The position numbers and the translations under genes were made by a program. 64,000 nucleotides of DNA from Branchiostoma floridae (taxonomy: Eukaryota; Chordata; Leptocardii; Amphioxiformes; Branchiostomatidae): NCBI RefSeq assembly GCF_000003815.2, contig NC_049988.1:10665521-10729520 (forward strand). Reading direction: 5' to 3'. The notes under the pieces were generated by a model. It had not been told where the DNA came from and did not search any database. It saw only the letters and a program-made list of their open reading frames with translations. Positions 1 through 64,000 of this stretch are shown piece after piece (the stretch's first letter is position 1; every line of letters begins with the position of its first letter).

Positions 1-407
1 ATTGAGAAATTTTCGTTAATAGACTCTTATTACATTCCACCAAGTGTGAGGTAATGTAAAACATGGTAAGGTTGATGACCTCATGCCCAGTAAGACTAAC
101 ACGGGACGTCAAACCGTGTTTGAACACGCTTGAAGAGAAGGTATAATTAAAAGGCTCCTCGCCGATCGCCCACATCAAAAGACAAGGATAGATAATGGGA
201 AGATAAAGTGTTATCTTTTGTACAGTTTTGTTCCATAAAGAAATGTTAACCTTGGATTGTAGATCTTACGCGTAATTCACCGACAAATCGCCTCAAAGAT
301 AGCATCCAAGAACTGTGTACGTTATGCTGAACATTAAATCTCGTCTTAATGCATTATTTAGCCCATTGCCAGGTCCCCAAATTTGACATATCGGTACCCT
401 CTTGGGT

Positions 408-537
408 GGCAAATTCTCCTTGTTATTCTTTAATAGTAGGAGGCATATGGTATATATTTTGATGTGATAGCCATTCTGATATGGTACCTTTATACCTCAG
501 GCCTTCTACTATTCAAAAATAACAAGGAGAATTTGCC
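408..537. mobile_element. Short hairpin MITE
   Basis: A 20-base perfect inverted repeat at 408-427 and 518-537, extended imperfectly by a few more bases (TAATAGTAG / CTACTATT), encloses about 90 AT-rich bases. The whole could fold as one hairpin. Confidence 0.7.
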
Positions 538-707
538 ATTTTTTGCGATTTTTGGTCTGGTCCATGGACTAATATTGATATATAATGACAGAAATTATAG
601 CTAAAAGCATGTTTTCTAGAGCTACAAGCTTATATATGAAAACAAAAGACTATTAATGAAAATGTCTTGATGCTGTTGTGATATCCGTTAAACTCCCATT
701 CCTTATA

Positions 708-903
708 CCTCCCTCACATAAGGCGAAAATCGATCGGACGACGAGTCTGCGAGCTCTAAATTACGAGGAGGCATGATCCTGCTGCCGAAGAAGAAATGGC
801 AGAGTTCCCCCCCCCCCCCCCCTTCCCGTCAGGGTCATGCCTCCTCGTAAGTTAGAGCTCGCAGACACGTCGTCCGATCGATTTTCGTCTAATGTGAGGG
901 GGG
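708..903. mobile_element. Palindromic MITE-like element, TA-flanked
   Basis: The two arms, about 65 bases each, are near-perfect inverted copies (both carry GATCGGACGACG and CTCGTAA or its relatives) around a core with a run of about 16 C. The ends read CCTCCCTCAC and GTGAGGGGGG, flanked by TA on both sides. There is no coding capacity. A related but decayed element is at 41471-41706. Confidence 0.75.
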
Positions 904-2611
904 TATTTCGACGGCGATCGCGCCACGACCTCGCCGTGACCTTAAATGGTTTTTTTGCAAGATCTTGACTCCATGATTTGAATATCATGGAAAATGTAAC
1001 TGAGTTTGATTGAATAGACACCAAATGTAAAATACTAGATTTTTTTTATCAATGGAATTTTTAACCCTTGTCCTGCTGAGATCCTTTTGCCAAATTAACC
1101 CTCCTAAGCTGGTCCTCCGGTGGTGCTGCTGCCGATTTACTTATTCCCAAATTGATGCGGTTTGCTGCGGTATGTCAGATTTAGTTAAGAAATGCCCCGT
1201 AAAGATACTGAGACCCACATAAAGGCATTTATATATGTGTATTTTACATATATAAACGGGCTCAGCAGGACAAGGGTATCATGGCCACACCCCCAACCCA
1301 CACGTGTCACCACACGTTCCTGCATAACGTTTGGTGGGATAGGGGAGGGGGGCTACAATACGCACGATACGCACCACCACACCCATTCGTACACGCCCGT
1401 GTGGACCCCCACTGTAGTAAAATTGATATTTTGAGATGTCAGGTATCACTCTATGATGACAAATGTTAACTACTCGCTAGGGGAGGGTACGTGTAAAGAT
1501 GTCATTCAAAGATCCTCCCTGTCACCTTGTTATTTCTTAGTATCCCGAGTAAAGTTAAGGCCTTTTCTATTGCCCAGTCAGATACAGAAAAAACATCCAT
1601 TGCAGTCAAATCTTTGCATCATACACGTTATAATCTTGTACACTTGCGCCGAAGTGACTATATCTAAAACTAGAGGTGGTATCTCAGTGCACTTGGGGTA
1701 TCGGTGCGGCACATGTGGGGTTCGAATTTCAGAGATAAAGAACGAATTTTCGTACGTTTTGTGTATTTTTCTTTGTCTTCTAAGTCATACTTTTACGTAT
1801 TACGCAATTTGTCTAAAAAAATCGGCAAATATAACACAAAAGTGCCGCAGTGAAAGAACCCACAGTACCGCACCGGTTCACCAAGTGTAGTGAGATAGCA
1901 CCTTAAAAGCTCACTGCTTTCACAGTCGAGTTGATTTTGTACCCGCAGTGTTTATAGCCTTGGGTACCAGCAGCTTGCCTAGACTGAAGAACCCATTTGT
2001 CAAATTATAGACTCAACAAAAGTGGAGAAACCGGTTGGATTATTTCACTCCAGGACACGTTGCCGCCTCAGCTAGTGAACCTTGCATCGCCCACAGCATT
2101 CCATAGGTTACTTGTAAGACAATGTCAACGATTAAAAAAAAGTCTTCAAGTTGATCTTTAAAATTTAAAAAAATAGGTAGAGTCCTAACAATTTATTTCT
2201 ATCAAGACGATAGATTTTATGTGTCGCTGTCGCTGATCCCTTGTTCGTTCACAAAAAGTTCAACGCACATTGACCTTTGACATCTTTATATTCATATTTA
2301 TAAACAAAGAAACGCCATTGTTGCTGTCTGACCCCTGGCCACTCATGTGACGTAACACATAATAGCGTTTTAGCACGTTTCTTTCCGACTCCCTGATTGG
2401 TTGCCTGAAGGGCTGAGCATCTGAAATCCGGTCCGCCCTGAAGGGGGTCACATTCAGCCATGTCCGATTAAAGATGAGCACGCTATCGGGGATACAAGTT
2501 TACAACTTTACAGGATCGCCATTTTACACTTAAATTTCAACATCTAACACTCAAACTGCGGCATCGCAACATTGCGTCATTTGTTTTAAGTGAAGGGACG
2601 AAGTTGTCAAG

Positions 2612-2663
2612 ATGGAAACGTCAGTTCTTGTTGGATTTATCCTGATGGGAACTTTAGGCGGGG
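2612..2663 (+). other. Gene A exon 1: signal peptide
   Basis: The ATG at 2612 opens a hydrophobic leader ([17 protein letters not shown]) and the exon stops at a GTAAGT donor in phase 1. The paralogue's first exon also ends in phase 1 after a leader. The first Met was chosen because it puts the hydrophobic core at the N-terminus. Confidence 0.8.
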
Positions 2664-5600
2664 GTAAGTGTTATTTCCACTTCAATACATATCGTTATAT
2701 ATTAAAGCATTTAAAACATAGCATTTCTTTAACATTGTACCATATCATCCTGAACGCTATTCTTCGCAAGGCTTTAAAATGAGAGGGTTTATCTTAATTG
2801 CAGAGCTCCATCATTGTTCTTAATGTCTAAAACATTCCATTGCTGCTGTCTGGAGGTCATAAATCGTTGTGCAATTGATTGTGTAACATTCAAGGACTTG
2901 TCTTACACGTGTTGTCATCAAAGTAGAAATCTTAAGACGGATAAGCTAAGAACTCTTAATCTCCGTGTGACAGTATCAGTTGTAGATTCATATACTAGAA
3001 ATATGCAAACTTCAGAAAAAATTGACACACTTCTGAATCATGAAGGGCGTCGTCCTACTTTCGTTGATTATATTGTGACCTTTCATTCGGACAAGAACCT
3101 GTTCAGGCCAACGAACGTATTCGGGCAACTTGGTCCGAACAGGATGTTTGTTGAAACGAAAAAAAAGGCTCATCAAGTGATATACAAACATATGCCATAG
3201 ACTTATCAATTTCTTTACCTTCTACGTGTTTTGTTGCCTATTTTATTGCACTTTTCGTTCCCGAAAGCTGCCCAGTCGGGGCCCAGTTTTTGTGACCGCA
3301 GCATTATCACACCCCATTTTTACTAGAGGCTGTGACTGCGCTGCGACTGCGCTGTGATCGCTAAGCGACCAAAGATCTGACAGATCGCTCAACGAGTTTC
3401 ATAGATGAAGAGCGATATCTTACGTTAGTTGTGTTTGGTTGTCTATAAATCAAACATTTATATCTGGCATCATATCCTAATGATCTAGGATTACAAAAAT
3501 CTAAGTTTGGGCGTTGTACGACCGTTCATCGATCGCCAACTCGGTGAAAGCTAGGTGCTTCAAGAGTCTTCCATTTTTTGTTCGGGTCTTATCTCTTTCC
3601 TAGACAAACCGTTGATCAAAAAGTGTTGTTTCGTATAAAATACTGCTTTACGCCTACCTAGGACACAATTACGGGATGAATAACCAACGCCAACCAAGCC
3701 GTGTAGGCATAAAACTCTTTCATTGTTATAGTGACTAATACTATTTCGTGAAGCTCGTAAAAGAGTATAGTCATCTGAGTAAATAGGCGTAGCCCAATCC
3801 ACCCAATATACGCACATTCCAATACCTTGATATCCATAATACAGAAACATATGTGCGACCTAAAATCGTTTACTCTTTCGATTGACGTTTGTCAGGACGA
3901 CACACGACAGAATACAAAATACACCATAGAATGGCGTTGGGTAGCGTAACTGTATTTACACATGTAGTTGAATGACCGCACAGATTGACTTTTGTACGCA
4001 TCAAAATTTAAAAAAAAGTATGGCTGAACACTGAGAAACATAAAATTGATTTTAATCAAGCGTAGCAAATCCATCATCCTTCTAATCCCATCTACACAAT
4101 GGTACACGTTGACCTTTGGGCAAGTAACAGTGACCTCCCAAGACAACTAGAAACATTGCTTGTTTTTGCCTTTGTTGATAATGATGTCCACATTCCCTCG
4201 CATCTTCCATACTCTAAACATATAAGACAAAATTTGCATTCATCTGTATATCTGCGAGAGAGAGTGAAGGTATTAGGTATGAAGATAGGAGGGAGAATTT
4301 CACGAACCAAGTCTTAATCACCTTGAATTTGGAGACAGATTTTAAAAGATATTCTATTTCAAAATTCAAAGTTCAAAATCGAGTGCTACTTGTAGGCACG
4401 TAGAAGAAACATGGAAGATATCCGTGTGACAAGGACAGTGATTGACAATATTGTGACAATATACTAACTCAAGTCCTAGTGTTGTCTACACCTAGACCAG
4501 TTCAGTTTTACGACCCTCCCCCGCCTTCCCTTAACTTGTGGTCTCTGTGATTTTCATAGGGAAACGGAAAAACGGAACTATTTTTCACTATGATAAGACA
4601 TGTGGTGCAAGTACTGCCGACAGAAAAACAATAATTAATTTGGTAGGAATAACACGTTATTATTTCAGCCATTAGTCTGATTGGAAGGGAAGGCACGTCC
4701 TCGCCTGTTTGAGGGTGATAAGTGCCGACATTCCTTTTGTTCGGTCAGGTCCACCATGAGGCGTGTCCAATTTACCTACCAGCTCTGTCATTTCCCGTCT
4801 TTTCATCCTTTGACCACTGACACACTGTACTGGTATGGTGCACACGACGTCTATCTAATGTGAACATTGTCATTAAAGACAGAAGGGTGAAAAAATGAAT
4901 ACTTCTCGTTGTAATAGATGACACATTGCCGAACCATTGCCAATTTTCAGCTGAAATGGTTTGTTGCAAATGCTGCCCCAGGGCCCCGTGTCAACGCCCT
5001 CAAACTTTGTCTTTGGTTGAGAAGAATAATTGAATCAAACCACAACCCCCTAATATCGGCTCATTGACCTATCTTAATACGACGTGGGAACGCATAGATT
5101 AGATATAATTTGAAACTCATGCAAAATATTTGCCGATAATCATTCCAATACTATAGGCAAGGTTAAGCAATTAATGAGAGGCAGCAGATCGCTTCAAGAT
5201 GGTCTCCATAAGGTCAATGATAACATAACATATGAAATTAAGTCCTTCAAGTCATGTGGGTACCTTACAGTCCTTCGATCTAGACGTACACGTGGCACAC
5301 ACTTCGTAATCTATTTAAACTGTGACACAATCAATTTTCGTGTAAGATGTTTCGTGTAAGATGTTGGGGGGGGGGGGGGGAGGTGGTGTCGGTCATGGAT
5401 GCTGTCTTTAGTGTGGAATATAATCCAAACGATCTCTCTATGACAGTCCTAGTTTCTTGACAATATTCTTGCACACAATTTGTCAAATGAAACATTGACT
5501 TGTCGTTCTTGGTTACCTATCATATGGTCTTGTTGCGGTACTTTTAACAAGGTCCTTGATTTGTCCAATTGACGAGAAACAGACTCTAGTTTTACTGTAG

Positions 5601-8600
5601 CATTTGTTAAAGGGCAGGACAATCTCAGAGTAATTGTTGCATTACATGCCTGAGATGTTCTTTTGTAAATTGCAACATTTCAAACACGGCCGTGTATATG
5701 TCAGTGACCTTTTCTCTCATTATAACAAGTACTGTGTATCACGCATGCATCTGTTGACAAAAGCTCATAAGTAATTAGTTTATAAGTCAGCTGATCCTTA
5801 GTTTTGTGCAGCTATTAGTTCACCACAGAGTAACATTGACACGTCATACTGGTATGAAACAATCGGATTTGTTACATATTCAAATTTTCCGTTTACAGTC
5901 AATATCTTTCCAGTTTTTGTTGCTGTGTTCTTCTTTTTCCTTCTCAACGGAATCACACATGCAATACTTGTTTGCTTCAAAATGTCTACATTGTACTGCC
6001 TATCACAAAATACCAAATTTGACTGGTTGTATCAAAAATAATTGCGCATGTTCCATTGCATGACAAAAGAGTTTCACAAAACATTCTTACTATCACCGCA
6101 AGTCAATGAATCAATTAAGTTGCATGAATGTTAATTTTTGGCGACGCCTCAGGGGTGAGCCTAACATTATAAAAGTATTAAGACTCTATAGACTTTCATT
6201 TTCAGTGACAAGTGTCTTTGTTTTTCTGTAAACGCTGACCTGCATTATATGTAACCTTAATTTATTCTAAAATGTATCTTTTATGATGATATTTTAGAAT
6301 GACACTGATATGATGATATTTTTAGAATGAAACTCTCGGGCGAACAAACGCCAACTATGTAATTTGGTTTAAAATTTCAGTTTATGTTTTAAACTGCGAA
6401 AACCAAAATAAAGCTCTCATCTCATTATAGTATTCTGTGCGGCTAGTTTGACAAAAGGCAAATTACTGGGAGGGAAACGTCCTGCTTTTTTTATGAAAAC
6501 GGTGCCTTTCTATTGTTTAATTTTCTTTTCTTTGTTTCAGTTGGGTTCTATACTGCAAATGCCCAGCAATTAGGGTTCTGCCATCAGGCCTTTAATGTGA
6601 GGTTTCTCGGACACTGTTACTGGTACGTACTATACATGATTAACATGGGATAGTTACATTATTTGAGATAGACCTTGAATTTGCTAGTAATCTAGTTCTT
6701 TCTGAATGTCAATTTCTAGTAACTGGCGAAAAACATTGCATGCTTTCTGACCGTTTACAAAATCATATCTAGTTGCTTGAGTAAATGCTATATAATATAT
6801 CCCTTTATCTGGATGTCTAACCTCCATCAAAGTATCGCTGATTCTAATTTTCAGCATTTTCTTGTAAACGTTTGAAGCTTGTTTGTTGGTAAGATCCACA
6901 TGTTTTCTCCGAATAGGAAAAACAGAGCAGACAGATGGGCCTCCGCGCAAAGTAACTGTGAAAGTATTCTCGCTGGAAGTCATCTCCTGACTGACATGAC
7001 AGAGGAGAAACACCAGGAGCTGTTGAATCAGTTTTCTGACTTAGACTCGTTCTGGCTCGGACTGAGCGACAGAGGAACGGAGGGAAGTTTCGTCTGGGAT
7101 GACCTTGCGGACACTCCGCTGGGGTCACCCACACAGTGGGACCCAAACACGCCGAACACAGGGGGGAGAGACTGTGTCGCCATCACGGGCAGTAGCTGGG
7201 TTCCCATGGACTGCAACACGCAGCTACCATACATCTGTGAAAAAGGTATGAGGATTGTCAAGGAATGAACAAGCCACTGCTTCTGTGACACATGCAGTTT
7301 CTAAGCTCGAAGTCCGTCTTCGAACCAAGCCTTTTCTTTTCTCAAACCGATAGGTATTGATAAATTTGAGAGTGTCTGAAAACATTCAATCTAAATCGTA
7401 GCCAGTTGATGTGCTTGCTTGCTTGTCTGTCTGTCTCTCCGGGTATAAGTCAAGAGTATTATGAATATTGAGTGAAAATATGTGGGATATAACTATGCCT
7501 TTTTTTAAATGAACTAACTAAGAAAATAGCAGCAATGCTACAGTTTGCATGAATGTAAAAAAATCACATCCCTAATGGTGTTTTTTATTCTTTGTTACCA
7601 GACGTTGACGAGTGCGCTGATAACCCCTGTGACGAGCATGCCGTCTGCACCAACACCAAGGGATCCTTCACCTGCACCTGCGACGACGGCTACACGGGCA
7701 ACGGTTTAACGTGCACAGGTATGGCAGATTTTCGCCAACACCTTTACTATATGTTGATCATCAAATCTTAACTGCCCACATGCTGTATATGAATTGTAAG
7801 TGATCTTACCTTAAATCCTATCCATTCCTTAACTAATCCTATAAATCCACCCTCCATAAGGGGTGATTCCTCCGGGACGACTGACCAGCTATACATCGAC
7901 TATGCCTCACTAACTCTAGAAGGGGTGTCGGTCTACAAACTGCTGCTGTACCTGAAAATGATTCTAATGTGCCCATTTCGCAATGTTAATTTGGAACTTC
8001 AATAACTACCAGCATCCCGACATTAGTACAAATCCATTAAATGGATCTTGAGTTACGAGTGTGAACATGCAAACATATATAACCCCCCCCCCCCCAAAAA
8101 AAAATACCTCTACCGGAGGTGTACCTCCTTCCCCGAGTTTACAACTGCTTTTGCCATTTTCCGACAGCCCGATGCAGCCAAAGCTGTAACGCCAGCGCGC
8201 TATGCCGCAGCACTGACGGGTCCAACTACGCCTGTGTTTGTAATGACGGCTTCGAGGGCGATGGAGTAACTTGCACTGGTAAGTAGAGATGGATACGATG
8301 TACCTGTACAGAACTGTTTTTTTCTTGTGGGGGACCGGTCCAGAAAAACTGGACCTAGAAAGTCAGTGGATCGGACTTTGGACCGATCAAGAAAATGGAT
8401 AGATTATACCGGTAGGCGTTCAAGTGTTTTGGGGCTTACTGGTCCAAGAAAGTAACAACGGCGAAGTAAAAGAGAGTTGATAGTCATTTGCAAGTCTCCA
8501 CAGTCAAACTTGTTTAGTGTTGCTTACATGGAGATAGGATTTTAAAATGCCACTGGAAGTCATAAACTATACCAAACAGATTCCGTTGTAGCGAAATTGG

Positions 8601-11600
8601 CCATTGTTTTGAGTATCGCACATTCCCAAGTTTTCACAACCAATAAGGTCCAGGTTCAGGTCCGTACCTGGACCAGATCCACTGGACCAGTACTTACCAT
8701 ACGTGGATCTGAATTTTCTACACAAACATCATGAAGATCATAGAATTCTTCTTGCCAGAAGTGCTTGATGTGGCAGTTATCTTTCTGTACAGATTGATGA
8801 ACTTGTGGCTCTCTTTTCATCAGATATAGACGAGTGTCTAGATCCGGATGCCGCCCGGTGCCACGTAGAACATGGAAATTGCGTCAACACGCCGGGATCC
8901 TTTGACTGTTTCTGTAACCCCGGGTACCAGCGAACAAGCGGAGACCTCCATGAGTGTGAGGATGTGGATGAATGTCTCGCCATAAAGAATCGCCATCCCT
9001 GTTCACCGGACGCACACTGCGACAACTCCATAGGCAGCTTTAGATGTGACTGTAATCCAGGATATACTGGGAACGGATACGAATGCGTAGGTACGTTCTC
9101 CATGAGAAAGAGTGGAACTATCATATCTTACTTCCTTCGCCAGGAAGGTTATGTTTTTCGGTGCCGTTTGTTCTTGTGCGTGTTTGTTCTTGTGCGTGTA
9201 TATATATATTTATTGATATATTGTGTTCTGGATATGATTTTTGTAGTGATTTTGACTGATTGATAACTTTGGGGACAGAGAATAAGTGGTGTAGTTTTGC
9301 CCCTAGCGATTGTTTTGTGAACTACAGGGGCCAATTTTGTTTACGACTTTGAAAGAGAAAAGCTAGAGAGGAGCGTAGTGTATCATCAAATGTTGGTAGG
9401 AAGATAAGCGATGATTTAAAACATTGAACGTTATAATAGTGCATATCAAAAAGGCTGTTTCAAAATTCATACAACACTTGTGTTTCTGTAGATATTGATG
9501 AGTGCGCTACGGGGCAACACAACTGTCACGTAAACGCGGACTGTGTCAACCAAGTGCCGGCCAGCAGCGATCACGAAGAGGGCAGCGAACATGACGCCGT
9601 AGTTGGGTTTACTTGCACTTGTAAGCCTGGCTATCAAGGAGACGGCGTTACCTGTGAAGGTTAGTTGATGAGTGTAGTAACAATACTTTCTCTGTTATGA
9701 GATGATAATGTGATAACAGCAACATTATCGCAAGATCATACCCGAGGGCTAATTGCATATGCCTACTGTATACCCCAAGGAAGAAAATTAACTGAATAGT
9801 TATGAAAAAAGAAATGACATCTATTCCACTTAAACTATCTGAAGAGTTTGAAAGCTTTCATTGTCATGACAGAGAACTCCTGGTTGCTGTGCAGTCAAAT
9901 ACCACTTTCAAATTTTACAGCTTTAGATGCCCGTCGTATGTTGCTAAAATATGAATGTGTTGCTAAATCTCCAATGTGAAATATATTGTGACAATTTTTG
10001 ATTGCCGAAAAGAAAACATTATAAATCGTGCAATATTGCCATTTTTACTACAATTGCACAAGAGTCAGAGATTACTCCGACATGTTGAGTGACATCCATC
10101 ACTCTTCTTCATGGTGACTAGAATAAACTGACAAAGCTAGATCATGCTGCACATGAAATGTAGCCGTTTTTTTCTAGTCAAATCTCCAGTGTTACCATTC
10201 TGCTAGTTCATTCTATTGACGCTAAAGAATAGCGATATATGTCACTTGAAACGTCCAGAAGGAATCTCCGAATCTTGTCCACCTGTATTAATTCAATGAC
10301 TTGTCTTTAAAAACATTGTTTACCTGGATGTGTAACCTTCATGGACGTATCACAATAGTCTTACTTGTCACTTACAACTATGTAACTTTTCCATAGACGC
10401 AGATGAATGTCTGGAGACGCCCTATCCTTGCGATGCGAACGCGGACTGCACCAACATCGTCAGTTCCTACACCTGCGCGTGCCGAGACGGTTTTCAAGGC
10501 GACGGAATGAACTGCACTGACATCGACGAGTGTGCCGGAGGCCAGGTTCAATGCCACGCCCTAGCAACCTGCGTCAACACCGTGGGATCCTACCTGTGTC
10601 GCTGTCGGGACGGTTTCCAAGGAGACGGGATAACGTCGTGTGCAGATGAGGACGAGTGCCTGGCGACCCCTTCACCCTGTCCCGCTAACACCGACTGTAC
10701 CAATAACGTGGGGTCCTACAGCTGTCAGTGTAAGGCTGGGTTTACCGGAACTCCTCCTGACAACTGCATCGGTAATTTCTCACTCAATACATCAATTCAT
10801 CGGTAACAAGTTACACCCCCATTTCCACTTGAGGTTTCGATCGTCCTGCTCAACGAATTTCGTAGATATAAGATTTTCGATACGTTGTGTGTGTTTTGAT
10901 GTCTTATGGGTCACTTAAATCCAGTTTGAACCGATGTATGGTCTCTCAGAGATCGCGGTCTAGTAGAAAGAGGACCATTATATCATATTACGTGCATTAT
11001 ATGTCCAGATGGCCCTATATTGTTGTAGTAAGCAGTGAACATTCCCAGATACACAGAAAAGATTGAACATGTAACGTAACGTTGTCTCATCATGTTGCTT
11101 AGAGTGAGGCAAACTACCTAGGTCACAATCAATGTGCCTAATGATGTCCTGGAAACATTAGGTGATGACTGATGAGAAAAGTAGTTGCTGATATCGTCTA
11201 GCCTGAATATGAAACACATATAATGTTCATTACTTTCAGATGTGGACGAATGCGCCAATAATGCTCAACTCTGCAATGCACCGTCAGTCTGCGTCAACAC
11301 ACCCGGTAGTCACGTGTGTCAATGCACGAACGGATACCAGTATGACGGGTCTCAGTGTGTGGATGCTAACGAGTGCGATGGGAATCCCTGCGATCCTAAC
11401 GCAGACTGCGCGAACACAGTGGGGAGTTATACTTGTACTTGCCGCCCTGGGTTTGTAGGCAACGGCTTGGTCTGCACCGGTGAGTAATAAAACTTGATTG
11501 CCTCATCGAAAATGAAGGTTTTGTAGTCAGTTGTTTTAAGTTGTAGTCAGTTGTGGGTTTGTTTGTTTGTGCGAGTGGTAGCCTAGGTAATAGAATTGGT

Positions 11601-14600
11601 CCAGTTCCAGAATGTAGAACATGAGATAAAGATTTAAGAAATTACCAAAAAAATCGAGATATTTCACGGGATGTTTAAATTTTAGTTCTTATCATGATAC
11701 AACACTTGTAACTCAACACCGCACCCGTCCTATATGGGTACAAATGTAGTGCATGGTAAATGATGTTGAAGGCATTTCGTGTCGATATATGCACTACAAA
11801 CCTTTATGATCTTTACTCGACCGAAGCTTTTATTTTTATTTGTAGATGTCGATGAGTGTACAGGAACACCATGCCACGTGAACGCAGACTGTACGAATAC
11901 TATTGGTAATTACACCTGCACCTGTCATGTTGGCTACGAGGGCGATGGGAAGGTGTGCAATGATGCCGACGAGTGCAGCCGGACTCCCCGACCGTGCCAT
12001 GACCAAGCCGACTGCACCAACACCCCTGGTTCCTACACCTGCCGATGTAGGGTTCCTTACAGAGGAGACGGTATCCAATGCACCAGTAAGTGTTACAGTA
12101 CGGTTATTTTTACCCCCCCCCCCCCCCCCCCGAGAAGCGGAGATATTGTATTGTGATTACTTGCCATGGCGCATTTGTTTTGTTTGTTCGCTTTTCTTGG
12201 TGTGAATAAGGATATTGAACCTCATTGGTGTAAATATGACAGATTGACAGCATGTAATGCGGAAGCGGTTGCAAAGGATACATGGTGAACTGGAAGTATG
12301 ACTGGGCTCGGGTTTTAGAGTGATGTTTTCGAGAACTAAGATATGACTCATGGCTACACTCACACAGTAATGTCTGATACCAAGAGGTACCCACTTAGAG
12401 CTCATCACAACCTTGTTCAGTCAATCTTTTTTTATTTCATTTAAAGTTATTGCTAACTGACTGACATAGCCCTGATACTTGAATTATCTATACTTTAGAC
12501 GACCCGAACACGAACTGTGTGACCGGCGCAAACGGAGTGATAACCTGCACGTGTAAACCTGGCTACACTGGAAACGGTTACACCTGCACCGACGCTGACG
12601 AGTGCGCCGGAACACCAAGACGCTGCCATGAACAGGCGACCTGCACCAACACACTTGGGTCCTTCCGATGCACCTGTAACCAAGGATACCAGGGAGACGG
12701 ACTCACCTGTACAAGTAAGACAATCCCGTTCTTAACTTCGACAAAGAATAAAAAGTTTACAGGAAACATGTTGTTCAATGATAATAACTTTATTATTGTC
12801 AATACATCAAGTCTATTCATGGCTTCTCATTAAGAACACAGTAACGATGAAGAGAATATTTCTGAAGATTTAGATTATTCTTGAATGAATTGATAATTCA
12901 TAATGGTCATTATGAATAGTATATCGCAGACGCAAGTGGAATCGCATACTCCTACAGTGCATGCTTAAAACCAGCTGTAGACGTCTTAGGCAACTTACCG
13001 ATTGACATTCACGCAGTTCAACCATCTTAGCCGTATCATAATTATAACATAATATCATAATGGATGCAAAATTAACAGACAGGTTTGGAACAGATAGGTT
13101 AGAACGGATAACAACCGTATCATGAAACGCACTGTAGGATAATGATGAAGACAGCTGCTATTTATTCGATACTGTTGAATTTAATGTTAGCTTTTAGAAT
13201 AGAGTAAACACATGCTATATTGCACTGCACCAACTGCCCTCCCTTTTCATGTTACCTGCAATTAGCCCTCGGACAGGAATTTTCGATAAACTTAATTAAA
13301 ATCATGCCTAAATCAGTCCACACACGTGTTTATTCAAAATTTAATTCTTTCACCATTTTCGTTGCGCAGGTACTACTGGTGGGGTTTGTGCAGGTTTTGC
13401 AGGGGGCAGTCACGGCACACATACCTATCAAGTCGTGCTGGACGGCGTTACCCTGACAGACGAGCTGCGAGATACTAACACGGAACCCTACAGAAGTCTG
13501 ACAGCAGACATAGCAGTCTTGGTGAGCACTAGAGTCTTTCACAGCTAGTTTGGCAACAGAGAGTATGAGCTTACCTACACAGAGACATGCTGTATGCACA
13601 TTTGGGCGTAAAACAGCTGTAAATCAAGATAAAGCAAATATTTTTTATCGTTAACATTACTATATCTCTTTGAGGTTCTAACAGTTTGACAGTAGCTGGC
13701 ACTGCTATTAAAGTATAGAAATAGTGTATACTGTTTAATATGTAAAGATAGCGTTGTTTTTGTTTTATTGCAAAATTGCAGGTCAAATGTACAATTTGTG
13801 TGTGCGTGTGTGTGCATGTGCGTGTGTGTGAATGTGCGTACGCGCGCGCGTGTGTGTGTGTGTGTGTTGCTAGCATAACTTGAGAGAAGTTGTTGGTATA
13901 TGTTAATCAGATTTGGTAGGCAAGTACGTATAGCTAGGTCAGGAAAACAACGATCAAGTTTAGTATTGTACCCCCCTAGCGGGTTCCTACGGTACTGCAG
14001 CTGAACTTTCCTTCTTACTAATGTGATGTCTTCGTCGCCAGGTGAATAACGTGATGAAGACGACACAGCATGCAGGCAAAGTCAAGAACGTCTTGGTCAC
14101 ACGGCTGAAGGAGGTGGAAGGAGAAGTAGTGGCTGTGTATGACGCCTGTCTGGAAAACGCCAACGCCGCACAGGGGCTGGAAATACAGAACAATATACAA
14201 GCGGCCAGCAGCGTGGACAACACGCTTGGTATCAACCTGAAAACAGCCTGCTATCTGGAGTCAGACGACAGTAATTGTCCGACATCGGCCTCCGTCAGTG
14301 GAGGAGGATCAGGTAATACAACAAAGTGCACTATATCTGTTGGAGTCGTGTACTTTGCATTGTAAATAGTTTGTGTCATACATTGCATTCTGTAAGGTCT
14401 TTGAAAATTCGGTCATTCATTCACAAGTATTAAATAGAAATGTTTGAAACACAAAATACAAACTTCTTGGCAAACTAATTCACCAGAAGTATTGGTAGTA
14501 GAAGTAGTAGTACTAGTACTAGTATTACTTATCTAGTAGTAGTATTACTAGTAGTAATAGCAGTAGTATTAGAGGTAGTAGCAGTAGTAGTAGTTATAAT

Positions 14601-17072
14601 AGTAGTAGCAGTAGCAGTAGTAGCAGTGATAGTAATGTATGAATAGTAATAGTAGTAGTAAAGGTAATGATAACCGAGTAAACATTCATCCTCTGTGTTT
14701 TCTCCAGGACTGAACCCCAGTACAGCTATTGCATTGTGGGTTTCCCTGGCCCTGCTTCTTCTATTGTTGCTGCTCGCATTGTGCTGTGCTTGGAGACACC
14801 ACAGAGGGAAAAAGTGAGTGCACACATTGTTTGCAAGTATAATAAAATGATAAGGTTAGTGATATTCAAATAGAGCCATACATATCATACCAACATTATC
14901 ATCATCTGTCGTCCCTGGCGGGCGGGGTGAGGCGTTGCACAACGTCTCTTCACAGCACACGGTCTTTCATGGCTGCTCCCAAGTCCTCAGTCCAAGTTCT
15001 CCTCCATACCAACAACAGCTAGATGTAATCTATGAATCCAAAAGAGCTTAATTCAATAGACGACACATTATTCAAAAGAGCTGCATTTCAATATATCTAA
15101 CATAAATTTGATTGCATAATGTTGTCCGTGATTTAGGAAGTTTTTGCTCTGTAAAAGACGAATCGGTACCTTCAATTTTAGCAGTACCTTTATCATCAAG
15201 TGTGCTTGTCACTGTTGTCATGATTTTCTGACTCTCATATTACGTTATATTTACCTCCTGTTGTACGATACCTGTTTTACAGGTACTATGATGACAAGTC
15301 AGAGTATGACTACCCTCCCTCAATCCACGGATCAGTCTACCACGTAAGTATATCCCACATACATGTTCTCATAAAAAAATGCATAAGCAAACCCAGCAAG
15401 TGATGTTAAATAATATTTTGAAAAAAAAAAAAAAACAGTCCATCAGTTGGAGTCCATAGCCAGTATTTGGTCTCTATTCCATATATCAAAGAGCAACAAC
15501 TAGTAAACGGTATAGCAAGCAAAACCACAAAAGAATTAATATAATACACATGTTTTAAGAACTTGTTTGACAAAACATGTGTGATAGCGTAACTGTTAAC
15601 TTCCTATCTCTGTTACAGAGTCCTCAAAGCCACGTCTATGATTACCCAACAGCCACTGCGCCTACAGTCGTGCCAATTGTGAGTTCAAGAAGCTTTGTAA
15701 CACGCTCCACACCCAGACCACCTCTTGCACCACCTACACAATACTATTAACTATCCACATTATATTGCATGAGTGGTAAGTTCTACTGCTCCTGAACCAT
15801 GTATCGTTACCTCCGTGAAAATGGAAGTACTGTTTTCGATTTGTTTCGTGTTTTTTGTCCTGTTGGTGGGCAGGGTTTTTCCCCACAAACCCCTGCCCGA
15901 CGTTGGTCGAAATATAGGAAAATGGTGTAAAAGAATTGGATCGTTTTTTGTATGAAAAGTTCTAATTCTTCGCCAGGGTCCAAAGTCGCACAGAAAAAAA
16001 ATGCACAGAAAGTAACGAGAAATTCAAAATAACGGATAACGAAATTCACACAAAAGTCTCGGAGGCATACAGTATTGTTGTTGTTGAAAGCTAGCGTGTC
16101 ACACGTATGATATGGCATATCTTCATTGGACGCATGGTTATTTTCATTTCCAAACTGTTCCACTCTTACCGGTCCTTTGGAATGAGATTGTCCATGGAGC
16201 CAGTTAAAATCCAAGCGGGTATGTAAGGGCCATGATGTTGATTTCATTTGGGTCTATTTTCCTTTTCTTCTTATCTAATTTTGCAGATGAAATGTGTGAC
16301 TTATTGAGATATGCAATATCTAAAATTTCAGCCTTTTATAGTAACGAGAATGGTTCAGGAAAAGTCGTTTAAAGTCTTTTGAGTAACTAACATTCATTAG
16401 ACACATACATTATAAAGTTTACTTATCTATACACCCTTCACAACATCTGTAGACTAATGTCCAACTTTATGCGCACCCTAAGACTAATACCATTCTAGAA
16501 ACAACATCAAACTAATCTCTCTTCTTGCTATGCATTTCTGAAATATGACTCGATCAGTACTGACTATTGTTTTTAGGTCTGTATGTTTGATTAGTTAATG
16601 TGCTTCATAAGTATTGTTTCATTTGTACAGTAACAACGATATGTTTGTTTGTTTGTTTGTTTGTTTAAAAGCTTTAATGATGACAATATGGAGATATTAT
16701 TCTACATTGTCTAAATAACGTATGTCAAACCTGCAGGCACCACCGATGCCCGAGTATCTCGCCACGCGTCGCCCGTCCAGTCTGCGGAGGAAAAGCATGT
16801 CGACATCGGTACCACCATATTCTACACCGCGAAGACTATCTAACGCATCAACAGCGTATACCAACCCTCGAAAACCCTCTCTTACCGGGTCAGCATATTC
16901 CCGCAATCGACTCTCGTCTATGCCATCCACATACATCCCGAACGCACCCCTGCCAACTCTCATGGATGATGACATCGACTCTTCTGAAGGCCGCGAGGCT
17001 CAATCACTTTCCTTCTTCACTGATGAGGACCAAAATGTGCACAGCATGGAAGTCAGCCTCCAGATGAAGTAA
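2612..17072 (+). CDS. CTLD-EGF(14)-SEA-TM type I receptor-like protein (gene A)
   Basis: Predicted 17-exon gene. Exons: 2612-2663, 6541-6622, 6917-7245, 7602-7718, 8168-8278, 8824-9090, 9492-9659, 10397-10771, 11240-11479, 11846-12085, 12499-12714, 13370-13521, 14042-14312, 14708-14813, 15283-15343, 15619-15678, 16737-17072. Joined, these stay in frame for about 1060 residues. Order: signal peptide, C-type lectin domain, 14 EGF modules (mostly calcium-binding, DxDEC), SEA-like domain, one transmembrane helix, cytoplasmic tail. Every junction has GT/AG signals and compatible phase. EGF exons are all phase 1-1, which allows shuffling without frame loss. Reading through the donor after 15678 gives a shorter form ending at 15750. 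The likely role is cell-surface adhesion or recognition, inferred from domains only. A paralogue lies on the minus strand at 24.4-44.3 kb. No orthologue with this exact architecture is recognised. Confidence 0.85.
2664..6540 (+). other. Gene A intron 1
   Basis: A 3.9 kb intron without recognisable exons. It includes a region rich in GCGACTGC-like and GATCGCT-like words (about 3290-3530) that resembles decayed inverted-repeat elements elsewhere in the window, and a run of about 15 G near 5366-5380. Confidence 0.6.
6541..7245 (+). other. Gene A C-type lectin domain (exons 2-3)
   Basis: Exon 2 (6541-6622) encodes the start of the fold, including the GHCY strand; exon 3 (6917-7245) encodes the rest. 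The trace includes [14 protein letters not shown] (the WIGL-like core), then QWDPNTPN and DCVAI, and finally SSWVPMDC with a terminal YICEK. Cysteines fit the long-form CTLD. The loop has no EPN or QPD motif, and the usual WND is replaced by WVP, so classical calcium-dependent sugar binding is doubtful. The intron between exons 2 and 3 falls in the GHCYW codons, exactly as in the paralogue. Confidence 0.88.
7602..12714 (+). other. Gene A EGF-module array (14 modules in 8 exons)
   Basis: Exons carry 1, 1, 2, 1, 3, 2, 2 and 2 modules in order. Most begin DxDEC and contain the CxCxxGYxGDG pattern of calcium-binding EGF domains. Many also have the C-x-[DN]-x4-[FY]-x-C-x-C asparagine hydroxylation consensus. 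The module at 9492-9659 is longer because of an acidic and histidine-bearing insert (residues HEEGSEHD). The last exon starts with a half-type module (NDPNTNC) that lacks the DxDEC start. A chain of cbEGF modules normally forms a stiff calcium-dependent rod, which here would hold the lectin head away from the membrane. Confidence 0.88.
13370..14312 (+). other. Gene A SEA-like domain (2 exons)
   Basis: The two exons encode a strand-like start ([17 protein letters not shown]), a helix, and a second part with [18 protein letters not shown]. This order resembles SEA domains, with the intron in the middle. The usual autoproteolysis site G-SVVV is replaced by GEVVA, so self-cleavage is not expected. 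Exon 13370-13521 is 152 bases and exon 14042-14312 is 271 bases. The paralogue has equivalents of 143 and 274 bases with the same phases. SEA assignment rests on pattern and position next to the membrane. Confidence 0.65.
13790..14007 (+). repeat. Dispersed repeat copy with (GT)n head
   Basis: A GT/GC-rich microsatellite (about 13797-13867) runs into CATAACTTGAGAGAAGTTGT and ends with CTACGGTACTGCAGC. The same head, middle and end recur at 48305-48475 and, inverted, at 26870-27020 and 27430-27960. It lies in the intron that splits the SEA domain. Confidence 0.6.
14490..14665 (+). repeat. Degenerate (AGT)n trinucleotide repeat
   Basis: Dozens of AGT units with single changes, in the intron between the SEA and transmembrane exons of gene A. 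It translates to Thr- or Ser-rich open frames that are not genes. Confidence 0.85.
14708..14813 (+). other. Gene A transmembrane exon
   Basis: This 106-base exon encodes about 20 hydrophobic residues ([20 protein letters not shown]) followed by a basic stop-transfer stretch (WRHHRGKK). It is the only such segment after the leader, which fits a type I membrane protein. The paralogue has an exon of the same length. Confidence 0.88.
15283..17072 (+). other. Gene A cytoplasmic tail exons with alternative ends
   Basis: Exons 15283-15343 and 15619-15678 encode a tyrosine-rich tail with [16 protein letters not shown] and HVYDYP motifs. Then there are two options. Using the GTGAGT donor after 15678 joins exon 16737-17072, which adds 111 residues rich in Ser, Pro and Arg ([10 protein letters not shown]) with an acidic end ([12 protein letters not shown]). 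Ignoring that donor gives 24 more residues and a stop at 15748-15750, ending PPTQYY. The paralogue ends in the same way (STYY), so the short form is probably real. Transcripts are needed to tell how much each is used. Confidence 0.7.
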
Positions 17073-20000
17073 ACGAAACTAGAAAGGCAGAACGTTTTCC
17101 CTATAGCCATGTGTCTAGCTACTCGCATACAATACCATACCATTAGGCTCTCCCCAAAGTAGTGTGTGAGGCTGAAAAAAGGAATTAGGGCTATGATTAG
17201 GGTATCTTAGTAGCCTGACGTGATAGCTAGTACAGGCAGATAGCCTAGGTAGCCAGGCCTAATGCACAGCCCAGACTTTTCTGTAAACCTTTTCTGCTAT
17301 AAGGATGAAAGAAAAAACACAGCAAAAACAGTATGTTTTCAACAAACCTTGCGGACTTGCTTATAACTGCATGTTACCCACTTTTAAGGAAATGAGTACT
17401 TGTCATTAGGCTGTCAACGTGGTTCTTAAAGAAGAGTGGGAAGAATTATTTGAATTAAAAATCATAAAATGACATTACAGACATAACATTTATAGAAAAA
17501 TGGTGAAACTAATATATTTATTACTTCTTCTTTTTTAATTTTTCGGGCGACAGGAATATGCTTTTCTGAGCCAAATTCAATGATTTGATAATATTGGTTG
17601 TTCATTTTATACATCGATACTTATAAGTCTCTGGATATGCCCAGAGAATCAGTATAAATCCCTTGTTTAGTCCGTCCTGTTTATTGCTAGTAATGGCCAT
17701 ACAGGCATCTTAGGTAGGTAAATCTTCCATCAACCATCATAAAACGTACGTTGTTTATCTAATATGTTAGTGGTACCGGTAATGGAACAAAATGTGTACA
17801 GTTATTTAGTTTAGTTAGTTTTTTATCACTACTACGTTGCAGTCAGTAAAGCTAGCAAAATGAAGGGAAAAGCGGAAAATTACTACTAAGGACTGTAAAT
17901 TGACCCAAAGCAGCTGGCGTTGGTAGTTACAGTGAAGCAATACTATAGCATACTTACTTTCTTGTATAATACTATGGATAAGCTAAACTTTACCTTACCA
18001 ACACCAAATTAATTGGGACTTACCCCCAATTTTCAGCCGACTCTGACAGCCTTGTTCACGGAATGGACCCGTCTGCTGTAGCTTACGACTTTCTTGTACA
18101 TACTTTTGTATCGAAACCAAAGATTTTGCATACCTATGACATTTATGATTGTACAAGTATATTGTGTTAGTTAGGCACTCCAAATGCAATAATTATCTTT
18201 ACTATGGGGCGTACATGACAAAATATGAACCTATTGTGGAAATAATATAATAGTTTATCGTGATGTTCAAAATGGTGCTAGAAATACGTAAAATTATACA
18301 TACATTGGAGTTGAATTAAATACAGAAATGTATTTCTGGACTGTCAGCATGCTTTGTAGGAGCTTTTCGTGACAGCAGCTCTCGTGACAACCACTGCGTT
18401 GAAGTAGAAGAAAAATGCGTGAAAATTTCTAATAAATATACAAAATGTAAGTTGGCTTCACGCGAGAAAAGAACTTAGTCTAGCATAAAGGTCACAAAGG
18501 TCATGTACGGGTGAGGGCGTTCTTATTTGTCACGTGTCACAGCGACTACGTGTCACAGCGAAAGCAGTTGACTTGTGACAAAAATGTTTACTTTCACAAC
18601 ATTTGCCTTTATTTTGCGAGTATAGATTGATTGTTTCACACAATTTCCCGCATGAATTCGAAATATCATCGTTGTTTATAAACATGGGTAACTGTCCAAG
18701 GTCATTGGGTGGGGAGGGGGGCGCTTTTCCCAAACCGGCGACATGAAGAAAGTATAGAAAACAATTTACAGAAAAGGGATCTACATTGCTCCTACTCGAT
18801 ATTTATTATACCTATCACTATCGCATTGCTTACAAACTTAGGACACTGTCAAGGGGGGGGGGGGTCTGACGTTCAAAAACCTATGCAAAACAGTTTTTAA
18901 GATAGCGTTCAACGAGGGTATTGTATCAAAATTGCCCCGTCGACCCTCCTCTTCATCTTGACAATCTCCTCCTCTGTAAATCTGTATACCCGTGAAACCT
19001 GGGAGGAATAGTTCATTGGGCATCTTGAAAGGTATGTTATAACTTCAAAGACGGTTCCGAACTTCTACAAACCATGGGGCAATGTGCAGTCTCACTTCGT
19101 GCGCCCTCGGCGAAATTTAAATTGTAAACTTCGCGATGGCACAGAATGACACCCGTTGTTAACTTTAATTAGCACACATAATAACTACACAATGACTAAG
19201 TTCATACCAATGAGACAGATTAGCAATTACGTATTTCTAACACCTGACGAGACCGTGTCACGCATGTACCCTCGTATACAACAAAAAGGTGGGTCAGAAG
19301 TGGGAGTGGGGCAATGGTGTACGTAGAGTTGCTGCTTCACTTATATAAATGGATCTAAAAGTTTCGCTGGCACTAAGAGCACGCCCAGTTGACTCAACAG
19401 TGATAATATGCCAAACGTTTGCTGAGAAGTAAGTTAACAAAAGTGTCCACAGTTCAGTTCACCTGAGTGACCTCAAAGCAGTGAGATAGGTGTGCCAGTA
19501 TTTGTGAAATAGTTTGCCAATACGTCCCAGGGGAGGGACAATGATTACGGATTTCTGGTGGTTAGCCCACAGGAAAGACAACATTACTCAAAGAACCTCA
19601 GTTAAGGATGGTCACAACGCAATGTCGAAATTCCACCCATTTACACATTTAAAAGGAACGTCCCCACGATCTTTTGTGGTACGTCCCCTGTGCACGTAGT
19701 TCTGTGGTCAACCCATACACTGCACCCCAAAAACATAAAAACTTATTATGAGAAAGCAGTTTCCGATTCGGCGATTTAAGTGACCTCGTACCAAACTAAC
19801 GTTATTGTATCCAGAGTCATGTTGGTACAAAAATGTGTTATGAATCCCCCTCGTGCAATGTTCAGCCCCACACAAAATGATAAGAAATATCTAATATAAG
19901 TATATTATAACTATGCGTTTCAATGCATATAAAATCCCTTTTAGGTAGTTTACTGTTCAAATTGATGTATAAATGCCCCACCCATTCTATTAGGATTGCT

Positions 20001-20778
20001 ACAATAACCAAGTCTTTGAATGACGCTTGGAATGGCAGAATTCTCTGTTACCATGCCTTAATACCCAGCAGTGGCGTTAATACACTCAGACACATTGTAC
20101 ACCTTATTAACCCATAGGCGACCACGTTACTGACTATAGAAGATATCAGTAATCATAAGTCAACTAGCCGCTAGACGCCCGGGCACATAAACGCCCTGTG
20201 CAAATGACGACATAGTTGTGACAGGCTTCAATCGAGAAATCCCGACCCGTCAGAGGGGATAAAGACATGGTGTAGGAAGGTGTGCATGACGTCAGTTGAG
20301 CCGACAAGGTTGGCTGGGATTTTAAGAATTGGTGAATGGTCGACCCAGGTACTTATGTCTGAAATGTTTGTTTTTCTTAGACGCGATTGGTGACATCCAG
20401 GGCAAGTTTTGTCACGTTCTGGAAAAGATTTGTCACACTCTGACAACCCTTTCGAGCATTGGGAAGTACAAAACAGCTGACAGCGCAAGTGAAATAAGAA
20501 CATACAATAGGCAGATGTTCCGGTTTTTCAACTGACTCATTTACCGGATGTGACGTACCAAAGCACCTGGCTAAATGTCCTGCGTCTGTGTTTTAGGTCA
20601 CAAAGAGATAACCTTCCCACGGTTTGCGTAAACAGTGCCAGCGAAGTGACGTAGGTGTGTACAAAACAAGGGCAGGTCGCTGGGTGGGCCCGTCAGTAAG
20701 GGAGAGGTTCGGATTTCGCACTGTGTACACTACTCATTCACTTCACACAGTGACACGAGGCAGAGGTGACCTATAGTT
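17073..20778. other. Intergenic: gene A to small lectin gene
   Basis: AT-rich, with a short G run near 18854-18864. A TATATAAA word lies near 19341 with no coding exon within 1.4 kb downstream. No gene supported. The first part may include the 3' UTR of gene A. Confidence 0.5.
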
Positions 20779-21486
20779 ATGCCTGTGCCGCAGAAGATAT
20801 ACAACATGTCTCAATGTTTCGTCGCCTATATCATGACATTTGCAGTACTATGGAGCACTACAGATGGTAAGATAACCTTTCTCTACTTTTTATCACCTGA
20901 AATTTACTACTTAGATTGATAAACACCAACAACTACGGGTGCAATTTATACTAGCTGTTCTATATCAGACAGTAGGATTGCTCAACAACTTCATATGATA
21001 AAATCTACACTGTGAACGTATAGATATAGGTTTTCATGTGTACGTTTGCTGATATATACGATTCTTTCTCAAACAGGTATGCCGACAAACAAAGCACAGT
21101 GCCCAGAAGGCTACACGGACGGACAGTTTGCAGAGCTGTGCTTCAGACACGTGAGAACTCCCCTGCCCTACGGCAAGGCCGCGGCAGAATGTGATTCGGA
21201 CGGCGGCAAACTTATCACAGACAAGAACCGGGCCAAACACAACTATCTCCTCAAAAGAGACTTCGCTATGAGTTATTGGGTCGGGCTAGACGACTTGGAG
21301 GAAGAAAATAGCTTCGTGTGGAACGATGGAGAAGTACTGACTGACTTCGCCCCCTTCTCGAAAACGTACCCAAACCAACAGAACAATGACTGTGTAGTTT
21401 TGTCCAGACTTACGGACATGGAGTGGCTTCCATCTGACTGTCACCAAAACTTTGAGTTTGTCTGCCAAAAGGAACTTCTTTGGTAG
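20779..21486 (+). CDS. Secreted single-CTLD C-type lectin-like protein
   Basis: Two exons, 20779-20866 and 21077-21486, give 165 residues. The first encodes a hydrophobic leader (CFVAYIMTFAVLW). The second holds a whole CTLD in one exon: CPEGY, LCFRHV, the WVGLDDLEEENSFVW core, DCVVL, WLPSDC and a final FVCQK. A second in-frame Met at residue 10 would give a tighter signal peptide. The WND position reads WLP, and no EPN or QPD is seen, so sugar binding is uncertain. A possible polyadenylation signal AATAAA lies at 21889-21894. The gene sits between the two convergent CTLD-EGF genes, but its one-exon CTLD differs from theirs, so it is probably not a recent copy of them. Confidence 0.82.
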
Positions 21487-24383
21487 CAGTATAAGGTTAT
21501 TTCTGTATTGCCATTATGAAATTATGTAACTCTTCGTTTTGTTTTTAGTGAACTAAATTTAGTAACGTTATATTTATGAGAGGACTCAACGGTTTTTGAA
21601 TCAAAAGAATTTCCATAATAGAGTTTAAAGCTGTATATACAAGATGAATCCAGGAATACATGACTTTGATGATTCTAAGATTTAGACATTTGATCAATTG
21701 ACAGAAATATACAACAATGTGCAATTCGTGTTATATTTTTATTGATGTGGTATGAGTGCCGTATGTAGAGTGTACATTTCGATTATATCATATATATATA
21801 TATATACGTTGAGGACATGAAACGGCCGTTTCGCAAAAGTGTGATTATGTAACGTTATATTCAAAACCAAATGTTGTCATATGGTGAAAATAAACACTTT
21901 CTGTGATGTATTCTATGGATATGGGTTCTTTTGTGATATCAATCAAGTTTGATTTAGTATAGGTATACCTCTGGATGGGAGATGCCTCCTAGTGTGGGTA
22001 TCATAACTTTTATCCTTGCTTTTCTTACAATACTGAAAAAAATACAAATATTGCAACGAAGATTTGTAGATTATACTCCATTTTCGGGCGATCGCTGAGA
22101 GACCATACAGCGACCAAAAGTAGACTTGTCTGACCCTCGATTTTATAACTGGATTGTTACACTGCGGTCATAGGTCCTAGAACATGAGTGTAAAATCATG
22201 ATTTAAAAAAACACCCAGAACGTAAAGAAAGTTCCTCGTCTATGAAATTCTTCGATCGTTCAGTTAAAACTTTTGTCGTAGCAATGCCACAGCTTCTGGT
22301 GGAAAGGGTGTGTATGAAATGTGTAGGTGTGGTGACTCAAGAGAACAGCGAGGGACACGGTCGCTCTTTTGTGTAATTCAGAAAAGTCCCTTGTCACCGT
22401 GAAACGGCCCTCCCAGACTGGTACGACCTCCTGGTGTTTGCTAAGTACTCAAAGCTTCGCGCGGCTTTTCTCCAACTAGACGTAACAGTAACAAGCGCGA
22501 CAGAACAAGACGGATTGCGACAGGTATGTTACTGTTCACCTGTCATGACAAAAGAACGGCCTTGTTTGTTCCATACTTAATTATGCGTTTCAATGCACAT
22601 AAAATGCAATAGTAAAAATCCTTTGTATTGTATGTACTGTTGCCACAACACGATGTTGAAATGTTAGTCAATATGACTTGGTTTTATAATGTATTGAATC
22701 TCTGAGTTAATGAATCGTAACAAGATTGTTATGCCTGATAGACATCAACAAGGTTTTTCTTTACCCGCATGGATCATCACTTGAGCGTAGAATAAACATG
22801 GTGTCAAACCGGGAACCGAATCGCGTGACTACAGTGACCAGTATTTTCTATTGAATGGCGAAATGAACATAGGGAAAGTACTCAATGTACCTATTAGTTA
22901 CAATGTACCTAATGAATTACGGAACACCCTAAAGTAACGTGTCCTGATATCTCTGACTGATCCCAATACGCATGACTATTGCAAACAAAGTTCTTAGAGC
23001 TTTACATCGACACAGCGTTACTTTACACAGCAAATAAATAAAAGGGCGGGGTGGATAGTATCACTCGTACTTATTTTTTTAGTTGCAATTTCATTAACCT
23101 CGTTTGCGATAAAAGAGGTATGAAAACAATATTGAACCTAAGCTGACAAACATCAATTTGAGTGCCTCTGTGTAGTACGTCCAAATAAGGGTTATGAAAT
23201 TCGGTCTTTTTACATTTTATTCGAAGGTTTCTTACCTGCTCATTACTTACACCCTAAAGTACCCATAGCAAGATCAAGAAATGAGTATTGCATTGAAACG
23301 ATCTTGATGGTCTGTACAACAGTTAATACAACGAATAAGTTAGAGATTGGTATATCATTTACCTGGATACCCTGCTTGATAGCAATATGTTTGCATTTTT
23401 AACACTAGACATGATTGACGCGTAGTGTATGCAAACAGACACATTATAACATATGTATCAGTATGGCTTAGTTATCAAACATGTTTGCTTCAAATCGATC
23501 ACTCTTAAACGTTTTCTTGAATGTTGAACACCATTGTGTCATCAGAAGATGGTGGTGGTACAGTAAGACTGCTGTTATGACATCGTATTCTTATCAGCAA
23601 TATCTATATGTAATAAAACATAAATGATAGTATCATAAGTTTAGAAAATTTTGTCGTTATATTAATCGCAGTGAACCAGCAAAAGTAATCTCGATAAATT
23701 TGAATATAAAGTTGAAGCTCTACAGATCTTAGAATCGATCATTGTAAAAAGCTGATGTACATATTAATACCATCATTTTTAATTATGATGCAGCTGAAAT
23801 TCCGCTAATGCTCAATATATGTGTATATAACCTTCATTCCTAGCTATGCTTCATTCGTTTCGCATTAGGGAAAATGGTATTGTACAATATATATATAATA
23901 AAAGACTACATGATAATTTAAACATATATATGCAGATACTATAAAATCTATAATCCTGGTTATAAATAATTTACATCTTCGCGAGAGATAAATATTTTTA
24001 CGTTTGATTTCTACGAAGAAATGGAAACTACCCAATAATTTTTGGTAACAGATTGCAACATTCAATTCTAAATATAACTAGACCTAACTTTGCCGAACAA
24101 AATCTTTATAACATCTTTGTTTCTTAATATTTTCGTTTTGTAGAGTAGATAATTGCCTGACCATGCTTTGTACTAGATATGATAGCTCACGATCCAGTAT
24201 ATGCTTTATAACATGGCAAATACACAAAAGATATATTTACAATGACCATAACGTTATTAATTTGATGCTTTAGACCAGACATTCAAAGACAAAGCAAATA
24301 ATTAATTTTAGACTTGAATACCTTCCACATACGTACTTTCTGTACAAATTTGTTGTAAGATCACCTGAAATATGATATAATTT
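21487..24383. other. Intergenic: small lectin gene to gene B 3' end
   Basis: Starts with the probable 3' UTR of the small lectin gene (AATAAA at 21889). A short decayed element with GGGCGATCGCTGAG lies near 22085. The rest is AT-rich with nothing recognisable. Confidence 0.5.
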
Positions 24384-25926
24384 TTAATAGTATGTAGACC
24401 CTGCTGGAAAGGTTGAAGGGATGCTTTCTGACGCGACGGTTGGCCAGACTGTTGGTCCAGAAGGAGTGGGGTACAGGTGCTCTGATGTCTGTTGGAGGAA
24501 CATAAGGGAATGGTAATTTAGAACACTACTACGCAATCGAGAGTCAACGCACTTAACTATCAACTGTAAACTATTGGCTGTCAGAAAGTGGGACAAGCAA
24601 AAGGAGACACAAATGTGCATTCTCTCGAATTCTCCCTGGAGAGTACAGTTGTCATACTATAGTACTGTAATAGTTTTCAATTACATATGTTATGCAATAG
24701 GATACAATTAATGTTGAGTCTTATACATGTAACCCATTGATGAGGAACATTTCAAGCACGCATGACTGGCATCATAAACATTATGACTGTATAATTATCT
24801 TTTCTTTCAGACTTCATTCAAATGTTGCACGCATAGATTATTACAAATTACAAAATATATGTTTTAACAGAAATGCATATGCTGGAACCCCATCAGAATA
24901 TGTGCTATCCCAATAAGCAGAAGGGTTGAGTTGAGTTTATTGTGATACCCTTTAGCTCATTGAGCTAATCTTTAAGGGCTCATTAAAAATCAGACAGTAT
25001 ATACATTGTGCAAGTAGATGGACAGCTATCATACACTCAAAACAAAGTCAAGAAGTCATGCGGTCAGAGGGTTATATACAATAAAACCATTATGATCCAT
25101 AGAAAATTGTCTATCATCTTTTAAGAAGTAAACGAAGCGTCATGAGAGGATGCCACGACAGTACAAATGAAGATGTGCTGAGAACATCTTAATTACACAA
25201 CAGAGACAACTCACGTGTAAGAACTGAGGATGGTGGTAGGTAGATGCGTACGCCGAATGAACTGAGCCAACGGACTTATTTTCACCGCTGTGAACAAACA
25301 GTAAAGTCATCGTGTCAGTCTGTGTATACTAGTACTCACTACCTAATCTTTTCTTGTAAATTTCCAACTGGTCACTATAACTGTTGATGATTATAAAAAA
25401 GTATAGACTATACAGAAAGTTCATGTATGATCACAATTGGTCTACAATAGAGAGATGACCATTTCAGGTGATTCGTTGTGAGCTAGTGATCCTTCTTTTA
25501 CCATAACGTATACTTGGATCTAGACTCTTAGTTTTTGGTTAAACACTTTGTTTTAACTCAAGATTCAACAATTACTGACGAAAGGTAGTGAGTGCTGCCT
25601 AAAACGTCTGACTATTTCGACATTTACCCAGTTCTTTGAGTATAACTGTTACATTGCGTATTTTCCATGTTAGACTGTTACTCAAAAAACGTACCAGACA
25701 TATTTTTCATATATCACCAATCGAACGATTTTGATACCAGACAATCTATAGTGATATCTATATCATACGGAGTAGATTAGCTAACGTAATTCTCTGGTCT
25801 GGTAACTTGATGAAACTTACTAGGATTTCTTGTGATTTCTCGCCCAACAAGCGATGGCTATCAGCAGGAGGAGAAACAGGGCTCCTAACGCGATCCCAAG
25901 CGCAAGAGCCGTGGCATTGTTCAACC
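24384..25926 (-). other. Gene B transmembrane and cytoplasmic tail exons
   Basis: Exon 25926-25821 encodes a hydrophobic helix ([20 protein letters not shown]) and a basic stop (WARNHKKS). Its donor lies in a TA|GTAAGT context; if it is not spliced the frame meets TAG at once. Exon 25287-25215 (73 bases) encodes a tail with HSAYAS and TYHHPQFLH. Exon 24488-24384 encodes [12 protein letters not shown] and ends STYY then TAA. Phases 2 and 0 match gene A. These two short exons were found by searching for the homologues of gene A's tail exons. Confidence 0.72.
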
Positions 25927-28900
25927 CTGGAGTAGAATTTTAAACGTTATTAATAACATAAAATAAACATGCTTCTTGTTTATTTTCAGTTTCTTAAACG
26001 TTTATAATTTGTATTCACGGTTTTCTATAGAGCAAGACTCGGTAGATTCCCTGATATAAGTCGTTTCGTTATGATATATAAGCAGTCGCTACCTTCTGTA
26101 CGTGAAGCTGTGTAACGCCGAAGGACAGTAATTGTTATTCTAAAATCCCGCATTCTCAACATTCACAAGAACGAAGAAGAGGACAACCTTGTATATATTG
26201 CACTTGACTACGGCACTTTTACCAATATATTAATGTTTTGTTTTTAACCTGCAATTGGTTCGGTTGGGTAAAAATGTACAATTAATGTCTTCATTTATCC
26301 ATTCATTCATTCATTCATTCATTCATTCACCCATTCACCCATTCACTCATTCACTCATTCACTCATTCACTCATACATACTGTAGTGTAGTTACCTGATT
26401 CCCCAGTTTGTTTGAGTGACTGGCTTGTCGGACAGTTGTCGCTGTTTGATTCCAGGAAACAGACGGTCTGCAGGTTGACCCCTAGCGTGTTGTCGACACT
26501 GTTCGCCGCCCTCAGCTCGTTCTGGATGTCCAGTCCGTGCACGGCGTTGACGTTCTCCAGACACACGTCGTACACGGCCACTACCTCGTTTTCAACGATC
26601 TTCAGCTCCTTGACCACGACGCTCTGGACTTTGCTTCCATGCTGTGTTGTCCTGATGGATGGTTCCAGCTGCCGAATCGTAAATGTATGTCCATTATGAA
26701 GGCATTCCACCCCAGAAAGTAGTGTTGTATTCCAATAGATAATGTATCAATGCGTACATAACTAGAGTTCCACGAAACACATACCTTCGCCAGACAATCA
26801 AGGGTTGTTATGGAGAATGCCTTTATCAATGACTTAAAGGTTTTATAGCTTCTCAAGTTATGTTATCCGCACTCACACACACTCACACAAAGCCCGCTGC
26901 AGTACCGACGAAAGATACCGAGCGAACCATTTTCAAACTCAACCTTTGTTTCTGCGACCGCTACTCAATACCAAGTATCATGAAGATCCATCAATCAGTT
27001 CTCCAGTTATACTGCTGACCTACATAAAGACTCACCTAACACTATGGCTTAAGCCTTAACCAAAAGTTTAATCTTCTTGGCGAAGGTAATGAAAAGGCCA
27101 CAAACCACCAAGCTTCCACTTTTCCCTGCCACATAAGCATCACCAAAATAAGGGGGAAAACACCCCTTCACATCAAAATGGAGAAACCCCTTCCCATAGT
27201 GCACAAACAAACAACATGGCGCTTGCAAAGTGAGAACTAATAAACAATGTGTTAGCAACAATAACATCTATGTTTTGCTGACACAAATATGTCATGACCT
27301 CCACAAGCCTGGAGCACAGATGTAGTTACCGACACTGAGCACTGATTGTCCAGAAAAGAGGTCGATTGAAGGATTTACACATTCTTCTAATTATCATGTA
27401 AATTAAGCCCCGATTTGCATACAATACATTTCAGGATTTTAATCATTACCTAAGGTATGTACATACCAAAAATAATGCAAATCCACCAACCCCTCCTAGA
27501 CTTATACTCTACCAAAGATAATGACAAAATCGCCCGGTGCAGTACAAAACAAGCCGCCAGGAGGCCAAAATTTGCACTACTTAATCCCTGCCCAGAGACG
27601 TATCCACTACCCAAAAAGCGTAAACCTGACACTTCAGGATAACTATAACGCCAACTTCGACACTCCGCTGCAGTACCGCAACTTGTCGCCAGGATGCCCA
27701 TTATCGAACTTGATCGTCGTTTTCCAAACCCCTAAATAACTACCGAATATAATGCAAAACGATCCACAGCGTCAAAAGTTATCTTGTACGCAAATACACA
27801 CACACACACACTCACCCCGCTGCACTCACGACAGAAAGCGCCAACAGTACCATTTTCGTACAAAACCTCGCTATACGCAACCGCAACTCAAATACCAAAT
27901 ATCGCGACATTCCATCCACAGCTACCAAAGTTATTTGAGATTGACCTATATACTGGGACACAAAAAAATTTTCTAACCATAACATGACCTTCTTGGCGAA
28001 GGTAATCAGTCAACTTTTTAAAAATTCCATTTGTGGTGAATTACGCAGTGTGTGCTTTGTGAAACAATATGGCACTCACTAATCAAGGACTAATCAATAA
28101 TCAAGGACTAATCAATATGTACTTACCAGCAATTCTATCTCAGTTTTCTTCGCCCTGTACTCAGCTGATGTAGCATCCTGTAGTCCCTGCGTCAGTGTCA
28201 CATTATCCAGTACAACCTGATATCTCTGTTTGCTCAGGTTGTCACCAGTACAAGCAACACTTGCATCACCTAGCAAGGGAAAATAAACGCGATGGTTTGC
28301 ATCTGATACGTAGAAAGGAGACGATAAAACTGAAGGACGATTTGTGATGGTATGTGATTGGCAATAAAGTAATAAAAGATATGCAAGGGTTTTGTATTCT
28401 CCTCTATGTACATGTTTCTATAAAAGCCAAGCATTTGGTGTCATAATCATTCTAAGATTTTCTGTTTGAATTTTCGTTACTAGGGCGAAAGATCCTAACT
28501 GAATTTGATAGTCAATAGCAGAGCAGTGTTATGTAAATGCTTTTAGATTTGACATGAGACGTCATGAAGAGATTCTCTTTGTTACTGTGGAAAGTTATCA
28601 TGAAAGACAGAGCAAGTGGTGATGGCCAATACATGTACATCTATGTCTAAAGCTTCTGCGTTGTGTCCACTGAACGTGAAAAAGACAATCCCTGCTAGAA
28701 ACGAAGTTTCATTGACATACTGTTGCAGATGATTCCGTCTCCTTGGTATCCTTGGTTACAGGTACATTGGAAGGATCCAGGTGTGTTTGCGCAGCTTGCT
28801 TGAAGATGACAACGCCTTGGTGTTTCTGCACACTCATTAACGTCCGTGCACCTGAACCCCGCCCCGACGAACCCTGCCTTGCAGCTGCAGACCTCAACAC

Positions 28901-31900
28901 CGGCACTGTTCACGACGCAGTTAGAGTTGGAGGCATCTTGATAAAAAAAGAGAAGGCATTGTGGTCAATGCTACAACTCGATAAGAGTTTGACTCTTTTT
29001 TTTCCTAATAGACCTATTTCAGGATCCCTTCCGGAATTGCTCTCGCCGTGATGAACTCTCGCGAGACGCACGAAGACGAGGCGCTCGCGGCTCGAAATAA
29101 AGACTCCACCAGGCCCACACTATGCCGTCATCTTTGGTATGTTGCACTCAATTTGTAGAAATTAAACTACAGTACCAAATAAATGGGTCGTCAACGTTCA
29201 GATTTTTTATGTTTTCTTCAAACGTGATGCCACATATGTTGGATGCAAGTCTACAACCTAAGGACCATACCAGATACCAATCATGCAGTTAATGCTTACT
29301 ACGATAAAGCTACCGGTGGTAAAACAAAACAGAAATCTGACCACACAACAATGTTCTTACCGACGCATTCTGTTTTCCCGTCTCCTCTGTAGGGTGCGCG
29401 ACACGTGCATGTATACGACCCGACTGTATTCGTGCAGTCGGCGTTAGTGTCGCAGGGCTGTTGACTACCAGCACACTCATTGACATCGCTGCAGGTGTAG
29501 CCATCTCCGGAGTACCCAGCTCTACACGTGCAGGTCGTCTCTCCGTTAGCGTTGGTCACACAGTTGGAGTTCGGGTCGTCTGAAGCATAATACATGATTT
29601 CTCAAAGGTAAGAGGATATACTTTTCATTGAAATTGAGAGTACGGTGTTTTTTAAACATACTGTAGATACATTCGACGCAGGGTCGTAAGTAAGGGAGTA
29701 TTCAAAACCCCTAATTTTATGACTTTCGGAAAGTCATAAAATGTCCGTCAGACATAGAAATACTATGTATGATAAACTATATAAATTGTTATGTGTTTCG
29801 TCTTCGTGTATGTAAGTCCATATCATGCTGGTATAAGCAGTGAACCTGAAATAAATAGATTATACACACAAAAATATGGGTATTCACCGGTTCTTCATCG
29901 ACTGAAAGACACGTTTCTCTGTTGATTAATGAGCCATACTGAACTTCGGCGAGTTAGACCGTTTATACAGTAAGGCTAGAAGTGGCCAATGCTGTAAGAG
30001 CATTGGGATTAGGATTGACATGACAGTCAGCAAAAGACCACAACAGCAGTTAATTCGTGAGGTCACTAAAATCAGGCTGAGAGTACTTGTTCAAATGGTG
30101 AAGGTAGTTCCAAAACCTTCTTTGCTACCATGAGCTGTATAATCTGCCGTATGTGTACGTACTGCATTTTATATTCCCGACCGATCAGATACCCATTTGT
30201 GCATCTGGGTGGAATGTAAATTGCCTTTCCATCACAAGGCCAAGAACATAACGTCACCATAACATGAACCCCTTAGCCTCTCAATCTCATGTCCACTAGC
30301 CTAGCCACTGTACCATTCTACACCACCTTGACAAAATGTAGCAAATTCGCACGCTGTTGGCGGAGATCTACCAAGAGACATGATCATGAACAACACTCCT
30401 CTTGAAATACACTTATTTGCATAGCAAACATCTAAACAACCCATCCTGAACAACTCTAACTTTAGACACCCTGATTATTTAGCACTGCGAAAACGCACAG
30501 CACATCTAGAGACCTTGTGGGTTTATGACTTAACTTTAAGTCACCAACGTTTTGCAGACGTCTTAAAAATCACCCTCCCCTTGGGACCGAGGCTACAAGT
30601 GAGCGTGCATGAGAAATAAAGTACTTGAATGTTTGGACATCCGTACTCACTGGTACACCGAACACCGCTGCCCTGGTAAGGACTTTTACAGCGGCAGGTA
30701 TAGGAACCTGGTGTGTTGGTGCATGTTGCTTGTAGATGGCAGGGTGTTGGGGTTTGAGCGCATTCATTCACGTCGCGGCAGATGAAACCATTTCCGGTGA
30801 AACCAGGTTTGCATGTGCATGTTGTGACGCCGGTGTTTGCGTTGGTGATGCAATTTGTGTTGGGGTCGTCTGAAATAGTTTGTTCTAAGAGTAAGTAGCA
30901 GCATGATTCAACACGAAATTGTGGGATCTTCTGAACTTTCCTCACAATGTCTTTCTAAATGTTTTTGCCGGCGGGTTAGCCTGCTCAGCATTTTGAATAA
31001 TCTTACGAAAAGACACATGTTTACCAAGACATGTTATGCACGGCACTGAATAACATGCGTCAAAGGGTAACTCTTAGATAAAATCAAAGCAAATGACGTC
31101 AACAACTACCAGCACTCAAGGTCTTACATCAGTGTCAACTAAGATCATATGTCTTACGCGAGGAAGTTATTAAACACCTTCCGAAGATATTAGTTATTGG
31201 GGGTGGGGACAGAGAGGCACCTGGTAAAGCCCTGTAAACATGTTTGAAATAAGATTATGAGACAGTTTTGTGTAGATACATGTGAGACTACATCAACAAG
31301 GAATGCATGAGACGAATACCAATTATACTACTGCAACACTATACTGACAAGGGGATTGGGAGTTGTTTGGCCAGCTAGCACTAACTAATCACCACCTATG
31401 GAGCCTATACCTCTGCCCCTTGACACTCTGGCCGCAGGCTTGGTGGGAGACCTTGGATTGACTATTTAGGGATGACCTTAAAAGCCAACGACATGTGCAT
31501 GCTCGGCCCTACATGTATGTGCGGATGGACGACCATTTTACGCACTCTACACATGCATATTGCTCTAAATTGTCTGCCTCTAGAGTTGGGAACCTTAACA
31601 ATGTCCTACCCCCGATACTTGTGTTGGATGGACTAGTACTGTTGATGGGGACCTTAAATTGACCACGTCATGCCTTTACAAATCACCTGCGAACAAACAT
31701 TCACTCTCCTTTGCACCTTTACGTGGATGGGAATGTGGGGAAAGGGGTCCTTAAATGGCTGGAAGACCTTACTTACTGGTGCATTGAACACCGTCGCCCT
31801 GGTAAGGATTATTACAGCGGCAGGTATAGGAACCTAATGTGTTGGTGCATGTTGCTTGTTGGTGGCAAGGGTATGGTGTTTTTGCACACTCGTCATCGTC

Positions 31901-34900
31901 GCTGCAGATGTAACCATTTCCTATGAAACCGCTATTGCAAGTGCAGATTGTCACTCCGTTTGAGGCGATGACACAATTTGTGTTGGGGTCGTCTGAAATA
32001 CATGTTTGTGTGGATTGAGAACGTAACAGCATGACGTTATCAAAATTTAGGGACACGTAGAATTTGTACCATCTCCTTTGATGCTCTTACAAAATCGGTT
32101 GATCCGATGCATTGTGGCTGATAAGCCTGCTTATGCACTCTTTACTCACTCACTAGTCACATTTACGAGTAGTGAGAGGTGTGCTTGAAGCAGCTACATT
32201 GTATTATGTACTATGTCACTACCCTGCTCTCAGAGGAATGACCTGTTTTTTTACTACATTTGTATATAGTGATAGTACCGAAGTCTAGTTTTTATATAAC
32301 TGTGTAAAATTCTTTGAGTAACTCCTTTTTGGTGTACTATGTATTACTGCTTATAGTTTGTATATGACTGTGTAAAATATTTTTGTATCTACATAATTTG
32401 TAACATTTGTAAATTGGATGTAATTCAGTGCAGAAAGAAAGCTGACACTGCGATTTCCCAATAAACACCATCTATCCATAGTATCTATCTAGCCCCTGAG
32501 CGAAGAGACAGTGAAAGGCGCAAGCTTTGCAAGCGTCAACTGTAACAGGTCATACAAAGACCAGTAGTTCTTGGACAACTCTTGGACATTGCCATAGCAA
32601 TCAAAGCCAGCAATCAACGAGGGCTCATTGTACCTGTACCCCTTACAACCGGTCCCCATATGACCATTGGATTATGCAAAGCCGTCAGCTTCTCATTCTG
32701 CGGTGTTTCACACCTCACGAAGCAAGTTACTCAATAGGCAACAACCATTACAACTGCCAGAAGCACTGAATAAGCCGTGCTTTTCCGTTGAGCATGCAGA
32801 ACATGCTAAGCCGCAAGTGAAGCAATGCCCTGAAACCTTCCACAATCTGATCAGCATCGGCAATGCCAAAATACGTGCAGCACAGGAGGGCCATCAAAAG
32901 ATGAAGCTATAACCCATTGGATGTGCGTAGAGGAGGACCACCTAACAAGGATACCTACCATTACAACTATCATCTACCCACCTCTTGCATTACGTGTTTT
33001 TGCCCTAAACTAAATGGAGACCTTGACGACAATTGAGTTATTGTGCAGAATAGACCTTAAGAACTTGGCATTCCTTTAAAGACCGTCTTTGGCAGACAGG
33101 CGTCTTCCCCACCTCATTGGCACCTAGACTACAATCGGCAAATTGAGTCATCGACGCTGTACTCACTGGTGCACTGAACACCGTTGCCCCGGTAAGGACT
33201 GTTACAGCGGCAGGTATAGGAACCTAATGTGTTGGTGCAGGTTGCTTGCTGATGGCAAGGTGTTGGGTTTTGAGCACACTCGTTCACGTCACTACAGGTG
33301 ACGCCATCTCCGGTGAAACCAGGTGGGCACGAACCTTCCATGTCAAACATTGATATGTTTAAAGTGGAAGAACAATCATATCAATAGATCTTATCTACTA
33401 TAGCTAGCAACACTAGGTGTGTCATAGATGTGATTTTGATTTTGAAAACTTAGATAAAGCAATGTTAGATAGGGTTCTATGCAGTGAAATATGTACCAGC
33501 CTGGTCCCGACCTATGGTAGATAATGTATGTGTGTATGTAGATGTGGTCCAAGAGAAGATCTTTACTTACTGGTACAATGAGTGCCGTTTCCTTCGTACG
33601 GACTGTTGCAGCTGCAAGTATATGAGCCTTGCGTGTTTTGGCAGGTTGCTTGTTGATGACAAGGTGTCGGATTTCCGCTGCATTCGTCGATGTCGGTGCA
33701 GGCGTTGCCATCAGTTCGGTACCCGCTTCTGCACGTGCAGGTGAAGGAACCATCGGTGTTGGTGCAGGTTCTATCAGCGCTACAGGGCGATGGTGTTCTT
33801 TGACACTCGTCCTCGTCTGTAGTAACGTAGGAGCATAGGACAAATGTAAGAATCAATATTCAATATAATGTAAAAGAAAGCAAAGTCGGGTGTCAAAATA
33901 CCTTTCATGAACATTTCAGTTCATAACAACGCACACTACACAGTAATGTCGTGTGATCTGTTATTGTGTAGTCCGTTGTTCATATGCCATGTGTGCAAAA
34001 AGTCCAATCCAAACAGTTTTTGTATGGCGGAAAATGTACAGCGAGAGACCTAGTTTCAGATTATGGTGCCTGTGACGTCAAGCGACGACCACTTCAAATT
34101 AGGGGTTTCCGCAGGCCAACAATAAATGGATCAAAACCTTGTTGTTTCTTTACTGGAGCTGAAGGTCTATTACCTTGAATTGTCTCATCAGCATAAGATG
34201 TCACCTAAATGTTCCAAGGAAAACTTCTCAAATAGACTAGAATCATGTAGTATAAAAGTGGAGTCTCTATGTTGGTGTTACACGTTTCTATATTATTAAA
34301 CATCACCCTATCAAATGCCTTGCATATAGAAAACGAATATAAGCAACGTTTCTGTCATCAACAATGTAAGGGCGTGGTCACATAGGTCGCACGATCATCG
34401 TACGATCGCTAACTTCGGGCATTTTATGCGGCAGCTATGCATGTTCTACAAAGTCTAACTGCCCTGCTACACAAAAGGCTGTATCGGATCATTTTCTGTG
34501 GTTGGTCCTGTCACAGCCAGCAAACCCCTATGGCATCAAAATCGTACAACAATCGCACAACCTATGAGGCTGCGCCCTTATAACCCTGTCACATTATTCA
34601 CGATCACCGGTCTTGCCACGTACCAGCGCAAGTACGACCGTCTCCCACGTAGCCTGTGCGGCAGGTGCAGCTAAACGTCCCCACTTGGTTCCCGCAGTCC
34701 GCATTCTGGTGACAGTTGTGGGTACCTGCGGCGCACTCATCCACATCCTTACAGGTAGAGTCGACGTACTCGTACCCAGCCGTGCACGCACATGTGTATG
34801 TACCCGGGGCGTTTATACACGTGGATGGAGCCTGGCACGGTGAAGGCGAAGCCGCACACTCGTCAGTGTCTAAACACACAGAAAAAATGATAAAGTTTAT

Positions 34901-37900
34901 TTGCAAGTTCGTACTCGTACGCTAATTGCAAGTACATGGTAGAAACAAGATAGGGGATATGCATGTAACAATGAAGATTGAAAGAATATTATTGTACAAA
35001 GAGACTACTCGAATGCGTTGACTCAGCGTTTGGGGAAGTCTGCCTCGTGTCGTGTAGTTTGGTGACGAAAAATGTAGTTTTGCATGCTTTAAATATCATG
35101 CCAGTATGGTCATAAAGTATGAATGCTTCAGAAGGAAAAAAAATCAGTCATTTCAAATCTATGTCAAGGCGTTTCAAAGATAGGGCAAAAGCATGACTGA
35201 AAAGAAATCTTGTTACATTGATACATTGTTCTCATCATAACTTTTATAACTGATATTTGATTATCTGAAATTATGATCTCTAGTTACGTAAGCGGCTGCA
35301 ACGCACAAGAGGTTCAGAATAGTCTGATTGTGCAATCAGAAAAAGGAGGATACTACGCACAAGAGGTTCAGAATGGTCTGATTGTGCAATCAGAAAAAGG
35401 AGGATATAACGTTATAAGTGAAAAATGCCAGATACAACATTTTGGGTCTTACCGATGCAGTTGCCAGGAGTTCCGGTAAACCCAGTCTTACACTGACAGC
35501 TGTAGGACCCCTCGATATTTGTACAGGTGGTGTTAGCGGGACAGGGCGAAGGGGTCGCCAGGCACTCGTCCTCATCTTCACACGACATCCCGTCTCCTTG
35601 GTAACCGTCGCCACACACACACTGAAACGATCCCACCGTGTTTGTGCAGGTTGCTAAGGCGTCGCATGGGCTTCCTGCACACTCGTTGATGTCGGTGCAG
35701 GTGTTACCGTCGCCCTGGAAACCGTCGCGACACGCGCAGGTGTAGGAGCCATCGGTGTTGGTGCATGCCGCGTTCACGTGACAAGGGGAGGGGGACTGCT
35801 GACACTCATCCTCGTCTGTAAGAGTTTGAATATTGCCCAGTCAGTTAGTCAGCCAGTCATAGCCATACGGTGTATTACAGCACTTTTGGGAGGATACCGC
35901 CCCTTACGGGGTGGCCTACCCTTTCTTTTAGCCGAATACGAGACGGGGATGTGCCAGATCTCCCGTTCGGGTAAATGATGTAAATCAAATGAATATTACT
36001 AAAATGAGCAATACTCTTGAAACAATCAAAAACAAGCACAGAACATTGACCACGACCTATAAGGTATTACATCTCTTTATCATAACATCAATACATGTAC
36101 ATGTATGTATAAGCCATGAGTTAGCCGTTACATCTAGGTAATCGAAGTGAACTCAGTAGATAACATCTATTCTGTCACTTAAGGTTCCAAAGAAATTAGT
36201 ATTTACTACTACCATTCAATATCATCTAAACCTCTTATAAACAGTAACTGTTATCATGGTTACAACGGGACTTGTCAGAATTGGACGAGCCTGAAAATAG
36301 ATTCTTTCATTCCAATGATGAACAATTAAGCTGCACAAAGTTAAGTCTACTAAGGCATAGCCGCAAATCTTTAATTTCTGTGGGGATAGCTAAAGGCATT
36401 TCAGATGAATTTCGCAGGGAATCTTACGTTAAAGGGTCTTACGGAAGGCAGGAATAAAGAATAAAATTCAAAACTGCATTGTCTTTGTAATACGATGAAT
36501 CCATACTTTGTACAAGACTCGGTTTGAAACCTGAATTAGTCAACCCTTACCTACACAGCTGTCGCCATCCACCACATACCCCTGTGTCCCACACGTGCAG
36601 TTGAAGCTGCCGTCAGTGTTGGAGCACGTCGAACCGCTGGGACAGTTATGGCTGCCTTCTGCACACTCATCAATTTCTGATGGCACAGAGAGAACAAGTT
36701 TTGAACGGCTTGGAATCCTGGCCTCTTTGTCGTCAATAACAGATTTTCCGCCACGCGGCAAACACGTAGCGTGATCTGATTGGTCGAAATATTTTTACCC
36801 GACAAACGGTTTTTGTCGGTAGGGAAAATACGTATACATTTTCTTACAAAAGGTACGGTGCGTCTCTTATAAACTAGAACACTAGTATTGAAACAGAAAA
36901 CCAAAAATGGCATTTACAATGCTTAGCTTTCTCCCAACACAAAGGCATGCACGGATCAAATTTGCGTATACGTGACGTCAGCAACTCGTCGTTAAAAATT
37001 TCATCCATGTGTACTTTTGTGTTGGAAGAAAGTTTAGCATTATACTATGATTACTACCAACACAGATGAGTTTCCATGATGATAGCTCAACGACTCAAAT
37101 ACATATTACCGTAAAGAAATAGCATGGACAGTCCAACGACAGATCTACGTTTGAAAAGTAAATGTGCAACTTCAACAACTTTACATTTTGAAAATATATT
37201 TTCCAGAATGGCGGTAACGTTATGTACGAGAAAGATGATAAAACAATGAGTGTCGGAAGAGAACAACATACACATTTTTGTATGATGAGTTGAGTTTTAA
37301 CTCATTCAACCTACCTTCACACACTAAATTCTCAAAGCGATGCCCTTCGTCACATTCACAGATGAAACTTCCCATCGTGTTTTCGCAGTGAGAGTGGCCT
37401 GGGCAGGGAATGACAAACTTATCGCTCTGACATTCGTCCACGTCCACGCATTGGTCCAATCCACCGTTAGTACGCGCGTACCCCGCCTTACAGATGCAGT
37501 CGAACCCACCGATGTAGTTGACACAGGTACCATGCTCCTCGTGGCAATGTACGTGACCGTCTGCGTCATTGCATTCGTCATGATCTAATTGATCAGAAAA
37601 TAGTATGTTTACATACGATATCTTATACAGCAGCTAGTATAAATAAACGAATATAAGCGACAGGAGGAGAATAAAGCACGAAAGCGGTTGTCATCTTTCG
37701 GTCTCTAACAACGGGGTGGTGCCTTATTAATCACTTATATGCAAATACACCATTTGTCGCTCTCTGTTGTAACTCCATTTAAAAGAAAGTATAACTGAAC
37801 GTAATAATGCAGCTGCTTTTTCTTCTAGTATTTTTGCGTCTTTTGGCCTTGGACATGCCGTGGTCTTGATTGTTTGGTAAGAATACCCTTTAATATAACT

Positions 37901-40900
37901 TGGAAGTGGTGTAAGTTTGGGTCCCTACAAGCATGCCCTTGAACTGCAGGGGACATTTGGTCACAATCTTTTACACCCCTATCTGCTTGGTTTTTAGTCC
38001 CGTCAAGATCCTGCTGGCCCTATGCTAGACAGGGCTCATGTCACATTAGCAATTGAACATTCCTCTAGTTTATCATGTGTTTGGGCAATGGAGTGTGCCA
38101 TTCATCGACATAACAGTTGTGTGTCTGTGTTTTTATGGTCAGCAAAACTGAAGTCTTATAATGCATAAAGAGTACAATTTAAAAGGACTAGACATTTCAT
38201 GGATGTATTAGGTCAACGAACTCTTGATGACCGATGACTACATAAATCAAACACCAACCAAAAAAGGGAGGTCTCATATAAAGAGGTTACGGTCAAACCT
38301 CCTTGGTTTCACTCACCAGTGCAATTTATCCCGTCGCCTTCGAAGCCATCGTTACAGGTACATTCGTACGTAGACCCGCCTGTGTTCCGGCATTCTGCGT
38401 TGTCTCCACAGGTCTGACCACAACGTTCTGTTTTGAGATGAAATAATTCTTTTTCATATCTCTTATCGATGAATTCTTTTCTACCTATGGTACACAATCT
38501 GTGATACTTTCCTCAGTAAAAAGACACACAACCAACAACTAAACACAAAAAACGGTCTAAAATTGTGTCTACAAGAGAAGAAATGCGATAACACCCTTAT
38601 ATTAGACAATTATTGAAATAATCGTTCGAAACCAAGTTGTCACAACTTTTCCAACTATCACGTTTCAGTCCTAAAATACTATTCAGGACTAAATAAACAC
38701 GCCAATACAACGAAACACTCACCAAAAAAGGCAGCAAAAGTAAAACCTTTTTGGCGAAGGTGAGAAGAATTTGCCTACCTGTGCAGGTGAATCCGTCGCC
38801 GGTGTAGCCCTCTTTGCAGGTGCACGTGAAGGAACCGTCGGTGTTGGTACAGGTGGCATGGGCGTTGCATGGCGTATCCTGACATTCATCAACGTCTGCA
38901 AACGACAGAGAACAATGTAGCACAAGATCATATTCTCTTACACATCGTTGCAAACTTAAGTACTATTATCTGCACGCTCCCGAGAAGAGAGACTGACACT
39001 GAGCCTGCTCCCTGAGATCTGACAGCGGGAGTGAGGCAGAGGCCACGTGTAGCCATAGACCCGGGGAGCAGACACACACTCACACTCACTCAGTCCCATA
39101 GCTCAGGTGGCCGTAGGGGCAGTAAGACTGTTCACAGAGCAGACGCATCTAATCAAATACTTGAATCTCCGGGGGCCAAAAGATTATCCATATTCTAACT
39201 ACCCTTGTATTGTATTTGAGGTCCAATTAAGTGATATTAACTCCATGAAGGACCTTCACCTCCTACTGGGGTACTCTGTTTGGCAAGGTTGTGTGTTCGC
39301 AGCTATAAATCAAGATCTATTCATTATTAATGAATTTCTTTGTATTTTTGGTACTATGGTTCTTAGTGATATCTCCAGGTTGCATGCCGATTCTTGGCAC
39401 CGCAATGGTACTTTCATGTGATGTAAAATTTCAAAAACAATACCCCCATGTTGAAGGTATTTTGGTACAATCCGCCATTTCGATGTGGTTGGCTGGTAAT
39501 CATATTCAGTGACAACGTAATATCCTATGCGTATGTTGTATGAACACCAATTACCAACACTGCTTTATTGCAATTGAATCATCGATCTTACCCTGTGAGC
39601 AAATGAATGCCATCCTCGTGCTGCAGTCGGTAGGGACCCACATGTAGCCTGAGGCGCGCGTCATGGCGACGCAGTCCTTCGCAGCATCGTTCGGCGAGCT
39701 GGGATCCCACTGTGTCGGCGTACCCAGCGGGGTGTTCTCCGGGTTTCCCCAGTAGAACTCTCCTTCTATTCCCCGATCGTTTAAGCCGAGCCAGAACGAG
39801 TCTATATCCGAGAACCGTGTGGCCAGCTCGTCGTGTATTTCCTGTGTCATGTCTGTCAGGAGGTGGCTTGCAGCAAAAATGCTTTCGCAGTCCGCCCTTG
39901 CGGAGAGCCAGGCTTTCAGCTGGGTAGGACGTTTGTTAACCCTGTAGAAATTACACAAAGTCTTGCTTGTTATTGTCTCTAGATGTTGGAATCAGTTGGT
40001 ATGTTTGTTCCTTTGTTAGTTAGATACATAGATATTGCAGAAGGGCAGCATTTAAGGTGGAAGTGGGGTTAGGCTAACGTCGACCGTCACATTTCAAAAC
40101 AGGGACCTGTTCGGGCTGTTTGAAACGACTATTCTCTTTACGTCTTGTGTAGTTTTGTGTCTTTTATATCCTACTTTTCGTTCTCGAAAGTTGCTCAACT
40201 GGGCCCTTGTGTTGAAGTATGACGTCGGTATAATAGGGTACTCGGGGAATTAAAAAGCTTAAGTATGGTTTGGTTTGTTTTTCTTGATTTCGGCACAATT
40301 AATCGTCACTATAAGACACTACTCATAGATATAACATGCACAGTGATAAGGTCGTAAGTAACATATGTATGGAAAGATTTTCCAACTAGAATTGTTCTAT
40401 CAAAACTGTATGGAAAAGTATTTTCAGATGACGAAATCCGTACTGGAACAAACTACGTCCCACATGCCTGATTGATTGACGGATGGATGTATGGATACAA
40501 AGAATTATAAGAAATACTTACCGAAAACAATGCCCAAGAAATCTTATAGGAAAACCTCCATGACAGCTCCCATATGTTTGGGCATTGGCTATGTGAATCC
40601 CAGCTGAATCGATAAGAAAAATACAGTGTTGGTTGAAAGACAGAACTTTATCATAGAAATAGAATCTATAACGAGAAAGAGTAAAATGATGTAATCTCTA
40701 CATATAGTAGTAAAGAACCTTAGTAGTGTAACCACTAGAAAAAAAGAGAACCGGGCCTACGCTAACAAAACTTTCAGCTTTTTTACACATTGATTTATTT
40801 TTATTGATAATGTATCTTCTTGTATTAAGTCTTCGATTTATACTTGTTCATGCGTTTGCATTTATATCAAGCGGAGGCGTCGATATACGTTTTAAAACTT

Positions 40901-43900
40901 CAGCGCGCCGTCTCTGTACTTGTTTGTACTCTGTACTTGTTTACACATAGCATCAACACAAAAAATCAAAACCGCTTCTTAAATTTAGTGAACTATGAAA
41001 CAAACATGCCATTCCTCCCATGACTCAATGGCCCTGCGTTGCAAAGGTACAAAATTGTACAAAACGTGCCGACAACAAAATATAAAGGTCTGCCAAATAT
41101 GAACATGAGCACGTGTGACCTGCAAATGTACACACAGATCGCATATCAACTTTTGGCAGAGATTCAGAAAATCACTGGACTAGAAACGTTTAATTAAAAT
41201 CGAGGCTTATAGGCCCTCATGACTTTAATGAACGATTTGTTTGTGCGAAAGCTTGATAGTTTCCTATTTTTGGTAAAATATTGCACTCAGTGGTCCACAG
41301 AGTAGAAATCAGACACAACGCTTGCTCAATTAATTGCTTCTTATTTGTTAAGTTGTTTTAAGCACCGATAAATCGTCACATTTAGCCTTCGGTCATGGTC
41401 AGCATTACAATCTTAATCAGTTATTCAAAATTACGTTTGGCGTTTATTGGTAAATCCTCCATTCCTAATACCCCTGTCACATTATCCACGATCTTCGGGC
41501 GTATCGATGGAAGATTGGCCATATTTAACACATGGGTGAAGTTGCGCGTATTTTTCACCTGAAAACCGTCCCTGTCACATATTAGCCATACTTTGTACCT
41601 TGTACAATTGCTGTGCAATGAAGTTATTATTATGATTATATGAGCGAGGATCCGGTGATTGCCGCAGAATCCTCGTCCGATCGATGTTTGCTAAATGTAA
41701 AAGGGGTAAAAGCCACCATACAATGACAAATATTGTATTTGTCGGTCACCTTTGATTTCATAATTGCTAAATTGGAATCTAAGGCAAGCTATGAAACCAT
41801 GACTTGAAAGACAGCAAAACGTTAAAAAAGACAATCGTTCTTTATCTATGACATTCTAATGGCAATCTGTCCAATGTCTGGTTACTCTGGATAGGGTGTA
41901 TAAACAATAGTACTTAGTTTATGACCAGCCAAGTGGAGGAGGGGATCATAGTAATCTGGCTGACCAAGGTCATTATAGACACATCAAAAAGTACAGCGAC
42001 TTTCGTAAGGTCTATAAGTACATATAAACAGACATATATGAAAGATAGGAATAAGTCAACATATTTAGTCTAGCGTGTCATTTACACTTATTAAGACTTG
42101 GGATGAACCATTTGTTGGTTTGACAAAGCCACGCCCAATGCGTCATTGAAGAAGCGTCATGTGGTCAATCAGTCGGGTTGTTCAGAGATAATGATAAGTA
42201 CGTGCGCACATATCTAGGTGTGCCCGAGGATGTCATTTTACGCTCAATTTCAGAAAAAAACAATACACGACTGAACCTCGAGTAATTCATGGGCTTTTTT
42301 CTCTTCTAAGCACAATATCTGTATATCTAACATGTTGTGAAACATGTACATTATTGTAAAGTTAGATTATAGAACAAATTCGCCGAAAATTTGAATGTTA
42401 TCGCAAAAGACTAGTCAAAGGGTGGTATGCCTTCAGGGCAAATAAAATCAATCACTAACGGATCGTGTTCTTTGTGAGGCGCCGAGGGTCAACACAGAAC
42501 GGAACCACAACAGGCTGCATTTTGTCCTCAAACTGTATTGACGTGCAATCTCAACTTAGCTGCAATATGACAGATAATCAAACCCATAGTTTTGGTAGTA
42601 TTATACACAGAGAAAGTAGTTAAACTGTAAAGAATAAGTATTGGAGGTGGCGAATGTGTTTATGTTTTGTAAACAGTATGTTGTCAATAGCACCTGGCGA
42701 GGTGCAAGGTCACTGAGCATGAGTGAGGAGGGCGCGACAACTATGCACATCCAAATGTCAAGGAGAGTATCACAGAATTGGATGGATTTTACGAAAGGAT
42801 GTGCGAATGGGGGAGGGGGCATGTCTAAGTGATTTAGTATGCAGGAGGTCTTATATGATATGAATCGTAGCAACGACAGGGAACATATTCAAGATCCATA
42901 ACTTTTCAATGAAAGTGTCACCTTGAGTCATGTTGAGTGTTCTAAACGTCTACTACAGTTTAACTGGCCTAATAACCGACAATTAAAGGTGACGCAATAA
43001 GCAAGCAGACCTGACCTTATCACGACAATCTGTTGATGGGAAGAAGTTCCCATTGACTTGACGGCTTGTCAAGGTCTTTTAAACATATCAATTGCATATT
43101 GTATAACATTGTCATTTACATAACAACATGATAGGAGAAAGTATTTCGCCTTTAATTTCAAATTCATGATGTTATTAAAATGAGACTGTCAATTGTGAAA
43201 TAATTTTGTTTCCTTGTGTGTTTGTGTATGTGTTATTTTCACCTTGAAGACTGTTTGGGCCTTAAGACATGTCTTCTCAGAAGTGGGTTGTACAACAAGG
43301 TCAGCAAAATACGAATGACAACTCGCACGTGTCGACACGAGGCTACAACGTGCTTGCCCCTCATTTCTACCATGTAGAGCAAATCTGCGTAGTTCAGCCA
43401 CAGATTCAACATAATATTAGGATAATTCGTAACAAAATGTGTAGCATTATTTCTAAGTCATTCCGATAACAACGTGGCATTTGGGATTTCAGTGGACTTA
43501 CACATGATTGTACAGTGAGTTCATTCGCAGTGAGTTCATTGTAGTGCCTAGTGACACATAGGGAGGCAAGTTTTCTTGCTGTTTCGTAGTGGTAAGGTAT
43601 AATTCTACAGGGACGGATTGCTAGCCCTTTGCCTTAAATGTGCTAGAGGCACCTCCCCGAACGCAGGACCCTCACTTTTCGTCCCTTTCGAAAGACGGGT
43701 GCAGCCCCAGATATGGTACCCTTTCCGAATTAAACCGGGTCTCCCATATTAATAAAAGATTAAAAAAAGTTACGAACTAACTAGAAACAAGAAGTCAACT
43801 GTGAGACTGCTATTGGTAGATATACAGGCATATCCCAGTAGGACTAAGTATAGTGACTGTTGTCTCCACAAATATTTACAAAAATACCGAAAAAGGCAAC

Positions 43901-44345
43901 GTTCAGGTTTCTAGTCAATATTCATGTAGCAAAATAGCGAATGTCCGTTATACTCTGTTCATTAGTTCTATAGCCAAAACGTTCTCATGTATGGGGCATG
44001 AGATACAGATTGTTCAATTGCCTTTTGCATATATATATTAGCAAGAAAAGGACAACTATGAGAAATCGCCGCTCTCCTGTTTGAAATACTGCCAAGTTTA
44101 CACGTGGTCTACTTGAACCGTAGTGACTAGTGCGACAAGCCGTCATATGTTATAAAAAACCTTACGTTTGTAACAAATGTAAAAGGTTCAGGAATAGGTC
44201 TGACCATGTCAAGCAAGTGGCGACCCCATAAAAACAAATCTATATCGTAACTGCGATCTAAGTCATCGGTGCGGAATGTCGACTTACCGGCGGCAAAACT
44301 CAATCCCAACACGAACCCGATCAGAGAAGCCCGCAAAATTCCCAT
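24384..44345 (-). CDS. CTLD-EGF(~22)-SEA-TM type I receptor-like protein (gene B)
   Basis: Predicted 20-exon paralogue of gene A. Exons, in transcript order: 44345-44288, 40603-40522, 39941-39592, 38895-38779, 38427-38317, 37584-37315, 36676-36551, 35815-35453, 34869-34624, 33816-33571, 33334-33167, 31992-31777, 30869-30651, 29579-29361, 28936-28721, 28269-28127, 26668-26395, 25926-25821, 25287-25215, 24488-24384. Joined, they stay in frame for about 1235 residues. Domain order matches gene A, with three or four extra copies of the two-module EGF exon before the SEA domain. Exons of 82, 117, 111, 216 and 106 bases have the same length in both genes. No long alternative tail exon was found. 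A surface recognition or adhesion role is inferred from domains. Confidence 0.83.
24930..25090. repeat. Possible dispersed repeat fragment
   Basis: The segment with TTTAGCTCATTGAGCTAA followed by AAGGGCTCATTAAAA has a short palindrome and looks like a repeat end rather than unique intron. No second copy was found in the window. Confidence 0.25.
26279..26378. repeat. (ATTC)n microsatellite
   Basis: Tandem CATT/CACT tetranucleotides directly downstream of gene B's second SEA exon, about 15 bases from its donor. Confidence 0.9.
26860..27020 (-). repeat. Dispersed repeat copy, inverted
   Basis: Contains ACACACTCACACAAAGCCCG, CTGCAGTACCG and ATCATGAAGATCCATCAA, then CTCCAGTTATACTGCTGAC. These are the reverse of words in the copies at 13790 and 48305. 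It lies in the intron between the SEA exons of gene B. Confidence 0.55.
27430..27975 (-). repeat. Two or three further copies of the same dispersed repeat, decayed
   Basis: Words close to GAAGATCCATCAA recur near 27475, 27755 and 27905, and CCGCTGCAGTACCG near 27665. A (CA)n stretch at about 27795 leads into CTCACCCCGCTGCA, matching the head of the copy at 26860. Confidence 0.45.
30110..30335 (-). mobile_element. tRNA-derived SINE, old copy
   Basis: On the minus strand, from about 30330, an A-box-like TGGCTAGGCTAGTGG and a B-box-like GGTTCATGTTA are 35-45 bases apart. After them come TTGTGATGGAAAGGCA and AAATGGGTATCTGAT, typical of the body of tRNA-derived invertebrate SINEs. It lies in an intron of gene B. 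Confidence 0.55.
32240..32490 (+). mobile_element. Possible LINE 3' end fragment
   Basis: AT-rich sequence with GGATGTAATTCAGTGCAGAA, AAGCTGACACTGCGATTTCC and AATAAACACCATC, then a simple CTAT-like tail. This looks like the 3' end of a CR1/L2-type retroposon. No coding part is present. Confidence 0.35.
34367..34580. mobile_element. Imperfect palindromic MITE
   Basis: The ends, TAAGGGCGTGGTCACATAGG and its inverted relative (CCTATGAGGCTGCGCCCTTA), share most positions. The similarity runs on inward (TCGCACGAT / ATCGCAC and GTACGAT / ATCGTAC). It has no coding capacity and lies in the intron before the EGF exon at 34624. Confidence 0.6.
35301..35408 (+). repeat. 54-base tandem duplication
   Basis: Two nearly identical 54-base units start at 35301 and 35355 (ACGCACAAGAGGTTCAGAAT in both, with one base changed later). 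The array stops about 45 bases before the donor of the three-module EGF exon of gene B. Confidence 0.9.
39592..40603 (-). other. Gene B C-type lectin domain (exons 2-3)
   Basis: Exon 40603-40522 encodes IRFLGHCF, matching VRFLGHCY in gene A. Exon 39941-39592 encodes the rest: [44 protein letters not shown] and a final FICSQ. As in gene A, the EPN/QPD and WND sugar-binding motifs are absent. The intron position inside the GHC(Y/F)x codons is the same. Confidence 0.87.
41471..41706. mobile_element. Decayed TA-flanked MITE
   Basis: Ends CCCCTGTCACATT and AATGTAAAAGGGG are imperfect inverted copies flanked by TA. Inside, CCTCGTCCGATCGATG resembles the arm of the element at 708-903. It lies in intron 1 of gene B. 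Confidence 0.45.
43605..43745. mobile_element. SINE fragment
   Basis: CACCTCCCCGAACGCAGGAC followed by CGAAAGACGG resembles CTCTCCCCGAACACGGGACC then CGAAGGCGG in the SINE at 45850-46165. Only the body is seen here, no tRNA-like head. Confidence 0.4.
44288..44345 (-). other. Gene B exon 1: signal peptide
   Basis: Reading leftwards from 44345, the exon encodes [19 protein letters not shown] and ends at a GTAAGT donor in phase 1. An upstream in-frame extension is rich in charged residues, so the inner Met gives the better leader. Intron 1 is about 3.7 kb, similar to the 3.9 kb intron 1 of gene A. Confidence 0.7.
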
Positions 44346-45849
44346 CTTTGAAGTCTCCACGCGGTGCCTTTCCTTCAGAACAGTATCCTTGGCTTTCCGT
44401 ACGGTTTTCACACACGTTCACAAGAGAGGAATGTCCACAAATGGGAGTTAATTAGGGTTGGTGTGAACCCAACAAGGTTACTTGAAATGACGTGCTGCGT
44501 TGGAAGCTTGTTCCCGAGACTGGAGGGTGGGCGAAACCTTGGAAAGTGGCTCTGCCCAAGGGCGGCCAATCAGAACGTGTGTTTGTAATAGCCCGAGCGA
44601 ACTTGTAAATCTGGTTTTAAATCAGGCCCCGCCTACATACAGACCTCGATTGGTTCAATTGATGGTCCTTAAGAGTTCTTTTAACCCACAAAATCCCTCG
44701 CACATTCTCTTTATTCAGCAATATATTTTCTCCTTTCTATACTTTGTTGTCTAGTGCTAAAGGAACAGTGTATATGGGTCTACATATATTGTACAAACAT
44801 TTAAGAAGCTTTGTGATCGGTGACCCATGTTTAATTGTAGTTGGTCACGTTGTCAACCTTTTAGCATTGACGCCAAAAGGTTGTATCTGTGGAGTCGCAG
44901 TGAAATATTTATATTTAGAATTGGTCTGTGCTGTGTGATTCATTTTTGAGAAATACTTCTTGTTTTCTGTCGATTTTGGAAGTGTACATTGAAATTTTCA
45001 TCACCTACGATTCTGTGTTATTGATTTGAGAGTTCTAGATATATTAGAATGTTTACGAGTTTATCAGTGAATTGAATGGGGGATAACAAGCTAAAGGTAT
45101 CGCCATTTTGATAAAGTTTTCAGTTATTTACGTACAGCGTATAGGTAGTTAGATGATTCAGTGACGTTTTACAAACACCACATAGTATTATTAGTTGGGA
45201 ACCTACTGTACTTGTCTAGCTAGTTTTACGCACATCCGTGCCTACTACACTAGATGAACACGAAAAACAACGTGAAAGGCGACAAAACGCAGCACAAATA
45301 AGTACAAAAAGTCCGCACTTGCATCTACTTCGATATTTATTACCTACGTCATCGGGCATCACGTGACATGGGTTGCTAAATTAAGGGACTGACGGCAAAC
45401 GCACTTTGACACACCTCACAGTTGACCAATTAGAATGTCTGTTAAAAATAAAACACCGAACCTTGTCATGCTAGTTCTTGATAACGATCTTTTAGCCAGA
45501 CTCCCATTGTCCCAATGTCAGGACTTTGTTATCAATCAAATTCAGACAATTGTCAACATACACGTTCTGTTGATATAATCTTCTATAGAAAACAAAATGG
45601 CCTCTACCTCTACCCGACTCCACACGTCGCTGGGAAAAATAGTAGAAATTAGCCAGATAGACAGATGACATTTTAGAATAGTTAAGCGGTGCTTTTTTTT
45701 TTTTACTCAATGGTCACCACGTCACAAGACCTGAAGGCCACTCAATGTTACGGGGTTACACGATATATGATTGTAACAGCATCTCTTCGCCCTAGGACAG
45801 AAACATCATGATTGAGACCAGCCCAATTGCTCACTAACTAACTGACCCA

Positions 45850-46165
45850 AAAGCCAAAGCAGGGGTTACGAGGGCTGCTCGGGAGATTTTTGTAAACCAT
45901 TTTGGCCGGAATCGTTTGATCCGCTCACGTTCGCTTATGTGGCGGGTTCTTTAACGTGCTTGGGGTGTTACTCTCGTGTTGCTCTCCCCGAACACGGGAC
46001 CTCCATCCGAAGGCGGTCTCATTTTCACCTGAGTAAAGTGAGGAAAATCGTGTAAAAAAACAATGAAAAAGTGCCTTTCCAAGATCGGTAACAAGGCAGC
46101 CGGATTCGAACCCGCAACCTCTCGGTCACGAGGCAAACACACTGCGCTACACGGTCACACGGTCG
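45850..46165 (-). mobile_element. tRNA-derived SINE, full-looking copy
   Basis: On the minus strand, starting near 46165, a tRNA-like head carries an A-box-like TGTAGCGCAGTGTG and a canonical B box GGTTCGAATCC. It is followed by TTGGAAAGGCACTTT and CCTCACTTTACTCAGGTG, then TCCCGTGTTCGGGGAGAG and CACGTTAAAGAACCC. The body is shared by many invertebrate SINEs. It lies upstream of gene B. It is not a tRNA gene, because the acceptor stem does not pair and there is no convincing anticodon arm. Confidence 0.75.
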
Positions 46166-46855
46166 ACGTCACACTAGTCTTCCAAAGACAACCCAAAGAG
46201 AACCTGATATACCTGCTACAGATTTTGTGTAGTTGTCGACATGATTTTAGTCGACTACCTCCTCTGGCCTGTCATCAGTTTTCTAGCCAACTTCTACTAT
46301 TCTTAGAGCTACATGTGGAGCCTGGCAGAGGCAAAAAAAGGAATTTAACAAGTTTAAGAAAATTACTGTAGATGGTTTTACGGTACAAGAATGATTATGG
46401 TTCCAACTGCGCATGCCCAGTGCCATTCTGGCCAAAAGTTGAACAGGCCCCGGGCCAACTAGAATGGTCAAGAGCTCGAGTCTTCACATTTGATTTCGTA
46501 CATGAACAGGCTAGTTGTATTTAAACATTAAACGTGAAAGGGCAAACTTTCCATTTGATACAAATAAAGGTTATATAATCTAATTTTAATATCGATTTTT
46601 TGAAATTGCAGACAATGTAATACATGGCAAACCCAGGTTGCGTAACTGATATTGGGTGCTACCACATACATATATTTACACTTTTCATAGAATACACATA
46701 ATTAACTCAACTGGTTAGCGTTATATAATGCTTCTGTGATATGTAAACAATGGTGTTTGCTGTACACTTTGACCAAAGTCACATTTGGCACTGTCACTAG
46801 GTTAAGTGATGCAGGATAATATTATTCATATTTTTGATATGACGGTTGGGTCTTC

Positions 46856-46870
46856 CCCCCCCCCCCCCCA
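46856..46870 (+). repeat. C homopolymer
   Basis: About 15 C followed by A. Similar runs occur at about 809-824, 8083-8093 and 12113-12130. Confidence 0.9.
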
Positions 46871-46940
46871 AAAAATGAATAGATTACTCATACCTGTAAC
46901 TAATCGAATTAGATACAGATACAGATGATTGAATATGAAA

Positions 46941-46945
46941 CTATA

Positions 46946-46990
<45 letters not shown>
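46941..46990. repeat. (TA)n microsatellite
   Basis: A nearly pure TA dinucleotide run of about 40 bases, downstream of the OATP 3' end. Confidence 0.95.
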
Positions 46991-47898
46991 CAATCATAAA
47001 CAAAAGCAACTAACACAAAAATATTATCGATTGAAATAATAGATAAAATAACATACTAATCAATATAAACAAGGTAATGATTAGAAGACCATACTCGTTT
47101 ATTGTAAGTAGAAAGTTCTAACCAATATAGCTCTGTCAACAAAATGAAAGTCACTATTTATTTTTTTACTTTATTAAAATTTGCATCGAATAGCTCCTTT
47201 GGTGTAGCGTATATATTATCACTTTCATCCATATATCTGTTTGCCATTTATTAATGGAATACACAAATCATGTTATCTTAAAGAAATTTATAACGGCTGT
47301 GTGCATATGAAGACAGCCAATCAGATAATATAGTAAATATCCATACTGTTCTTATAGTAAATATTCGTTTATACAGCATACATTGTAACATTAGGTATCA
47401 TACGGGTATGGTTTACAATATAAATACATTGTGGTAAACTCTAACTGTATAGAAATAAATAGATGCATCAGAGACTGTTTAAACCTTGAACCGTAGTTTA
47501 AAGGATGGGTAATGAAGTCCACATTTTGATTAGTTCTGAATCATCATATAGCCAGATCGACCAATCAGAGGCCTACATTTCCCCATAAACCATAACATTA
47601 ATATCCCAAAAATTACCCATTTCACAGGGTTCCCAATGGTCTAATTTTTCTTCGGTGGTGTGCTGTGTTTGCTACATGACAATGCATATTTGATAATATC
47701 ATCGATGACCCACTTTCCTTCGTTCTAGACGGTGTCATTGTAGGTTCCAATAGCCATCTCATAAACGGTGGTTTCGTATCACCGTATCGACCGAATTAAC
47801 CGAATGAAAGCGGGTTATTAACTCTATACTCACTTGGCACTCCAAAGGTCTTGAACTCTCTTATCTAACAAACTTGAGTTAGTTAGTTAGTTAGTGAG

Positions 47899-50191
47899 TT
47901 ACACCGTTGTTTCACGGTAATACACAAGTTCCAGAATTCCGCTGACCCTCTTCCTTGCGTCGTTGTCTAGCTCCGCATTTTTCTCATCTATCAGCTTGCT
48001 GTTGGCTTCACTGCGTTTCCAGGAGTACAGAGCCAAGCAGAGCGACAGGAAGATCCAACAGGCCAGGGCGAAGGTCACAGTGAAGAAGTACGTACTGAGG
48101 TTGGCGTTGTCGTACACGAGGCAGGCGCCTTTCTGATCGCAAGTCTCGTTCCACAAGAGACAGGCCCGGTCTATCAGACTTCCGTACACGATGGGTCCAG
48201 GGATGGCACCTGGGGGTACGTACCAAGAGGTAATATACATCTAGAAGACATAGATAAGCAATGCTGCTTCTTGTCTAACCCTCGTTAGTAATAAAAAAGA
48301 AGGCTATACTTTCAGTTGCGCGCATGTAGGTCGTCAGCATATAACTTGAGAAGTTGTAAATGGGTCTTCGTGATATCTAGTAGGTGAGTAGCGGTTGTAT
48401 AAAGGAAGGTGAAGTTCGAAAATTGGTAACCTGGCGTTTTCCTACGGTACTGCAGCGGGCTTTGTATTTTTGTGTTTGTTTTTTAACAATATAACTTGAG
48501 AAGTTGTGAATAGTTCTTGTTCCGAATGCTCTTGAAAACGTCTTTATCACATGACCATGACTTGTGTCCACTTTGATAAACCACACACACACACAAAGAG
48601 AGAGAGAGGGGGGAGACAAAAGAGCATGAAAGAAAGATAGATCAGCCCATCAGATTATCAGAAACACCATTAGTTAGAGACGTTAACTAACAACAAGTAG
48701 GGCGTATTTTTATGGTTTGACCTATCACGTCATTGTGAAAAAAAAGTAGACGGAAATATCGTGAAACAAAGAGAGACATTTCATGACTGAACTTACCAAG
48801 GAATCTGGCAATGAGACTCTGGAACCCAAGAGCCAGTGATCTGCGACTTTCCTGCACACACCTGGTAAACAGCACGCATATCGTGTTTCATAAGCTATGA
48901 CGTCATTGAATTAGTATAATTTATGCATATAATTACGAAAAATAAACTAAATTAAACGTTTAGGAATACCAAAATCGAATGTTTCAGTAAAGGGTATAAG
49001 CCGCAACATATCAAGAAACAAATCAAGCTATCCCAAACATCATGAAGATCCGTCATGCAACCCATTCCCGAGTTATTCCCTCTATAGGGTTGATGTATTT
49101 ACACAAGCGTGGAAAAATTCCTGAAATGCCTGCGGAATTTTGGGAATCTTGCCAAACGAACGCACACTACACTATTAGGCTAACCCCAGAGGCGTCGCCA
49201 AAATCTTGTCTTCGTACGTATCGCCTTGTCACGCCCACTTTGAAACGCCGCTCTGCGAAGGTCAAATGACTGCAGCCCGGGCTCACGCTCGCGCGGATGT
49301 GTGCGCCTTTTAGCGATTCCCAGTAGAACTACTGCACAAAGTTCGCCCCGAACAAGGTCAAATGAATCGCCCCGAACAAGGTTAAATTTGTGGATCAAAT
49401 TGTAAACAAAACGCAACGAAAAGTTGTTACCCACCTTAGAGTGGAGAACAACATGGCAGGGCCCATGGATGCCATCCCGACAGCGTACACAAACAGAGCA
49501 CACAGCACCACTGGCAGCAGGTCGCAGTTGTTGGGACAGTGGCCTGACGTCACCTTGTTCTCAACGTCAGGGCTTCCACTGGCAGCAGACTGGTTGGTGG
49601 GTAAACAGCTGCACATGCCGTAGCTCTGCAACTATTAGGAATGCGATTAAGAGTAGTGGTAGAAAAGGAGGCGGGAATAGGGAAAGAAAGGGGTGAGAGA
49701 AAGGGTGGGGAGCGAGAGAAGGAATCAAAGGGGAAAAGAGATGAATTGAGAAGGAAAGAAGGAAGGAAAGAAGGAAAGAAGTAAGGATAGAGATGAGAGA
49801 AGCGGTGAGATCGAGAGAAGAAATCAAAGGGGAAGGGAGATGAGAGAGAAAGAAGAAAAGACGGGAGAAATGAAGGAAGAAGAAAAGGAAAGAAAGATAA
49901 GAGAAATGGTGGCAGTGAGAATAAATCAAAGGGAGAGGAGATGAATTGAGAAAGAAAGAAGGAAACAATAAAATAATGAAGGAAGCAAAGAGAGAAAGAA
50001 GATGGGATGGATGAGAGAAGGGAGGAGAAACGACAAAAGAGGTTAGGACATGACTTTCTGCATTGCATGTGTATACAATGTACATCATTTACCTTGCTTT
50101 CGCCTGGCAGTTGTTCCATACACCCCGCGATGCAGGGTGAGAAGAACTCGACTCCGCTTGGAGCACAGACGGGATCGTACTTGGTCTGACA
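47899..50191 (-). CDS. SLCO/OATP organic anion transporter, 3' part
   Basis: Four exons are visible: 50191-50093 (5' end lost in the N gap), 49625-49435, 48861-48797 and 48209-47899, together about 221 residues in one frame. The first encodes a Kazal-like extracellular loop of the OATP family (KYDPVCAPSG, SPCIAGC), continued by YGMCSC and CPNNC in the next. A transmembrane helix follows (LLPVVLCALFVYAVG), then RCVQESRRSLALGFQSL and GAIPGPIVYGSLIDRACLLW, both typical of OATP C-termini, and a last helix (FFTVTFALACWIFLSL). The protein ends RETTV, which fits a class I PDZ ligand. OATPs are sodium-independent carriers of amphipathic organic anions in the plasma membrane. The N-terminal two thirds is not in the window. 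The subfamily cannot be assigned. Confidence 0.88.
48305..48475 (+). repeat. Dispersed repeat copy in OATP intron
   Basis: Contains CATATAACTTGAGAAGTTGT and CCTACGGTACTGCAGCGGGC, matching the copy at 13790-14007. A second ATAACTTGAGAAGTTGTGAA follows at about 48492. The family's CA-rich head appears near 48580. Confidence 0.6.
49640..50047 (+). repeat. Polypurine tract with about 100-base higher-order repeat
   Basis: About 400 bases are almost only G and A on the plus strand. The unit AATCAAAGGGG plus GAGATGA recurs near 49725, 49826 and 49926, so a roughly 100-base unit was duplicated. It is the OATP intron just left of the gap. The minus-strand translation (Ser, Phe, Leu, Pro-rich, 49550-50119) is an artefact of this composition. 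Confidence 0.9.
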
Positions 50192-50291
50192 NNNNNNNNN
50201 NNNNNNNNNNNNNNNNNNNNNNNNNNNNNNNNNNNNNNNNNNNNNNNNNNNNNNNNNNNNNNNNNNNNNNNNNNNNNNNNNNNNNNNNNNN
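50192..50291. other. Assembly gap (100 N)
   Basis: Exactly 100 unknown bases, the conventional size for a gap of unknown length. It cuts the OATP Kazal exon. A polypurine tract lies just to its left, a likely cause of assembly failure. Confidence 0.98.
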
Positions 50292-50689
50292 ATCTTTGAA
50301 AATTGAATGATATCTCAGAAAGGGCAGCAAGGCTTAGGTCAGTATTCATGTCAAGTACAAGGGCGTTATCAGCTGGCTTCTGGTGTCTAGACTTGACCCA
50401 TGAGGAGGTTGGCCAAGGAGACATTCCGAAATTCTGGGGAATGCTGCATTTGGCTGTGAACTGGACTACTTCAAGGGTATCCTGCTGTGCATTGGAGTAC
50501 ACAGCAAAGACTACACAAGCTACTAGACTAAAGAAATCATGAAAGGAGAACATGCCATTTTTAGAGAGGTTCAAGAATCCAGGCATTCCAAATCAGGACT
50601 TTCATGATTAACCCTATCCATGCTAATGTAGCCCTTGGCACAAAACCCATATTACAATAGGTACTAGTAGCAGGGAGATGGTTAAAAAC
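50292..50689. other. Sequence right of the gap
   Basis: A minus-strand frame without a stop runs from 50586 to the gap and carries a leader-like MFSFHDFFSLVACVVFAVYS. It could be part of an exon or repeat cut by the gap. Nothing in it resembles OATP or ceramide synthase. Confidence 0.3.
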
Positions 50690-52601
50690 GAATACAGGTC
50701 GTTTCGTTACATGGTCTTTTCGTTACAAGTCATTTCGTTACATCATGAAGTCATTTCGTTACACTATGATTAGTCATTTCGTTACATCACGAAGTCATTT
50801 CGTTACATCACGAAGTCATTTCGTTACAGATTAATATCAGGCCGTTATAGTACTTCTTACTACAAATGTATTACTTTTCGTGGTAACAAAAAGCCGGGAC
50901 TCAAAATTCAATTTCTTTTTCTTGTTTTTCGGCAGATATTGAACGCCGCTAAGCGCTGGAGTCCCTGACGGGCCACGCTGCATGTCGGCTTGAACGGTCA
51001 TCTGAACCAAGGAGAGATTACACATAATATATCTGTTATGTAGTAACTTGATCATTTATCATACATGCTGTGATGTGTACAATAAATCACGATTAGATGC
51101 CTTTAGTATCGTTGATATACAGCGCGCGCAGTAAAGACCTATTGTTGTTTAATAGACCGGCGGGCACGCACTTTCGTAGGCTTCGGGTCCGTTCGGCGCC
51201 GACAAAATGCCTATAAAACGATATCCAATACCCCTTCAAGGAAAAAAATTCAGGCTTATATCTTTCCTTACCATTTTTTTCTTACTAAACACTACCCATG
51301 CGCCAGTTTAAACGGAGAAAATATAATGTTTCCGTACATTTCCTAGAACACACACGAATATTTTCTTATGCCGACAACTGATGCTAGACCGTCATGCATT
51401 GCATGACGCAAGGGTTCATTGTCCTCCTTCCCCCGCACGTACGTAGTACTGTAATAGTGAATACCGTAATAGTATACAGGACAAAGGTCGGTGGGGAACA
51501 CAAATGGTACAATAGTCTTGTTGTGTATTTCTGACTGAATATAAATATGAAAGATTCAATGCAAAGTCGGGTCAAGATACATTACCTGAGTAGTACTCGT
51601 ATTGGTCTTTACAAATACAAGGAAGGCTATGGAATTTGTAACAGCAATAGGTTTACAACAATAAATAAAGCGGGGAATTTTCATGACTCACGGTAAGCGG
51701 TGTTGTGTTTGCCACGTTTTTATGATGCCAAAAATAAGACGTTAGTTTCATAGTTCTGAGTTTAATATAGAACTACTGTAAATATGGGAGAGATAAACTC
51801 TTCACCTTCTTGTGTACAACTTGTGTCCACAAATTACGCTGAAAGTTTCAAACTTAGCGCCGTCTTTCACGCTGAATATAATTCAAAATGGCGCCCGCGC
51901 CGCTTGTTTTGGCGTGGGTTATGCCGTCAGCCTGTGCGGCAAATGTGATTGCGACATAGGAGAAGTTCTTCTACCTCTACATTGTATGGACAGAAACCTA
52001 TGGACAGTTTGTGCCAGTTTAGAAGGAGAAAATATAATGTTTCCGTACATTTCCTACAACCAATGGCTATGCCGTCAGCTTGCAATCGCTGTGCATGCTG
52101 GGATAGCCGACCCAGTCGGGCCGCCATCTTGGATCGGAGCCGAGCCGAGCCGCAAATTATTCCCCGACTTACCTTTCCCGAAATTCGCATTTCCCCGGTA
52201 AAAACTTAATCGAATACCCTTTCTAGAAGATATAGAAACATTGAATAGTGTTAGTAGAGAGATATGAGAAACAGGGACGTGTTAGGGATGAATGATATGT
52301 GTCTATTGGTATCACTGAACGGAACAAAACCGAACGATAAAAAACAAACAATAACCAAAACCAAACGTAAAATTGAGTGTCCTGTTACGTCTCTAATGTC
52401 AACCAAGGAAGATCAACCTGAAAAAGATAACAGGAAAACACTTATAGCGTTTAACATGCGACCAAGATAGGATAATAATCAAGTGTAACGAAATGACCTT
52501 CCCATGTGTAACGAAATGACCTTCCCATGTGTAACGAAATGACTTCGTATGTAACGAATCGACTGTAACGAAAAGGCGATGTAACGAAACGACCGGTTAC
52601 C
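50690..52601. mobile_element. Foldback/MULE-like element with arrayed inverted ends
   Basis: Both ends carry inverted arrays of the word TCATTTCGTTACA: 50696-50828 on the left, and its reverse TGTAACGAAATGA at 52483-52594 on the right. The outermost inverted words are GGTCGTTTCGTTACAT and ATGTAACGAAACGACC. The 9-base word GTTAAAAAC occurs directly on both flanks (50681-50689 and 52602-52610) and would be the target-site duplication. Nine bases suits Mutator-like elements. The core has a 40-base direct repeat at about 51304 and 52012 but no transposase. The element is non-autonomous. Confidence 0.75.
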
Positions 52602-52610
52602 GTTAAAAAC

Positions 52611-53009
52611 AACTCAAGCCAATTGTCTATCTATGCTTTAATAACACCTGATTATTGGGTTCTCACAACAAGATTAAAGTACTAAGGGACCTTGTTGGCT
52701 AGGTTACAAATACAATTTGCCATAAGTCCATATAAGTTCCATTTTTCAATCCTGGTCAAACAAAAGCACAGCTGGTTTAACTGTTCCTTAGCAATCTTCT
52801 TACAGTGTTACACCATGGTTACAGTCTCTTTATTGTGAATTTCAGAAGGTAAATAGATTACATGTGCCAAAGGTGTTGCCACATAATTCCCAGGAAGATT
52901 ATCTGATTGCAACCAATACAAACAATCTTCTCTCTAGATCTGCTTCAGTGACACTGATCCAAGGCAAGAGCAGAAACATGAGGGTGGGGCCCTGTAACCA
53001 TATGGTATA
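52611..53009. other. Spacer between foldback element and mariner
   Basis: AT-rich, nothing recognisable. Confidence 0.5.
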
Positions 53010-53587
53010 CGAGGGGCGTTCAAGAAGTAATCCACCTGACCCATTTGCCAAAGGAGGAGATTAATGAAACTTGGTGCAGTTATTAGTCTTTCTCTTCATA
53101 GGAATCACCCAGAGTTATGCATTTCTACCATCGTTTGATGCAGCTCTGTACACCGTTTTTGTAGGACGCCCCAGGTTGGTCCTGCAACAGATGCCTCATC
53201 AATGGCAGAAGAGGGACGACCAGGTCTGGGAGCTGTTTCCACAGACTTCCGGCCATGTTTGAATTCACAATGCCAGCGTTTTACAAGGTCATATGATGGG
53301 GAATCATCACCATAAGTTTCTTTTATTTCATCAAAAGTCTCATTTGGTATGCGTCCTTTCAAATACAAAAACCGGATCACTGCGCGACACTCAACTGGCT
53401 CCATTTCACACCTGGTCCATTTCACACCTGACTCAGTTCAAACACCTTTAAATCAAAAACCAAAATTAGTTCAGAGCTGTTTTTTGCACCATAACCCATA
53501 GAGATATGAATCATTACATATACAAAATTTCATCTAGATCAGACAACTGGAAGTGGGTCAGGTGGATTACTTCTTGAACGCCCCTCG
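53010..53587 (-). mobile_element. Internally deleted Tc1/mariner element
   Basis: A 34-base perfect terminal inverted repeat at 53010-53043 and 53554-53587 (ends CGAGGGGCGTTCAAGAAGTA) is flanked by TA on both sides. Inside, on the minus strand from about 53425, an open frame encodes the N-terminal helix-turn-helix part of a mariner transposase (AVIRFLYLKGR, YGDDSPSYDLVKRW, PRPGRPSSAID). The catalytic DDD domain is missing and the frame then loses similarity, so the element cannot transpose itself. Perfect ends suggest recent mobilisation in trans. Confidence 0.88.
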
Positions 53588-54469
53588 TAACACATTTGCA
53601 CCACATTTGATTGGGACTGGGTTATTTCTGCTTCAGGAACTAGTTAGCAAGGTAAAATGTATGTCATCTGTTTCTCCAGAAAACATGGTTTAGGTCTAAA
53701 TGGCATCTTAGAAGCCTACCATAGTCTTTCTAAGTGTCCATTCTTTCCTCTGAAGTTGACTTCTTAAAATTCCCTGGCTGCCTCTGGGTTTTAGTTAGTC
53801 TTCGTCTTTAGTTCTAGATCTATTCTACACAACACTTCCCTGTGTGGGCCTTTACTGTAGTTCTCGAATGGTGTGTGCTTTTCACATGATCACACAAAGT
53901 ATCCTACAACAAAGCATATTGGAATGTCCTTACTCATGATGTATTTGTGGTAAAGCCGAGAAATACTTGATAACTTTAGCAAGACTGTACAGCTTTTAAT
54001 CTTGCATTCTTACTTCACTGGCAACATTTAGATGGTGCAACTAATCTACATGTGATCATCATAAGATTATGAGAATATGACATATTTGGTTTTTTAAGGT
54101 CAGAGTCAGACCAAAATGGATCAAGGGGGAAAATGTATCATGTCTCAGAATTGTGTTTGTACTTTTTTTCCAATTTGATCTAAAATGCTTTTGACAAATT
54201 TGAGTTATACATTTTTTGTCAGTAATCTTCAGCATTTGTTGCCATGACAACTCTTTGTGCAGGATTTTTTTTAAAGCCATCCCTCTCCCCTTCATGATGG
54301 ACTGTCCCATGGGAGGGTTGACTGCCAACATTAGGTTTACTTGAGAACAAGATAAACAAATAGTCCTGTTAAATAAACTAAAAGGCTGTTTGATTGAAAC
54401 AAACCAGTTCAATTGTGCTGTCATTTAACTTGGATACAGGCAATACAAAGGGGGTGATATAAAACAATT
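53588..54469. other. Spacer between mariner and 5S SINE
   Basis: AT-rich, nothing recognisable. A minus-strand open frame at 54059-54424 has no domain signature. Confidence 0.45.
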
Positions 54470-54715
54470 TGTGGTGCATTGGTACACCCGATCCCTCGAT
54501 CTCGGAAGTTAAGCAACGCGCAGTCTGGATAGTGCTTGGATGGGGGACCAACCAAGGACGTCCGGATTGCTGTAGCCTCACGAAGTTTTCCACGAAATCG
54601 TCTTCCGGGAGGGACGTAAAACGGGGGTCCCGTGCTCGAGGAGGTGCCTCGACCATGTTGAACAGCCTCATTACTCATACTTTGGGTACCTACTGGCTGG
54701 CAAAATACACCAGAT
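54470..54715 (+). mobile_element. 5S rRNA-derived SINE
   Basis: The first 110 bases follow 5S rRNA: CGATCTCGGAAGTTAAGCAA (box A region), a middle element, GCTTGGATGGGGGACC (box C) and GATTGCTGTAGCC at the 3' end. The 5' end is truncated and several paired positions are changed, so it is not a functional 5S gene. A body of about 130 bases follows, with GGGAGGGACGTAAAACGG and CCCGTGCTCGAGGAGG, before AT-rich DNA resumes. This is the plan of the 5S-derived (SINE3-type) SINEs. Confidence 0.8.
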
Positions 54716-55354
54716 GATTATTTATCCATTCATCTTTCTTGTGATAAGGAAAATATTAATAACACAGTTCATAGTGATCAAACATTTCCAACTTAAGTCC
54801 ATGTTGTAAAAATGTTCCAAATGCAACAACACCAATACATAATACTGGTCAAAGGCCATTCAATTTCCTTGCTTTTACAATGCAGCACTGTAAATAGCCC
54901 AAATACTGATATTGATTCCTCTTTATTTGACCACTACATAGTAAATTCTACACAGCCTTGTTCAGGGTCAGAGAAATTGTCCAGAAGATTTCCCCAGACT
55001 GAACTAAATAACCGTACAGGGTCCATCATGCACCTAACAGTTTTATCGGAGAGGGTTCATTCCCCTTTCTGTCTTCTGAGGTGCCGTCATCACGTGAAGA
55101 ACAACCAACGCTGTCTTTTGACGTGAAGGCACGTCACATGTCTTAATTATTAAGCATAACGGCGCTTAAGTGCACGTATGGCACATGCCACAAGAAAACC
55201 AACATTTTCTACATTTATCACCATCGTATGAGCCGTCTTGTCGACTTGAACATAAGCAATGGGGAATGTTTTAGAAGAGAGGTGATCAAACACTCTCAAA
55301 ACGTGGGGGGCGCACCCCCGGGGTGGGGTGGGGCCCCTCCCCGTGCAAACTTAC

Positions 55355-55527
55355 CGCTCGAAAATCAGACGAATAATGAGCAGGACGACTGCATAACCCA
55401 CGGAGACGTACAGCTGCGTGGTCTGGGGGTACTGCACCTCGTCTGTGTTGCGGAGATCCGCCCAGGTAACGTTTGGAGGGAGCCAAAAACGCTCGTTCCA
55501 AAACCACGAGTACTGGTAAGCCACCAT
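55355..55527 (-). CDS. Ceramide synthase (CERS5/6-like), first coding exon only
   Basis: From the ATG at 55527 the exon encodes MVAYQYSWFWNERFWLPPN, then VTWADL, an N-terminal signature of ceramide synthases. A hydrophobic first helix (YVSVGYAVVLLIIRLIF) follows and a GTAAGT donor comes after phase 2 at 55355. Ceramide synthases N-acylate sphingoid bases in the ER membrane. The catalytic TLC domain (Lag1 motif) should follow on later exons at lower coordinates, but none is recognised between 55354 and the gap at 50291. This is therefore either a gene cut by the gap or a lone exon. Short exons under 150 bases could have been missed. Confidence 0.75.
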
Positions 55528-55674
55528 CTTGGCGCGATGTGCAGATACCGGAAGTGATCTCAGCTACCCGCGCGCTGATTGGCTGACCTTTCATGATAAG
55601 ATGTCGTGGCGCGAAAATATGAAATTGAGCGATCAGTAATATTTACCCCAGGTGTGTCTAAGCATTTGCAACGG

Positions 55675-55870
55675 ACCTTATGAAACTCGTACGAATCTTA
55701 TGTGATACGCACGAATCACTATGCAAAAACGTGCGAACCTTATTTGATACACACAAATCCATCATCCTCATCTGGCGGGCGGGGTAAGGCGATGCACAAC
55801 GTCTTTCCATATATAATAGGACTCGATCTTTCTTACGCACGAATTACTATGTCACACGCAGGAATCTTAT
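55675..55870. repeat. Short degenerate repeats plus fragment shared with 14905-14990
   Basis: The words TACGCACGAAT and GAATCTTATG recur four to five times. Between them lies CTGGCGGGCGGGGTAAGGCG followed by CACAACGTCT, which matches CTGGCGGGCGGGGTGAGGCG with CACAACGTCT at about 14915. This indicates a dispersed repeat. Confidence 0.55.
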
Positions 55871-55927
55871 GTTAATCTTAATGGGTTCAATGTTAACTTT
55901 GAATTAAAGTTGTTAAATTTCTAGATC

Positions 55928-56125
55928 ATTTACCCCATATGAAATGACTGGTTCCTCCCTTGTCAGGCCCTTAACTCTGTGTGAAATGGATGGTCTCTTC
56001 TTTCCACACCCTTATCCCCCTGTGAAATGGATGATCCCCTGTTCTTAGATACTTAACCCTATGTGAAATGGCTGGTCCCTCCCTTACCTGGCCCTGCGTG
56101 AAATGGATGGGCTTTCCCTCCCGTA
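55928..56125 (+). repeat. Minisatellite with TGTGAAATGG core
   Basis: Five copies of a 40-55 base unit carrying GTGAAATGGATGG (or ATGACTGG, ATGGCTGG) followed by pyrimidine-rich sequence and CCCTTA. Units differ by 10-30%. Confidence 0.75.
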
Positions 56126-56190
56126 GGAGATAATTAAATGATATTATTCATGCAAATGAGGACCTTATTTACAATGACAAGTAAAATCAA

Positions 56191-56402
56191 TACTGTAAAT
56201 GCAGAAATGTTCGCGGTGGATTAATGTTCGCGGTTTTCGCGGTGACCGCTTCACCGCGAATTTAAAACCACCGCGAACATTTTTCTATAATGATATTAGA
56301 TTGCAGTATATGGTGTTACCGCGAACTTAAATCCACCGCGAAAAGTCCTTTTTCCCGCTACCGCGAAATTAAATCCCCGCGAACTTAAAAACATTTACAG
56401 TA
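56191..56402. mobile_element. MITE with CGCGGT/ACCGCG arrays
   Basis: Ends TACTGTAAATG and CATTTACAGTA are perfect inverted copies. Inside, TTCGCGGTGG, CACCGCGAA and ACCGCGAAC recur about ten times in both orientations, so the element can fold on itself. No coding capacity. Confidence 0.8.
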
Positions 56403-56699
56403 ATCAGTTGTAAATCATTTGGTTAAGGTATAGGGCCGTGGAAATGTTCATAATATTTTCTTCTGCTCTTTCAAAACATAGATCACAGTGAATAAACAAC
56501 TGTTCAAGCACATAAACAAATTTTCCGGTTAACGGTCGATAAGTTAGATTACTTAGAATATCACATTTGCACCATGCATCTGATACGTAAAAATCAAAAT
56601 CATGTAAATGAATGACACAACGCAATCAGTACATAGATGAAGTTTGCTGGAAAAACTCTGTTCAGTACATCTCATTGCTTGCAAGCACAAAAAATAATA

Positions 56700-58451
56700 T
56701 CAGCCTGAAAACCGGAGATGACTGTATGCTTGTATCATATCTTGCAACTTGAGGAGAGAAATCGGCAAGGACCCGTCACGAACTACGCCACCACACTTCC
56801 CAGGAGCACTTGCGAGGAGGATCCCCACAGCAACCCCTATCGTGACTCCGCCTGCGAGGTGTAGCCAAGAAAACCCCGACTTTGATGCCTCCTTGACGTT
56901 TTTGCCACGTACCTTCTTTTCTATGTAATACAAAATTGGGTGGTTCCCACTGGCAGCAGAGGGGTGGTTTTGGCCAGAAGGGGAGGGGTAGGGAGTGTGG
57001 CCACACGCCTCACAACAGTCCGAGGAGGGTTGATGGGAATTAACCACCACAGTTTGTCCGTTGTCTCCACCAGGAAAGAAGTTATAGGGATTGAGTAAGA
57101 TATTTCCTGAAAGAAAGAGAAAGGATACTATACAACATGGACACAATAAATCACAGCAAGGATAGGAGAAAGTGTAAATGATAGTACACATTACACAACT
57201 GAAAGATATACCTGTTACAAGCGCGTTAATACATTACACAGAATTTACAAATCAGCAATAAAACCTATAACGTCTTGTCCGTATAACTTATAGATTCAAG
57301 AAATAGCAAAGGAGCGTGATGAACTACGGAGAGCAAAGTTACAAAAAAGGCCACCGACTGTCGACATGTATGTGTGTCAACATGTGCGATATCGATAAAG
57401 TCCACCAAAACCGCCATGCTGAAACTAAGGTTGAATCCTAGTAAAACACCCCAGTTGATGGCATTCAGCACCAAGGAAAGACCTGTTGCCTAAGTACTAT
57501 AGTCAGCACCAAGGACAGCATAGTTATATGTTGCCGTCATTCGGCACCATTGATAGTGTTGTTTGGTAGTGAGTGGACGATATTCAGTAGCAGATGCAGG
57601 GTTCTCTCCCTCTCTTTCTCTGTGCGTGTTAGAATGTGTGTTCGTGTGTTCACGTGATTGTGTATGTGTGCGCGCGCGTGCGTCTGTGTGTGTGTGTCAC
57701 TGTGTGACTGCGTGTGTGCGCTTGCGTGCTTGATATAGCCGTACCCATGGAATCCGCCGTTTCAAACCTCGACAGACGCATGCTGGTTCTTTCCCTGACG
57801 GCAGGACTGGAGAACGGCAGAAGTTCAATGACCTTTCTCATGGCGACGAAGCATTGGTGGAAATGGTCCTCGGTGATCCACTCATTCATGATGGGATGGC
57901 CCCACTTGTTTCGGACTTTCGAGCGTAGTTCCTGCATAGGTAAACAAGTGACCATGGGAAAATTAGGTAACTTTAACATTGCGCTTTGCCTTTTTTGTTT
58001 AAAGAAATTGAGAGCATGGGGTCCAGCCTAATTTTGATTTGGTCGCTCCCCAAAGGTCCGCTTCCGTTGAAATGTTCTTAACATCATTGTTTGAGAGAAG
58101 ATCATGAGACACTGACTTGCTAATATCACTTTTCGTATTCAACTATAGCCTGCAACTTTAGGTCAAAGGCATTTTCGTTAAATTCGCTCCCTGCATGTTC
58201 ACAAAGCCTAAAAGCATTTCTGTCAAATCTGCTACCCTCTAGCCTACTGCTTCCCTCATTTCCTACCGTTGCTGCGTCCTTCAGCTGACGTTCAAAGACG
58301 GTTTTGCTGCAGAGCTGCTCTATAGCCTCAGAAATGTCCATACAGCCGTACGGTACGGGGTGTCCCGCTTCAGTCCGCAGGGCCTGGCAGATCGCCGGGT
58401 GGACGATTTTGTGGAGAGCCATCCCGACCAGCAACCACCTCTTCTCGGCGA
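56700..58451 (-). CDS. HEPN-domain (DZIP3-like) protein with C-terminal hydrophobic segment
   Basis: Three exons: about 58451-58267 (5' end uncertain), 57931-57745 and 57106-56700, joined in phases 0 and 1. The first encodes RWLLVGMALHKIVHPAICQ. The second encodes VRNKWGHPIMNEW and HFHQCFVAM, which fits the DZIP3-like HEPN domain. R-x4-H (RNKWGH) is the HEPN superfamily catalytic-type motif. The last exon holds a cysteine, proline and histidine-rich linker and a hydrophobic stretch (LHLAGGVTIGVAVGILLA), then a stop at 56700-56702. HEPN domains often act as RNases or RNA-binding modules; activity here is inference. The donor at 58267 (ACG|GTAGGA) is the best phase-0 choice but not unique. No clear start Met with a promoter was found. 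Confidence 0.6.
57655..57722 (-). repeat. (GT)n-rich microsatellite
   Basis: TGTG/CGCG dinucleotides follow the donor of the HEPN gene's middle exon. Confidence 0.8.
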
Positions 58452-60036
58452 CTGTAAATTCTTTGTGTGGCAAGGAAAAGAGAACGTCGTAGTCGCAGAT
58501 ACAAAATTTCAAACATGTGATGCTGAACAAATGTTACAGTGATGGAATATAAAGAATCAGTGCCATACAGGTATTTTCATTCGTCTTCTATGTTTGCAGC
58601 CTGACTAAAATCGCGCTCCTACCGGCCGGCTTTACAGCCGCCGGGTCATTAACCCAGCCAGCGAGAGACAGGCTATTATGTTCGTTCAGTCGATCGTACG
58701 GAAAACAATGTAATAAAAACTATGTACCTTCTCCATTAATGTTTACCCAATAGCATTCCTTCTACCGGAATTCGCATCGGAAGAACAGTCACATGGAGGT
58801 GTAACTATCACATACAGAAAAGAAAGAGTAACGTTACAACTTACTTTCCATTGTCTTCATTGTAAGTAAAGTAGATTTTCACAGAAAAGTTTTACAACGC
58901 TGATCGCGAAGACTCGCTGAAGCGACATAGCTGAAACTTCAAATCTCTGATATAGTTTTTTTGTAAAGATGTAATACGTATCACGTTACCATAACTCCAT
59001 GTTTCTCTGTTTACCTTCGACTTCTGAATGCCGTGTATATCGAACGCGAAGGATAACGTTGTAGAACAAATAAACAAATACGGCAGTGTAGGATATGATA
59101 ATATTTTCCTTACAAATTAATTTGTATACATGTTACTCCAAGAGTGGCATTTACTTTTTAGCTTTACAATTTACTCGCAAATAAAGATGCGGCAAATGAA
59201 AAGGGGCAATCGTCTCAAATTTCGCTGGACATTGTTGTTGCACTATTATCAGTTCTGTCAGAGGGCGCTGCTGTACTAGTACCACCTGTTACCCGACTTC
59301 CGGGTTGAACCTCGTTCTGGACCATTACGCATGCGCCGTAAAGAACTACATCACCGCTTGGAAGAGACGTGAACAGATGGTCTACAAAACCCAGAGTTTT
59401 AAGCCTTTTATATCGAATTTCTGTCCTAAAACAACATCTAACCGACGTCCAGACATTTCCAAAGGTTGTCGCGTGATAGCTACATCCCTAACAAGGTAGG
59501 AAACTTATTTTTCGTCTAGAAACGAAGGGGTTATGGTAGGTTGTTATTTTTCTCATTTACTGCCACGACCACCTGCTACAGAAAATATATCCGGGATTTC
59601 CGACACTTGGCAGAGAAGTGCGGCCGTCTGTTTGTGTTTGTGTGGATTTTGTAAATACAAGGGACGTAGACGGGCTCTTTAGATGTAACTGCGAGTAATA
59701 TGTTGATTAACACAACCGCAGTATTCAAGCGAAGGCTTGATTTCAAATTCTAGTTTGAATGTGGGCGTTTCCAACGTACAGTCTGCATAACTACCATTTC
59801 TGCGGGTTTCCAAGGAAAAAAGAAATTAGAAAAGCCTCCCCAAATATGGTTAAACCTGCAATCGGGTTATCTCCAATTCTGCCTTCTACTTGTTTCCTTT
59901 CAAATTTTCTACCTGCATTTTTCACCCTCCACTCCTGCATGGTCGTTTCTGACACACCTCTCTACAGTTTTGTTCAAGCAATGCTTTTATCAAAATGATT
60001 TAAAGCTTCTTGGTAAAAGTTTTCTTCTGTTTCCAG
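58452..60036. other. Intergenic between the HEPN gene and RUNDC1
   Basis: The two genes are divergent. The region holds the probable RUNDC1 promoter at about 59290-59495 and may hold the 5' exon(s) of the HEPN gene, which I could not identify. Confidence 0.45.
59290..59495 (+). promoter_or_regulatory. Probable RUNDC1 promoter and 5' non-coding exon
   Basis: A CG-containing stretch with an ETS-like ACTTCCGG and an NRF1-like CGCATGCGCC precedes a possible exon that ends in AACAAG|GTAGGA at 59495|59496. The acceptor before the RUNDC1 start at 60036 could join to it. NRF1 and ETS sites are typical of TATA-less housekeeping promoters. The 5' end of the exon is not defined. Confidence 0.45.
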
Positions 60037-60044
60037 GAGCCAAG

Positions 60045-61797
60045 ATGATGGAGGAGGTTTCAAACGAGTCAGACTTTGACCTGGAGATGGAGGGTCTGAG
60101 TCTGGAGAACCAGCCGGACGTGGAGCGCTGGCCTCCCGTGGGCGCCACGTCCTCCCCCACCCCGGGGGCGCAGGGGGGCGGGGACCAGCCGCACGTGAGC
60201 GAGATCGAGCGCTTGCGAATGTTGGAGCAGGAACAGGACCAGCTGAACTCCTCGCTGCTGGCGCTCACCACGCACTTCGCTCAAGTACAATTCAGACTCA
60301 AGCAGATCGTCACAGCACCGACGGACGACAAGGAGGTAACTGTAGTTCACACTACTAGGTTAGCAATACAAGCGATTGCTGTTGTTGTTTATAACCGGGG
60401 TATTTGATGGCTGGTGCCTACTAGGACGTCAGTAGATTGGATTAAAAATTCATATCTAAATTAGCACGTCAAAGTACTGGTTAATAAGATGTAAATCAAT
60501 CTTTTCCCAAACACCTGCATTTTGCCTACCACTGCGTCACCGTGACGTCATCACGATCGCTCGTATTGGGTTGACTGGCAAAGGTTCTTACTCATGTATG
60601 ATTTTGTAGACTATTTTGACCTCTCAGAGCACTTTGTGGAATTGTCTATCTAGGGGATATTCAAGGCTCATTAATCATGCCCGTAGCCAGGATTTTGGTT
60701 GGGGGGGTTCTTTTTAGTAATTGTGGGACCATCGAGCGCCGCAGGCGCGAGACTCACGCCAAAGGCGTGAGCTACCTAGGGGGGTCCGGGGGCATGCTCC
60801 CCCGGAAAAATTGAAATTTTGACCCTCTGAAACGCCATTTCCTGCATTTTGATGGACAAAAATCGCTTGCGAAGTTTAATGGAATTTCTATTAAAGGACA
60901 AGGCTTTTGCGTAAGTCTTTGAGGCCAACTCCCTTGACATATTTTCACCATGTCCGACATCAAAGGCGCGAGGCGTCACAATGCAGGTCCAGGGAAATTT
61001 TGAAATCTGGACCCTCTGAAAAGCAATTTCCTGCACTTTCTGGGGCAAATTTTGCTGATAGACTCACTACGATTGGCTGAAATGTCTATCAGGGAAAAAT
61101 GCAAATCAGTCATGCAAAAAAAAATCTTGGACATGAAAAAGTGGACCTTCGAGCCTGAAAAAGTGGACCTTTTGAGCGTGTGGGGGGGTTCTTCCGAACC
61201 CCCCGAACCCCCCCTGGCTACGGGCATGTTAATGGATCGAAATATCACAAAGTTTCATGCTGGTATACAAGTTTCTTCCCATCTTTTATATTTCTGATAT
61301 GACAGAAAGCTTTTAATTAGTGGCTCAAACAAATGTGCTGTAACTTTTGTATGGGTTAACTCCAAACTCCAAAATAGAAATACAAATTATATAAATTTAT
61401 GAATTTTAATGTTACTTGTTTGGTGATATATAAATTAGCATTTGAGACATCAAGAAAACAGTACAGTACAAAATAGAAAGCCCCTTAAAATGTCAAAAAA
61501 CAGCCAGAGCCTAACCTCTACTTTGAGAGTATCTCTTAACTTACATTATGGTGCTATTATAGACATGTTGTATGAATGTAATCATTGTATGAACGATTAA
61601 TGTTTAAACGTATTGTTCTTCGTGTCTTGCAGGGTCTCCTGAAGGAACTGGAGGAGTTTGCCTTCCAAGGCTGCCCTGACGTACGCGGCTGTGTCACGCA
61701 GGACGCACAGATCCTGGACGACATGAGCGAGCGCGAACACGAGTTCCGTATTCTGGAACAGCGCGAGAAACAACAGGAACTGATCAAACAACTCAAG
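60045..61797 (+). CDS. RUNDC1: RUN domain-containing protein 1, first coding exons (partial)
   Basis: Coding exons 60045-60335 and 61633-61797, both in phase 0, give 152 residues. The first has RWPPVGA and SSLLALTTHFAQVQFRLKQI, the second LLKELEEFAFQGCPDV and REKQQELIKQLK. All have close counterparts in vertebrate RUNDC1, in the same order. This part is an acidic N-terminus and the start of a coiled coil. The RUN domain, a small-GTPase-related module, is C-terminal and not present here. The gene must continue past 64000, since no further exon is recognised after 61797. The exon containing the start begins at an acceptor at 60036|60037, so a 5' non-coding exon is expected upstream. A second ATG directly follows the first. 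Confidence 0.85.
60676..61228. mobile_element. Non-autonomous DNA element inside RUNDC1 intron
   Basis: Inverted ends CATGCCCGTAGCCAGG and CCTGGCTACGGGCATG (16 bases, perfect), with G-rich and C-rich subterminal runs. Inside, a unit of about 75 bases carrying GACCCTCTGAAA and ATTTCCTGCA is present at least twice. No transposase. Open frames on the minus strand are repeats of this unit. Confidence 0.78.
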
Positions 61798-62015
61798 GTA
61801 CGGGATAGTGCAGAAATTAAAGGCATTCTCTACTGTGTGTGTTCACCTTGCATTAGGTAGGCTTTGAGTTCGATCCCTGGCAGAGTCATACCAAATGGTA
61901 CATGCTGCTTTCTCTGCTTAGCACTCAGCACTTGAATGAGGAAGAGCATGGGAGCTAAAAACACAACAGCAACTTTTAAACTTAAATTTTATCACTATGT
62001 ATTGTCTTCCTTTAA

Positions 62016-62524
62016 AGGGACATATTGTAGAAATTTGGCGCCAAAATTTCAAATGTTCTGAACTTTAAAATCTCTGATCATATTGACATTTGTAACTTAT
62101 TTCCAACTTATCTGCGTCATTTTATCAAATTTCTAGTGCTAATTGACAACGCCAAAGTAAGCCACAACCAAATTCATTTACTTCCGGGTAGCCTACCGGA
62201 AGTAAGCCGGCCGTAGATTTCCGAACGACCGTTGCGGTCGCAGATCCTCGGAGCTTCGCGGAGACTTTCAACAAACTTCAGTAACGATTCGAGCGAACCA
62301 CCGAACGCGTTCTAAAGCGCACTTTGGTTCGTCGGAGAGTTTGATAAAATGGCGGGCAACTCAAGCGGCGGAGGGAAGTGCGCATATTTTGAGACGTTCT
62401 CGCGGCACAACAAAGTCGTATCAATACGTTGTAAATATTGCTGTGCAGTGTAATGAGGCAGACTCAACTCATAATGTAGAAAAATGGCCGAAAACAGTAA
62501 CTTTACTTTTTACATTATGTCCCT
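62016..62524. mobile_element. TTAA-flanked MITE
   Basis: Ends AGGGACATATTGTA and TACATTATGTCCCT are inverted (one mismatch in 14) and flanked by TTAA on both sides, a piggyBac-like target site. The core contains GC-rich sequence with GACCGTTGCGGTC and no coding capacity. The frame at 62341-62568 is not a gene. Confidence 0.7.
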
Positions 62525-63924
62525 TTAATGAAGGTCATGTTCAAATTCAATATGTTAGTGACCATTGATTGTGACATTGATATTTCAGATATACTGTTAG
62601 ATATTAAAACGAGAGGCATTTTAGAAGTTATTCTAATTTGAAAACACCATAAAATCAATACATTTCATCATGTTAAGTGGGAAACAATGTCACCAGCCAT
62701 TCTCTTTACACAAATCAATAAATGTAGCCTGTTGACAGGCTTAGATCTTTGATCATGGAATGTAGCTGACATGCTTCATGGTAAATGGCCTTTTTTATCC
62801 ATTTACAGAACATTTTCTAACTCGTTTTGTGGTGTTTTTAAGTGATTTTCATTAGGGCCCTGTTTCTACAAACACTTTATCATTTAACCCCTGAAACCAA
62901 TTTCTCCTCAGCTGTTGGTTTCACAACTTAAGATGCAAAATAAAGCGTACAATGGATGATTCTTTGTATGATTTATTTGAATTCTGGATCATAATAATTA
63001 GTATAAGACAGATAATTGGACATATTGTGCTTGTATCCATGGTTGCTGCTGCCATGTATGGTAACTATGGGTAAGACAAGTGACTTTTATAGTAGAGTCC
63101 TGTTTCCCTCCCCTAGTGCAACAATCTTGATAAGTCCTAGCATGAACATTCATCAGTGTTGGTGAATGACTAAACATTACCTAACCGACACTCTGTCTGG
63201 AAAATTTTGGCTCACTCCATCTAAATTGTATCTTAAGAATAATGTATTATGTGGTGCAGTTGTGTTCCTTTTTTGCCACAGCCTCTGCTGACCTTAAACA
63301 TTAGCTACCTTTCCTGACTTTGACAAAAAGGAAACAGATGAACTATCTCAGTTTCAGACTTCCTCTTCTCACAGATCTCAGAAAACTGATGTAAAACATT
63401 GTTGAACATATGGTACATGTATAGCCAAAACTTTATGAAGAACTTGTTTTAGACTATGATTACTCCACAAACACGTCTAGTACTAAATGCAAGCTTAGAT
63501 TTTGCCATCAAGGTTTTATGGCAGCTTTCCCGGTTTCAAAAATATTTCTGTCAAAAATGTCCTCTGATGACGTATGTAAACGTCCGTTGACGTAATCTGG
63601 CCCACAAAAAGGGATTATGGTTTTATTCGTGGATAAATATCCAGCCCTTATATAATATTGGCAATGCCATAGGATTCCTTTCAAATGTCAGTGCTGACGT
63701 ATGGCCATTATGTCACTGCTGCTCTCAAGTGATGGTTGATTGTGCACACTGAATACAGATTGAAACTGTTGACGTAGGATTGTAATGGTAGGTATATGGT
63801 TGGACTACTAAAAATGTCAACATTGCCAGATTTCTTATGAATCCATCTGAAGTTTTTACAACTATGCCATAAAAAAATATTATATATCATGTATGGCTAT
63901 TTAAATCTTTTGAGGAAATCACAT

Positions 63925-64000
63925 AGCCTGGTATCCAGCCGTAATATATAGCTCCTGAGTCTCTTCTCTCCTCTCCGCAATTACGGTTGGATACCAGGCT
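63925..64000. repeat. Inverted repeat at right edge
   Basis: Two 20-base inverted arms with one mismatch surround 36 bases. It could be a short hairpin MITE or one end of something larger beyond the window. Confidence 0.6.

Follow-up and report, generated by a model that had tools for sequence, protein, structure and literature searches.

Two long lancelet genes, A and B, face each other tail to tail in the window (the whole stretch of 64,000 nt analyzed here), and a short gene, E, lies between their tails (Table 1). The models of A and B were predicted from genomic DNA alone; all internal junctions are GT-AG and the spliced models contain zero in-frame stops, their least certain parts being both first exons, the last exon of gene A, and the degraded gene B exon. 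Both predicted proteins consist of a signal peptide, a CTLD, an EGF array (13 EGF in A, 16 in B), a SEA domain, one TM, and a tail. Judged by hydropathy only, the signal peptide and single TM make each a type I receptor, with 19-residue means for A and B of 2.98 and 2.89 at the TM, 1.74 and 1.89 at the N-terminus, and at most 1.2 in the remaining segments.

Table 1. Features of the locus. Positions are counted from the first base of the window; exon phases are given as start-end.
Feature	Position	Strand	Size and phases	Content
Gene A, spliced model	2612-17072	+	17 exons; 3182 nt counted plus last stop base; 1060 aa
A exon 1	2612-2663	+	52 bp, 0-1	start codon, signal peptide; hydrophobic N-terminus
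A exon 2	6541-6622	+	82 bp, 1-2	start of CTLD
A exon 3	6917-7245	+	329 bp, 2-1	CTLD core; Pfam Lectin_C 2.6e-15
A exon 4	7602-7718	+	117 bp, 1-1	EGF array
A exon 5	8168-8278	+	111 bp, 1-1	EGF array
A exon 6	8824-9090	+	267 bp, 1-1	EGF array
A exon 7	9492-9659	+	168 bp, 1-1	EGF array
A exon 8	10397-10771	+	375 bp, 1-1	EGF array
A exon 9	11240-11479	+	240 bp, 1-1	EGF array
A exon 10	11846-12085	+	240 bp, 1-1	EGF array
A exon 11	12499-12714	+	216 bp, 1-1	EGF array
A exon 12	13370-13521	+	152 bp, 1-0	first part of SEA
A exon 13	14042-14312	+	271 bp, 0-1	rest of SEA; Pfam SEA 29.9 bits, exons 12-13 joined
A exon 14	14708-14813	+	106 bp, 1-2	transmembrane helix
A exon 15	15283-15343	+	61 bp, 2-0	tail
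A exon 16	15619-15678	+	60 bp, 0-0	tail
A exon 17	16737-17072	+	last exon	tail, stop
Gene E	20806-21486	+	471 nt with stop; 156 aa	exons 20806-20866 and 21077-21486; between the A and B tails
Gene B, spliced model	44345-24384	-	19 exons; 3540 nt with stop; 1179 aa
B exon 1	44288-44345	-	58 bp, 0-1	start codon, signal peptide
B exon 2	40522-40603	-	82 bp, 1-2	start of CTLD
B exon 3	39592-39941	-	350 bp, 2-1	CTLD core; Lectin_C 1.8e-12, isolated domain
B exon 4	38779-38895	-	117 bp, 1-1	EGF array
B exon 5	38317-38427	-	111 bp, 1-1	EGF array
B exon 6	37315-37584	-	270 bp, 1-1	EGF array
B exon 7	36551-36676	-	126 bp, 1-1	EGF array
B exon 8	35453-35815	-	363 bp, 1-1	EGF array
B exon 9	34624-34869	-	246 bp, 1-1	EGF array
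B exon 10	33571-33816	-	246 bp, 1-1	EGF array
Degraded copy of 216-bp EGF exon	33167-33332	-		first half lost; excluded from gene B model
B exon 11	31777-31992	-	216 bp, 1-1	EGF array
B exon 12	30651-30869	-	219 bp, 1-1	EGF array
B exon 13	29361-29579	-	219 bp, 1-1	EGF array
B exon 14	28721-28936	-	216 bp, 1-1	EGF array
B exon 15	28127-28269	-	143 bp, 1-0	first part of SEA
B exon 16	26395-26668	-	274 bp, 0-1	rest of SEA; Pfam SEA 21.7 bits, below cut-off
B exon 17	25821-25926	-	106 bp, 1-2	transmembrane helix
B exon 18	25215-25287	-	73 bp, 2-0	short tail
B exon 19	24384-24488	-	105 bp, last exon	short tail, stop
Gene C	~1.6-8.4 kb before window	same as A		three CTLDs, 18 EGFs, TM
Gene D	~14-39 kb before window; ~30 kb upstream of A			TSP1 repeats, SEA, TM

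Structure and divergence of the gene pair

A preliminary description of this stretch had proposed a paralogue pair in opposite orientation with a common domain order, the same intron phases, and five equal exon lengths (82, 117, 111, 216, and 106 bp). The spliced models bear out the pair and its orientation, the five lengths are correct, and the phases agree at all homologous introns. The exon counts differ, with gene B having three additional exons of 216/219 bp and gene A one additional tail exon. BLASTP matched the two proteins at 44.7% over 1161 columns (E = 0.0), far beyond chance.

Only the exons of A and B could be aligned. Across the four of six domain blocks with computable dS, dN was 0.26-0.35, dS 0.99-1.71, and dN/dS 0.17-0.35; per exon, dS was near saturation in many cases and not computable in several. 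A and B are therefore an old, diverged pair, each copy under constraint. The inverted duplication proposed earlier fits the orientation and homology, but a tandem duplication followed by inversion fits equally well, because exons alone align. Exon 8 had a dS of 0.40, versus 0.79-1.68 in the remaining exon pairs with computable dS, a hint of gene conversion if the genes are read as a paired receptor set (see below).

The EGF arrays comprise 13 six-Cys EGF and one four-Cys half-EGF in exons 4-11 of gene A (7602..12714), and 16 six-Cys EGF and four half-EGFs in exons 4-14 of gene B (28721..38895), the half-EGFs being assigned by reading. Pfam ADGRF3_N matches fell on the four-Cys half-EGF and were set aside. 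The tail of A (158 aa from RHHRGKK on) has 12 tyrosines and two YDYP repeats, which we take to resemble Crk/Nck SH2 sites, while that of B (65 aa from RNHKKS on) is without YDYP; matches at E<=0.5 included no gene B tail exon homologous to the last exon of gene A.

CTLD and SEA domains

Pfam Lectin_C scored 57.5 bits in full-length gene A (2.6e-15) and 48.4 bits in the isolated domain of gene B (1.8e-12), against a cut-off of 22.6; the scan of full-length gene B at E<=0.001 reported neither Lectin_C nor SEA. Structure prediction of the CTLD exon gave a pLDDT of 40, too low for use. The EPN/QPD and WND Ca/sugar-site motifs are needed for classical lectin action and not for the CTLD fold. In our alignment they were absent from the CTLDs of A, B, gene C (C1-C3), and gene E, with TPN/SPN and WVP at these positions in A and B. 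This weakens the idea of lectin recognition.

Against a Pfam SEA cut-off of 26.4 bits, gene A scored 26.2 as the full-length protein and 29.9 as an isolated domain, gene B 21.7 as an isolated domain, and gene D 35.5. A profile built from the three regions had four PDB matches, among them 2e7v and 8vis (E ~0.025) and 1ivz (E 1.1), chains that are presumably SEA domains; the top match, to a viral fusion protein (E 0.0049), we take as chance. Searched with gene A SEA alone, the PDB gave 11 matches at E values of 10 or less, the best being 0.23, and none was recognized as SEA. In self-cleaving SEA domains the beta2-beta3 loop carries GSVVV or GSIVA, according to an excerpt of PMC6954182; the motif is absent from the SEA of A, B, and D, which have GEVVA, NEVVA, and GQVVA in place of GSVVV (contexts EGEVVA, ENEVVA, and NGQVVA). 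The SEA regions contain four cysteines in A, four in B, and none in D.

Neighboring genes and assembly of the receptor plan

Gene E encodes a short CTLD protein (Pfam Lectin_C 3e-15; first exon from a signal-peptide scan) that is probably secreted. Genes C and D, the nearest CTLD and SEA relatives of A and B, lie beyond the window, upstream of it, and were read by eye from frames. Gene C resembles A and B in its close CTLDs, EGF array, and TM exon of phase 1-2 (118 bp), and differs in having three CTLDs with another intron layout, 18 EGFs in a single exon, and no SEA seen. Gene D shares with A and B a SEA split by the same phase-0 intron and a TM exon of 106 bp (1-2), but has 19 TSP1-like units instead of CTLD-EGF, assuming a single gene for all 19. 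A filter search for a tyrosine-rich next tail exon found none in C or D.

Searched against the 513 Mb genome, the gene A SEA exon matched three places at E<=1, namely A, B, and gene D, and the reverse search with the gene D SEA exon returned the same three. For the gene A CTLD, the best place other than B among 117 listed lay in gene C, 5 kb upstream of the window. The third CTLD of gene C ranked first a place on the same contig at a distance of 2.4 Mb, followed by E, C1, C2, A, and B ahead of every other place; in the 30 kb surrounding that distant place, the other A/B exons had no match at E<=0.01. Since the nearest CTLD of gene A after B and its sole other SEA match both lie in neighboring genes, local module exchange is indicated. 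Local origin is less firm for the CTLD than for the SEA, because an A+B+C clade did not appear in the tree, yet was not rejected when tested (p-AU 0.368), and A+B+C+E was mildly rejected (p-AU 0.0433); the CTLD tree joined A and B weakly to two CTLDs of contig C4 (81/75). The internal SEA intron was dropped as evidence of local origin, since six of the eight Pfam SEA places genome-wide start or stop at about the same point (model position 32-39).

The A/B plan looks like the product of local 1-1-phase exon shuffling with neighboring genes. An excerpt of PMC4284660 describes 1-1 exon shuffling as rampant in lancelets, with a domain-pair gain of >10 per Myr. We consider A and B to be, with fair probability, non-shedding adhesion or recognition receptors for protein ligands, whose plan would have been assembled locally in the lancelet lineage and then duplicated. 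The N-terminal CTLD would bind a protein ligand via a site distinct from the classical Ca-sugar site, and a stalk of EGF modules (13 in A, 16 in B), stiffened by calcium, would keep it away from the cell. The SEA, which lacks the self-cleavage motif and has four conserved, putatively disulfide-bonded cysteines, would anchor this stalk at the membrane, and the tail may relay signals or tether, in A through its tyrosines and YDYP repeats and in B as a short form. Assembly may have combined, by 1-1-phase shuffling, a CTLD-EGF-TM module set found next door (C) with a SEA-TM set two genes away (D), and duplication of the assembled plan would have given A and B. More speculatively, and in our view doubtfully, the chromosome region could be a receptor workshop trading 1-1-phase CTLD, EGF, SEA, TM, and TSP1 modules, with A and B a paired signalling/non-signalling set partly kept alike by gene conversion. 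The two do combine one kind of ectodomain with differing tails.

Alternative readings and known receptor families

Split genes of the kinds found nearby (SEA-TM in D, CTLD-EGF-TM without SEA in C) raise the question of whether our models fuse separate genes in a row. However, A and B, old copies on opposite strands, keep order and phases over the joint (1-1 into 1-0), and neither a TM nor a stop lies between EGF and SEA in the spliced models; we hold fusion to be very improbable. An ancestral, pre-lancelet CTLD-EGF-SEA-TM architecture, of which C and D would be later derivatives with SEA or CTLD-EGF lost, would suit the symmetrical sequence relations (one genome compared) and the great age of the pair, shown by dS values close to saturation in many of its exons. 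That none of the eight Pfam SEA places lay within 50 kb of the CTLDs listed (partial lists) and that lancelets gain domain pairs at the rate given above (PMC4284660, excerpt) count against this reading without being decisive, and we rate it as rather unlikely. As to function, this genome has a huge expansion of CTLD genes (1565 first-look candidates, of which 150 were scored) and an excerpt of PMC4284660 names CTL genes with lancelet receptors evolving in TLR-like patterns, so A and B could be ordinary pattern-recognition lectins with Ca-dependent binding of microbial sugars. Yet the main lancelet CTLD clade retains EPN, QPD, QPN, or EPD in 22/22 rows and W-x-D in 20/22, whereas both motifs are missing from A, B, C1-C3, and E, as from 8/8 other rows outside that clade, and sugar binding of this kind seems to us improbable. 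Across the 30 further lancelet CTLD rows in the comparison, 22 kept the EPN/QPD-type triplet and 8, like A and B, were without sugar motifs.

The preliminary description also proposed a lancelet family apart from the group XIV lectins (thrombomodulin, CD93, CLEC14A, and CD248). By an excerpt of PMC9167495, human group XIV genes are intronless apart from one small CD93 intron, encode a sushi-like region (thrombomodulin being without a proper one), 1-6 EGFs, and a mucin-like region, and have conserved synteny with the forkhead, ovo, and fos families. Genes A and B have 17 and 19 exons, their models are without a sushi-like or mucin-like region (the Pfam scan at E<=0.001 reported no Sushi), the CTLD leads directly into DVDEC of EGF 1, and SEA precedes the TM. 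In CTLD trees, CD93+THBD formed their own clade (100/98) with A+B outside; a weak genome search with the CD93 CTLD (best E 0.006) hit 17 places in the lancelet genome at E<=1, none of them A or B. The best PDB matches of gene A CTLD+EGF1 were LY75, PLA2R, and mannose receptors, in each of which several CTLDs contribute to the match, and the best 60 of 180 included no group XIV chain. An excerpt of PMC9471012 reports authentic CD248 absent from amphioxus. That A and B are lancelet orthologues of group XIV that gained SEA would accord with the common order of CTLD, EGFs, TM, and tail, with the use of lancelet CTLD-like proteins as outgroups in a published tree (PMC9167495, excerpt), and with the merely borderline rejection of a forced A+B/CD93+THBD clade (p-AU 0.0575); against the trees, search, introns, and domain content we judge it extremely improbable and do not assign A and B to group XIV. 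The proposed distinctness is supported, with that borderline reservation, but the family is not isolated, as its nearest CTLD and SEA relatives sit in neighboring genes.

No CTLD-EGF-SEA protein was found in titles and abstract starts of open-licence papers, a weak search. Selectins (group IV CTLD proteins) resemble A and B in an N-terminal CTLD followed directly by EGF and then a TM, but have a single EGF, then sushi repeats, and no SEA. The EGF-SEA membrane mucins and IMPG1/2 likewise place EGF and SEA near the membrane, but with mucin-like regions and without a CTLD. The IMPG SEA is proteolysed (PMC9478142, excerpt), whereas that of A and B is without GSVVV.

Like group XIV, A and B are type I membrane proteins with an N-terminal CTLD, EGF-like domains, one TM, and a tail, and the two members compared, CD93 and thrombomodulin, also lack the canonical sugar motifs. 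A and B carry SEA where group XIV carries a mucin-like region, and trees separate their CTLDs. Domain order alone should not lead one to name a CTLD-EGF-TM gene of lancelets a relative of thrombomodulin or CD93. In this compact case, a plan similar to that of an important family of human receptors appears traceable to modules still in neighboring genes, which makes convergence by exon shuffling testable and not merely asserted; the A/B plan was apparently assembled from modules common to adjoining genes and not passed down together with the human vessel receptors that it resembles.

Gene models and domain content of the pair

Genes A and B, tail-to-tail paralogues within the window (C10:10665521-10729520), were modeled manually on the basis of open frames and splice sites (see table); reading frames are open in both, and every internal junction is GT-AG. 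The exon lengths listed as common to the two genes in the preliminary description (82, 117, 111, 216, and 106) were present in both models, and homologous intron phases, also described there as identical, all agreed after splicing. The pair alignment gave 44.7% over 1161 columns, and DNA-level matches were confined to exons, except for one 36-base intron match. B carries three more 216/219-bp exons than A, plus one degraded copy that was excluded from its model, and the last tail exon of A has no counterpart in the B model. Read by eye, the 216/219-bp exons each encode a four-Cys half-EGF at their head followed by a full EGF (one such exon in A, and four in B besides one wreck), the most alike being B11 and B12 (dS 0.51).

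Features of the pair and its neighbors (window positions; negative values precede the window)
Feature	Position	Strand	Content
Gene A	2612-17072	+	17 exons, 1060 aa
Gene B	44345-24384	-	19 exons, 1179 aa
Three-EGF exon 8, A	10397-10771	+	far more alike than other exons
Three-EGF exon 8, B	35453-35815	-	far more alike than other exons
216/219-bp half-EGF exon, A	12499-12714	+	
216/219-bp half-EGF exons, B	28721-31992	-	
Gene E	20806-21486	+	two exons, 156 aa, CTLD
Gene C	-8355 to -1595 (within C10:10655521-10665520, L041)		three CTLDs, one 18-EGF exon, TM exon
Gene D	about -38600 to -13900 (L051, L039, L040)		19 TSP1-like units, SEA, TM

Pfam Lectin_C matched A at 2.6e-15 and B, when isolated, at 1.8e-12; when B was scanned at full length, neither Lectin_C nor SEA was listed at E<=0.001. 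Many Pfam EGF models matched, a pattern count gave 13 six-Cys EGFs in A and 16 in B, and hydropathy revealed an N-terminal signal and a single transmembrane (TM) segment in each. Against a cut-off of 26.4 bits, the SEA of A scored 26.2 full-length and 29.9 isolated, and that of isolated B fell below it at 21.7; the SEA call in B was made because its second SEA exon is 59% identical to that of A, and because of a profile built from A, B, and D. That profile had four PDB hits: a viral fusion protein at the top (E 0.0049), taken for a chance match, followed by 2e7v, 8vis (E about 0.025), and 1ivz (1.1), all three known as SEA domains.

Predicted mode of action and constraint

How A and B probably act is inferred here from sequence motifs. 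EPN/QPD and WND are absent from the CTLDs of A, B, and E and from all three of gene C (C1-C3), and among 30 other lancelet CTLD rows, selected either for their Pfam score or for their similarity to A, the EPN/QPD-type triplet was kept in 22 and missing in eight. The absence of these motifs from A and B would make a protein ligand likelier than a Ca-bound sugar. Calcium-type starts ([DNE]x[DNE]EC; 12 in A, 15 in B) suggest that the EGF array may form a stiff rod. Where excerpts of PMC6954182 give GSVVV or GSIVA for self-cleaving SEA domains, A and B have GEVVA or NEVVA, and four SEA cysteines common to both are absent in D; motif absence and cysteines together suggest a SEA that would hold rather than break. 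The tail of A (158 aa) contains 12 tyrosines and two YDYP repeats and that of B (65 aa) six tyrosines and no YDYP, and similar ectodomains could possibly be coupled to different signaling.

On their divergence, A and B are an old pair with both copies under constraint: dN was 0.26-0.35, dS 0.99-1.71, and their ratio 0.17-0.35 in the four of six domain blocks for which dS could be computed, the other two giving no value. Exon 8 had a dS of 0.40 and 84% DNA identity, versus dS of 0.79-1.68 in the remaining exon pairs where computable (several gave no value), a likeness that likely arose through gene conversion between the inverted copies.

Neighboring genes and a proposed local origin

Flanking sequence was retrieved for 90 kb on the upstream side of the window and 50 kb on the downstream side. 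Two CTLDs of gene C are split mid-domain and one lies in a single exon, its EGF array comprises 18 six-Cys units in one open exon, and no SEA was seen in it. Gene D, treated as a single gene with all 19 TSP1 units by assumption, has a SEA (Pfam 35.5 bits) in two exons separated by a phase-0 intron, and its TM exon measures 106 bp (phase 1-2); by eye, its tail frame is rich in tyrosine and proline. Gene E is flanked by the tails of A and B, and its product is probably secreted. Long LINE-retrotransposon-like frames were seen by eye upstream of gene D (-48777 to -45145, L050), and a run of 100 N occupies 50192-50291. A Kazal-like piece under the Pfam cut-off at about 50200 (-) and an OATP match (1.4e-13) at 72399-72851 (-, L042) suggest a putative organic anion transporter gene beyond B.

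The closest relatives of the A/B modules appear to lie next door, judging from genome searches (513 Mb, 431 contigs) with SEA and CTLD queries. With the second SEA exon of A, three places were found genome-wide at E<=1 (4/4 candidates scored), namely A, B, and D, and the SEA exon of D returned the same three (3/3 scored); by our own arithmetic, a random single extra match would fall within 30 kb with a probability of about 1e-4. Among the 117 matches listed for the CTLD core of A (150 of 648 candidates scored), B ranked closest, ahead of a CTLD located 5 kb upstream of the window; next came one at a distance of 2.4 Mb, two partial places that lie on a different contig, and the window's third CTLD. 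Among matches listed for C3 (150 of 766 scored), a place at 2.4 Mb distance ranked first, and E, C1, C2, A, and B followed, ahead of all others. Pfam SEA had eight places genome-wide, a set that does not include the split SEA domains of A, B, and D, and by coordinates none of the eight lay within 50 kb of any CTLD in the partial CTLD lists.

Several results nevertheless weigh against a local origin. A CTLD clade of A, B, and C was neither recovered nor rejected (p-AU 0.368), one that also included E was mildly rejected (p-AU 0.0433), and one tree weakly (81/75) joined A and B with two CTLDs of contig C4. A and B differ from C in their CTLD introns, and the SEA intron is a general feature of the genome (6/8 Pfam SEA places). 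According to excerpts of PMC4284660, domain pairs are gained in lancelets at >10 per Myr, with exon phases biased toward 1-1. A further new combination is therefore expected there; the uncommon feature here is that the likely module donors still adjoin A and B.

Comparison with group XIV lectins

No description of a CTLD-EGF-SEA-TM protein like A or B was found in the open-licence papers searched, and the combination would represent a new domain arrangement of a sort expected in lancelets. Trees used the CTLDs of CD93 (8a59) and thrombomodulin (7t4r) as the group XIV representatives, with CLEC14A and CD248 left out. From 50 rows, nine were dropped before the 41-row tree (five that duplicated the rows for A, B, C3, E, and the 2.4-Mb gene, three with partial sequences, and one near-identical), and 23 were used in a second tree. 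CD93 and thrombomodulin grouped together at 100/98 in both trees, and A and B were sisters elsewhere (96/91 with 41 rows, 89/87 with 23). A genome search with the CD93 CTLD found 17 lancelet places at E<=1 (best E 0.006), A and B not among them. Against the PDB, the CTLD plus first EGF of A gave good matches to LY75, PLA2R, and mannose receptor chains, scores that are inflated by the several CTLDs adding up per chain, and no group XIV chain was among the best 60 of 180 matches.

Membership of A and B in group XIV was set aside on tree placement, the CD93 search, and domain and intron content. The proposal of a separate family draws support from the trees, the CD93 search, and the architecture, although rejection of a forced clade of A, B, CD93, and thrombomodulin was only borderline (-4.96 log units, p-AU 0.0575). 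Group XIV proteins, as characterized in excerpts of PMC9167495, carry a sushi-like region (except thrombomodulin) and a mucin-like one, and their human genes are nearly intronless; A and B differ from them in all three.
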